Below are positions 1-64,000 of a stretch of 64,000 nt of DNA, piece by piece (position 1 is the stretch's first letter; each line of letters starts with the position of its first letter). The notes beneath the pieces were generated by a model. It saw nothing but the letters and a program-made list of their open reading frames with translations, had not been told where the DNA came from and ran no database searches. Location: NCBI GenBank assembly GCA_030522415.1, contig CM060106.1, positions 30,071,485 to 30,135,484 of the forward strand, in the 5' to 3' direction. A program made the position numbers and the translations under genes. This DNA comes from Channallabes apus. Taxonomy: Eukaryota; Chordata; Actinopteri; Siluriformes; Clariidae.

Positions 1-1923
1 TACAGTGTACAGTACTACGGTACAATATCAAAATCAGGTGTCAAACCTGTTTCAGTGTCTCATGCAATGTTTTACTCAAAACAGTAGCCTTGTGTGAGGA
101 GGCAACTCAGTGTGTTTCAGACTGGATGAGCGTGTTTGTTTCATGTCCAGGGTTTAATAGGTTAGGGTTATGGGTTAGGGTTAAGTTCCTGACCCATAAC
201 CCTGTGGGCCTTTTTTGGACAGTAAGTGGTGCAGATACCTTGATTTGTTAAAAAAAAAAAAAAAAAAAAAACACCGCAAAAGACGACGGATCGGTAGAAG
301 GTGAAGACCCATTGACAGCAGCGGGAATAAATTAATAATAAATAACACATCACTTGCTTTCTCGCTTTATTTTGTCTCTCAGTGTTTACTTTTCTCATCT
401 TTTACGTACAGTTGCAACTCTTCTTCCCTTTCCCTCTACCTCCATTTCAACACTTTCTTCTCCATCTTAATCTCACTGCTCCATGCACACAACTAATCTT
501 TTTGATCATTTACATATTTTGCTCAGTAATTTCATTTACTGCTGTATTTTATTTGCTTGCATTTATGTAAATAAGACAAATCTGTTCTTCATTTGTCAGC
601 CATATGATCATCTTATTTTTATGAACAGCCTTAAAATATATTCCAGTTTTCGGAAGCCAGAGCCGGGAGGATTGTAAACATCACAGTGACATCTGGGGTC
701 CCACTTTTCAAAGCTACGTGCAAGTCATTATGAAAGTATTCATGTGTGACACATTCCTCAGGCAGTGTTCATGACCGGCTGGTTATTGAATTTTTGAACT
801 GGGAAATATTTCAAAGTGAACTGAGGCTCTGAAGTGGATAGTTGACTTTACAAGAGTTAATCACGTGTTATGTGTTAAATCCTTTGAATAGGAGAGATTT
901 TAAGAGAGGCCATTCGTGTGGCCTATTCGAGTTTCTGGGTTTTATTATTAAAGCACTCCAGTTCTACACAGCAAAGTATGTAACATTGGAAATGTGCAAA
1001 GATACACAAGATCAAGTAACTCCAAGACGACAAGTATCACAATATCTACATTGATGCTGTGGCTTTGAAAAACTTTGTAATTTCTACACTGTGAAATTAA
1101 GTTGCAAACATGAATATCAAAAATTGCATTTGGAATAAATAATATAAGACTGTTATTTTCAGTTATTCACTCTAGTTAAATATGGGCTAATTAACTTAAA
1201 TAAAAAAAATTAATGTAATTAAAAATACAAATGTTACTACTTTCAGAAACACAATAAATATCTTACATAATATGCTTTCTTCTTCTCTTGCTCATACCTG
1301 CCTGAGTGTGCACGTGTCTGTGTGTATTTGTAAGTGTGTGCGCTTATGTGGGTGTGTGAATAAAATAGAGCACTGGAGTATGTAGAGAGACACACAAAAA
1401 AAAAAATAAGGATCCAGTATAGACATAACCATTGTTTCTCACTGACTCGCTGTATTGGAACGTCAATATCAATCTGTTCATCCTAACAGTAAAGAATCAG
1501 CTAAAACAAATCCTTGACAGCAGTTGATCTCTGCACCCGACATCTGCCAGACCCATTTTATTTCCTATTTTCTTATTTGGTCATTGCTTCCTGGACTTGT
1601 TGACACACTTTAATAAAATGTGTCCAAGGTTTGCTTGACTACCTTGTACCCTGTGGAATATTTTTAGAGGCTTTGCAATAATGTGTTCTCCTTGTCAGAT
1701 TATACTGTATGAGGTTCCTTTAATTATGGAGTTGCAATTAAAGCAAACGAGTATGTCCCGCTTATATCATCAGACAAAAATATCCAGGTTTGTGCAGAAA
1801 GTGGGCTCACTGAAATAAAGCCAGTTTGAGGTCAGAATGATCTTTAAGATGTGTCGACTTATTGCTGGTAAGCATTTGTCGTTATGTCTGAGAAATTATT
1901 AAATCTTATGACACTTGGGCCCA
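1..1923. other. Intergenic DNA, no gene recognised
   Basis: No coding signal or recognisable element is visible. It contains a short TTAGGG-like stretch near 163-187, a poly-A run at about 249-271, a TG-rich stretch near 1305-1360, and two TACAGTA/TACTGTA heptamers (8 and 1703). Open frames here are short, low-complexity and without family resemblance. Confidence 0.6.
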
Positions 1924-2053
1924 TGTAATATACTTGAATAACAGGAGACTGAGGTGTTCGTAAACTCTTTACTGATGAGATGCAGCATACAACGGAACAT
2001 ACAACTTCGGCCAGCACCTGCAGTAATCTAACCAAAACTGGTTATACTTAACA
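1924..2053 (-). repeat. Probable 3' LTR of a gypsy-type retroelement
   Basis: The 130-bp block starts TGTAATATAC and ends ACTTAACA on the plus strand, so it has TG...CA termini in either direction. Immediately outside its high-coordinate edge the minus strand carries a purine-rich run (GATGGGGAGGGG) placed like a polypurine tract. Just beyond lies the integrase C-terminus listed next, so the order integrase, PPT, LTR is that of a Ty3/gypsy 3' end. The LTR is short for the family, and the matching 5' LTR is absent. Confidence 0.55.
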
Positions 2054-2119
2054 TGCCCCTCCCCATCTTTACTCTCTTAAAGGGGCTTCATTTACTACGA
2101 CTTATATATAGCCAAAACA

Positions 2120-2530
2120 CTACACCCCTTTTCCCCAGTCCACAAAGTCTGAAAATCTTTTCGGGGCGTGAGGCTCTCTTACAGGGTACCTCCTAGAGCA
2201 AGGGGACTCTGACTCGTTCTCAGACCCAGCAATCTCCTCCCACGGATTGTCCATCTCCATTGCTGGCGGTTGTAACTCAGGGATTTCCATTCCAGAGGGT
2301 TCTGGTCGAGAGACAGTGTAACCTTCTGGCTCGGGCCTGGATGGGCTCCCTGAGGGCGTCATCCTGTCTAGCAGCTGATCAACGTGCCGTCTGTGCACTT
2401 GCCCATCACCGGTTCTGACCCTGTATGACAAGGGGCCTGTGACATCAGTAATGACCCCCAGCGTCCACTTATTAGAATCCTTGGTGTAACTTCTCATGTA
2501 CACCAAGTCATGTGGCACATTGGATGGTAT
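2120..2530 (-). pseudogene. pol (fragment): Ty3/gypsy Pol C-terminus (integrase tail), 5'-truncated
   Basis: A 132-codon open frame on the minus strand (2518 to 2120) reads like the end of a gypsy integrase. Near its N-terminus it has the GPLSYRV segment followed by RRHVDQLLDR, the small beta-barrel region that follows the integrase core, and then a proline- and glutamate-rich tail. The catalytic core, RNase H and reverse transcriptase are all missing, because homology stops abruptly near 2530. What remains is a truncated 3' end next to its LTR. There is no sign that it is expressed. Assignment to gypsy rather than another LTR clade rests on this tail alone. Confidence 0.7.
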
Positions 2531-3988
2531 GTAGCCAACAATCCATGCGATTGAAGGACGTAAAACAGCAAGTAAACCAAATAGGACAGAAGAGCAGTGT
2601 TTACTTTTACTTTAATTTAGTGTTTGGAAAATATTTCTTCTTTCCGCCATTTTGACCTCTACTATAGAAACTCTTAAGCCTCCTCTCTACGCTTAACAAT
2701 TTTTCCCATAGGAGCTGTTTTAAGGTCTAAGATGTTTTGTGAATCATTTTTATCTTTACTAAGATTTAGGCCTAAATTTAAGGGGAAATTCTAAGAAAAT
2801 GTCATAATTCTAAGAATTTTCCTAGAATTGCACCACTAAGAGCTAAAGAAGCTTTGTGAATACAGTCCCAGATTTTCATCTGTGATTTAAAAATGAAGCT
2901 GGAAATTTACATTATAATATCAGATTTATGTTAGTCATATTTGTGTGTTAGTTTGTAGATGTGCAATATATTCCCTAATTTAGTCCTTTTATTTTTCCTC
3001 TAAATTCATGGTTTGTGTTCATGAGTGTGATAAACCACTTATTACCTGCATTAGGAACCTTTATGCTAGCTATCACTCTTTTTAATTAAGCAGTATCACA
3101 CTAAAGGGAGTGCTATATCCAGCAATAGAGCAGGACAACTTTTATGCAAACATCATTTATTATCAACAGATTATGATTTGTTTTTTGCAATATTTGCAGT
3201 ATTTGACAGCAGTTGGGTAATAAGTAATTTTCTACACCTGTGTGTTTTTACACCATCCTATTTATGCGTGTCTTTCCCTTCTCAATCCATTTTCAAATGC
3301 CAGCGAGTTGGAGCTGATCATATTTTCCTGAATGGCTGAGCTGAATTTAAGCCACGCACTGTAACCGATTTTGACTTGGACTGTGTCCTCGATTCCATAA
3401 TCTTTAATAGTTTGGCAGATGCAACCCTTAACACAGCCATTATTAAGTTCTGGCTCAAAATCGGACTTGAATGATGGCATGTTGATCGGTGCAGTAAAAT
3501 TACTGAACGTTAAGAGATTTGGTTGCCAGGTCTAATTATAAAACTGCAAAAAAGTTTGATTACAGACCACAACGGTACGCTTCTGTAAAATAAGTACCAA
3601 ACATAACGTTGGATTCATTCACTCTGGTACAGCTTTGTGTTTTTCACAGATTCAAAAAGTCTTTTTAAACCGCTAGCCTTGTGGTATTATTTAAAGTTTC
3701 AATGTGCACAGAGATTACGAACAGCTAAACTCTCATGAAAAAAAAATCAATTTATTTGTACTATAGCTGGTAAATAGAAAAAAAAAACCTTGATATTTTG
3801 GTGGCCATGAAGGTATATACAAAAAAAAAAGATAAACTCTGAAAAAACTAGTAAAAAAAACACCAATGCTTGCATTTCTGTGTGGTTGAAGTAAGGCTGA
3901 ATACGCAGATTTTAAACGTAACATGGGTCTTGACTAAAAGGGGGGCAGGGATGGAACTGATACTGATACAAGCAGAGCAACAGGTCTG
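2531..3988. other. Intergenic DNA, no gene recognised
   Basis: AT-rich sequence without a recognisable element. A 72-codon minus-strand frame at 3262-3480 has several cysteines but matches no family I know. Several poly-A/T runs lie between 3735 and 3860. Confidence 0.5.
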
Positions 3989-4370
3989 GGGGTATTCCAG
4001 AAAGCAGGTTATGTGACATACCCGGATAAGTTTGAGGGTAAGTTAGTGGATAACCTCAACTTTCGGGTCCAAAAACGGAGGTAACTTTCTGGTTATGTAT
4101 GTAACCATAGCAACTTACTCTCTGAAGATAACTTGCTCGGTAGCAGGTTATGGTCCAGGGTAAGTTAGTTGCAGAAGGTTGTTGAGCATGGCGGCCCTTT
4201 TGATGAGGATCCCGTGGACGTGGAGGCACAAATTACAGTATACAAGGTTTTTTTCACCGGGAGAGAGTTATAAGACCGCGCATTGATGTTTTTTCATTTC
4301 CTAATGATTATTTGAAAGAGCGTTATTGGTTTTCAATGAAATCGTTAATTTACTTAACACATCTCTTGAA

Positions 4371-4424
4371 GAGAGATGTGTTACAGTATATTGCATATTG
4401 AGAGATGTGTTATATTGTCATATT
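4371..4424 (+). repeat. 24-bp tandem duplication, one copy carrying a 5-bp scar
   Basis: GAGAGATGTGTTA begins at 4371 and again at 4400. Copy 1 continues CAGTATATTGCATATT and copy 2 continues TATTGTCATATT. Removing CAGTA from copy 1 makes the two match except for one base. Copy 2 therefore shows the state before the insertion. Confidence 0.85.
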
Positions 4425-4681
4425 GCAAATGTCACAAACCGCGGGTCTGCGCTTGGAAAACATTCTGTGCATAGCACTTTTTTGTACAATGTGGGCAATG
4501 CAGAGCATGTGGGAAAGGCAACTGTACAGTATGTCTGGCACTTAAACACTTCTTACACACGTGTACAGTACCCTGGACATAAACCTCTGCGTGGTATTAA
4601 AGAGGAATTCCACAGAGTGGCAGGTTTGTCCTTTGTAGTAAAATCGATGATGCATATTTAATATGTAGTCATACTATTTAG

Positions 4682-4685
<4 letters not shown>

Positions 4686-4740
<55 letters not shown>
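4686..4740. repeat. (CA)n microsatellite
   Basis: About 27 uninterrupted CA units in the first intron of the Harbinger transposase. Confidence 0.95.
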
Positions 4741-4741
<1 letters not shown>

Positions 4742-5736
4742 TTGATCCTTCCATATATGACTTTCTATTTCAGGGTTTCCAAATGTAATTGGGTGCATTG
4801 ATGGCACCCACATTCCTATTAAAGCTCCTTCAATAAATGAGGGAGATGATGTTAATAGGAAATCTATTCATAGTATAAATGTACAGGTAACAACTTAATT
4901 TTGTGTGCTTAATTTTTTGCCTTGTTAAAATCATTAAACTCATTACTTTTTAATATGTGAGGCAACTCACATTATTACTAATGGTGAAGCAAAATGGCCA
5001 GGATCTGTGCATGATGACAGAATTTATGCCAGATATTTCAGTTGGGTATGTTTTGCTCTATACAATGTTTTTTATTTATTTATTTTTTAAATATATATTG
5101 TACACTTGAATCATTACAGGACAGTACAATGGTTACTTGCTGGGGGACAGAGGATACCCTTGTCTGTGGTCTCTTCATCTTCATTCTTCAGTGAAAATAT
5201 GCAAGTATACTGGCAAAAAAAAAATTTCTGGCAAAAAAATAAAATAAAAGCAACTAAAGTACAACAAAACACTTACAACTGTGACAGACTGTGTTCTTTT
5301 TGTAGTGTCCAATAATACAATCCCTCTATTAGTATCTAAGAAAATACAACCCATGGAATTCTCAATATTATCAAAGAAAATAACAATAATGTAGGAAAAA
5401 ACATGTCAATGTTATACAACTAAGATCACAGTAGCCTATACATCATATGCAGTTAAATAAAGTAAGCCTGCATAAAAACGTTAAGCATGTTCAAAAGCTT
5501 TTAAGTGTCAGAGATAGTATTTTATTGAGTCATATAATGAAAACAAATCATAGTGGTAAACTTACATTTCACCATGTTAGTGTCACTGGTGGCCCTTTAT
5601 TAAGGGACAGAGCCAGAGCTCCTCAGATGGGGTGAGGTGGGTCTCCGGCAGTTAGATGGGCTTCAGCCTTCTTTCTATTAGCTACTTGACAGAAAGAATA
5701 TACTAAACCGTGTTTAATAAATAGTTCAGTGATCAT

Positions 5737-6095
5737 TCATTCATTCATTCATTTTCTATACCGCTTAATCCTGTGTTCAGGGTCGTGGGGGACCTGGAGC
5801 CTATCCCAGGAGACTTCGGGCACTAGGCGGGGTACACCATGGACAGGGTGCCAATCCATCGCAGGGCACACACACATACACACGCTCACACACCCAATCA
5901 CACACTACGGGCAATTTAGGAACGCCAATTAGCCTAACCTGCATATCTTTGGACTGTTGGAGGAACCCCACCAAGCACGGGGAGAACATGCAAACTCCAT
6001 GCACACAGAGACGGGAATCGAGCCTGGCCGGGGAATCGAACCCAGACCCTGGAGGTGCAAGGCGACAGTGCTAACTACTACACCACCGCGCCGCC
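5737..6095 (-). mobile_element. tRNA-derived SINE copy 1, full length with target duplication
   Basis: On the minus strand it begins GGCGGCGCGGTGGTGTAGTGG, which contains a pol III A-box. A GGTTCGATTCC B-box follows, then a conserved body including 'ctgcgatggattggcac', and it ends in (ATGA)n. Both sides carry the 12-bp direct repeat TTCAGTGATCAT (5725-5736 and 6096-6107). It is inserted in the Harbinger element, so it is younger than that element. Related copies lie near 28.3, 36.2, 50.6 and 56.2 kb. Confidence 0.85.
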
Positions 6096-6924
6096 TTCAG
6101 TGATCATGTAATCAAATATTACCTTTTTGCAGAACGTTTTTGTTTCATTTTCACTTGGCTTCTGGTTCCAGAAGGATTAATAAGAAACCATAAATTCCTA
6201 GTCAGTATACATTGGTATTTTAACCTAAAGAAATGAATGGCTGGAAAAGTAAATGCTTTCATTTAACAGCCAAAAGGATGCGGATGCGGTGTGTTTAATT
6301 ATTTTTGCATTCTAATAAAAGGGGAGGCGATGTCAAATTTGCAATTTAATACACTCACACATTTACTCTGTCTTTTATTTTTTGCCAAGTCAACTCTCTT
6401 TCTTTAGCCGATGCAGCCTTTTTTTTTCATTATTATTGGCTTGAATTCCTCATATGCGTGCATTAAAACCTCTGTGAAGTATGCCGTTCTCTTTTTTCAC
6501 TTTGATCTTCCATTTTGACTCGTGAAATCGTCGATCCATTGAAAATGTCTTTGTCTCACGCGCACTAACTCTGGGTAACCAGTAGAGGGTTGATTAAACT
6601 TAATCTTATCAGGTGTTTTGGAACCGACATGCTCGCGGGATGCGTTTTTGGGGTTAATCAACCCAGAGGTTAAGATTAACCAAATGGTAAGTTAACCAAG
6701 CTTTCTGGAACACCCCCCTGGAGTTTCTGTGTCTCATTTAGATCATTCTTTCCAAAACTTAATAAGGTTATGGCCGAGTTTGAAATGTAAACCAACCCTA
6801 ATCACTATTGATCAACACACATATTGTATACACATATACTGCTTACAACACATATACTGTATACAGTGGTATACAGTTTGCATTGTGTTCTTTTTCCTTT
6901 TGTAAATATTGTGTATATACAAAT

Positions 6925-7650
6925 TGTTTTGATCATTACTTCCACTAAAAAGTTTGGTCACACCATCTAATTTGAAGGTTTTTTTTCCTGATTTTTCATT
7001 TTTTTTTCTACATTGCAAAATATTCAAGGCATCCAAAAAATGCAATAATCTTCATTGAACAGTTGATATTGTGGCATGGGCGGATGTATGTGTCCAACCT
7101 GTTGGGGAAGGGTGTTTGGGTTAGTGGCTTCGGCCAGGTTGGGTGTGTTATGTGTGTGTGACCTGTTGAATGTGCTCCGGTTCATGCTAAGGCTGAATTG
7201 GATGAGGTTCTCGCGTGAATGTTCTGTTCATGCTATACAGTGCTGAGAATTAATAAAGTACTCCCAGCCATTGCATTGGGCAGCAATAAAGCACACTTGT
7301 CTCTCCAAGGTCCTTTCCAGCGGTAAAACGCTATAATATTGAGATGTGTCTGCTGCTTTGTAACACCTTCATAATGGCTCTAATCTGAGGTGTAATTGGT
7401 TATTTCTGAGGCTGGTAACTCTAAATGAGCTTCTCCTCTGCAGATGAGGTAAGTTTTGGTCTTGCTTTCAGGCAAAGGTCTTCATTAGAACCAGTTGCAT
7501 CATGGTGCTTGATGGTTTTTTCAAATGCACTTGACAATACTGTTCTTGCAAGAACTATTCCAGCACAACTGACCTTTATATCTTAAAATATCAACTGACT
7601 GTTGTTGTCCAAACTTGTGTCCTAATTTTTGACTGTTACTGTATATTTTG
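6925..7650 (-). mobile_element. Tc1-like relic (internally deleted)
   Basis: The left end reads AAAAAGTTTGGTCACACC and the right end CTAATTTTTGACTGTTACTG, the inward-facing 'AAAGTTTGG' termini of a common fish Tc1 family. Between them only the part of the transposase region around 7340-7600 remains, transcribed on the minus strand. The centre of the gene is deleted. A 264-bp repeat is inserted at 7072-7335. Confidence 0.65.
7072..7335 (+). repeat. Short dispersed repeat, copy 1 (solo LTR or SINE, unresolved)
   Basis: It interrupts the Tc1 relic between two ATATTG repeats (7066-7071 and 7336-7341). It shares long stretches, such as GTTTGGGTTAGTGGCTTCGG and CCCAGCCATTGCATTG, with 50954-51198. 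Two AATAAAG-like signals near its right end suggest an LTR, but I see no clear TG...CA ends. Confidence 0.6.
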
Positions 7651-10343
7651 CAGCACATCATTTGCTATGGCTTGGAAAACTGCTCAAGCATTGGTCAAGC
7701 CAAAAGACATGTCATTATACAGTAAGTGTTCAGAATGACTGGTCGGGTTGTTACAGGCGGTTTTCCAATTTGCCCAATTTGTAATCTGTTCTTGACTGTG
7801 ATCGCATTAAGCCCCAAGTAATCAGCACATGGGTAAAGTGATTTGGTCTTTTACAGCAAAAAAAGAAACAAACTCAGTATGCGTATTAGGAGGATTGAAT
7901 GATGCCTGCAGCCAAGGACTCCCTTATATACATCTCCATTGCCTCATGCACTGTCATCCTTGATACACTAGCTGTTCTTCCTTTTAACTTTGGAATAAAC
8001 ATGTATTTATAAGAAGTGCCATTTTGTTCTGGTCAGTGAAGACTTTTTAAGCACAGCAGATTTTTATTTTTTACTTTCTTTGATGGTTGTTTGACAACCA
8101 ACTTGTAATAGGACTATCAAAAATGTACTGGGTCATGTTTCTTTATGTTTACTGCATTTTTTTAAATTGTAGACCTTCAGTAAGGTCTAGACATTAATCT
8201 TCTACAGGGTTTCTACAAGGGTCATTAGACAGGTAATTTGTAAAAGGACTATAATAAAATGTTTAGTGCATTAGGTTCATTACAGCGAATGTGACTGCAA
8301 GGTCTGTTTGAATCAGAGATAAATGTAGATGCACTGTTAGAAATTTAAACAGGCCATACTGCAGGCAATGCAAAAACAATGATGTCATTTTTCTTTACAC
8401 ACTGTTTTATTCATTGCATCATAATTTAATGTCCCCATAGAACAGGATATAAATGTGAGAATAAAAAAGGCATAAGTGGCATTATGATGGATATCTGGAA
8501 GTATACAGATCTAGAAATTTAAATTCCAGTAAGAGGAATTAACTTAGCTATATCTAAAGTTATATTATAGCTAAAGGATATGTCAATTTTTTTTTTACTT
8601 GCCTGTCATAGAAATGCAGGTTGAGGTAGATCAGTGTGAACTACCACTGCTTTTAAATTGACTTTCCAAGTCCCACATGACATTTTCTTCACCTGAAATG
8701 AATATTTCAGATAGCTTTGAGTTTTTGCATTTATATAATGGAAAGCTTGCTTTGAAACGACAGATTTTTGTTCTTAATTTATTGTATTTTGCTACTTAGG
8801 GCATTTGTGGTTCAGTAGAAGGCTCATTTCTATTACCTGTATGTGGAAGGCAGGGTTTGCTAGCGTCCAGGTTACGGGGCATCATTAAAGGGAGGCCTGT
8901 GTCAGGAAGTGTGTCCGATCTAAAACCAGTGTCAAAATCAACATGTGGGGATCAGATGTTCCTCTGTGGTGACCCCTAATGGGAACAGCTGAAAGAACTT
9001 GCATCACTTGCATTTGACTACAGATGTCACCATTAACAACGCATGTTTCGAGAAAAGGGATTCCGCGACTTGCGGGAAAATGTGTTATTTCTCTTAGGCG
9101 CCCATTGACAGCAAGCGACGGAGCTCATAAACATGTCGAGCTCAAACTGTACATGAAAATACTATGTATTTATTCTTAATTTTCAGCTCTCTTTCAATGA
9201 TGATACTTCTTTAACTTCGCTTTCTCCATTCAGTATTATACCCTTGTGCAAAGTGAAAGTGAGTTGCGCGTGCGGCTTTTTGATCAAACAGCTGATAAAC
9301 GCGTGCGCAAATATGATTCTGTAATATTCCATTGTCATTCATACTGCTATTGTTTTAACGCCCTTTACTGAAGCATTCACTAGTTAGTAAGTAAGTAAGA
9401 AATAAAAGATATTTATAAATATAAAGATAATTTGTGTTTAATTAAATTCTTAACATTTTAATGGTTAGTGTTTGTTGCAGACATTCACACTATTTTTGGG
9501 GAAGAGCTTGGCTTGTTCAGGCTACTTTACACTGATCAGCAGTCGACGCCCCACCGTACCCAGCAGATCAAAGGGGCAGTTATCGGCTATGACACGTAGA
9601 CTTCTGAGTTTGGAGGCCAGGGTTGGTTGGTTGGAAGCACGTTGAAGGAGAAGATAACGTCACAAAAACACGCAAAAACTCTCCATGTGCACACACACAA
9701 TCGCTCAGTGCAGATAGACCGTGCAGTTCATTCATCGGCGTGTATATAACCCCGCGGCTCGCACTTTCACTTAACAAAAAGGCAGCGTTTTGATCAACAG
9801 GATGATAAGGTAAAAATGCAGACATAAACACCACCCCCCCCCCCCCCCCCAGGAAAACAACAAACACAAATATATAGACTACAGTACTTGCTGGCTTTTC
9901 CAACACGCTAGCGAGCTCCGATGTGAGCCGCTTTATTCAAGTCATAATTAGAGAATATATATAGAGAGAGATTAATAACATAGAGAAAGCATAATGCGAC
10001 TGAAACACATACTTCACAAACACATATTCACATAACACATACTGTATACACATAAAAACATAATATATTCAGTAAATTTGTGAATTGCACACAAAGTAAT
10101 TATGAAGTCTGATTTGATTGGTACCATTAGACATTTTATTTCTATTTGTTCTATGTTTTGCTGGCGAAATACATTTTAGGCAGAGACGTCTGCTCGGTCT
10201 TGTTAAATAGTTTTAAACCCCTCAATTCTGCCAATTCCCCCATCCGCGAAACCGGTTTGATAACTTCACACCTACATCAAAGGTGAGAAGAGGGATGATA
10301 ACTGAGCGCGCTGTCGCGTTGTACATATTGTACACACACACAC

Positions 10344-10417
<74 letters not shown>

Positions 10418-10722
10418 TCATTCATGTCTTCTGAGGATGGCGACACATTTTTTACGTTTTAAATAAGATATGTTGGCATATTCATGAATCAGGACATTCG
10501 CATAGTTAACACTATCAGATAGCGTACTATCAGGAAATTAAATTAATTTCAATACTATTTAAACCGCGGCATGGCCATGTCTTTCATTATTTTGTCCCTA
10601 TTAAGACATTACAAAAACTATATAAGAAACTTTTAAAGCACGAATTTGGACATCTCATTTCATCATTATGAAAATAACATGAAATATTTTTTCATAAAAT
10701 TCATGTTTTCTTCAGCATTGGA
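7651..10722. other. Intergenic DNA with small repeat fragments
   Basis: No gene recognised. About 8935-8995 matches a widespread fish repeat tail (GTGACCCCTAATGGGAACAG). A C-homopolymer lies at about 9833-9850. A (CA)n(TA)n compound microsatellite lies at about 10332-10413. Three TACAGTA/TACTGTA sites occur (7718, 9880, 10040). Confidence 0.6.
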
Positions 10723-11011
10723 AACGTCTCGGGTTACTTTGCTGTAACCCTGTTCCCTGAAAGGCGGGAACGAGATGCTGCGTAAAAACGCTATGGGAAA
10801 CATGTTGCCAAATTTTGGCTTATATAACCTCGGTCAGGTGACGTCATCTGATTAGACTCAGCTGCAGGTTATAAATACTGGTGAGCTGGCGACAACCTCA
10901 GATTAATTTGTCTGAATGGACGTCCGGTCACGTGGCAGTGCGGCATTCGGACGCAGCATCTCGTTCCCGCCTTTCAGGGAACAGGGTTACAGCAAAGTAA
11001 CCCGAGACGTT
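10723..11011. repeat. Perfect 61-bp inverted repeat at the DIRS 3' end
   Basis: Arms 10723-10783 and 10951-11011 are exact reverse complements over 61 bp, separated by 167 bp. A further partial copy of the inner part (GATGCTGCGTGAAAACGCTA) follows at about 11030. Inverted terminal and internal complementary repeats are a hallmark of DIRS elements, which are thought to replicate through a circular intermediate. Confidence 0.9.
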
Positions 11012-11216
11012 CCCTTTCAAGGCTACACACGATGCTGCGTGAAAACGCTATGGGAACGAGAATGCCAACGCCGCCGCACTGCAAGTGTCTGACCCCAAGG
11101 TTGTGTACCATGTGTGCACAAGGCCGAGGAGTCTCAGAACTATGGTTGGGAGCTACGTGGACATCCAGACTATAAATTTTACAAATGTGTGCGGGGAGGT
11201 AAAACCTGCCGCATCA

Positions 11217-12330
11217 CACACTTGCTGCAGGGGAGTACCTCTTGCAGGAGCAATAGATGAGGTGACCCCTCTGGTTGAATGGGCCCTGACTCCTAGAGGC
11301 GAAGTGAGCTCATGCGCCTCATAGGAGAGGGCAGTAGCATCTCTCATCCAGTGACAAGGTATGTGTAGTGGCGGACGCACCCCCCGGTTGCGGCCTCCAT
11401 AGCATACAGAAAGTTGCCCTGACTTTCACCACTGGCTGGTTCGGTGGACGTAGGTCTGAAGAGCACATACTGGGCACAGTAGTTGATGATGCAGAATTGC
11501 CTTGACTGCCCAGGGGCAGGTCCAGGCAAGATGGGGAGACTGACAAGTACGCAGATCTCCGTTCCTCTTGAGAGAGGAAATGGCCATAAGAAAAACCATC
11601 CTAAGGGTCAGAGGCCTGTCAGGTGCTGGCTCTAGTGGCTTCAATCAGAGCGTGGCAGACTGAAATAGCGAACGCGTACGTTCTGAGGGTACTAGGGCAC
11701 AAACCTGAAGACAATTCTCTTGGAGAAACTCCAGCACTGGAGCAATTCAGCAGAGGACTGAGTCAACCTGCTTAGCACACACTTGTTGTAGGAGGGATAC
11801 CCCTTGCTAGTGCAATATATGGGGCGATCCCCTTGGTTGAATGAGCCCTGATTCCTGGAGGTGAAGTGAGCTCATGCGTCTCATAGGAGGGGGCAATAGA
11901 ACTCTCATCCAGTATAGTGGTGGAGACACTGCAGGTTGCGGTCCCAAACATGTAAAAGCTGCTCTGGTTTACGCTACCGGCTGATGTGGTGGACGTAAAT
12001 CTGAAGAGCATGTACTGGACATAGTCAGTGAAATCTCTTCTGTTCCGAAGCTGTAAAGGCGGAGGACAGGATGTTTCAAAAACAATATCGGAAGATAGTT
12101 GAGTGAGAATGCAGTTAATTACGTCCTGAGAGTACTAGGGCACAAGCTCTAGGACACACTTTTTTTTTTGCAGCAGCAGCAGTTCCAGCACTGAAACACT
12201 TTGGCAGTGAACTGAGTTTATCCGCTTAGCACACACTTGCTGCAGGGGAATACCTCTTGCTAGTGCAATAGATGAGGTGATCTCCTGGTTGAATGAGACC
12301 CGCTTCCTAGAGGTGACGTGGTACTGTGCG
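11217..12330. repeat. Three diverged tandem units in the DIRS 3' region
   Basis: A block beginning CACACTTGCTGCAGGGGA recurs at about 11217, 11775 and 12233. Each copy is followed by a related 'caatagatgaggtga...ggttgaatg' stretch, and the first two also share a 'ctgaagagca' segment. Units are about 0.45-0.56 kb and clearly diverged, so they are old. Confidence 0.75.
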
Positions 12331-12589
12331 GCTTGACTTAGACTCCCGGGAGCAGAGTTATCAGGAAAAATTATTAGAGACGTAACCTGGGCCGCGTAAG
12401 GGCCAAGGTGTCCAGGCCCAGGGGTGGGGCTGGAAGAGTCAGAGAGCAGCAAAGGGGACATTTGCTGGTCTTACGAGGTAAAGAGGTCCACCTCTGCTAG
12501 CTGAAATCTCTCCCAGATTGACTGACTACTTCGGGGTGGGGTTTCCAATCCCCGTGTGTCAGAGCTTGACTGGACAGTACAGGTGCTCC

Positions 12590-12850
12590 TTATTTACATG
12601 CCCTGAAATGTAAATCGCCCTGAGAGAGAGGAATCTGGTGCGCTAGCTGTTTAGCGGCGCGAGCACAGTCCGCCCTGGCGATAATATGTGAGACTGCAAT
12701 AGTGTTGCACCTCCGCACTAGGACATGGTAGCCTCTCAATTGCTGGAGGAAGTGCTTTAGAGCCAGAAATAGGGCCATCATTTCGAGGCAATTGATGTGC
12801 CGCGCGAGATGAAAGCCTTTCCAGCTCCATTGGCCTGAATGGTCATCCAA
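12590..12850 (-). pseudogene. DIRS RNase H domain fragment
   Basis: An 86-codon minus-strand frame contains WSWKGFHLARHINCLEMMAL and then FLALKHFLQQLRGYHVLVR, matching the region around the RNase H Glu and the following helix in DIRS Pol. The next segment, RCNTIAVSHI, corresponds to the usual DNTTVVAYI motif, with Asp replaced by Cys, which would remove a catalytic residue. It lies directly downstream of the RT fragments in the expected order. Confidence 0.7.
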
Positions 12851-13016
12851 AACCGCATCTTAGCCCGTGAGGGAAACGTCTGTCATTAGCATCTCTACCG
12901 ACAAGACGAACTTAGAGTGGGACCCAGAGTAGAAACCGGGGTCTGAGCCACATAGGGAGGGTACGAAGCACCTGGCGCATAACCCTTATTGGGGATTGGC
13001 CCTAGGTTGAAATCCC

Positions 13017-13400
13017 CTATCTTAGCCACATCTGGAGTACTCCCATGTGCAGACGGCCCAAAGGTGTCACTGTGGATACAGCTGCCATGAGAACCTTTGC
13101 TGGTCTAGCTTGATTTCCTTGTCTCAATCTTAGAACCAAAGATGAGCTAGGACGACATGCTGATTTCGAAGCGCTAGCTACTGAGACTGGTCCAGCCAGT
13201 CGTATATGTAATTCAATACATTCATGTAGAGAGCTAGACAAAATGGAAGGATCTGATACTGGTAAGCTTCGCGCCCGAAGTGAACATCAGGTCCTTCCCT
13301 GTGTTGTGGCAATATGAAAGTAAGCGTCCTTCAATCGATTGTCACAAATCAATCGCTTGGTAGGATTTGAGAGGAATGACTGACAGTCAATTTTGAAACT
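13017..13400 (-). pseudogene. DIRS reverse transcriptase fragments
   Basis: On the minus strand, about 13370-13330 encodes FVTID and then KDAYFHIA with a frameshift between them. This is RT motif A with its catalytic Asp. Further along, 13241-13017 starts with an incomplete SQ-rich stretch and contains LMAAVSTVTPLGRLHMGVLQ, the conserved segment that leads into RNase H in fish DIRS elements. The region between and upstream (13.4-13.8 kb) is too degraded to read. Confidence 0.65.
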
Positions 13401-13797
13401 GTATTTATTTATTTTAGATGGTGGTAAAAACCACAAAATCTAAAAATTGGACGCAGCCCCACTGTTCCTATAGGAACTAAGCAATACCTGACTCACTCAT
13501 CTGGTAGGGGAACATGTTCTATGGCCCCGTTCCTCCAGCAGCCTCTGTCAGGAGATGCGCACTTTCCGGTTTCATGGAAGTGGAGACCACGCCATTCTGA
13601 AACACGGAGAGTGTTATGATGGGAGGGGGGTAGGGAGTGGGTTGGTTGGGGTTCTTGTTAGCTGTTCGGCATCCTGGAATACAGCAGGAATTTAACCGAA
13701 GAGCTAACATGTCGTTGGGGACCGGTGTCATCCGAAACACCAAAGGCGGCGGAACTAAACATCGGTCCCGTGGTTTTTCCGGGGGGAGGGCATGTTC

Positions 13798-14747
13798 TTA
13801 AAGAAGAAAATTACATGCTCTCCCCCGGGGGGTCACCCCACAACCCTGGCATAAGCCTTCAGGGCCTCTTCTTAGAGAAGAAGACGGCGAGGCGGTCTGA
13901 GCTTTTAGAGGCGATCTGTGAGGGGCGGTGAGCCGTACCCCAGTCCTTACTGCGCGGCTACTGACGCTCTCCTTCTGCGCCTCTCGCCTTTCTGCGAGAC
14001 TCAGCTTTGGTCGAGCCTGGGTGGCTGACGGCCTCAGCTCCTGAGCACGGCGAGGGGGAAATTTCCCAAAAGCCTGTTCATAGACATTGGCATCTCGAAA
14101 CCTGGTGGCGACGGAATTAACGGGGTCGCCAAATAAGTCTGATGGTGAGACAGGGACATCAAGGAGGAATGATCGATCCTTATCCTTGATGCCCATCAGA
14201 TTAAGCCATAAATGTCTTTCTGCACACACCAGAGATGCCATAAAATGGCCGATAGCACAGGCTGTTTGTTTAGTCGCATGCAGGGACAGATCAGTAGCCC
14301 GGTGTAACTCTGTGAATGCTTCTTGATCCATGGTGCCGCTCATGCTCAAATCATTCAGCAGATCAGCCTGGTACGCTTGCAAAACCGCCATGGTGTGCAA
14401 GGAAGCGCCAGCCTGGCCTGCTGCTTGAAACGCCTTCCCTACCAGGTTAGCAGAAATTCTACACGGCTTGGAGGGGAGGGTTGGCTTCTTCAATGATGAT
14501 GATGTTCCAGGAGTGAGATAGCTAGCTAGCGTCTCCTCAACCTGGGGCATCAACCTCGTGTCTTAGCATCAATGATGTTGGAAAAGAACGAGGTTGGTGG
14601 TACAAAAACACAGGATGAAAAAGGTTTGTCCCATGAACGGGATAGTTCACTATGGAGATCATCAAAAAATGGGAGAGAGCGGCGTTTTGGCGCCCTCTCC
14701 TGGCCACTCGACAGAAATCTGTCGTCTAATTTTGAATGTGTGGGGTG
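13798..14747 (-). pseudogene. gag (DIRS): DIRS gag core and C-terminus (frameshifted)
   Basis: Two overlapping minus-strand frames (14762-14550 and 14553-13798) together form the central and C-terminal parts of a DIRS Gag. The first reads SLPFFDDLHSELSRSW and the second continues with PQVEETLASYLTPG, LHTMAVLQAYQADLLNDLS and RHLWLNLMGIKDKDRSFLLD. They are joined by a frameshift near 14550. The C-terminus ends in a basic, serine-rich region. The upstream part of the gene is separated from this one by the solo LTR at 14748-15377. Confidence 0.75.
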
Positions 14748-15377
14748 TGTAGATGCGGTCATATTATTTCACTTGTTTTGACGCGTAGCTTTGTCTTAAA
14801 GTTTCACTCACACGACAGAAGTCCGATCTCTTTGTCTCTTGTAGTTTATTTTGTCAGCATCAAAGAATCAACACTTCATACAGTCGTCTTGAGTAAATCC
14901 ACTGTGATTACAGACACCAGTTGCTGCATCTTGCAAATCTCTGACTTTTACACCTGTTTGCTGTATCTTGTAAATTACAGTCTTAGCTTTCGAATATAAC
15001 AACACTCTTGCTGTATATATCCACTTACGGGAGCGTACGGTTACAACAACCTAGTTGCTGTATCTTACATTCTTAGCTTACCGGGAGCTCTCATTAGCTG
15101 ACGGTCAAAAGCTTGTGTTTCCGTAGCCTTCCGTATCTAAACTGAACTCTCTATCATATGACAGTCACACAAATGCATGTAATAGTAGAATGACATCACA
15201 GACCAACTTACGATTGTCAAAATGGATGCATGACTAAGAAATATAAAGCTTATGTCTTATGTAACAAGCTTAATGCTTTACTAATGAGTACAACAAGGTA
15301 GAATAAATGAAATAACAGCAAGTAAAATAAAATAAACACAACAACAAATTCATAACAAGTACGATATGGCTCTTACA
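14748..15377 (-). mobile_element. Solo LTR inserted in the DIRS gag, with 5-bp target duplication
   Basis: The 630-bp block starts TGTAGATGCGG and ends GCTCTTACA on the plus strand, and it is flanked on both sides by GGGTG (14743-14747 and 15378-15382). The Gag reading resumes across it. On the minus strand a polyadenylation-type AATAAA lies near 14853, about 100 bp before that strand's end, which favours minus orientation. Imperfect internal repeats of a TTGCTGTATCTT unit occur at 14920-15075. The parent family (gypsy or endogenous retrovirus) cannot be told from an LTR alone. Confidence 0.85.
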
Positions 15378-15817
15378 GGGTGAGCTTGCTCCTGTGGCCA
15401 GTCAATGTGAAGCCGTTCGACTGCACGCGTTATGACTTCCAGCAACCCTTCATACTCTCTGTCATCTCTAGAGGGTCGTTCTGAGGTGGCTGCTGCCATT
15501 TCTACAGAAGCAAGGGAAGGGGTCTCTTCCATCGACTCACGAGAAGCACTGGAGTGCGCTCGTGAAGTGGAGGGAGAGACTACGTGATCGGGGGAGGAGG
15601 CGAGAGAAAGGAGAGGCTCCATCTCTCGTGCCTCGGCCAGATCAACCTGAGAACCCCAGGAGTGCAGCGCGGCGCGTGGTTCCCTGAAGAACGCGAGGTG
15701 CGCGCGGAGCATTTTTACCGGGAGATTATCACAATGCTCACACTCTCCTTTAAATCCATCGAGAGCGTGGCTCTCACCCAAACATTCAAAACAAAGAGTG
15801 TGTGTGTGTGTCTCCAC
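15378..15817 (-). pseudogene. gag (DIRS): DIRS gag N-terminal part
   Basis: The minus-strand frame starting at 15817 contains CFECLGESHALDGFKGECEH, a cysteine/histidine cluster typical of the fish DIRS Gag N-terminus. An acidic, serine-rich linker follows, then an RAVERLHIDWP motif just before the LTR insertion. Reading continues on the far side of the LTR with the SKLDDRFLSSG segment, so the gene was one unit before the insertion. Confidence 0.7.
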
Positions 15818-15990
15818 ACGGACATATAGCGCTAAACTCTGCCATTATCTCCGTAAGTTTTTTTTTTTTTTAAGATCTCTTTGTTTTAAATGTTTTTTGT
15901 GCTTGCACACGTTGCATTCACAATGTCGTGAAGTCACGGCACGCCGCGCGCTAAATTGCTGCATCTCGCCGGAAAACATGCGCAATCTTA

Positions 15991-17171
15991 ATGGCGACAT
16001 CTGTACATCTGACACTGATAACAAACTTGACTATTTTATGTTGATTTAAAATGCTTCACAATGACAGGAGCAACGAAAGTTACATGATATGAAACTTTGT
16101 CCTGTGGTTTGAATAACATCATAAGAAACAGTCACTGAAATATTGTCAGTTTTCCAAATCTGCCAGGACATGAATCGAATGAAAATCCCATACAATTATA
16201 TCTGTGTTCAATTCCGGCGATCATATTCTCTCATGGTTTTATATGAGTCCACTGCTTCACTCAGGCGAGTACCGGGTCCATGTATTAACAAGCAGTGCTT
16301 CATCTGATATAATTCCTGCCAGTTAGTCCTGCAGTGTTGTCTTCATTTGTCTTCATTTGATTTGAAAGAATGCTACAGCTTCTGATAAAGCACCAATGTG
16401 ATCTGATAATGTCATAATTCAGAAGAGAATTATCATTATAGTCATCGCGTTCTTTGTTCACCAAACACGCACTTCAGTCCATCCATTAACCTACAATACA
16501 TCAGAAATATCTTCCTGGGTGAATTGGATTTATTTTTTAATACATGCATTTAATTGGTTCATTTATTTATTCCATGGGTTATGGAGAAAACCTATGCATG
16601 AAGAGCTTCATGCATAACCTCTCATTTTCCACTGTTAATTATATTTAAAATCTGTGAACCTACACCAGTTTTTTTCTTTCCCCAGATGAGTAGTAGGAAA
16701 ATAGACTGAATAAATCCGCAATTTCTCAGAACTTGTTTGTGGTCATTCTATTAGATTTATTTATCCTATTTTGCTCACATTTGTCAGGAAATAAACTAAA
16801 CGACTGCCACATTTCCAGCTTGTTAGGTATCTTTTTAGTAAATGGTGGAGCCGGAAAAAAGAGCACATGTTTGTAAATCAGGAAAGTATCATTTACAGCA
16901 GAACACACGCGCACACACAAACGTACGCGAACACACACGCACACACATACATACGGACACACACACGTACGTGCACACACAGTCTCTTCCAACACTTCCA
17001 ACACACAAATATTTTTACAGTAAGTAAAATTTTATATTTCGTTTGAAATCATGATAATGTGATGGACTGAAATCCAGAGTTTACGCCTACTTAGTGGCAC
17101 ACACACTCGCTCCATGACCGGCACTAGGACAGTAGTACGGTCACAACACAGGAAACATACAAGGAAACAAG
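15991..17171. other. Intergenic DNA, no gene recognised
   Basis: No element or gene is recognised. An impure (CA)n/(ACGT)-rich stretch lies at about 16900-16980 and one TACAGTA at 17016. Confidence 0.6.
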
Positions 17172-17353
17172 ATGGTGCATCACATCGCTCAGTCATTGAG
17201 TTCACCCATGTCATTTCAGACTGTTTGCCAGCTATTTCGTGAGTGCTCACTTTTCTTGGGTTCGCTTTCTAGCCGGCTTCCCGTCGCAGTGGCCGCCGCG
17301 CCGCACCAATCACCCCCCTCCCTTTCTGATGTGTTTCTTTCATTACCAGATAA

Positions 17354-17788
17354 ATGGGATGCCAGCTCAAGCTTACTTTCGAACACCCTGTGGGCGAGGT
17401 GGAGACCGACACCAAGCGCATCCTCTCTCGTCCGAAGCCAGCCCCAAGGACCCTGCCGCCTGCTCCCAACCTACTCCTACACTGCACCTCGACCACCTTC
17501 ACCTCTGCCACCACTGGACCTGTCGGATCTCCACCGCCTGCCGTGGTTGACACTGGAGCTGGGGAACCCATGCAATTAGGACGCGCCTCCTTGACCGCTG
17601 CAGAATGGGATTGGCGATTTAGAGAAGGACTCTGTGGTTACTGTGGGTCGGCGATGCATCACCGAGCGATTTGCCCTCTCCGGCCGGGAAACGCACAGGC
17701 CCGGCGAGGAATGAGAGCAACTCGCCGGGTCACGACCAACTCCTCCCATCTCACGGTTCAAGTGCACCTCCAAATTGGCCACAAATGA
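17354..17788 (+). pseudogene. gag (gypsy): Gypsy Gag C-terminal part with zinc knuckle
   Basis: The 144-codon frame contains CGYCGSAMHHRAIC, a perfect CX2CX4HX4C zinc knuckle, near residue 96, preceded by a proline-rich region and the PMQLGRASLTAAEWDWR segment common to fish gypsy Gag proteins. The N-terminal part is shifted or lost. The knuckle would bind packaged RNA in a working element. Confidence 0.8.
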
Positions 17789-17859
17789 GTCAGAATGGCT
17801 GGAACGTGCTCTAGGCCCCCGACGTCAACACCAACACCATCCCCACCGCCTACTGGGAC

Positions 17860-18725
17860 CTGACTGAGGTCTTCTGTAAAAGACGGGCAACACACCTCCC
17901 TCGTCACTGACCTTACGACCTGGCGATAGACCTCCAGCCAGGCACGGTCCCACCACGTGGCCACCTCTACTCCTTGTCAGCTATGGAAACGCAGGCAATG
18001 AAGGAGTATGCAACCAACGCTCTCCGGCAAGGAACCATCCGGCCCTCCTCCTCACCTGCCGCCTCGGAGTTTTCTCATTTACTCCCGCAACGCTGACGAA
18101 CACGTCCAGCATGTCGTTTCACCACTGCCCCGATTCTTCTACATCCAAATGCCAACAAACCATTCGTTGTGGAAGTGGACGCTTCAGACGTTGGCGCTGG
18201 GGCTGTTCTCTCGCAACGAGGTCCAGATCAAAAATTACATCCATGTAGTTTTTTCTCCAAAAAATATGACACCACTCAGCAGTGATACGGGGTATGGGAC
18301 CACGAGCTGCTGGCCATAAAGTGGGCTTTGGAGGAATGGTGTCACTGGCTCCAGGGCGCCAGGGAGCCATTCATCATCTGGACCGATCATCAAAATCTAA
18401 TCACAATCCGGAATCTAAAGCAGCTGAACCCAAGGCAGGCGCAGTGGGCGTTGTTTTTCGAACATTATAATTTCCACCTCTCGTACCGCTCGGGATCAAA
18501 AAACACCAAAGCAGACGCCCTCTCTCGCCAACATGAGTTGGGCGCTCCCCAGGCGGACACCGCGCCTGCCCTTCCCCCCTTGAAAATCATTGCACCACTT
18601 CAGCTAGACCTGAAAACGAGGGTTCGCCAGGCACAGACTACAGAGACCGAGCCGGCATCCGGCCATCCATCGCAAGGGATGTCAAAGAGTTCGTCCAGGC
18701 ATGCCCAGTGTGCGCCAGGGTGAAA
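17860..18725 (+). pseudogene. pol (gypsy): Gypsy Pol: RT start, RNase H, integrase zinc region
   Basis: The stretch near 17900-18060 reads PYDLAIDLQPGTVPPRGHLY and then TIRPSSSPA, the entry of gypsy RT. It jumps directly to [15 protein letters not shown] near 18070, which lies after the catalytic YxDD motif, so the polymerase core has been deleted. RNase H follows at 18328-18540 in the motifs WTDHQNLITIRNLKQLN and LSYRSGSKNTKADALSR. Near 18660 an integrase zinc-binding piece reads VKEFVQACPVCARVKNTN. None of it is functional. Confidence 0.8.
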
Positions 18726-18859
18726 AACACCAACCAACCAACTACTACAACCACTCCCAATTCCTTGACGACCCTAGACACACATTGCCGTCGACTTCAA
18801 CAAAGACCTGCTGAAGCGCTATCTGAGATGTATCATAGCAGATCGTCAGTGCTCCTGGG

Positions 18860-19320
18860 CTCGCTACCTCATTTGGGCAGAACTTTCACACAACCTCCAT
18901 ACCTCCTCTGCTACAAGGCTAAGCCCATTTGAGGTATGCCATGGTTTCCAGATTTCGATGTTCAAACACCAAGAACCTGAGGTTGATGTACCGTCAGCCC
19001 AACAGTTGGTCCGCAGGTGTCGGCGGTTATGGAACCAGACTAATCGGGCCATCCAATGAGCCAACGCCCGCTACACTACCCAACATCGCTGTCGACACCC
19101 ACCGGTACGTTTGTACCACGTAAGTGACAAGGTATGGCTTTCAACAAAAAATCTTCACCTTCACACCGAGTCAAGAACACTTTCACCTAGATTCATCGGA
19201 CCATACCATCACCCACCGGATCAACCCTGTCACCTACCGGCTCGGCGTTCCGAATCCATCCGGTATTTCACCTCTCTCAATTCAAACCCTTCACCACCTC
19301 TCCCATGAGAGGGCTAACCG
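18860..19320 (+). pseudogene. pol (gypsy): Gypsy integrase C-terminal fragments
   Basis: Split frames read WARYLIWAELSHN, then LSPFEVCHGFQ and, after an in-frame break, YHVSDKVWLSTKNLHLHT, SPRFIGPYH and INPVTYRLGVP. These are the end of the integrase core and the GPY/F module of gypsy integrase. No chromodomain follows. Confidence 0.75.
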
Positions 19321-19639
19321 CTAAAGCTATGTCTTCTGGTCTATCCAGGTTAGTTCTCTGACACTTAGTGCCAAATGTTTCAAGGATACACTACTGCAAT
19401 CCTGACCAGGATACATCATCTTACTCAAATGGATCTTAGCAATAAAATAATTAATTACTCTGGTTATTTTCCTCATAAAAGATATTACTTGCTGTTTGTC
19501 ATTTGCTGTTTGCTGTCGATATCAATGATGCAAAGTCATACAATAATAGTCAGTGTGTAACATTGTCAGTATGTAATAAAATGAATAATAATACTGTTCA
19601 TGTAATGAATTTCATGTTATTTTTCTGGTACAACTTCTT

Positions 19640-19915
19640 GTTTGTTTTTGCTTGGTAGAGAATCTTCTCCATGTGAGGTATACTGTAGGTGACCTGGTTG
19701 TCATGGTATTCCCATTTCACACTGCATTACCCATGATGATAAACAGTGTTTTATCCTGTTTATTTTGGTTTCTGTTGTATTCTGTTACCTGCTCTGTCCT
19801 GTCATTAGTTTGTTCCCTAGTTGTGTTCACCTGTTCTTAAGCTGGGTGTTCCTAGTTTGGCTCCCTTGCCCCATCCACGCGATTTCCTGGTTTGATCTTT
19901 GCCTATTCACCAAAT
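19640..19915 (+). repeat. Possible gypsy LTR fragment
   Basis: The pyrimidine-rich segment (CATTACCCATGATG, then TCTGTTACCTGCTCTGTCCT and GTTCACCTGTTCTTAAG) resembles the U3/R part of fish gypsy LTRs and lies just downstream of the gypsy Pol remnant on the same strand. Boundaries cannot be fixed. Confidence 0.4.
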
Positions 19916-20303
19916 TGACCAGCCATAATATAAAATGCTACATATATCACCTAATTTTGAGTAGGTCCTCAATTCTGACACCTTTATATTGGAACCAGCA
20001 TTAACCTTTTCCTCAATTTAAACTAAATTAAATTAAATTTAAATTAAAAATTTACAGTTGCCTTTCTATTGGATCAGACTACAACGTCTAGCCTTCAGTC
20101 CACATGTGCATCAGTGAGGCTTGTTTGCCAATGACCCTGTCATCAGTTTACCTATTTTCCGTCTTTGGATTACATTTTGTCTTAACCACTGCAATTTTGC
20201 AAAATTGACACAGTTGTCTAGCCATCACTATTTGGCCCTTCTCACAGTACCTACAGTTTCAAAATCTCTATTATAATATCTCTATCTTGGCAACTGGAAG
20301 TGG

Positions 20304-20690
20304 GTGGAATATATTAAGCAGCGAGTTTTTTTTCTTGAAGTTGATATGAGGAAGCAGAAAAAAATGGCCAAACATAAGGATTTGAATGACTTTGACTTGG
20401 ACAAGATTAAGATGGCTAGACAACTGGATCGGAACAACTCCAAAACTGCAGCTCTTCTGGGATGTTCCTGGTCTGCAGTGGTCAGGACATACCAAAAGTG
20501 ATCCATGGAAGAAAAAACAGTGAACTGGTGACTGGGTTCTAGGTCATCAAGGCATACTGATGCACATGGGGAGCGAAGGCTGGCTCTTGTAGTCCAATCT
20601 AATAGAAGAGCTATTGTAGCTCAAATTGTGGAAAAGGTTAGTTTTGGTTGTCACAGGAAGGTGCTGGGACACACAAATCATTACTGTTTT
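20304..20690 (+). pseudogene. Tc1-like transposase N-terminal relic
   Basis: The frame reads KHKDLNDFDLDKIKMARQLD and then SKTAALLGCSWSAVVRTYQK, the first helix-turn-helix of a Tc1 DNA-binding domain. After a stop, the next piece reads HGERRLALVVQSNRRAIVAQI, the second helix-turn-helix. The DDE catalytic part is absent. Downstream, only unassigned sequence follows from about 20700. Confidence 0.75.
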
Positions 20691-21510
20691 GGTGGCAAAT
20701 GGGGGGGATCATAGTGTCATAATGAAATGCCTGATTGATGTATAATTATGGATTTACTTTCATCTTCAACTGGACCCCAACCTTGTATATGTAAAACAAT
20801 TCCTAGAATGCTCTAGGAAGTAGCACATGCAGAGTTTCTTCAATGCATATTACATTTCTAGGAGTTTCAAGGTTATTTGAGCTGGTTTGATCAAATACAC
20901 TAAGCTAATTAAAATACTTACAGTACATGTACAAAATAATATGGCAATCAAACGTACTGCATAGATTATTCTAGGAAAACATGATTGATGCCAGTAATCA
21001 AAGTGAGTCAAGGGTGTCAATGTATATTCATATAATTGAATATTCATATATATGAAGTTGATTGGGGTGTACTTTGTATATCATGGTTCTGTGTCTGACT
21101 TGATAGTTTGATGTCTAAATATACAGCATTAGTACGATGTGTGTATTAATACAGTTCTCAGGTCAGAATGAAGCAAACACTCACTGCATCCACAAAATGG
21201 ATGGCCATTTAATAATCACCTGAGGGAATCCACTTTGGCTAACAGTATTGTGCAAACCTTTTGTGGAAGTAATTACTTATCATTGATAAAAGAAAAAAGG
21301 CCAGAGATACAGTAAGGGTACAGAGGCATAATAGATTTCATGTAATTGGAAATGAAACAGCTCAACCAGATATCTTCATCCCAACATCCTGAGTAAGCAC
21401 ACTACTTTCAGTTGATGCTTATTGATTTATTTAAGCGTCCATTGTGAAAAATTACCTCGCTGCTAAATCAGATTTTCTCATTGTGCAAAGTGCTTAAATT
21501 TTTATTCATT

Positions 21511-21585
<75 letters not shown>

Positions 21586-23689
21586 GTAATTCAATGTTAA
21601 ATTAGACAGACCCTGAGGAATAGCTGCACAGAGATGAAAAAATAAACTATAAGAAAAATTGCCTTCTCCAAAACGAATCTTCCTATCTAATCAAGGTAGT
21701 TGCTAATTAAGAAGTTTGCTAGGAAAAAGGATCTTGATAAACATTAATTAATATGCTAAGAGCGCAGAAGGATTCAGCAACGTATTAATTAAGAGGAGCG
21801 TTTAGAGTCAATGTGTGATTATTTTCTAAACTTGTGTTTTCTCATGAGAGTAATAACTGCAGTAATTTCTCTAATGCTGTTAGTATCATTACAAACTGAT
21901 TGAGACAATCTACCTTGGAGCAGTTAATATATTCAGCGTGCTATTGTGTGAATGCTACACAGTGACGCAGTGTGAACGAGAAATCCTGTTGCTGTATCTA
22001 AGACAGATTGTGTTTCTTTATGCTGTTGCATGCAGGTGCGCTTTGACATTGTCTGCGTTAGGCCCTGCAAACTATCATTTTATATGGGGTATGGAGATTG
22101 AATCTCGGGCTCTTTTTTGATCATACTGGCTAATGGCCATGGACGCACAGACATCAGCATACAACTTTTTGTCAGATGTATGCGCTTGTGGCCAAGTGTT
22201 TCACTTATGGGCTCCAAGGCATTGATTTTAGTATCTAATGCTGCAGCTTAATAGTTAATGCATTCTACAGCCAAACCATACATTTTTTAATCATACTATC
22301 CCAATTGCTTTGCAGTAATGAGAATCTTTTTGTTCTTCTAAAAAATTCTTATTCCTTTTTTCAGACAAAATGCTGACATCAATTTCTTTCTTTTTCAGGA
22401 TGAGCCTCTTTTGTGTAATGTTTCTGTTTCATCTGCACTGATTTATAAAACCATTAATGCATTAAAGAAATAATTCAGCGATTGTTCAGTCATTCATTTT
22501 ATCGCAATTTCCACATCAGAAGTGGGCTTTGATGCAAGATGAGACGCTTCCTTCATCAATAATAGAAATCTATTTGGACATTAATGAAGACAGCTTGATA
22601 GAAAGAAAGGCAGAAGAAGCAAATGAAACATGATTAGATGAAAAGAGGTACATAGAAACGGTTATAAAGAAACAATTATCCTTAAGGTGTACCAGGTAAA
22701 AAGCTCCTCATTTAAATTTTACCATGCGGACTGAAGCTTTTTAACAGCACTGTTGTATTAATAGAGTCTTAATGAGTTCAGAGAATGTGTTTAAAGTGGT
22801 ACTTGGTCTACTCTGTTATAAGGATCATTGTGCTAAAAGGCTTGAAAAAAGACAAGCACAAAACACTATCAGTAGAGTTAAAGATGTGCTAAGCTGCTTT
22901 AAAGCATTGCTTTAGATAATGCCCTGAGATTTCCAGCAACAGCATGAGGGCAGTGTTGCAGTGATGAAGCTGCACAGACTGCATAGTAAAAACAGTACAT
23001 CAGAATGGTGATAGGTTACGTTACAAGTTATTACTGGACATTTGCTCCTCAATAAACAGTGCATTCTCCATTATTTAATTGTGTCCAATTTCCAGCATAC
23101 ATTAGAACATCATCCTTTTTGTTTATATTATCCGTCCACGCATCCATGATTGCCACCTTGTTGTGGCCAAATTCCCATACCTTAGATTTTGGTTTCAATT
23201 GATTGGTGTGATTTAATTTAATTTAATTTTAATTATTTCATTGTTTCTTTTATATATAGTTACTTCTTTATTCTGTGGCCTGGTTTTTTTTGTCCTCAGG
23301 CTAGAGATTGGATGCTTTGCATGCAGTTGATCCAAATACCTAATTGGTATTTGTATTATATAATTCCAATTTTAATACCAAACTAATCCCATAAAAATGC
23401 CAAACATCCTTTTAATTTTTTTATTGTCATGTGATGTATGAATAACTTTAACATACTTTCTGTTCATTCTGAAGAATGTATTAATATTTATTTACAGCTC
23501 TATGATAATCCTACTGGTACTAGTACCTATTGGCATTTAAACCATTGGAAAAAAAGAGATTTAAGTTTTATTCCAATTTGGGCAAATTTTATTATAGTGT
23601 CTTTCTAAATATTTATAACCTAAAAGAAATAATTTTTATCCATTATTTTTCAGTCAGGAAGTGTATGAAATCATATTTCATTGTACAGC
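20691..23689. other. Intergenic DNA, no gene recognised
   Basis: AT-rich and mostly unique-looking sequence. It holds a long (TA)n followed by poly-T at about 21515-21588 and two TACAGTA sites (20919, 21308). No coding exon is supported. Confidence 0.6.
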
Positions 23690-23890
23690 CACTAGTTAAG
23701 TTAAGCCTTTATTTGTCACATATACATTACTGCAAGTGGAATTCTTTCTTCGCATATCCCAGTGTAACTGGGGTCAGAGTGAAGGGTCATCCATAATACA
23801 GCATCCCTGGAACAAATTGCTTTCAAGGGCCCAACAATGGCAACCTGGTGGAGCTGGGACTTGAACTGTCGACCTTCCAATCAGTAACTC
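23690..23890. repeat. LINE/SINE-tail type dispersed fish repeat
   Basis: The text from AAGCCTTTATTTGTCACATA through GGGTCAGAGTGAAGGGTCA and CAAGGGCCCAACAATGGCAA to GGGACTTGAACTGTCGACCT is a familiar teleost dispersed repeat. It has no coding content. Confidence 0.65.
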
Positions 23891-23894
23891 AGCT

Positions 23895-24540
23895 TTGAGC
23901 TTTGATCATGGCATACTGTACATTTGTCAAAACTTGAATTGCATAAATACTGATGAACCACTCAGTGAAGTCTTTTCGAGCACATTCCAGAGACTTTTAA
24001 TAGAGTTATGGTCACAGGTTTTGGGCAATTTATGTGTGATTCCTCATGCTCCCAAAACCTTTCTATGCTTTCATAAATTGAATCTGATGGATTTTGGCTT
24101 TGCCCCATGCAATAATCTGGCTATTCAGTACATTCAGGTCTTTAGCTGACATAATTTTATCAGTCTAGACCTGACTAATTGAAGCGACCCCAGATCATAG
24201 CACTGCCTTCCAAGGATTGTACAGTGGGCTATTTGATGATGAATGCATCGCTTCATGTGCTGATGCACCCATATTACCCCAATAATGTTTATACTGTATG
24301 TACCCTTATAATGTGTTGAACTGTTCTTAACTCAGTTCCAATATCTTCCTCAATCTTCTTGGTGGTTTTGTTTGCTTGATGCAGACCAATATATCTCTTG
24401 CAACATAACACACAGCAACATCTTTTTCCATCTCCATGTGATGCGCCTTCTATTAGGGTTGTTTAAGAAATGAGAAGCTGTTAATTGTTGCCAGATGTTT
24501 TTTTTTTTGTCAGGTACTGTAGTGTATGTTAAAATGGGAA
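23895..24540 (-). mobile_element. Tc1-like relic (minus)
   Basis: The minus strand carries decayed Tc1 transposase sequence. The plus-strand text TCTTTAGCTGACATAATTTT, then GACCCCAGATCATAGCACTG and GTACAGTGGGC, corresponds to the reverse complement of the catalytic region of a fish Tc1 family. Three TACTGTA sites lie inside (23914, 24292, 24515). No open frame survives. Confidence 0.55.
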
Positions 24541-25204
24541 TGGGCAACTAAAAAAGAAAATAGTGAGTAAGGCTTGACGTTTAAATAATATGGTTGTTGC
24601 AGTGTTGTCTCGACTGTGTAGATGTCCAATACAATAACTAGTGGTTATTCTATTGTCTTGTTTCTTTGCTGCCCCCACACCATACAGTAACTTCCTTTCT
24701 AAGTACTAGCTGTAGTCATTCTCTATCCCTAATACCGATGCGACTCTTAAAAGTACTCACTCTGGCGTGGACCAAGTTTTCAGTTGTCTAACTATTCATA
24801 TACTGTAGGCTCAATTGAATGTCTCAGGCTTTTCATTTGCCATATTAATAAAATGTGGTTTATGGATTATACATTTTTTAATATAGCTTCCCCTACAAAG
24901 GGGAATGACTTGTAAGTGGTTACTAGAATTATTCACCAAGACATAAAGTATATTAAAGTGCTTACTTGAATATCTTCCTCCTCAGTCAGCTTGATTGCTC
25001 CTTTGTTCTTGAGAGTAATGCGGTCACAGGAAGAAGCTCTCTGTTGGATTTAATCCTGGCATAGTACTTAAATTAAGAGTAGACTTGATTTTTAAATTAC
25101 CTTACAATGAATGTGTTTAATTGAATTAGATAAGAGTTGTAATTTAAAAAAATTAATATCTGTGTGCAATGGCCATGATGTTTTTATTTTTTTATTTTTT
25201 TATA

Positions 25205-25400
25205 TAAGATTTACATTTAGCCATATGGCAGATGCTCTTATCTAGAGCGACTTACAAAAGTGCTTAACTTTCCATCATTGGATAGATCCTTACACTGGGT
25301 TACTAACTAAATATCAGTCAAACCAGTGCGAAACGAGAAGTTCTCCTGCATTCTGGATCACCTGCAGTGGATGAATGGTTGACCGAGGCAGACCTGCCAA
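25205..25400 (+). repeat. Teleost SINE-like dispersed repeat
   Basis: The text from TTTACATTTAGCCATATGGC to TATCTAGAGCGACTTACAAA matches a very common fish repeat motif ('ggcagacgctcttatccagagcgacttac'-like), followed by its usual downstream region. It is old and diverged. Confidence 0.65.
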
Positions 25401-28063
25401 TTGCTGTAGTCCAGTCTTGAAAAAACAAGGGACTGACAAGCTCCTAAGTGGCTTATGTGGAGAGAAATGAATAAAGCGACAAGAGCAAATAAGGTTAGCA
25501 ATGTGTGGGGAAAATGACAGCTGATTGTCCAGAGTTATCCCAAAATTGCATGCAGTGGCTGAAGGAGTGATCCGTTGTTGCCCAGAGAGATCACAAGGTC
25601 TTGACCGGGGGATGAATCACCAGGGATGAACAGCAGTACATTTTTACTAAGATTGAGCTGCCATTCATGATGAGACAGTATATATAAAACATTATTGCCC
25701 GGTACATCTTCCAGATTACATGACAGAAGCTGTCCTTGCAGTTTGGTGAAGTTGAACTTAAAACTTTTTAAAATCAAAATAAGTAAGGTCTTTGGTGTGG
25801 AAAGTAACATTATCTACAGTAATTACTAATATTTCAATGAAATACCATTTGAACATTAACTTGTATGCCTATGACAGTGTGGACCTACCCTGTGGTTTAT
25901 ATTAGAATATTATCATATATTTCATTAGACTGGGAACAGATGACGGAGGGACAAAGGTATAATGTACAGATATGAAATATTAAAAATAGAAGTCATAAAA
26001 CTGAATTTGACTCTAATATTCAGTTAGGAACATTTTCCTTAATTATAAGATTTACATTAGGACATGATAATCTATCATATGTTTAGATATTTATGTTATA
26101 CACAAGTTTCCTCATGGTTTCAGGTCTCACTGATTTTAAATGCTAACAGGGGAGGCCCTGACCTAGTGGTATCGACCGGATACAATCTGCCAGCTCACAA
26201 GGCTATTCATAAAAATACATTCAGCTTTTGTTTCTCCTCCAATATCAGGAAGAACTGAGATTAAATACATAACTGCACTCCTACACACAACCTACTGAAA
26301 ATTCAATAGTTTATTAGTTGAAGCCACTGTTTGAGCACAATGACACATTTTGCCATGGGCTGATCTATGCTTCCTCTTCTATAGACCCTGAAAAGATGGG
26401 CTTTGCACTACAGGTTTTGTCTTTGTACTAATGTCTTTTAGGTTTTGTAGGGAGTTATGTCAGATTTGCAGACTGAAGTAAAAACGGACTAACCTTGATT
26501 TAAATATCACTTGTTACAGTCATATACAGTCTTTCAGCATCAGACACCCTTGGCCAGGACACCCAGTTGTGGTCGATCAGGTCTTGGACTGTGCCCTAGC
26601 TGCACTCGTAAAACAAATCTTCTGTCTTGATCAAAGGCCAACAAGAGGCTCAGTCTTATTCCCTGGTTTCTCCTGTGATACAGAGTATATAGTGTATTTT
26701 GCAAAATATCTTTTCACTCTACCTTCAAAGGTACTGTATGCCCCATGCCCCCAGCTCACTTTGCAATTCTTTAAAACCATTAATCTTGCCTTGAGCTGCT
26801 TGCCTAGGTCCATTATCACAAGCCAGTTCTATATGGTCTTTGCCAAGAGGGCACTTTAGGTCATGTAGCACTTCGCTTCTCACTAGCATAGTTAAAGCTA
26901 ATGTATTCTTTTGTAAGATTTGACTCTTTCCACTATTCCTGTCTGCAGGGGCCTTTGAATAATAATTTTCATGTTTTAGCAAAGTAGACTTGCTGACCCA
27001 AGTAGTGCACGTTTGATAGACTTGGGAGAATGTCATAGTTGACCTGACCTTTAAAAAAAGAGAAAAAAAAATGGCTGCATGTGTAACGTGTTCAATAAGT
27101 CTCCATGCACTGGTTGAATTACTATGGTTGTGGACTAGAAATACACTGCATTACAAAAGTAATTCAACTGAAAAGGATCTGTGTTACTGTAAATACAAGC
27201 AAATTATTTTACTGCATTTTAGCTGAAGGTTTTGGGTACTTTTAGCAGAAGATATCGATTCTTGAAACAATTCTGATACATTTGTGCAGGGACCAGCTAG
27301 GGTTTAAGATGTACAGGGAAATGAGGCACAGAAGTACAATACTTCTGGTTGTCCAAGCCTATCCAATACATATGGATTTTGATCACAGGCACATTTTTGA
27401 GATTAATTGAGGACATATTTCCCAACCATTTCAACCATTTTAATCAGTATTATGTCAACAGGGTTAGATTCCATACTTCTTTGCTCAACTTTTATTCATT
27501 TTCCATATACCAATGTTCAACAGGCACAGGACGCCCATGCAACTGATGACATTTGGGAAATTAGTTATTTCTTGTGGGTTTTTCCCCCTCTAAAGTTTAT
27601 TCAGAAAATAATTTTTATTAAATATTAAGTAATACATATAAATAATAAGTACAAAGGTCTTCTAAACTGTGCTTGAGTCTTGTTTTGCATATTTGTTAAT
27701 TACTTATATTTAAATTAGAAATATGTAGAAATATTAAGCAACCCTCAATTTATTATGGAGATAAAATTAAAATCTCTTTGCTTCAGTAAAAACTTCCCTT
27801 GGTACTGGTATTTTATATTTTTCATTGCTTATGTCTGTGAGTATGATACACATATTTATGTTTAATTAATCCCAATTGTATTATGTTTGCAAGACCCTTT
27901 TCTATACAATGTGGATAAATAGGCCCTGGTCTAATAGTAGAGTATAAAGGGTATAAATTATAGCAGAAAACTATGCAGAGAAATACATTGCATGAATTTT
28001 CTTGTGGGTTAGTTTGCTTGACATTCTTTAACCACTAGTCAATCTTTAGCTCCTTAATTGGAC
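25401..28063. other. Intergenic DNA with unassigned frames
   Basis: Two minus-strand frames are notable but unassigned. One is 25535-25810 (91 codons), which continues from the SINE-like repeat and is probably repeat sequence. The other is 26725-27036 (103 codons, with an ELACDNGPRQAAQGKINGF stretch). Neither matches a family I can name. TACTGTA/TACAGTA sites lie at 25815, 26732 and 27185. Confidence 0.45.
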
Positions 28064-28680
28064 CCAGACCCTGGAGGTGCAAGGCAACAGTGCTAACCAC
28101 TACACCACCATGCTGCCGGTTCAAAATTAATCAACATAAAAAAAATAAATAAATAAATAAAATATGTCTGTAAAAGTTAATAGTTCTATTTCAACCCTTG
28201 TATGATGTTCAGGTCTGTAGAACATGTTTTCACTCACTCATCTTCTATACCGCTTTATCTTTCATTCAGGGTCTCAGGGATCTGGAGCCTATCCCAAGAG
28301 GCTTAGGGCACGAGGCAGGGTACACCCTGGACAGGGTTCCAATCCATCACAGGGCACACACACTCACACACTCATTCACACACTATGGGGAATTTGGGAA
28401 CGGCAATTAGTCTAACCTGCATGTGTTTGGACTGTGGGAGGAAACCCACCATGAATGGGGAGAACATGCAAAGAGGACACGGGAATCGAACCCAGACCCT
28501 GAAGATACAAGGCGAGAGTGCTAACCACTACACCACCTTGTCACGGGTTCAAAATTAATCAAAACAAAAATAAATAAATAAAAAAATCTGTCTGTATACA
28601 GAATTTTTCTGTATATAGAAATAGTTCTTTTTCAACCCGTGTATGGTGTTCAGGTCTGTAGAACATGTTTGCAATGTTTG
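28064..28680. repeat. Local tandem duplication around SINE copy 2 (minus)
   Basis: The junction GACCCAGACCCTGGAGGTGC ... GGTTCAAAATTAATCA (28064-28137) recurs as GACCCAGACCCTGAAGATAC ... GGGTTCAAAATTAATCA (28490-28560). In both cases an (AAAT)n run and the text TTCAGGTCTGTAGAACATGT follow. The unit is about 425 bp and includes most of a minus-strand SINE (about 28228-28530) of the same family as 5737-6095. Copies have diverged slightly. Confidence 0.75.
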
Positions 28681-29018
28681 CAAAAAAAAAAAAATGACAT
28701 GATTAATTATTTTATTAACCTCAGACTTGGCTTATTTACTGTGAAAAACATATAAATTCTTACATTTTCAATGATTGCACACTGCACACTACCCTACACA
28801 TTTATATTACATATGTGGTTACATAGTGGGGAAAAAGTGCTGAAATTGTAGGTGATTTGTGTGTGTGGGGGAGTGTGTCTGTTTGTTTACGCATTTGTGC
28901 GTATATGTGCGAGTTACGTCTTATACAGTATGCACCTGCTGTTACAGAGGATGATATTGAGCTGGTCAGCAGTCAGAAAAACACAATATACATATATTTA
29001 AAAAATACATATGCAACA

Positions 29019-29030
29019 TACAGTACAGTA
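29019..29030. other. Double TACAGTA scar (TACAGTACAGTA)
   Basis: Two overlapping TACAGTA heptamers share a TA. The same 18-base string GCAACATACAGTACAGTA also occurs at about 53703-53720. Confidence 0.7.
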
Positions 29031-30314
29031 GAATTCTGCCCTTGGTGTGTTGTATAGGATGGTATGAATAGGAATATGTTTTCAGTGGAACTGATGTATT
29101 TTGTTGACTGCCATGAATACTGAATCTGTATTTGTAATAAAACTTTTTTTTTCTATTCGTTCAAGATAAAATGCCCCCCCCCCTTTTTTTTTTTACATCC
29201 GGTTCTTTATTATATTTGTTCTTTCTTTATTTCTCTCTCTCTTTTGTACTGTTATTGATAAATGTGATCTAACAAATAGCAAATATATGCACAGTGTGAT
29301 TCAAAAATTTGGAAAATGTATTTATCATTTGTTTCTAGTACAGTGTAATTATGACAGAACAAATATGAAATTATGTAGTCAACAAAGGTGTGTTAAATAA
29401 TACAAAAAAGTTTTATATTTTTGATTCTTTAAAGTATCTACCTATTGGTTTGGTGACAGCTTTGAACGCTCTTTAGATTCTTTTAGTCACCCAGAGGTGT
29501 TGAGTATGGAACGATATCGCGGACAATATTCAAATGCAATTGCAAATAGCATTTGCAATTGCGTTTCCCATATGTGGACGCACAAAGTGTGCCATAATTC
29601 AAATGCAATTGCAAACTTTGCATTACCGTTTGCTGATTCGCCTTCGCGAGCGCACACTGACTGCCAAATTTCAAATGAAAAAACAAACTCCATTTGCATT
29701 TGTATTTCCCAGGTCTTACACGTCATGAACCTGTCATATTTAAATAGCAAAATCAATCACCACGTTTGCTTTTTCACTTTCTCTGCGCCGCGCGTCAAGC
29801 CGGCCAAAATTCAAACGCAATCGCTAATCCATTTGCAATTGCATTTCCAACACGTTACACAGAAACCTGTCAATCAGCGTCAGGGGCGGGTCTATACTGT
29901 GGGGCGGGATTGTATGGGGAGTGACGTCACTCGCACTCGCCGACCAAGAGGGGGATATTTGAGCACTGGAGGTGAACCGAGATTATCTCATTTGTTTATC
30001 AAGAAATAAACACACAAAAATGACAAATCGCATATTGTCTTGCTCCGGAGTGGACAGAGAAGTTTTTACAAATAAAAATATTTTTAGATCTTCTCCTGTT
30101 ACAGCCTGCTGGAGCTAAATCTTTCAGAAACGCTGCGTACCGGTGTTATGCGCTAAAATGCCTCCCTGCCACTGATTGCACCCCCACAAAATCTCTGTCA
30201 AATATATGAGGACATCACAATCAAATATTCATATTATTATTATCAAATATAATATATGAGTATTATCACGAAGCGATTTTTATTATAAATAAGAAATATA
30301 AAAATATACATGTA

Positions 30315-31862
30315 CAACCCCTGGCAAAAATTCTGGAATCACCCTCTCAGAAGATGTTCATTCAAATGTTTAATTGTGTAGAAAAAAAAACAAGCACATA
30401 CATGCCACAAAACTATTTTCACTCAACAATCCAAACTTCTGGCTGTATAAAACACTTTAAAAAAAAACAAAGAAAGATAACTATAGTCAACGACAACTGT
30501 TTTAACAGCTCAAACAGAGGAAAAAAATATGGAATCACCATGCACTTTGCATTTCTACAACTGCTAATTAGTCTACAGTTAAAAAAGAGTGCTTGCACAC
30601 ATTAGGGATGTGTTGAACCAAGATGATTGACATAACTCATAGCTCCAACACGAGAGATGTCAGTTGAAACAAAGGAGAGAATTATCAAACTTCTTGGTTG
30701 TTCCCAGTCAGCTGTGTCTAAAATCTGGACCAAGTACAAATCAAATGGAAAGGTTGTAAAAGGGAAGCGTACTGGTAGACCAAGAAAGACATCAAAGCGC
30801 CAAGACAGAAAACTTAAAGCAATATGACTTGAAAACAGAAAATGCACAACAAAACAAATGAGGAACAAATGGGCAGAAAGTGGAGTCAATGTCTGTGACC
30901 GGACAGTAAGAAATCACCTAAAAGAAATGGGATTTACATACAGAAAAGCCAAAAGAAAACCATCATTAACATCTAAACAGAAAAAAACAAGGGTTCAGTG
31001 GGCTAAAGAAAGACAATCTTGGACTGCGGATGACTGGATGAGAGTTAGATTCAGTGATGAATCACGAATCTGCATTGCGCAGGGTGATGATGCTGGAACT
31101 TTTGTTTGGTGCCGTTCCAATGAAATTAATAAAGACAACTGCCTGAAGAAAACATGGAAATTTCCACAATCATTATTGATATGGGGTTGTATGTCAGGTA
31201 AAGGTATGGGAGACATGACAGTCATTACATCTTCTATAAATGCACAAGTTTATGCCGAGATTTTGGACACTTTTCTTATTCCATCAATTGAAAGGATGTT
31301 TGGTGATGGTAGCATCATTTTTCAGGATGATAATGCATCGTGCCATAGGGCAAAATCTGTGAAAACATTCCTACAGGAAAGACATATAATGTCAATGGCA
31401 TGGCCTGCAAATACTGTAGTCCGGACCTTAATCCAATTGAAAATCTGTGGTGGAAATGAAAGAAAATGGTCCAGGACAAGGCTCCAACCTGCAAAACTGA
31501 TCTGGCAACTTCAATAAGACAAAGCTGGAGACAGACTGATGAAGTATACTGTTGGACATTAGTTAAATCCAGGCCTCAGAGAATTCAAGCTGTTATAAAA
31601 GCCAGAGGTGCTGCAACAAAGTACAAGTAGTGTTTTTATTTGGTGATTCCATATTTTTTTCCTCTGTTTGAGTTGTTAAAACAGTTGTTGTTGACTATAG
31701 TTATCTTTCTTTGTTTTTTTTAAGTGTTTTATACAGCCAGAAGTTTGGATTGTTGAGTGAAAATAGTTTTGTGGCATGTATGTGCTTGTTTTTTTTTCTA
31801 CACAATTAAACATTTGAATGAACATCTGAGAGGGGTGATTCCAGAATTTTTGCCAGGGGTTG
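30315..31862 (+). mobile_element. Tc1-B: Tc1/mariner element with long IR/DR termini
   Basis: Bounded by TA on each side, it begins CAACCCCTGGCAAAAATTCT and ends with the reverse complement. Terminal repeats of about 220 bp (30315-30539 and 31642-31862) each contain two copies of a TGGAATCACC direct repeat, at the outer and inner ends. This is the IR/DR arrangement of Sleeping-Beauty-type Tc1 elements. The 1548-bp length is typical. The transposase is listed separately. Confidence 0.9.
30657..31630 (+). pseudogene. Tc1-B transposase (DD34E), three lesions
   Basis: From ATG 30657 the frame encodes a paired-type DNA-binding domain (IIKLLGCSQSAVSKIWTKYK, then TGRPRKT) and a DDE domain. First Asp is in VRFSDESRI, second in IFQDDNASCH and Glu in PIENLWW. 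With the extra 5 bp at 31412-31418 removed, second Asp and Glu are 34 residues apart (DD34E). Lesions: TGA at 30825-30827 (codon 57), the 5-bp TACTGTA insertion that shifts the frame, and a TGA in place of a Leu codon just after LWWK. The natural end is the TAG at 31628. It would cut and paste the element by binding its terminal repeats, but this copy cannot make a full protein. Confidence 0.9.
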
Positions 31863-32702
31863 TACATGTATATTTTTATATTTCTTATTTATAATAAAAA
31901 TCGCTTCGTGATAATACTCATATATTATATTTGATAATAATAATATGAATATTTAATTGTGATGTCCTCATACGTATATTTGACAGAGATTTTGTGGGGG
32001 TGCAATCAGTGGCAGGGAGGCATTTTAGCGCATAACACCGGTACGCAGCGTTTCTGAAAGATTTAGCTCCAGCAGGCTGTAACAGGAGAAGATCTAAAAA
32101 TATTTTTATTTGTAAAAACTTCTCTGTCCTGTCTCTGTCTTGTAGCAAGAAAATATGCGATTTGTCATTTTTGTGTGTTTATTTCTTGATAAACAAATGA
32201 GATAATCTCGGTTCACCTCCAGTGCTCAAATATCCCCCTCTTGGTCGGCGAGTGGGAGTGACGTCACTCCCCATACAATCCCGCCCCACAGTATAGACCC
32301 GCCCCTGACGCTGATTGACAGGTTTCTGTGTAACGTGTTGGAAATACAATTGCAAATGGATTAGCTATTGTGTTTGAATTTTGGCCGGCTTGACGCGCGG
32401 CGCAGAGAAAGTGAAAAAGCAAACGTGGTGATAGATTTTGCTATTTAAATATGACAGGTTCATGACCTGTAAGACCTGGGAAATACAAATGCAAATGGAC
32501 TTTGTTTTTTCATTTGAAATTTGGCAGTCAGTGTGTGCTCGCAAAGGTGAATCAGCAAACGGTAATGCAACGTTTGCAATTGCATTTGAATTATGGCACA
32601 CTTTGTGCGTCCACGTATGGGAAACGCAATTGCAAATGCTATTTGCAATTGCATTTGAATATTGTCCGCGATATCGCTCCATAGTTGAGTATTTGTTGGA
32701 TG

Positions 32703-33300
32703 CTTTTGCTAATGAAGCACTCCAACACTCTCCTTCTTGGACAAGTACCTCTTACATAACCTAGAGGTGTTGTTGGTGTCATTGTCCAGTTGGAAAACAA
32801 ACGATGGTCCAAGTAAGTGCAAACCAGACGGGATAGCTACAGTAAGTGTGCAATAAATTTTGACTAAATCATGAGCAGTGTCACCCGTAAACCATGCTTT
32901 GCAGTGGGAGTCTGCAAGCTTTGCAGTGGGAACCAAACATTCAGGAAATGTATGTTTACCCTCTCTACAGCTAACAAAGACAAGTAACTTAACTAACTTT
33001 CCCGTTAGACCAAAGAATTCTCACATTTCGACCCATCTGACCAAAGGACAGTTTTCCACTGGTCTAATGTCTATTTCTTGTGTTTCTTGACCAAAGCAAG
33101 TCTCTTCCAAAGTAATGGTTTCTTTGTCACAATTCCACCATGGAGGCCTGATTCACACAGTCTCATCTGAAAAGTAGATGTTTAAATATATCTTCCGCTT
33201 GAACAGATCTGAGAAGCACTTATGTGGACTCTAATCTGAGGTGCTGTACTGTAAATCGGCGGTTTCTGAGGCTGGTCATTCTAATAAATGTATCCCCTGT
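32703..33300 (-). pseudogene. Tc1-A transposase fragments
   Basis: The minus-strand frame 32936-32709 reads IPSGLHLLGPSFVFQLDND and then TSRLCKRYLSKKESVGVLH, the Tc1 catalytic region around the second Asp. Further right, more N-terminal transposase sequence is readable in pieces up to about 33300 (plus-strand text CTGACCAAAGGACAGTTTTC and GTTTCTTGACCAAAGCAAGT). The part carrying the catalytic Glu is lost at the palindrome junction. Confidence 0.8.
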
Positions 33301-33532
33301 AGCAGCACATTAAGAAGGCAAGTAATTCTTCACAAATCAACTCTTGACAAGGCATACCTGTAAATTGAACAAGATTCCAGGTGACTACCTTGTGAATCTG
33401 ATGAGAGAATGCCATGAGTGTGCCATGCTTCATTAAAGCTAAATGTAGCTTGGATGTCTTTGATACAGTACAATGTTGAAAATCATAAAAATTAAAGCTG
33501 ATGGAGAAGGTCCAAGCTTTTGACTTGTAGTG

Positions 33533-36034
33533 TACATTCTGTCTATATTGCTTCTAATTAGGATATACAGTAGTAAAATATCTGTTTTGAAATTAATTGT
33601 TATGGTTGCATTGAATTAAAACTCAATAATGATTTTGGGTCCACCAGACCCATGGACGTTAGCTAAGTAATAAAAACATGAACTGCTTACAAGGATTAAA
33701 CAGCTTTTGCTGACCTTATCTTTACTACTAAAGACTTCTGCATTTTTAGGGAAATATTATAGTGATAGTGAAGGACTTATTAAGGAACTAAACTTACTGT
33801 TCTCTGGTGAGCAAGAAAAGATGCATTTAAAGGTATTTTTAAGATGTGTTGCTGCGTATATTTGTTCAAGAAAGCTTGCTTCTAACTTTCCGTATCTGAG
33901 AGACAGTTGTTAGATTTATTCCTGCCCAGGGTTTTGTTGGTTTCTAGTGATATAGTAAACTAGTCTAGTATTCTATTCATGAATAATTGTTCACAAACAG
34001 GGTAAAACTGAATGTTCTGGTATAAGTATTGATGTCAGGCCCTTGGGCACTAGATATATCGGCTATATTTTGCTCACTTCAGATTGTGTCTGTTAAATAT
34101 AAATGATTATTTATAAAATAAATATGGAGTCACTTCTTGAAATATTAAAGTAGAGTACGACTTCAATAATATTACGAAACCAATGTATGATGAATATGGT
34201 CCAATTTATGGGAGCATTAACACATGGGTGCAGATTAGTTCAACACACATTACCCAAACTGTGCAGTAGCTGTTAGAGAGATCATTACCGGGAGCTTGTG
34301 ATTGAGACATGAGGGCCTATCAGTTTTGAGCTTACTCAATGCCCTGGTTTGGTAATAATAGTACAAGCAGTTATGGAATTTGACAGATTGTGTAAACCTG
34401 CTTTTGGACCTCCTAGCAATTTTGGTAGTGTAGTCACATCGTATTACATTTTCTGTCACACAGCTGTATATAATTAATTTGGTGAAACGATCTTAGAACG
34501 AATTTTCCTGAAGAAATATTCAGAATCTAAGACTCTGGGATTTCAATTACTGTTTCTCAAATCCTTTTGCTGATTTTGATTGTACTGTATATGTGTTCCA
34601 TTGGGCTATTATAATCTAATTAAATTAGTTTTGAATCAGTACAAGGAAAAATTGATGGTTTGAAAAAGGCCAGATGACATGTGTTGACTCCTTTAACTGT
34701 CCAGTTTTGGTGACCATGTGCCCACGGTATCCTCTGAGATTCCTTTCTGTCCACCATGGGTAGAAAGCATAACCTGGTGTGGTCCTTCTCCTTTGACTTC
34801 CCTTCCCAACAAGGCATTGCAAGCTGTGGACTGTTTCTCACTAGAGTTTTGTTGAAATGCACTGGAAAGACTGGAACCAAGAACCATTCTACGGTAAAAC
34901 TGCAACGCTTCAGGATAAGTTAGAAGGAATATAACTTGTTATTCCACTGCTAGGATGGTTTGTGTGGATGATGTCAATCTTCTCTTATGTGGTGAGCTCT
35001 TTAGTTCACATACTGTAGATAGAGAAGAATGTTGATGACCTTGCAGATGATGCTTTTTAACCGAGAAACAAAATTGAAACCTTAAATAATAAGAGCATTT
35101 TGGAAAGATGTTTGGAGTAGAGACTAAACATAATGTATTGTAGCTTCATCGTCAACAAAAGTTTCTCCAAAGGCCTTTTATTTGGCAGCAAAAGCTTCCC
35201 AACCAGCATAAGCAGTAAAAGTCTTCTATTTTCCACTTCAAAACAGCTAGAAGCCCTGCAAGCTGAATGCAGTGTATATACTTTTATGTAACAGCATTGT
35301 CAATTACCTTTCTAAATAGCCTAGACACTGCGTGAATCAGTATAAGCTTGGTAGCTGCTGCTCTGGTACTCAATCGCCATCGCTTCTTAATGAATCGGAA
35401 TACCGGAGAGGCAGTGACCATACTGTTCCACCGTTGGCTAGGGACATGTGGAAATTGGCACTTTATTGTCTAACAAGCTCTCTCTGAGGATGTATGTTCA
35501 CTCAAGAAAAAGAGTCTCTATTAGGACCCCCATTTTCAGTCTTTATTACATCAGCATGAGGCGCTTACTGCATGCAGCTGGTAGCACAGTGGCAGGGTGA
35601 TGCTGGGTCTTTCAGCACATGGTGTCTGTTTTAGTTTAGAAAGGCCTGAAGGAGTAAGAAACATGGTTTGGGCAAATGTTATAATGAAATAATCTGTCCT
35701 TGGTTATTAGACAGAAGAAATGATCATGATGGCCATTTGCTGGTGATGGATTTGTAGGCTATATTGTTTGCATTTTGATAAAGTCAGACTATTGTGTGTT
35801 CTAAATGATTCAAGCATTAGAGCCATTCATTTTTACATTTTCACATTTCTCTTATGCCATTGAAAAATACATAATGGGTTTTGAATAGTTTTGTAATATT
35901 GTGTGAGGAAGGTAAAATCTTTTTTGTTTTGTTCATATCTAATATGCATAATCCTTAATACACTCTTCATATGTAGTCAGTATTGAAAATGGTTGGATGG
36001 ATTTGAAGGGAAAAATTGGTATTTTATTGGTTCA
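33533..36034. other. Intergenic DNA, no gene recognised
   Basis: Overlapping minus-strand frames at 34620-34905 (up to 86 codons) look gene-like by length but match nothing I recognise. Heptamer sites lie at 33566, 34583 and 35011. No exon is supported. Confidence 0.5.
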
Positions 36035-36365
36035 GTTAACACTGGTAGCACTGTCACCTTGCACCTCCAGGGTCTGGGTTCGATTCCCAGCCAGGCTTGA
36101 TTCCCATCTCTGTGTGCATGGAGTTTGCATGTTCTCCCTGTGCTTAGTGGGTTTCCTCTAGGTACTCCAGTTTCCTCCCACAGTCCAAAGATATGCAGGT
36201 CAGACTAATTTGCGTTCCCAAATTGCCCGTAGTGTGTGAATGAGTGTATGAGTGTGTGTGTTCCCTGCGATGGATTGGCACAATGTCCAGGGTGAACCCT
36301 GCCTCGTGCTCCTACAGTAAGCCTCCTGGGATAGGTCCAGGTCCCCGTGACCCCGAATAAGTGAT
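36035..36365 (+). mobile_element. SINE copy 3, carrying a TACAGTA insertion
   Basis: Plus-strand copy of the 5737-6095 family. It begins in the tRNA-like head (GGTAGCACTGTCACCTTGCA), has the B-box region GGTTCGATTCCC, and ends near GACCCCGAATAAGTGA. At 36313-36319 it reads CCTACAGTAAGCC where the copy at 28290 (reverse complement) reads CCTAAGCC. Confidence 0.8.
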
Positions 36366-38567
36366 TTAGCATTGGCAGTAAAAACAATCATGTGTAATCA
36401 AAAACGCAGCTCAATAAACAGGCTGAAGTGATATATTCGTGAACAACATGAACAAGATCAATTATAAATCATAGTCAAAGAGTTCCCAGTAAGAGTCATA
36501 CACAAAAGGCACACAAGATATAATTGATTGGAGATGTACTTTGTGACGCTCTTCTGAGTCCGAGTTCTAATCATACCAGGTGTTGGTTGCGTTCAGGTGT
36601 GACTAGTTAGAACTCAGATGAGTTTAAGCGTGCATGCTGGGAGTTGTAGTCCACTTGTTCTACTGTAAATGGCGATGCGGCTCACTCGAGGCTCTGGTGT
36701 ATATTTCAGCAAAACCTGTTCAAGAGAACATTTTGTCATCCTGCTCATTTTGTTTTATTGATTCTAATTATTTTGCTTTCAGTACCATCATTACACTTGA
36801 TTGCAGACTGTGTGACCCTTAAGTAATCACTGCTACAGCATCAGTTGAACTGAAGGTTATTTTTCCTTTTGAAAAGTAATGGGTACTGTCCCTTAGAAGC
36901 CAGTTGTGCATGATTTATGCACAGTTTCCCTCAAAGATGTTTACTTGCCTGACTCGCCATGTCTGTAGGGATTACTGCATTTCAGTTTCTTATTTATTTA
37001 GCACTGTTTAATGTGGATCTGCTTTCTGGCTGAGCACAAGCTATGGGCTGTGAGGTTATCGATGCATGCACACAAACGCTCTCGCTCTCTCTCTCTTTTT
37101 CTGTGCCTCAATCTCTTTTTAATCTCAATATGAACTAAATAAGATTAAAGAAAAGTTGCGATTTTGCACTACATGAGAAAATAAATACATGTAAACAGAA
37201 ATAGAGTATTATCCCTTGATGTTGAACATTCCAAGCATTCTCTTTCTCACACACTCACACATTTCCCTGAGAATACATACTTTAACCATATTAATATATG
37301 AACTTGTACTTGAAGTTCACATACTAAGGGTTTGTTTAAATATAAAACCATGTGCTGACAACTCATTAAGATTTATTTGTAGTTAAACATTGCACTATTT
37401 CAATATCCTCATTTAATTACCTTTCATTATGCCTAATTTAAATACATTGTTAATTAATGTCAAACATCAGTCTACTGTACCTTATGCAGAACAACTTACA
37501 TTGCTGCTTTGTAGTCTTCATCAAAAATATCCTCATGCTAGTATAAATAGGTCCGACTCAAAGAATCTTAACAAGCTAAAACCCTTTTAGGGAGAAGTGC
37601 AATGAGTACTGTACCTACAGCAAAAAAACAAACAAATAAACCAACCCATATACGTTTAGCTGTATTTTTTTTTAGAATAACTGCAAAATTATAATAACCA
37701 GACTTGCATAAAGGATATATTTAACTGAGATCAGTGTGAGTCACCTGTCTCAGGCTTGAAGATGCTCATCTTACTTTCACATTTACTTCAAAAAGTAAAT
37801 AAGCTTTTCAATCTCCTGCAACCGGGGCTGTCTCATGTGCCGCGCTTTGAATAAGAGATTATTGAGGCTGGTGCCACCGGGTAGAGGTAGCATTATTAGC
37901 TACAGCAGGAGGCTTCCTCCTCAGGTCCCGTCACGAAACAGATCATAAATCAGTCGCAGACCACACTGGAAGTTGATAGAGTGGATGACTGAAGAACTGG
38001 TTACCCGGAGATGATGTGCAAGTTGATCAGATCAGTCTGATGTAAAGGCAAGTGTCATCACCTGGAACTGATGCGACCTGGCCCTCATCCAATACATGGA
38101 TAATTGGTAATTTAAAAGTTATCCGGTGATTCAGTGGACGTTTATTCACTCCTACACTGCACTGGGAGACATTGGAAATCATTCAGTAGCGTATAATGGG
38201 TTTCATTCAGATATATCATAGGTGCTATAGTATATTCAGGGGGGGGGGGGAACACTGAGTGATGGATCACATATCATGCATCTTTTCCCATTAACAATCT
38301 GGAAGCACTCCATCTGAGAAATCTAATCAGACTGATGACCATTTACAGGCCAGTTTGGAGCTTAGTCTGATTTCGCTCCCTCTCCATGAATGATTATTTT
38401 TTTCTTTGTCTCTAGTTGGTGCAGTTTCTGTGTTTGATGGCCCTTGATTATTTTCTTTGCTGTGATCAATTTCACAATCACATGATTTATTCTTAGACTC
38501 CTTCAGTGTGATCTAGTAAATCATAAAGATATAAAGCTTAGAGAATTGGACTGCAGTGGGCTGGAGG

Positions 38568-38600
<33 letters not shown>

Positions 38601-40665
38601 GCATTGACCTTGACTACACTTACGCACTGATTATGATTGCCACACTTCGTATTCCTCCAACAGTGAGTGTAATGTGTAATTAATTATTTCCCTGCCTTTG
38701 TTTGAAAGCAATGAACGGCTCACTGAAGGATTTTTAAATGCCTCAGTTCTTGTTCAACAGGATCCGTAATGAATAGGGAAACAGACATGTTTCAGTAAAT
38801 ACAATGTTTTGTGTCATTGTAAACGACACCAAAATATCAGAAACACAATTCACAAAGTGTGACTAAATAAAAATACGTTATTTGTTTTTTTACTGTCTAA
38901 TATTAAGAAACCAACAAATGCTTATTTGAAAAATAAATGTAAGAAATGTTAGTTTTTGTTGTCTATATATTTTTCCAAGAGTATTCCCTTGAATCAAAAA
39001 GGCAACAGATCACACATTGTGAAATTAATTTAACTGGAAAATGGTGATGTCATGAGAATTTGAATAATACTGTCACTTCCTTAATCATTAGGATTCAATT
39101 CTTCTGCAGTCACCTAATAATGGGTCTTGTTAATAGATTTCAATACAACTTTTATGGTTCATTGGTAATTTCTTTTTTATTTTTGCAGGAGTATTCTCAC
39201 AAGAAATGTCCTATTCATGGAAATCTAATAAAAAGGAAGAAATAAAAAAAAAATCCCATAAAATACGATTTATGTGCATTTAATAAGGACAAAAGACATG
39301 GGATAAGAAGGAGGACAGATTTGTTCGGAAGTTAGGCGGCACTATTACACTAGTCACTTTTGTTGATTTTAAGTGCCTGTGAGATTTTTGTGATGTCACT
39401 AAAGGGAAATCAACTATACATTAAAAATACATTGCTATTTCTCATATATGCCCAATTACGAAGACAATTACAGTACTATTGCTGCTCTCTCTCTCTCTCT
39501 CTCTCTCTTCAATATCCAACAGGAATTCTTGATTGCTCCTTTACTAAAATGTTGAAAAGTGTCCTATTATTTTAAAATTCTATGGTTCTTATCCTGACAA
39601 ATGATTTATGAAAATGAAATATTATTTGTCATATACTATATTCTTAGACATGAACGAAGCATGCTCAAATTTACCTCCTGAGTGTTCCTATAACTGCACA
39701 ATCTAACCTGTACAATGTGCTCATTTTAATACATGTTCCTTAATCTTTCCTTCTTTGTGCTTCAGTAGCTTTAAATGAGTGTCTATCAAATGGTAATGTA
39801 ATACCTCCTGCTAAATTACTGGCAGAAATAAAGCTGCTAATAGCATTATAGGATTTTATTTAAAAGAAAAGGAATGACAAATGTGCTTTTGTTTCTAATT
39901 TGTTACTTCAAACACTGATTGGAAATCAAACATTATGAAATTTAGAACGGTATATTATTCACGGATGGGGAAAAAATAAATAGTTCATGCATAATCAGTT
40001 CATAATCTTTGTTTGCATTTTTACTCAATACCAAAGATTAACTGTCATAGTTTCAGTTTATGTCGTTACTTAATGTTACTTATAAGCAAGCGGTTGTTCT
40101 GAGCTTTTTCCTTCATCTTCAAAGAGCCAACAGTAGAAATTCAAGGACTAGTGAAATACGGTAAAGAGCATAGATCCTTCTTCTGGGTATAAGATCTCAG
40201 AATACAGTCGATACACGCGGTCAATTGATTGAACCAACGACTTTGAGGGAGAGTTCGACCTGTTATGGATTCGACCTGTTATGCAGACCTATTAATGTTA
40301 TATCGCTGCAGTCTGTGCAGGTCTCTTTCATTCAAAATTCATAGCAGATATAAATTGGGAATTGAGGCTAGAACCCGGAATACTAGTCTTTATCCACCTG
40401 CTGTATACAGCTTCGGCTTGGTATAGGGCCAAGGTTGGAGAGGTTATTCAAAGATTATTCAAGAATACTTAAAAAATAATAATAAAATTAAATAAATAAA
40501 AAATCCATGTTTCCCTGGCACATACTCATCAAGCTCATACAATTGTATGAAACACAGAAGCAGTTTATTTATATTTATTCCCTACACTGAACATTTCAAA
40601 TAAAATTGTTCTGAAGATCTGCAGACTGTAACCATGAGCATAACTTATACACAGTAAAATATATA
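36366..40665. other. Intergenic DNA, no gene recognised
   Basis: Mostly unique-looking sequence. It has a (CT)-rich run at 37080-37100, a G-homopolymer at about 38239-38250, (TG)n at about 38573-38600 and (CT)n at 39486-39508. A region near 36540-36720 (GCATGCTGGGAGTTGTAGTC) resembles fish LTR sequence but has no edges. Sites at 36661, 37473, 37607 and 39469. Confidence 0.55.
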
Positions 40666-40965
40666 CAGGTCCTTCTCAAAAAATTTGCATATTGTGATAA
40701 AGTTAATTATTTTCTGTAATGTACTGATAAACATTAGACTTTCTTATATTTTAGATTCATTACACACAAACTGAAGTAGTTCAAGCCTTTTATTGTTTTA
40801 ATATTGATGATTGTGATATTGATGATTTTAATATTGAGGCTTGAACTACTTCAGTTTGTGTGTAATGAATCTAAAATATATGAAAGTCTAATGTTTATCA
40901 GTACATTACAGAAAATAATGAACTTTAGCACATTATTAGCATACAAATTTTTTGAGAAGGACCTG
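40666..40965. mobile_element. Fold-back Tc1/mariner MITE with CAG...CTG ends
   Basis: The 300-bp element is flanked by TA (40664-40665 and 40966-40967). Its ends are perfect inverted repeats starting CAGGTCCTTCTCAAAAAATT, and nearly the whole element folds back (for example CATTAGACTTTCTTATATTT against its complement at about 40880-40900) around a short AT-rich loop. It has no coding capacity, so it would depend on a transposase in trans. Its outer three bases, CAG and CTG, are exactly those needed to leave TACAGTA or TACTGTA on excision. Confidence 0.9.
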
Positions 40966-41219
40966 TACATAAGGTAGACACATACTGTAATTGTATACAT
41001 GTAACATACACAGGAACTAAACAGTTAGTTGTACAGTTTAATTACAGTATTTCAATTGTCATTACACTTTATATTTTTACATTTTTATTGCTTTTCTTTC
41101 TTCTCTCTGTCTTCCATCTATGGAATTTACAGTACACTGATGATCCATCTGACCACTGACTCTATCTGACCATTTTGATTCATACACATTCACATTCCAT
41201 ACAAACTTAAATAATTATT

Positions 41220-41300
41220 TTGATTGCGTAAAGCTGCTTTGCGACAATGACAATTGTTAAAAGCGCTATACAAATAAAATTGAATTGAATTGAATTGAAC
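41220..41300 (+). repeat. LINE-tail fragment ending (AATTG)n
   Basis: GCTGCTTTGCGACAATGACA, then AAAAGCGCTATACAAATAAA and (ATTGA)n, a well-known 3' tail of fish LINEs and their SINE partners. Confidence 0.75.
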
Positions 41301-42815
41301 TGTCACGTTTACTGTCATATCTGCAACCCCAATATGTACTATTCGCTTGCATCAGCTTTTAAATGTACTTAAAAAAAAACACTGAGCATGTAAATAATTA
41401 TCTGCTGGTTTACCATAACTACTACTATTTATACATTTTCCTTTTGGTTCCAAAATATGAAATGAAGTTCTATGTTCTAATTCCTAATATTTGCTGTGGC
41501 ACGATAAATTTTAGTGTCTGCATCACAGCAATTAAATTCAGTACTAATGGACCGACTTAAAAATATTTGCTTTAATAAACAAAAAAAAGTCTATTGCCTC
41601 ATAACACAAATAAAGTGTCTGCGTAACCTTCTCACTCCTCCATGCTCCCTGGTTTCATTTCAAGGTCTCCCATTTTCGTCCCACCATCCAAAACATGCTG
41701 GAATTCTCTAGGGTTCAATGATTGTATTATACACATATACACAGCATTCGATCTAGCATCAACTTCTGCCTCATCTCACGCTTAGTATTTCTTAGGGTTT
41801 CCGGCACCGGGTCCATTGCACCTAGGATAAAGTGACTGCTGAAGATGAATGAATACTTGTTCTCTCATGGGATACACAGCAGAGACAGAGAAAACAGATG
41901 GTCGAGTCACTGGATGGTGTTAAGACGTTTTTTTCCAACAGTTTATCTTTACCTACTACCCTTTTTCTTGCTCATTAATCAGTGCAATGCACAGCGGTAC
42001 AACAGTGTAGACATAAAGGTCTAAGAGGGTTTCCATCATAATTATATAGCGTTAATTAGTTAGTGCCATAGACTTGATTCATTTAAATCTACTGTAGCAA
42101 CCAGGATCATCATAATTGCTCAGATTTAGTAAAATCATTCTTTACTCAAAGGTGGTTTGTTGAGAATAGTCTAGAGGCCTGCATCAGTAAGTACTATTAT
42201 CAATTTATTATATTGGTAATCCTGACAATCTGGGATGCTTGACTGCATGATTGCCCCATCATAATCTGTACCTGAGGGAACTGTAAACAAACTTATTGGA
42301 TATAATGATGCAAGCAAGACTACTGGTAAATCCCTTGGAAAAAAAACACACATATTTGGAGATGAATAATCAGTCACACGTTTTAATTACGGTGTGAGAC
42401 TACTAGATTAGTGCGTAGTCTGTAAAAGGCGCTGAATTACTGAATATGCAAGTGTACTGTATGATTAGTAGAATATCTGAAAGCATGACAAAGAGGCTCA
42501 GACCTCAGATAGAATCAGTGATTGCAGGTAAAGAACTATGAAAGAGGATTTTATACTACAGTAGCATTAGAATTGTTATTAATTCTAAATAATTTTTTTT
42601 ATGAATAGAAATGTTTTGTATAAACAAACAAATAAAATTAACCATGATAAAAATGACTTTTAAAAGAAAAGCCAAGCTATGCATTACTGTATGCCTCTTA
42701 TTAATAGTACACAAAAGGAAGAAAGAAATAAGGTTTCTTGTCACAAGAGCAATATTCACTCCTGGAAATCAAAGTATCATTTAAAATTATTTAGTAAAAT
42801 TTAAGCATACAAATA

Positions 42816-43100
42816 CAGCGGAACCTTGGCATACAATTTTTATTTGTTGTGGAGGCGAGTCAAAAATTCATATTTTGATTTCTCAAAAGAAATAATGTAA
42901 ATACAGATAATTTGTCCCAGTCACACAAAAATATGACCAATATTGGAAAAAAAACTTGTGAAAAATAACATAGCTTTTGATCGTATGCCAAAAGCAACGT
43001 TTGTATTGTTTTCACTTTTTCGAAACTGAAACTGCTTCGATTAGCTTTCCACTGACGTCCAAAAAAATGATATGTATAATGTTCCATTTTATTTCATTTA
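42816..43100. mobile_element. Tc1/mariner-type MITE, one end clear (starts CAG)
   Basis: After a TA (42814-42815) the sequence starts CAGCGGAACCTTGGCATAC and continues with features of a common vertebrate mariner-type MITE (AAGAAATAATGTAAATACAG; CGTATGCCAAAAGCAA). The right end is not visible, so the copy is decayed or truncated. Confidence 0.6.
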
Positions 43101-43204
43101 ATTGGACAGTAATTATTCATTTTATACAAATTTCAAGTATGCAAATATTGATGGATATTTCATAAGGTTTACAAGTTACAAATGGAGTTTAAATAATATC
43201 TGAG

Positions 43205-43285
43205 TAGAGACTGACGAAGTAGCTACTTGGATGAGTAGGGAAACGTTTGTAACTAACAAGCACAGTAGACATGACTCAGTTTCCA
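43205..43285. repeat. Short dispersed fish repeat
   Basis: GACGAAGTAGCTACTTGGAT and GTAGGGAAACGTTTGTAACT resemble the widespread 'gaagctcttggatgagaggcgaaacgt' repeat of fish genomes. Confidence 0.5.
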
Positions 43286-45074
43286 GATGGGACAATTTTG
43301 TGTCACAACAAAAGTTTAGTTTGAAAAGAGCACAGCAAAAAAAAATTCTTACTCAGAAAGTTGGAACAGCTCCAAGAGAAACTAGACCCTCATCGAGAGC
43401 ATCCTGACAAAAACCACACAAGTGTGCAGTATACTAACTGCCCAGCCATAGAGTGAATGATCTCAATTGTGTGGTGAAATATCAATGCTATAGCCAACCG
43501 AACTGAACTGCTGCTAGTTTTACAACATTAATAACATTAAATCTTATAGGCACAAACTGACAACCCAAGCACTGGTGCTCTTGCATTATTAAAAATTTCC
43601 TCATTAATATGAGACTGCTAGAGGACTTTGGGACGTTAAATAGAAACATTTGCATGTATGCTGACAAAAATGGTCCTTGGTGCACTTTTGCAAAAGCAGA
43701 GGATTTAATCAATTGTGCTGAAGACTCAAGTTAAAGGAGTAATATTTCTGTTTTATTAATTTCTCATATTGTTCTTATCACAGACTCATAATCCCTGCTA
43801 AGCCCATACTAATCAGGTTTTTCATAATAATACATCCATATATAAAGTAAGCGGCATGCACAGTGTGCACAATTTGAACAATCACATTCATATTAAAATG
43901 GTTAAAAGTTATTCGTATTGAATATGAATAGGGTTTATTGTGGCGTAGGTGCTAAGTAGGATTAATTAGGGTTTAATATGGGGCAGGTGTTTGTTTCCTT
44001 TTTCTGTTTCATTTGTCTAAAAAAAGCAGATGTATTCCAAGAACATGCTTTTGCATGTTCTAGTTTCAAATATTTTATTGATTCTCGTGGATTTTTTTTA
44101 TGATTCTGAAAGTTTACAATGGTCTGTTTTTCCACATACAGTAAGAAAAAAATGATAATAAAAAAAGGATGTTGTATCAGATTTATGTCTCATAGTGTAT
44201 AATATGTTTATATGTAATATGTAATATTCATAATCCAACTGTGGTTCATTGATTTTCTTTCTTTCTTTCGTTCGTTCGTTCTCCAGTTTGTCAGAGATCC
44301 CATCCTCGATAAAAACTATTCAACCACAACAATGTTCAATGGAAAACTAATATATGAAATAATAAAACATTAAGATAAGCCAATCTATTCTTGGGATAAT
44401 AAAGCAGACTTCTAAAGTGATGGAGTATCTTAATCAAAGGACATATGATGGCCATTTGCAATACTACAATTAAAAGAAGATCTGTTCTTCCACTTCCATC
44501 ACTAGACATTTGCAACAGCTGCCAAATAATGATCTATGGGTAAGTCAGCAAATTTTTGCATGGTTTATTACTGGGAGTGCATGTGTGTCCCTGTATAAAA
44601 TCTAAATCTAGTCTTAAGATAATAAAGCCATCTTCCAAAGTGATGGAGTAAAAATTAATTTATACAGTAGTTATGTGGAAATCAGATTTATAAAACTACA
44701 ACATACACAACATAAGGCCTTACACATCATTCTTATTTAAATTCCAATTAAATTAAAATTGAGAGCACATTGATAAAATCTCTCACACGTTATGGATGTG
44801 TAAATGACCAATATTCAACTTCTTTTGGTTGAAAGATGAATAAATAGAAAAAGAATTTGATGGAAGTGGGGATTAATGAAATAGATGTCAGGAGACATAG
44901 ACAGGTCTGTGGTTTGATGTCTGGCATTAGTAAGTCGAATTGATGGAGTGCATAGTGTGAAATATATTCCTAAAAAATGGTCTGATGTGTAAATGTATTT
45001 GAATTTGAAAAGCTGCTGTCCACTGGAAAAGTGTCACAAACTGACATGATTTACATCTGATATAATATATGTAC
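43286..45074. other. Intergenic DNA, no gene recognised
   Basis: No gene or element seen. Heptamers at 44137 and 44663. A palindromic ACATGCTTTTGCATGT hairpin near 44042-44057. Confidence 0.55.
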
Positions 45075-45700
45075 TGTCACGGTTTTGCCCATGACTGAGG
45101 CATACCCTAATTGCAGACGTATGGCTGGTGGCACATCTTGAGATGAGAGATAGTGAGAGTGCCAGTTCAAGAGAGATTAAAGGTAGATGGTGCATGACAT
45201 GGCATGAGTGTCACAGTCAGTTTGTGTGCTCTTTCGGACTTCCATAGTGAGGAGTGTTTTTTGACACTGCGAAGCTTGTGTCAGCTACAGAAGAGCTGCA
45301 ACCGTTGCCCTGGCACTTCTGTCTTCAGTTATGGCCAGCTCTTAAGATTCAGTCACTGTTAAGGCCGCTGCCTCGACTTCCAGCACTGTGATTGGCAACT
45401 TGCCCTTGAAGATGGACTTGCTGCTGTCAAACCTGAGATTATTGTCTCGTCTTTCAAGCCCACAGCTTCAACCTGTTGCTGCCATGGCTCACAGTTCCCG
45501 TGCTGTTACTGTATGCCTCCTGACCCGAACTTACTTACAACCTACACTTTTCTTTATCATATTTTTTATTTTCTGTTCCTAATTTGCCATCTTAATTTTA
45601 TTTCATTATTTAATAAACACATCTTATTTTTGTATATATAAAGACCTTGCTTCATGTCTGTGTGTCCAGTATGTGTTGTTCACAGAGTCGCACTCTTACA
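45075..45700 (+). repeat. Probable solo LTR (gypsy-like)
   Basis: It starts TGTCACGGTTTTGCCC and ends CACTCTTACA, so it has TGT...ACA ends. AATAAACACATCTTATT, a poly-A signal followed by a T-rich stretch, lies about 90 bp before the end on the plus strand. Flanks are GTAC on the left and GTAT on the right, a possible imperfect 4-bp duplication. No internal coding region is present. Confidence 0.6.
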
Positions 45701-46928
45701 GTATATAGATTTACAATTGTCAACATTTCACTGTCTAAACATATTAAATATTGATTTCAGGTTCATCTTCTATAAAACCTCTATTAGTTATCTTCTATAA
45801 ACTTTTATAGAGCTTGTGTATTAGGCAGCATCCACCCCAGGAAATGCATGCTGAAAGTAATAAGTGATTTTACCACACTAGACCACATCTGGTACTCCTT
45901 TTTTATTAGTCAGGTAACATTTGAATAATTAGGCAGAAACCAGAGATAACAGCCTGTCAGCCCAAATATTCTGCTTCACCTTCTTTTGGATTCATATAGG
46001 GTCTCAAGAAACCTGTAATTGCGACTGTCAACAATTATGTGGGCGCACCGGCCCATGACTTTATGTTTAATAAAATAGTTAGGTCCAGCCGAACGATTTA
46101 TTAATTTCTGATTGGACAAGGCAAGAGCATTCCATAAGCGAGTGGCACAACCCCATTAGCACTCACCTGGCATTGTACTGTATAAACTTCAACTGTTGAA
46201 TTAAAACACATCAACATTCAATGAATTAATTGTGAGCTAGTGGACTTACAGGCAGTGATTTTGAAATGTCACTTTGCACAACTGTTGGTTCAGCAAATTA
46301 ATTAAAGGGAGCGTACGACTTAATGTGAAACGCTGCGTTCACTAGAGTCAACAAATGAATGAGCAAAAACCCTCTCAATCAACATTTAGTTAAACCGAGT
46401 AAAGAATGTGTTTTTTTTTTGCCTGCCAACATATCACTCCAAACCCTGCATGAAGTATTTTGAGTGGAGCTTGAAAGAAATGCACAGACGTTAAAGCAAA
46501 GTCTTGTATTTTTTGTCAGTAGCCGAACTGTTGAATGAAAGCAATAATATGATACCCATGTTCATAAGGTTGTTAATGGATATCCTCACACCCAATCTCT
46601 AATATTATGTGAATATGAATGGCTGGCAAACATGAGATTCATTTGGAGCTTCTTGACCAAAAAATGTTTGCATGTTAAAAGGTAATGCAACAGGGGTTTG
46701 AGGGTCGGGTGTCACTTTCTCTTTTAAAGGCTCTTTCATGAGTCCATAAAGCAGTGGAACGTACTGTATAGTCTTCCTTGTCTATGAGGACCTGAGGGTT
46801 GCACCAGTAAAGCTCTTGCAGTCATGGTCTTGAAGACGTCCGGGCCTCGGCTATGTAGGCAGCTGTTCTCTGAGGACTTGTGATTGTAGTCGCTCAATAG
46901 TTCAGGACTGGAATTTCCTACAAGCTAC
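45701..46928. other. Intergenic DNA, no gene recognised
   Basis: No gene seen. TACTGTA sites at 46176 and 46762. The heptamer at 45697 spans the LTR edge and so may be chance. Confidence 0.55.
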
Positions 46929-47559
46929 CTTCAAGTTCAAGTTCAAGTAGACTTTATTGTCACTTCAACCATATACAGTTAGTACACAGTGAAACGAAAC
47001 AACGTTCCTCCAGGACCAAGGTGCTACATGCAACATAAATTTACAACATAGATTACCAGAAAACACTAAACTAGCTAACTAAGAGGCCTAGTTAGCTGGC
47101 TAGCAGAGACAAGACAGACTGACCTAACATAAATTACAACATAAATTAACAAAAACTAACTATCATCTCACTAAGACTTTTTTAACTACAGGGTTTTTTT
47201 TTTTTTTTAACAGACAGCAGACAAAGTGCATTTGCAAATGTGCAAACAAAAACAACAAAGTGACAGTGCGACAAAAACACAACGTAACATAATAATAAGG
47301 TTTTGTAGTGATGAGTTGAGGTAGTGGAGAAACAGTAAACATTCCTTAGTGTAGCAGCAAAAATTTGGAAGTAAAGAAGTTAGTACAAAAAGTCCAGTAA
47401 TAATATTGTGCAAAAGAGCATTTATAGGTTGGTGTGTACGATAGCTTGGTTGTGTAGGTCAGTGTGTTTGTGCTTGTGTTGATTAGTCAGTCCAGTCTCA
47501 ATGTTTTGAGGTAGTTTAGTTAAGCTGAGTGATAATTTTTGTGTGTGTGCGTGTGTTTA

Positions 47560-50169
<2,610 letters not shown>

Positions 50170-50258
50170 TACATAGAGTAAAATAAACACGTTACACACA
50201 AAACGTAAACAACGTAGCACCATTTTGGCTCCGGAGCGGCCGCTGCGTGCTACTGCCA

Positions 50259-50272
50259 CGCCGCCATCTTGG
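50259..50272 (-). promoter_or_regulatory. Possible YY1 site at the LINE-B 5' end
   Basis: CCAAGATGGCGGC at the very 5' end contains the YY1 core AAGATGGCGGC. In mammalian L1 a YY1 site in this position fixes the transcription start. The same role here is an inference. Confidence 0.45.
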
Positions 50273-50403
50273 AAAAACAATCTCCTGAGCCTCCAATAAC
50301 GAATTGGACTCCATTTTGACTTAAACACAATCAACTGTTATATTGAACTGCCAGCCGCCTACACACAGTATGACTGCAGATCAATGCCTGCTATCAATCA
50401 AAT

Positions 50404-50530
50404 GAGGATGGGTTCCTTGTTGAGTCTGGCTCTTCTCAAGGTTTCTTCCTCAGGAAGTTTTTCCTTGCTACCATTGCCCTCGGCTTGCTCATCAGAGACT
50501 ATATGATGGAACCTTGATTGACCCTTGATT
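50404..50530. repeat. Fish LINE-tail type repeat
   Basis: GATGGGTTCCTTGTTGAGTC, CTCAAGGTTTCTTCCTCAGG and TTTTTCCTTGCTACCATTGC belong to a very common teleost repeat normally found just upstream of a (CAAATAAAATTGAA)-type tail. Confidence 0.7.
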
Positions 50531-50544
50531 AAACAGAATAGCAT

Positions 50545-50795
50545 ATCCCAGGAGACTTGGGGCATGAGGCGGGGTACACCCTGGACAGGGCGCCAATCCA
50601 TTGCCAGGCACACATACTAGTACACTCATTTACACACTATGGGCAATTTGAAAATGGTAGTGGGCCTAATGTGCATGTCTTTGAACTGTGGGAGGAAGCC
50701 CACCAACCACAGGAAGAACATGCAAAATCTGACCTTGAATTGAACTCAGACCTTGGAATTACAAGACGACAGTGCTAAACACTAAGCCACCATGC
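50545..50795 (-). mobile_element. SINE copy 4 (diverged)
   Basis: Minus-strand member of the 5737-6095 family: plus-strand text ATCCCAGGAGACTTGGGGCA, GGGCGCCAATCCATTGCCAG and CTAAACACTAAGCCACCATG. It is clearly more diverged than copies 1 and 5. Confidence 0.7.
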
Positions 50796-50953
50796 CACCC
50801 TTTTTTTAATTACCTTTAAAGATTATGTTTCTTATATTCAGAAATAAATGGCTGAAACTTCGAAATATACTCTTAAAGGGGTCATCCAGTCCCAATTTTT
50901 CATAGGTTAATATGATTCTTTATGGTCCTAATGAAATGTTTGTAATATACTTT

Positions 50954-51198
50954 GGCGTAGGCGGGGCAGCGGCTGACGACCATCATGCCTTGCGGGGGTT
51001 CTCAATGTGTTCACCCTGTTCGGGAAAGTTGTTTGGGTTAGTGGCTTCGGCCAAGTTGGGTGTGTTATGTGTGTGTGCTATCTCAGGGAATGTGCTGCTC
51101 ATGCCATATTGTGCTGAGACTGAATAAAGTACTCCCAGCCATTGCATTGCGCAGCAATAAAGCTCACTCCTCTCTCCAACATCCTTTCCTGCGGTAAA
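50954..51198 (+). repeat. Short dispersed repeat, copy 2
   Basis: Homologous to 7072-7335 (TTAGTGGCTTCGGCCAAGTT; GTACTCCCAGCCATTGCATT; GCAATAAAGCTCACTCC). A 7-bp direct repeat ATACTTT appears at both edges (50947-50953 and 51199-51205). Confidence 0.65.
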
Positions 51199-51566
51199 AT
51201 ACTTTAATAAAAAATTCTCAATGGTTGTGTAAAAAAACACTACTTTTACCTGGTAAAAAGTAGCTCTGTTCTCAGCAACCTATTTCAGTAATGTACATGC
51301 TCCTTTAAATGCTAATAACCTCTGCTGAGCCTGCCCCCCAGTTCAACTGGGGTATAGCTTTGACAACAGTTAAAGAAACAGATTAAAATAATTTTACATG
51401 ATGTTAGAATTATTTTATATTTAAAGGAGTTATTTCTACTCTCTTGCTCTGTTCCTCATAGATCTGATATTAACGTGTTAAATCTTCCCTGCTGCTATCT
51501 TCCTATCTCCTCTTGCATCTGTTCTTAAAGGTGTGAACGCTCCCACGCTCACTTTCCCATACTCTC

Positions 51567-51640
51567 TTTATGTCTCTCTCTCTCTCTCTCCCTCTCTCGC
51601 TATCTCCCTCTGTCTCCTTCCCCCTCTCCCCCTTACTCGA
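51567..51640. repeat. CT-rich low-complexity tract
   Basis: Impure (TC)n run. An A-run and (TA)n microsatellite follow at about 51868-51908. Confidence 0.9.
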
Positions 51641-51865
51641 GCCAACATCTTGTGATCTGTCTCTGGATGGACACCTCTCTATCTTCCTCTCTTTTGATTC
51701 AAATAAAAATTTTGTCACATACACAGTACGATATGCAGATAAGCTTATACGTAAGGAATAAATATTAATAAAAATAAATACTAAAGAAAATAAATTTAAC
51801 TAGTAAAATAAACTGTACAAATAAGGGCATAATAAAAATATTACAAAATACAGAAATATAGGAGG

Positions 51866-51914
<49 letters not shown>

Positions 51915-52011
51915 TAAGTGGCAATGGTTGTGCAAATATGCATGAAGAGTGACTTATGAAAGTGTCATGTGCAATGGTCCAGATATATAAATAGGTAGTG
52001 CAAGAAGCATG

Positions 52012-52070
52012 TCCATTGGCCGGGAATCGAACCCGGGCCTCCCACGCGACGGCTGCTGAACCACCAATGC
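52012..52070 (-). pseudogene. tRNA-Gly(GCC)-like pseudogene with internal deletion
   Basis: On the minus strand it begins GCATTGGTGGTTCAG and ends CCCGGGTTCGATTCCCGG CCAATGG, the two ends of a vertebrate tRNA-Gly. The middle is missing: the usual segment from the D-loop to the anticodon (about 20 nt) is deleted, so there is no anticodon. The B-box is intact. The flanks GTGCAAG and CTTGCAC extend the acceptor stem as an inverted repeat. Confidence 0.8.
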
Positions 52071-52086
52071 TTGCACAAAACTTAAC

Positions 52087-52158
52087 TTCCCTGACCGGGA
52101 ATCAAACCCGGGCCACAGCGGTGAGAGCGCCGAATTCTAACCACTAGACCACCAGGGA
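52087..52158 (-). tRNA. tRNA-Glu (anticodon CTC)
   Basis: The 72-nt minus-strand sequence begins TCCCTGGTGGTCTAGTGG (A-box), has the anticodon loop CTCTCAC with anticodon CTC, a GGTTTGATTCC B-box and ends TCAGGGAA. The acceptor stem pairs throughout, with one G-T pair. The anticodon stem pairs with one G-T wobble. A TTTT pol III terminator follows on the minus strand (52077-52080). The B-box C-to-T change and a G-to-A change in the D-arm may weaken it. It lies 17 nt from the tRNA-Gly relic on the same strand. Confidence 0.88.
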
Positions 52159-52545
52159 CTGGTGACTAAGTCTCTCCTGGCGCCAGAAAAGCTTACCGAA
52201 GGACAGCGGATAGACCGAGCAACTCGCCTCTTCTACTACAAAACTTTAGAAAAACTTTATACATGACTTCTTAATCATTGACAGACACCGTTATAAACCA
52301 TCTAGCGTTACAAAGGTAAGCATAATATAGTTTTCCGACTACGTACACAGTTGCAACTAGACAATCACCTTAATGCATTGTTTATTATAAACGTGCGATT
52401 AGGAATTATATAGAGACGGATGTACATAGAGAAGACGACATAACCATGTTCTATGAGAGTGTAAGTTAACTTACACTCCGCATTCGTCGTGATTATTAGA
52501 AAAGGCGATCTGCAAAGATTCATAGAAAAAGAAATTATACTCACC

Positions 52546-52832
52546 GAGCCTGGTGAAGATGAAGCAGGAACACGAAGTGTTGGTACAGATCCCTTTTTCA
52601 GGAGCAGCTTCCTAGCAAAACCTGCTTTATATCGACTCTCGTTTATAAAGTAGTCTGATGAAAAATGATTAGCGCAAAGGTGAACACATTTAGGTAGATC
52701 GGTGATGACGTTGGCTTCAAAAACAAAGGTCAGCCACTGCATCCTCAGCGGCTCAGATGTCGGTAGTGAATGACGACTGCTGTGTTCGCTATTACACCCA
52801 ACAACTTTACACCACACTCGCGTAGGCGCCAT
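52546..52832 (-). CDS. THAP-domain first exon
   Basis: From ATG 52832 it encodes a THAP zinc-finger: CKVVGCNSEH at the start (two Cys), WLTFVFEANV in the middle, CANHFSSDYF (Cys and His of the C2CH set) and GSVPTL at the end, the typical THAP order in about 80 residues. The coding sequence continues to CCAGGCTCG, followed by GTGAGT, a strong 5' splice site at 52544-52539. Beyond it the frame is non-coding. Following exons are not found in the window. THAP domains bind DNA. The position inside a TTAA-flanked element suggests a transposase exon and not a host gene, but a host THAP gene cannot be excluded. Confidence 0.7.
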
Positions 52833-53117
52833 TTTGCTCCAGCTGGCCGACAGCTTTCTTCTAACTCGGGGTGCGTCTTTGCTAAAACACCAGTGTCAAT
52901 CAACTATAGTGGGAGCTGCCTCTGTCGGTGTGACGTCACACCGACAGGCATTTGAGATTGGCCTGATTTCAGAAGGGGCATCTTATTTTAATAAATGAAA
53001 AGAAAATCACTGGGCGGCTCTTTATCGTTGTAGAGTGGTTGTGTACACACTCTCCTAACACACATTTCAGTCCAAACAGCTTGAAAAAGTGCATGTAGCA
53101 CCGTATGATCCCTTTAA

Positions 53118-56036
53118 TGTAGACATAAACTTAAATAAATGAAACTAATAATAATAAATAAATAGAAAGTTTTAATAAAGTTCAACTGGTTTAGTTCTAG
53201 ATCAGGTCTGATATAAGATGCTAGAGCTCTAGTCCCATGACGAACATAGCCCTGAGTTCATCTTCAACCACCTGTTCCCTGTGCTCATGCAATGGATAGG
53301 GGCAGCTGTGCACATCCATGCCCAGGGGAGTCTTTATGTGGGGCTCCGAATAGAGGTTTGGCTAATGAAGAGAGGATATTGTGATAGCTTAGAGCTGTGC
53401 CTATGAGATGGTAATGGGATAATGTGTGTGCAGCAGATGCATAATGGTCACCTTTTTAGTTTTTGCACAAATGCATTTGCTTTGCCATATGGTGCTGAGT
53501 TCATTGTTTTTGATGCCTTTTTATTTAGCGCTAATAATCCAAAAATTAAACGCAAGATATCTTGCTGTTATTTTGAATGCCACATGCTCTCTCCTTGTTT
53601 AATGCTCTTTTATAAAGTTTTTTTTAATTATTTCTTTCTTTATTTATTTTAAGTTGAGGGACTAAGGTTAACCTTATAGCTGCCTCCCAGAATACAGCAT
53701 AAGCAACATACAGTACAGTAAGCATATAAGATGAATAAATGAATGAAGCATACTATGCATCTAGAGCATGGAAAGCAGAGTTTATTACAATTGGATTAAA
53801 CGCATGAAGATATGTTAACATTAGTAACTGGTTTTGTAAATGTAAATAGAGCACAATAAACAATCAACCTTCAAAAAGTCAGCTTAAAGATGCATTCTTT
53901 CTTTGTTAATGACATTCTTTCATACAAGGAAGAAAAATCCTAGACATGATTAAAAATTTTTGACATGTTGTGCCAGTCTTTTAGAGATTATACAGTCTAA
54001 AGATTCTATTCACCATATTCTTAAAAAAAAAATAAAAATAAAAAACACGTGCCAGCTGCTGTACCTAGTAGCCTGTCATATTGCATAAACTTGTACCTCA
54101 AACTGACAGATATTTCTGTGCCACAATTTTTTCTTGCTGAGTAACGGTCTCTGTCATAGGCAACATATGCAATTACCCAGGGCAACTTGTCAGGAGTGGC
54201 ACTAGCACATTGAGTTCTACAGTACATAGATTGTGTGGATATTCTCCTTATTGTACCAGTACTGGGTGCCAGCTGCTGCCCTGTCCATTATTCTCACTCC
54301 AAAATACTCCCTTACCAATGAAAACAAACCAGTAATGCACTTTCTCTGCTTGGGGGTTTAGACCTGTCTAGTCTTGCAAGCCAGACCTTTAGTTATTACT
54401 AGCTAGTCTGGATGTTTTCAGCTCCCAATATGGAAAAAATACTGTCTAATATAGTCTGTCTGTTCAGGCCCTCAAGAGGGATAGATGACAGCATTCACAG
54501 TTGGAGTACTTTTGCAAAAATAGGTTTCCTGTTAGGCAAATAACTCTGTCTTTGTTGTGCAGTATTTAATTATTGGCCTTTGGTTATGAACTGGCATAAC
54601 ATGAAGTGTAAAAATACCTTTATAATAAAAAAATACCTTTATACACACAAAAAAATGCTCATGGTTTGGGCTTAATTTATTTAGTTTATTTAATAAACCC
54701 AAACATTTCAACCATCTTGATACAAGTTAAATTGCCGATGGTAAAACTTGGTGGTTAGTCTCTTCAACTGCCATGATCTTTCAGCCTCTTCTGCCGTTAC
54801 ACTAGAATTTCTTTTGGAGTTTGTATTTTGTTTGTATTAACCAAACTAACCAACTTTCTATGGGTGCAGGAGGGATTTACTGTTTCACACCATCTGCAAA
54901 ATTCAACAGGACACAATCAAAGCCTCCTGAGTAACCATTTAGAAAAGCTTGTCTCCTGTCGTACAACATCGCTTATTCAAAATCTTGATGAAGTCACAGC
55001 CATCAGTGGCAAGATGTCAAAGAAAGAATAATTGGGTGCTGTCTGGGTGGAAGGAATAGCATATTGTCCCTTCTCTCTCCTCTTAATCAGAGATGTAGCT
55101 AAACCGGTGTGTTTGTGAGATCATTTATGTGTAAAGGGGGCAATTAGTCCTTTGTTCCAAGCGTGTTGAGTTGTCCCTGGTTGGTAGTAGGTGAAAACTG
55201 GAAAATGTCCAAATTGAGTTAAAATAAGGTAATAAAAACAAAAAAAAATCCATTACCACCATCAGTGGCAACCAGTGTTAGGTGTAACGTGTTACATATT
55301 AACGTTAGAGTACTTGGATTACTTTTTCGATGTAACAAGGAATATAACATGTTAGGTCCGCCATTTACTGTAAGTACTCAGTTATTTAGTTATATTTTCA
55401 TAAACGTAATCCATTATGCAGACAATTTATGCAATCTGTGAGCCAGACAGCAGTTATTCCATTAGTGTGTGTGTCTGTGTGTGAAAGCAGTCCTACAACA
55501 GTAGTGAATTTTTAAATAGAGTCTTGACAAAAATGTCCCAAAGAGCAATTATTAATTTATTCATCTTCACTAAGTGCATTATGCATTCTCTCACATTCCA
55601 GAGACACTCCACACATTTTGCATAAAATACTTGAAAGCAATACTTTGAGAACTTTGAGTCAAAGTCTTTTCTGATATTAAAGTTACTTAAATATTGTGTG
55701 GTTGAGTCTCTGTGTTGCTAATCAGAGGATTGGGAATTCGAGCCCCACTACCACCATGTTGCCACTGTTGGGCTTTGGGCAATATCCTTAACCCTACACT
55801 CCCCACACTAACCCATGCATGCAGTGCCAATCACAATTCCAGTTAGAAAATTGGGGGGACATCAGGAACATCATCAGGTATAAAACCTGTGTCTTGCAGA
55901 TCAAATGACACAATGAAGTGACCCCTAAAATAAAAGGGGCAAATTTCTGAACATTGTATGAAATGTATTTATCTTCCTTATAGTAAAGCTTAAATATCTG
56001 CATCAGCTATTTAGGGACTTTATATAGGAAAGGTAG
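53118..56036. other. Intergenic DNA with minor repeats
   Basis: No gene recognised. A SINE-type fragment lies near 55695-55800 (GGGAATTCGAGCCCCACTAC; TTGCCACTGTTGGGCTTTGG). A double scar lies at 53709-53720 and single heptamers at 54218 and 55366. Confidence 0.55.
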
Positions 56037-56418
56037 GGCGGCGCGGTGGTGTAGTGGTTAGCACTGTCGCCTTGCACCTCCAGGGTCTGGGTTCGATTCC
56101 CCGGCCAGGCTCGATTCCCGTCTCTGTGTGCATGGAGTTTGCATGTTCTCCCCATGCTTGGTGGGTTTCCTCCGGGTACTCCGGTTTCCTCCCACAGTCC
56201 AAAGATATGCAAGTTAGGCTAATTGGAGTCCCTAAATTGCCCGTAGTGTGTGATTGGGTGTGTGTGTGGGTGTGTGTATGTGTGTGTGCCCTGCGATGGA
56301 TTGGCACCCTGTCCAGGGTGTACCCCGCCTAGTTCCCGAAGTCTCCTGGGATAGGCTCCAGGTCCCCCGCGACCCTGAACACAGGATTAAGCGGTATAGA
56401 AAATGAATGAATGAATGA
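56037..56418 (+). mobile_element. SINE copy 5, full length with target duplication
   Basis: The best copy of the family. A-box TGGTGTAGTGG (56047-56057), B-box GGTTCGATTCC (56090-56100), conserved body, and a (GAAT)n tail. It is flanked by ATATAGGAAAGGT (56022-56034 and 56419-56431). The pol III promoter is internal. Intact duplications point to a recent insertion. Confidence 0.9.
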
Positions 56419-56859
56419 ATATAGGAAAGGTTAGCCTTGTCATCACATTAGCCATATCACTGAACAGGGTCATGATAATAACAAAAAGTAATGTTAAATA
56501 ACATTGATATTATGGCTTCACTAAATCAATATTATATGATTTAAAATCAATAATATGATTTTTTCAGTTTTGGATGGGGTGGTTTTTTTAATGCCAATGT
56601 GTCAGTTATTCAGTCATTTTAGTGAAGTACCACATCTGGTAGGATGTAGGTATAAATGAAAACCTCTGTTAGAACATGTGAGATATTTTACAGACAGTAG
56701 CTACCTACAGTACCACTGAAAAATCTAAACACATTTTCCTTCAATACACCTGTATACACTGTTAAATGTTCTGTGCAAACTACTGTGTATGTATATCTTT
56801 GTATAGAACTTCTCCTGATCCCATATGCTGTGAATATATGCTCCTTTATCTTTTGTAAT

Positions 56860-57160
56860 AATTTCCTTTCCAATGTGCAATATCCAGTTGAGTATGTACA
56901 ATATGAACATACAATATTTTCACAGTTCCAAGGGCAATGTGCATCATTATAATTATTATTATTCCCCTGCATTTTGCACTGCCCACACTCAAATGTGCAA
57001 TATTTCTTAAACGCGCGATATCTTTATGTGCATTATTGTAACTCCTACCTTTGTATGCTTGCTGCACTGTCATTGACAGAGAATTGTGCAATTTCTAAGC
57101 TTTTGCCATATACTGTAACTACCCATAAAGGCATCTTTATCCTTTTATGGGTGAAAGTAT
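56860..57160 (+). repeat. Probable LINE 3'-UTR fragment
   Basis: Repeated GTGCAATAT-type motifs (for example AATGTGCAATATTTCTTAAA, and GTGCAATTTC) resemble the 3' UTR of LINE-C at 63120-63180. Edges are uncertain. Confidence 0.4.
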
Positions 57161-60100
57161 AAAAAAAAAAAAAATTAGGGGACAGTTTTTTTTTTCAGGA
57201 ATTATTACCACTAAACTATTCAGGGTAAAACAGCTGCATGCCAAAATCCATATTCTGTGATGCCTGTAAAAGTACCTTAACCATTAAAATAAAAACATTT
57301 GCTATACACAATGTCATGTGTTTCCAATGTTCTAATGTTCCTAATTAATTCTATTCCATACAAGTATTGACATATTGAAGCATTTTTCTTTTCAAGGATG
57401 CATGAAGCAGAGAAGAAGTGAAGAATATGAGGCATTGAAGGTTGTGGTACAGTAATACTGGTAAGACTTTAACTACTTTCACCCATGTAAAAGATCCACA
57501 TATACCTTTCTACTGTCTGACCACTGAATATGGAGCCCATTCTGGAGAAACTCTGGATGCCAGTCCATCATAGGGCACACACGCACTTGGGCAATTCAGA
57601 GTAGCCAATCCTCCTACGGGCATGGATACAGTAGGTCATGAACATCTTTAATTAGGCAATATAATGAGCTCAGGTTTGAACCAGTGACCCTCGGGCTGTG
57701 ATGCAGCAATGCTACACATACAAGCCCCATGCAAAGCCCAAATAAATAAAAATAAATTACAATAAATTAGCAGAATTAGAAAATAGATCAGGGTTGTAAG
57801 TGTATAGGCAAAAGTTGCAGACAGGGTGATAAATTAAAGGGAAAACCAGCAGTCCTACTGTAACATTTCTATTATAATAGAAGGCTTTGTCAGGATGACG
57901 ATGCCACTATTCACAGGGGACGAAAATGAACCAAATGAGTTGATGTGGATGAATGATGCAAATTATGTGCTATGACCTCCACAATCAGCAGATCACATCC
58001 CAATTAAACACCAGTGAGAGATTTTGGGCTGATGTGTTAGACACGGGGTAAGGGAGTATCTTTCTGGAAGAACACTGCAGCTCCAGGATCATTGAGGAAG
58101 TTCTGGTGGCTCAGTGTGGCATGGTATCTGCTCCTGTCAAGGGGTCGCCACAGTGGACCGTCCGATCCACACACAACCTGGCAACTTCTTGACCCAGTGG
58201 CTGGGTAGTATGGGGTATAGCAACCCACTGTATAATGTAAGTGGCGTGTTTGTTCATGGACTCTTTAATGAAAGATACTTTTTTCTTCCTTGTAAAACAG
58301 GTTCACTGTCACTTCATGTCATTAAATGTGGATGCACCAATTGGTAATTTTTCCTGCAATAAACAATAAAACTTTCCCTGATGTTTGTTAGCTTGTGCTG
58401 ACTTCGTTTGTAGTTTCCATTCACATACTGTATCAGCTCTCCATATTTATTATAGTGGTATTGTACAGCACTACAAATGTATTATAATAAGAAGCAAGCT
58501 GGAGTCAAGGGTTGATGTTGGTGCAATACACAGGGTGAACTTTTATGAGCTGCATCAGCAAATATGTCCATAATATGCACAAAATAAATAACACTGTGTG
58601 TGGCCTTTTAAACATAAAATCATAACATTTAGTCCTTTAGAAAAAAGCAAACTGCTCACAAGTATTAAGTGACTTACGGTGGATAAATAGTCAATATAAT
58701 TTTGGCCTTACATAGTTCCCTCTCTACATACAGTAAATAGCATTTTTCCATGAAATTTTGATTTAGTATGTATGCTAGATTAGTATGCCCGTTTCCAAGC
58801 ACTAAAGTCTAACATGCAGAGGGGAAAATAAATGGCATATACAACATATTAAATAACCACTTTTCATTCCCTTAATTCTAGACTTCTTAAACCTTTTAAT
58901 GAAACAAGACTTTATATCCACAATATGCCTTTGAATTATATAACCCGACATATTGCACATCAGGGTACTTAAAATGGTAAAAGTTGTCTGATTCATGTAG
59001 GTTAATTTTTTTTATTCACTTGGATAAAAATTAAGAAGAAGAAAAACAACCTTTAGAATTTGAATAACTAGAAATGTTCTTAGCAACTGCAAATACAGTA
59101 ACTGCTAGTAAAATTATACTTCAGTAATATGATAGAAGGACCGGCCTGTGGATTTTCAATATGAAATCTATAATGCGTGCCATTTCTACTGCAAATTTCG
59201 GATGAAAGGATTATAACTATTCCGCTAATGGAACTCTGTCAAATGTGCTTTTTCAGATATGACAATCAATTAGATAAATCTAATTAATCAATGAGTTGTA
59301 CAAATGTTTTTTCTTCTTCTTTCTAGGCTGGTTAAAATCCGCTTGCATAGTATAAACCCCAGCTGACAGTATTTTTTACCTTGAAATACCTCAAAATGCC
59401 CTTAGTCCTTATTGAAAAAAGACAAGAATAATGTTCAATATATTATTAATAATAATCATAACCAGTCTAAATGCATGCTGGAGTGTGAATGTGTCCATGA
59501 CCTCTTTTACAAGACTGATGCATGGACGTTTATTGTCAAAGTAAATGCATAGGTTCATGATGAGCATCTCATTTGTAATATTGAATAGGTCATGAGAGAA
59601 GCAATTATTCAAGCAGGGCTGAACAAGATAATGAGCTTTCTGAGAGAAGGAAGGTTCAGATGTAATTCCCACATTGGGATAAATGCTGGATGTAGCACAG
59701 TGGAAAATATTTCATTTCTATTGTGCATGTGTGAAAGGAGTAATTGCTTTACAACCGAGGACATGAACAAGGGAGTTTGTCGAGTCAACTTAGAGGGTTA
59801 GAAATTCCTTTATTTTTAGCAAAGAATCATTAAGAGAAAGCTTTGTTCTGCTCAGTTTAAATGTGTCTTTCTTATGATAGAAAAGTGAGCAAAAGACGAG
59901 TAAGAGGGGGATCGGATGTATAGAAAACCCCAAAATAAATTAGTTCTGTATGAAAGTGAAACATTGTGTTTGGTTTCACATCATCTCGATTCAATTCTTA
60001 TTAGAGATTTGGAGTTAGTTCTGCAGATTCTTTTCCAGGTCGTGATATAGCAACAGAACTGTTGACTCGATGGACATCACTCTGTGACAGGTTCCACTCC

Positions 60101-60397
60101 TCCACTCCAGCACCCTCAGGCTCACTCTGCCCTTCCTTTGTGTATTTTTAGAGCCAATTTAGCAAAGTCTACTATTCGACTGTTCCAGCTGATACTGCTT
60201 TTTCCAAGACTGCATTATGAGTAGGATAATGTGCTAAATTGGTGCTCTTTGGCAAACATTTCATAAGCCATACAAATGAATTTGCTCCTGCGTTTGCCTC
60301 ATAAAAGTGATTTAACTGATTATGCTACTCATAATGCCAACTTGACTGAACAGAGGACAGAGGAAACTGCCATCACCTTTCTCTTTCTCTCTCTCTC

Positions 60398-60400
<3 letters not shown>
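57161..60400. other. Intergenic DNA with repeat fragments
   Basis: No gene recognised. Old SINE-like sequence at about 57540-57725 (TGCCAGTCCATCATAGGGCA) carries a TACAGTA at 57627. A fish repeat tail lies at about 58135-58195 (AGGGGTCGCCACAGTGGACC). Other heptamers lie at 57448, 57856, 58426, 58729 and 59094. Confidence 0.55.

Positions 60401-60471
<71 letters not shown>
60401..60471. repeat. (TA)n microsatellite
   Basis: About 35 TA units, preceded by a short (CT)n. The Tc1-C element starts at its right edge. Confidence 0.95.
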
Positions 60472-60475
<4 letters not shown>

Positions 60476-60523
60476 TGTGAAAAACTATTTGCCCCCTTCC
60501 TGATTTCTTATTCTTTTGCATGT

Positions 60524-63103
60524 TTGTCACACTTTGTCACACATGTTTGTCACTTGCATGTTTGCATGTGTTTCACGGAAACCTGGCTGAATGAAGCCAT
60601 CCCGGACAACGCGCTACACCTGCCGGGCTTCCAGCTGTTCAGAGCAGATCGCGACACAGAATCAACGGGGAAATCGCGAGGCGGCGGGACATGCTTTTAC
60701 ATCAACGAAAGTTGGTGTACTAATGTGACACCATTGAAGAAGATGTGCTGTCCTGATCTAGAGGCATATTTCATCAACTGCAAGCCTTTCTATTCGCCGC
60801 GCGAGTTCACCTCGTTCATTCTTGTGAGTGTGTACATCCCTCCACAAGCGTGTGTGAACGCAGCATTGCAACAGCTGGCTGCTCAGATCACAGACACGGA
60901 GCAACAACACCCGGACTCTCTTATAATTATACTTGGGGATTTTAACAAAGCAAACCTCAAACGTGAACTGCCTAAATACAAACAGCACATCACATGCCCC
61001 ACCAGAGACAAAAATACTTTGGATCACTGCTACACCACAATAAAGGATGCATATCGCTCCGTCCCCAGAGCAGCTTTAGGACTTTCTGACCACTGCCTGG
61101 TTCATCTTCTCCCAACCTATAGGCAAAAACTTAAATCTGCTAAGCCTGTAGTAAGGACAGTAAAGAGATGGACCAGTGAAGCAGAACAGGAATTACAGGC
61201 CTGTTTTGACTGCACTGATTGGAGTGTTTTTGAAGCTGCTGCCACCAGTCTGGACGAGCTCACAGATTCTGTAACATCCTACATCAGTTTCTGTGAGGAC
61301 ATGTGCATCCCTACCAGGACACTTTTAACATATAACAATGACAAACCATGGTTTACAGCAAAGCTCAGACAGCTTCGTCAGGCCAAAGAGGATGCCTACA
61401 GGAGTGGGGACAGGATCTTGTACAACCAGGCCAGGAACACACTAACAAGGGCGATCAGAGCAGCTAAGAGGAGCTACTCTAAAAAACTGGAAAACCAGTT
61501 TTCGGCAAACGACCCTGCTTCAGTGTGGAAAGGCCTGAAAACCATCACTAACTACAAGACGCCATCCCCCAACTCTGTAGGGAATCAACAACTGGTTGAT
61601 GACCTGAATGAGTTCTATTGTAGATTTGAAACTCCCAGTCTCACACCACACTCCTGTCCTAACCCTCTTTCTACACCACCATTATCACCTCTGACAACCA
61701 CCCTCTCTTCCCCCCCTGCACTCCAGGTCTGTGAAAAGGATGTTCGCCAGATCTTTCTGAAACAAAAGAGAAGGAAAGCTCCAGGCCCAGACGGCGTGAC
61801 ACCAGCCTGTCTGAAATCCTGTGCTGACCAGCTGGCGCCCATTTTCACACAGATCTTCAACAGATCACTGGTACAATGTGAAGTGCCTTTGTGCTTTAAA
61901 CGTTCCACAATCATCCCCATTCCAAAAAAAACTAAAATCACAGGACTTAATGACTACAGACCAGTTGCCCTAACATCTGTGGTCATGAAGTCATTTGAAA
62001 GACTGGTGTTGGCCTATCTGAGGGACATCACAGGACCCTTACTGGACCCCCTGCAGTTTGCTTATAGAGCAAACAGGTCTGTTGATGATGCAGTTAATAT
62101 GGGACTGCACTTCATCCTTCAACATCTGGACAAACCAGGGGCTTATGCAAGGGTCTTGATTATAGACTTTTCATCAGCTTTTAATACGATCATCCCAGCA
62201 CTGCTTCAGACCAAATTAAACCAGCTCTCTGTTCCTAGCTCTATCTGTCACTGGATCACCAGCTTTCTGACAGACAGGCAGCAGCTAGTGAAACTGGGAA
62301 AATTCATATCCAACAGTCACACCACCAATACTGGAGCCCCTCAGGGTTGCGTTCTCTCCCCACTGCTCTTCTCCATCTACACCAACGACTGCACCTCCAC
62401 AGACCCCACTGTCAAGCTCCTGAAATTTGCAGATGACACTACAATCATCGGCCTCATCCAGGACGGTGACGAGTCTGCATACAGAAGGGAGGTCAAGCAG
62501 TTGGCTGTCTGGTGCAGTCACAACAACCTGGAGCTAAACACGCTCAAAACAGTGGAGATGATCGTGGACTTCAGGAGAAACCCACCTGCACTTCCCCCAC
62601 TCACCATCATGAACAGCACTGTGACGGCAGTGGAGTCATTCCGGTTCCTGGGCACGACCATCTCTCAGGACCTGAAGTGGGACATTCACATTGACTCCAT
62701 TGTTAAAAAGGCCCACCAGAGGTTGTATTTCCTTCGCCAGCTGAAGAAATTCAACCTGCCACAGGAGCTGCTCACACAGTTCTACTCAGCCGTCATTGAA
62801 TCCGTCCTGTGCACTTCAATAACTGTCTGGTTTGGCTCAGCTACGAAAGCAGACATCAGAAGACTACAAAGGACGGTTCGGACTGCTGAAAGAATTATTG
62901 GCACTCCCCTGCCCACGCTGCAGGAACTGTATATATCCAGAGTGAAGAAAAGGGCACGGAATATCACTTTGGACCCCTCACACCCAAGCCACTTTCTTTT
63001 TGAACTTTTGCCATCGGGTCGACGCTACAGAGCACCGAACACCAGGACAGTCAGGCATAAGAACAGTTTTTTCCCCCAGGCAATCTACCTCCTTAACAGA
63101 TAA
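60524..63103 (+). CDS. LINE endonuclease/reverse transcriptase ORF2 (5'-truncated, frame open)
   Basis: 859 codons, but the first about 15 come from Tc1-C and filler DNA and not from the LINE. Apurinic-type endonuclease: ETWLN near residue 18, [13 protein letters not shown] near 55, GDFNKANL near 138, and [11 protein letters not shown] near 189 with the catalytic Asp-His. Reverse transcriptase: [17 protein letters not shown] near 415, [20 protein letters not shown] near 475, [11 protein letters not shown] (motif A) near 545, [16 protein letters not shown] near 603, and [11 protein letters not shown] (motif C with both Asp) near 631. A C-terminal region includes [14 protein letters not shown] near 705. 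The N-terminal endonuclease strand with its metal-binding Asn is lost, so nicking is probably impaired. RT motifs look intact. Confidence 0.9.
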
Positions 63104-63406
63104 ACATCATTCAAACGGTCAATAAATATATGTGCAATATTGTGTACAACACCACTGTGCAATATACTGTATAATACCACAGACTTCAGATATTGATGTA
63201 ACTTATTTAAAAGTATCTCACATCGTACTCCATTTGATGTCAACCATTTAAAAAAAAAAATTTTTTTTTTTTTTTTTTTTTTGCGTCATGCTGTTTTTGT
63301 CTTGTCATTTGTATTTTTTGTTCTGGAAGCTCCGTCACTAAAACAAATTCCTTGTACGTGCAAGCGTACTTGGCAATAAAACTCTTTCTGATTCTGATTC
63401 TGATTC
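60567..63406 (+). mobile_element. LINE-C: 5'-truncated L2/CR1-type LINE
   Basis: The homology to LINE protein starts at CFTETWLN (about 60568), so the first part of the endonuclease and the 5' UTR are missing. After the stop at 63103 comes a 3' UTR with GTGCAATAT motifs, an A-run then T-run at about 63250-63282, a TGGCAATAAAACT signal and a (TTCTGA)n tail ending near 63406. Tc1-C resumes with CTTAAATGTTTCTGCTCATC. The open frame suggests a fairly recent insertion. Confidence 0.88.
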
Positions 63407-63721
63407 TTAAATGTTTCTGCTCATCAAAAACTGTTAACTATTAGTCAAAGATAACATAATTGAACACAAAATGCAGTTTTTAAATGAAGGTTTACGTTAT
63501 TAAGGGAGAAAAAAAACTCCAAATCTACATGGCCCTGTGTGAAAAAGTGATTGCCCCCTTGTTAAAAAATAATTTAACTGTGGTTTATCACACCTGAGTT
63601 CAATTTCTGTAGTCACCCCCAGGCCTGATTACTGCCAGACCTGTTTCAATCAAGAAATCACTTAAATAGGAGCTACCTGACACAGAGAAGTAGACCAAAA
63701 GCACCTCAAAAGCTAGACATC

Positions 63722-64000
63722 ATGCCAAGATCCAAAGAAATTCAGGAACAAATGAGAACAAAAGTAATTGAGATCTATCAGTCTGGTAAGGGTTATAAAG
63801 CCATTTCTAAAGCTTTGGGACTCCAGTGAACCACAGTGAGAGCCATTATCCACAAATGGCAAAAACATGGAACAGTGGTGAACCTTCCCAGGAGTGGCCG
63901 GCCGATCAAAATTACCCCAAGAGCGCAGAGACAACTCATCCGAGAGGCCACAAAAGACCCCAGGACAACAACTAAAGAACTGCAGGCCACACTTGCCTCA
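63722..64000 (+). pseudogene. Tc1-C transposase, N-terminal part with one nonsense codon
   Basis: From ATG 63722 it reads MPRSKEIQEQMRTKVIEIYQ, the start of a Tc1 paired-like DNA-binding domain. Codon 36 is TGA (63827-63829), where Tc1 relatives have an Arg codon just before TTVRAIIHKWQKHGTV. A CGA-to-TGA CpG transition explains it. After that the frame stays open to the window edge (second helix-turn-helix: GRPIKITPRAQRQLIREATK). The DDE catalytic domain lies beyond the window. Confidence 0.85.

Follow-up and report, generated by a model that had tools for sequence, protein, structure and literature searches.

Tc1-type elements in the window

The window, which is the whole 64,000-nt stretch of DNA analyzed here, contains a MITE-like resident element of 304 bp (flanking TAs included) with perfect 24-nt terminal inverted repeats, the TA being part of the repeat. 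Judging by its ends, this element would be of the donor type that leaves a TACAGTA/TACTGTA mark. Tblastn also located Tc1 transposase sequences. The best relative of the longest one is P0001 (92% identity over 86% of the query), which carries PF01498 and PF13358, indicating that this relic has homology to Tc1 transposases with a DDE domain.

40664..40967, no strand assigned: resident element, ends TA-CAG...CTG-TA
30555..31663, plus strand: Tc1-type transposase relic (tblastn extent; stop-free 30828-31517; frame broken at 31412)
33026..33175, minus strand: Tc1 transposase-like fragment (tblastn)
63719..63997, plus strand: Tc1 transposase-like fragment at the window end (tblastn)

The heptamer TACAGTA/TACTGTA is strongly over-represented

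Exact string counting found 34 copies of TACAGTA and 31 of TACTGTA, 65 in the window, and the 65 start positions given in the original prediction were all right, with none missed and none false. Apart from the sites presented individually below, they are the following exact string matches, to which no strand is assigned.

8..14; 1703..1709; 4234..4240; 4525..4531; 4564..4570; 7637..7643; 7718..7724; 9880..9886
17016..17022; 19681..19687; 20919..20925; 21308..21314; 23914..23920; 24292..24298; 24515..24521; 24683..24689; 24801..24807
25815..25821; 26732..26738; 27185..27191; 28924..28930; 32838..32844; 33464..33470; 33566..33572; 34583..34589; 35011..35017
33247..33253, heptamer site, then a near-copy (minus strand TACAGTACAGCA)
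36661..36667; 37473..37479; 37607..37613; 39469..39475; 40983..40989; 41043..41049; 41128..41134; 42090..42096; 42455..42461
42557..42563; 42685..42691; 44137..44143; 44663..44669; 45507..45513; 45697..45703; 46176..46182; 46762..46768
54218..54224; 55366..55372; 56706..56712; 57111..57117; 57448..57454; 57627..57633; 57856..57862; 58426..58432; 58729..58735; 59094..59100

An expectation of about 14 had been proposed on an assumed AT content of 63%. The base counts of the window give 60.4%, and the recomputed expectation is lower, at about 9-13, while the strong excess itself stands. The zero-order expectation for both heptamers combined is 12.6, and Markov models of orders 1 to 3, for whose training the sites were masked, expected 8.7, 9.5 and 10.7, respectively (Poisson P(>=65 | 10.72) = 2.9e-29). 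At order 5, with training on the full window and no masking, the expectation was 41, a value inflated by the heptamer sites present in the training sequence. Permuted heptamers are not equally common, a check that the original prediction had called for: the TACAGTA/TACTGTA class ranks first among 420 permutation classes of the same composition (mean 9.9, SD 6.6), and the runner-up, with 41 copies, overlaps the same motif. Of the heptamers occurring 15 times or more, ATATATA and CACACAC alone surpass TACAGTA/TACTGTA in z. Comparison of the 32 TA-NNN-TA classes showed that CAG/CTG is the sole class far over expectation (65 vs 10.3); TA-CAG-TA reaches 6.3 times its quasi-independence expectation, and the next class 2.5 times, on 5 counts. 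About 55 of the 65 heptamers are thus an excess over chance, and about 10 may be chance occurrences. Along the window, the variance/mean ratio of the sites is 1.12 in 1-kb bins and 1.52 in 4-kb bins.

Flanks of the sites are unrelated and lean to a transposon target consensus

We compared the 20+20-nt flanks of the sites with each other and found that the most similar pair shared 22 of 40 nt. The flanks are otherwise unrelated between sites, the exception being two double marks with 22 of 23 nt in common, mark included. These are the only exact doubles in the window, and owing to this similarity they may not be independent.

29019..29030, plus strand: double mark TACAGTACAGTA (sites 29019 and 29024), exact match
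53709..53720, plus strand: double mark TACAGTACAGTA (sites 53709 and 53714), exact match

The 65 sites could be imagined as copies of one dispersed repeat, such as a MITE family, with the heptamer at its ends or inside it. The window does contain Tc1-type sequences and a MITE-like element, and the likeness of the two double marks would fit, but the bulk of the flanks are unrelated, and only 1 of the 65 sites lies within a window self-alignment (E 1e-4), the other copies there having no heptamer. Because the flanks are unrelated, the sites are not copies of one repeat; this origin is extremely unlikely and was dropped.

The TA and its flanks at the marks lean to AYA-TA-TRT, whereas those of the controls, the 207 other TA-NNN-TA sites of the window, do not. 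The AYATATRT score was 2.97 at the marks and 2.30 in the controls (p 9e-5). Counting outward from the TA over 130 mark flanks and 414 control flanks, position +2 was A or G in 86 vs 202 (p 8e-4) and position +3 was T in 60 vs 147 (p 0.04), while position +1 of the target motif did not differ significantly (47 vs 127, p 0.29). The target consensus given for Sleeping Beauty is ATATATAT (PMC3271037), and that of C. elegans Tc1 is quoted as CAYATATRTG (Korswagen et al. 1996, in PMC9635669). The flanks of the window sites resemble the C. elegans consensus in their lean to AYA-TA-TRT, but that consensus describes insertion, whereas the window sites would be marks of excision. Tc1 footprints in C. 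elegans have another form.

Four sites have relatives without the mark

Relatives uninterrupted at the mark were found for only 4 of the 65 sites, and comparison with them points to 5 bp net having been added where one TA once stood.

31412..31418, no strand assigned: mark TACTGTA in the Tc1 transposase relic, reading-frame pieces 5 nt apart
49330..49336, no strand assigned: mark in a LINE ORF relic (relic on the minus strand), 5-nt offset against relatives
36313..36319, no strand assigned: mark in a dispersed repeat (36046-36370), unmarked copies in the window
4382..4388, no strand assigned: mark in one of two adjoining tandem copies, neighbor copy unmarked

At 31412, 62 relatives align to both frame pieces; in 59 of them the pieces join directly without loss of a residue, and in the other 3 they are non-contiguous. 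At 49330, the window is exactly 5 nt longer in 101 of the 113 relatives aligned on both sides; the remaining 12 have other offsets (10 at -1, 1 at 29, 1 at 77). The mark at 36313 is absent from all four other copies of the repeat in the window, the closest of which (28264-28445, 86%) has TA at the position; three of the four have no TA there, and the marked copy is longer by 6 nt rather than 5, that is, 5 plus one nearby T. When the flanks of 4382 are joined, 18 nt agree perfectly with the neighbor copy at 4400. This junction-spanning exact match was added because a 30-nt flank search had masked the immediate neighborhood and allowed no gaps. It covered the 65 sites (position 8 lacking a full flank) and 207 controls; once trivial self-matches of 30-32 nt (5 from sites, 6 from controls) were set aside, 4382 was the only long match remaining. 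The best control reached 14 nt, and the next site, in the whole-window run, 15 nt.

For the other sites, the ungapped 30-nt flank search showed no excess of empty sites elsewhere in the window over controls (best match 22/30 among 64 sites tested and 23/30 among 207 controls), and 59 sites are without a usable reference. Besides 4382, three sites lie in or beside tandem repeats; the partners at 6855 and 63165 align without a gap and differ by substitutions.

6855..6861, no strand assigned: heptamer site, exact match, within a tandem copy of 18 bp that is ungapped and reveals no empty site
63165..63171, no strand assigned: heptamer site, exact match, within a tandem copy of 25 bp that is ungapped and reveals no empty site
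10040..10046, no strand assigned: heptamer site bordering a 15-bp tandem repeat with a gap, readable neither way

A six-frame Pfam scan of five 3-kb regions holding 32 of the 65 sites gave no hit over a site and a single sub-cut-off hit, DDE_Tnp_4, at 4797-4895. Searches for other fish DNA confirmed no relative: viral_contigs gave 2 pattern matches in one search and none in another, and genome_contigs gave 23 matches, all of them unconfirmed.

These data bear on two other explanations. Slippage or tandem duplication placing CAGTA beside TA could create the heptamer by local mutation, and the two TACAGTACAGTA doubles do resemble a 5-nt tandem repeat; yet exact doubles number only two, the added 5 nt at the four referenced sites copies neither adjoining 5 nt (by eye), and no other TA-NNN-TA class is strongly enriched, which makes this origin very improbable. 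That the heptamer is a functional motif under selection, either a protein-binding or a splicing signal, would suit its near-palindromic form, and the string TACWGTA occurs in a paper on C. elegans ribosomal protein genes (PMC3575287). We consider this hardly credible: the sites are scattered along the window, two of them are 5-nt additions inside transposase and LINE relics, the flanks fit a transposon target consensus, and the mouse count published in PMC4378557 implies only about 7 per 64 kb.

Marks are absent from putatively young sequence

The original prediction held that marks are nearly absent from young sequence, namely the DIRS and LTR at 10.7-16 kb, the palindrome arms, the LINE-C ORF and 49.4-53.7 kb. 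Numerically this was borne out, as these regions (14,435 bp) contain 0 of the 65 marks and 718 of 4,111 control heptamers (p 8.5e-6). The limits of the palindrome arms and the LINE ORF were set anew in this count, and since the regions had been named after the sequence was viewed, the result is post hoc and serves as support only.

Excision of CAG...CTG-ended transposons as the probable source of the marks

We propose, with a probability of about 0.93, that the majority of the 65 heptamers, about 55, were left behind by the excision of cut-and-paste transposons of Tc1 type with CAG...CTG ends. The target consensus, the 5-nt offsets in two relics and the unscarred dispersed and tandem copies all favor this attribution, which is that of the original prediction. 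What the window shows directly is the excess, the target consensus, an element of the donor type and, at four sites, 5 additional nt (6 in one case). An element would enter at a TA and duplicate it; its transposase would later cut with a 3-nt stagger, and the element would depart. End joining could then unite both TA copies, with the 3-nt overhang between them, into TA-CAG-TA or TA-CTG-TA, 5 bp more than before the insertion. Scars would build up in this way to about 1 per kb in older DNA, with few or none in recent insertions. By extension, the sites without a reference probably share the origin of the four referenced ones, the gain would be due to excision rather than to another 5-nt insertion process, and the scars, read here from one sequence, are presumably fixed in the species.

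On balance, we lean slightly toward a broader reading, in which such scars make up a major part of the old non-coding DNA of this lineage. At close to 1 per kb they would amount to several hundred thousand per gigabase (extrapolated from one window), may outnumber the surviving elements, and would count past excisions from a single assembly, besides being a steady, lineage-specific source of frameshifting 5-bp insertions. Since every scar brings another TA into a favored context, old scars may also be reused as targets, and the doubles suggest this.

Relation to known footprints

Sleeping Beauty is on record as leaving TACAGTA and TACTGTA footprints (PMC4378557, PMC10138897). The window sites share with these the seven letters, the TA target and the 3-nt core supplied by the element ends (PMC4378557, PMC10138897, PMC7827188), but the footprints described there come from introduced transposons, whereas the window would hold a native build-up. 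Zebrafish ZB and other fish Tc1 elements are likewise Tc1/mariner transposons, with a Sleeping Beauty-like target preference and footprints of 0-3 bp, and the ZB account describes its footprints in donor plasmids, without a native-genome scar count (PMC7913693). The heptamer density of the window is about 1 per kb vs about 0.11 per kb from the mouse count published in PMC4378557. In the open-access literature searched, we found no native genome-wide scar count or such a density. Single footprints are already known.

Ordinary DNA can thus hold a countable record of departed jumping genes, while surviving transposon copies show the elements that stayed, not how many arrived and later left. Should scars be so dense and recognizable, a heptamer count would serve as a genome-wide tally of past excisions, which could be compared across species that have CAG-ended Tc1 elements and species that lack them. 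In that case, 5-bp insertions at TA would also be a mutation class frequent in certain fish but infrequent in mouse. The scars could also be dated by their presence in relatives and by decay. Single-letter neighbors of the heptamer, the forms that decay would give, show a weak excess in the window (238 vs 200.5 expected, ratio 1.19), which 3.6% of 419 control classes equal.

Excess of the TACWGTA Heptamers in the Window

All 65 start coordinates that the original prediction listed for the heptamers TACAGTA and TACTGTA were correct and none had been missed (34 TACAGTA and 31 TACTGTA). The AT content, assumed to be 63%, was 60.4% by base count. The zero-order expectation for both orientations across the window was 12.6; with the heptamer sites masked during training, Markov models of orders 1-3 gave 8.7 to 10.7 (Poisson P = 2.9e-29 for a mean of 10.72). 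Permuted heptamers were less common than the mark, which ranked first among 420 permutation classes (class mean 9.9). The motif was chosen post hoc, after the window had been read, and the excess is far beyond chance even if corrected for all 8,192 heptamer classes.

We compared the count of each trinucleotide between two TAs (TA-NNN-TA) with the prediction from its two half-sites. The results showed that CAG/CTG occurred 65 times against 10.3 predicted (half-sites 142 and 148), whereas the second-ranked class reached only 5 against 2.0. The distinctive feature is the triplet between the two TAs. Decayed forms of the heptamer showed a weak excess (238 versus 200.5 expected), matched by 3.6% of control classes.

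The mouse genome has a size of 2.7 Gb. With this size and a published count, heptamer density is about 0.11 per kb in mouse versus 1.02 per kb in the window. In the published count, the two heptamers occur at more than 300,000 mouse locations (PMC4378557). We found no native genome-wide count of such scars (heptamers left by excision of Tc1-type transposons) in the open-access papers searched; Tc1/mariner elements make up 5.41% of the zebrafish genome according to a figure legend (PMC7913693).

Site Flanks Carry a Tc1 Target Signature

Copies of a single repeat were ruled out as the source of the sites, the best site pair matching at 22 of 40 flanking bases (20 on each side). Outward from the TA, the flanks favour T, then A/G, then T (AYA-TA-TRT), and this lean was absent from other TA-NNN-TA sites, half-sites and TAs in general. 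The target-motif score was 2.97 at the sites versus 2.30 at 207 controls (p 9e-5), and 25/65 sites versus 39/207 controls scored at least 4. Positions +2 (p 8e-4) and +3 (p 0.04) carried the signature, while +1 alone did not differ significantly between the sites and these controls (p 0.29). The signature played no part in site selection. The Tc1 target consensus is CAYATATRTG, as quoted by PMC9635669, and that of Sleeping Beauty is ATATATAT (PMC3271037).

Candidate Donors, Other Features and Proposed Excision Mechanism

The following features were found:

40664-40967, donor-type element of 304 bp (flanking TAs counted) that ends in TA-CAG...CTG-TA and carries terminal repeats perfect over 24 nt
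around 30345-31843, 33026-33175 and 63719-63997, Tc1 transposase-like sequence, five stretches in three places
29505-32683, Tc1 transposase relic at the centre of a long palindrome whose arms (about 1 kb) are 92-100% complementary over five blocks aligned ungapped
4797-4895, weak DDE_Tnp_4 match (21.1 bits, cut-off 24.8), possibly a relic of another DNA transposon
52087-52158, minus strand, tRNA-Glu (CTC) gene or tRNA-derived repeat (Rfam and ARAGORN)
60350-63103, LINE reading frame, 917 codons free of stops

Sleeping Beauty transposase nicks 3 nt within the element, leaving 3-nt overhangs, and end joining gives a footprint identical to them (PMC7827188). The repaired product is TACWGTA, with W being A or T (PMC10138897), and the two consensus footprints are TACAGTA and TACTGTA (PMC4378557). 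On sequence grounds, we infer that the window's marks would have arisen by Sleeping Beauty-like excision and end joining.

Uninterrupted Relatives of Marked Sites

Site 31412 lies in the conserved core of a Tc1 transposase relic, with the WPAN part on one side and SPDLNP on the other, in differing frames 5 nt apart. Among 120 relatives listed, 62 aligned to both pieces; the pieces abutted with no residue missing in 59, and in the remaining 3 the upstream alignment stopped far short of the site. Site 49330 lies inside a minus-strand LINE relic, where the window has exactly 5 nt in excess in 101 of the 113 relatives aligned on both sides, among 120 listed (other offsets: -1 in 10, 29 in one and 77 in one).

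Site 36313 lies within a dispersed repeat, and its mark is missing from all four other copies in the window. The closest copy reads TA at this spot and the other three lack the TA; the marked copy is longer by 6 nt, five plus one nearby T. Site 4382 is in one of two tandem copies, and its uninterrupted partner matches exactly for 18 nt across the junction, the longest match among 207 control sites being 14 nt with self-matches excluded.

Uninterrupted relatives were found for these 4 of 65 sites; 59 had no usable reference. The other two, 6855 and 63165, are counter-evidence: each lies in a tandem copy that aligns to its partner with substitutions but no gap, and no empty site was seen. This would fit either a chance heptamer or a scar predating duplication. 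Site 10040 adjoins a gapped tandem repeat that is readable neither way.

Age Pattern and Overlapping Marks

The noted scarcity of heptamers in younger sequence held: the young regions contained 0 of 65, whereas control heptamers fell there in 718 of 4,111 cases (p 8.5e-6). These regions, as we took them from the original list, cover 14,435 bp, and because they were named after looking, the pattern is support rather than proof. The LINE frame at 60350-63103 contains no site; where searched, it is 86-87% identical to Hemibagrus and Scleropages LINE proteins. Named relatives of the window's transposase and LINE come from catfishes (Silurus meridionalis, 94% over 39% of the query; Hemibagrus guttatus, 86%), and others from Scleropages formosus (87%) and carps. 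Since the data are one window of one sequence, fixed and polymorphic scars are counted together as indistinguishable.

Two doubled marks, each of two overlapping heptamers, have 22 of 23 nt in common over 29008-29030 and 53698-53720 (CATAWGCAACATACAGTACAGTA), and no similarity was found past a few bases on either side. They may reflect either a common short origin or a scar reused as a target. On the minus strand, 33242-33253 reads TACAGTACAGCA, a near-double resembling a second copy of the mark that has decayed.
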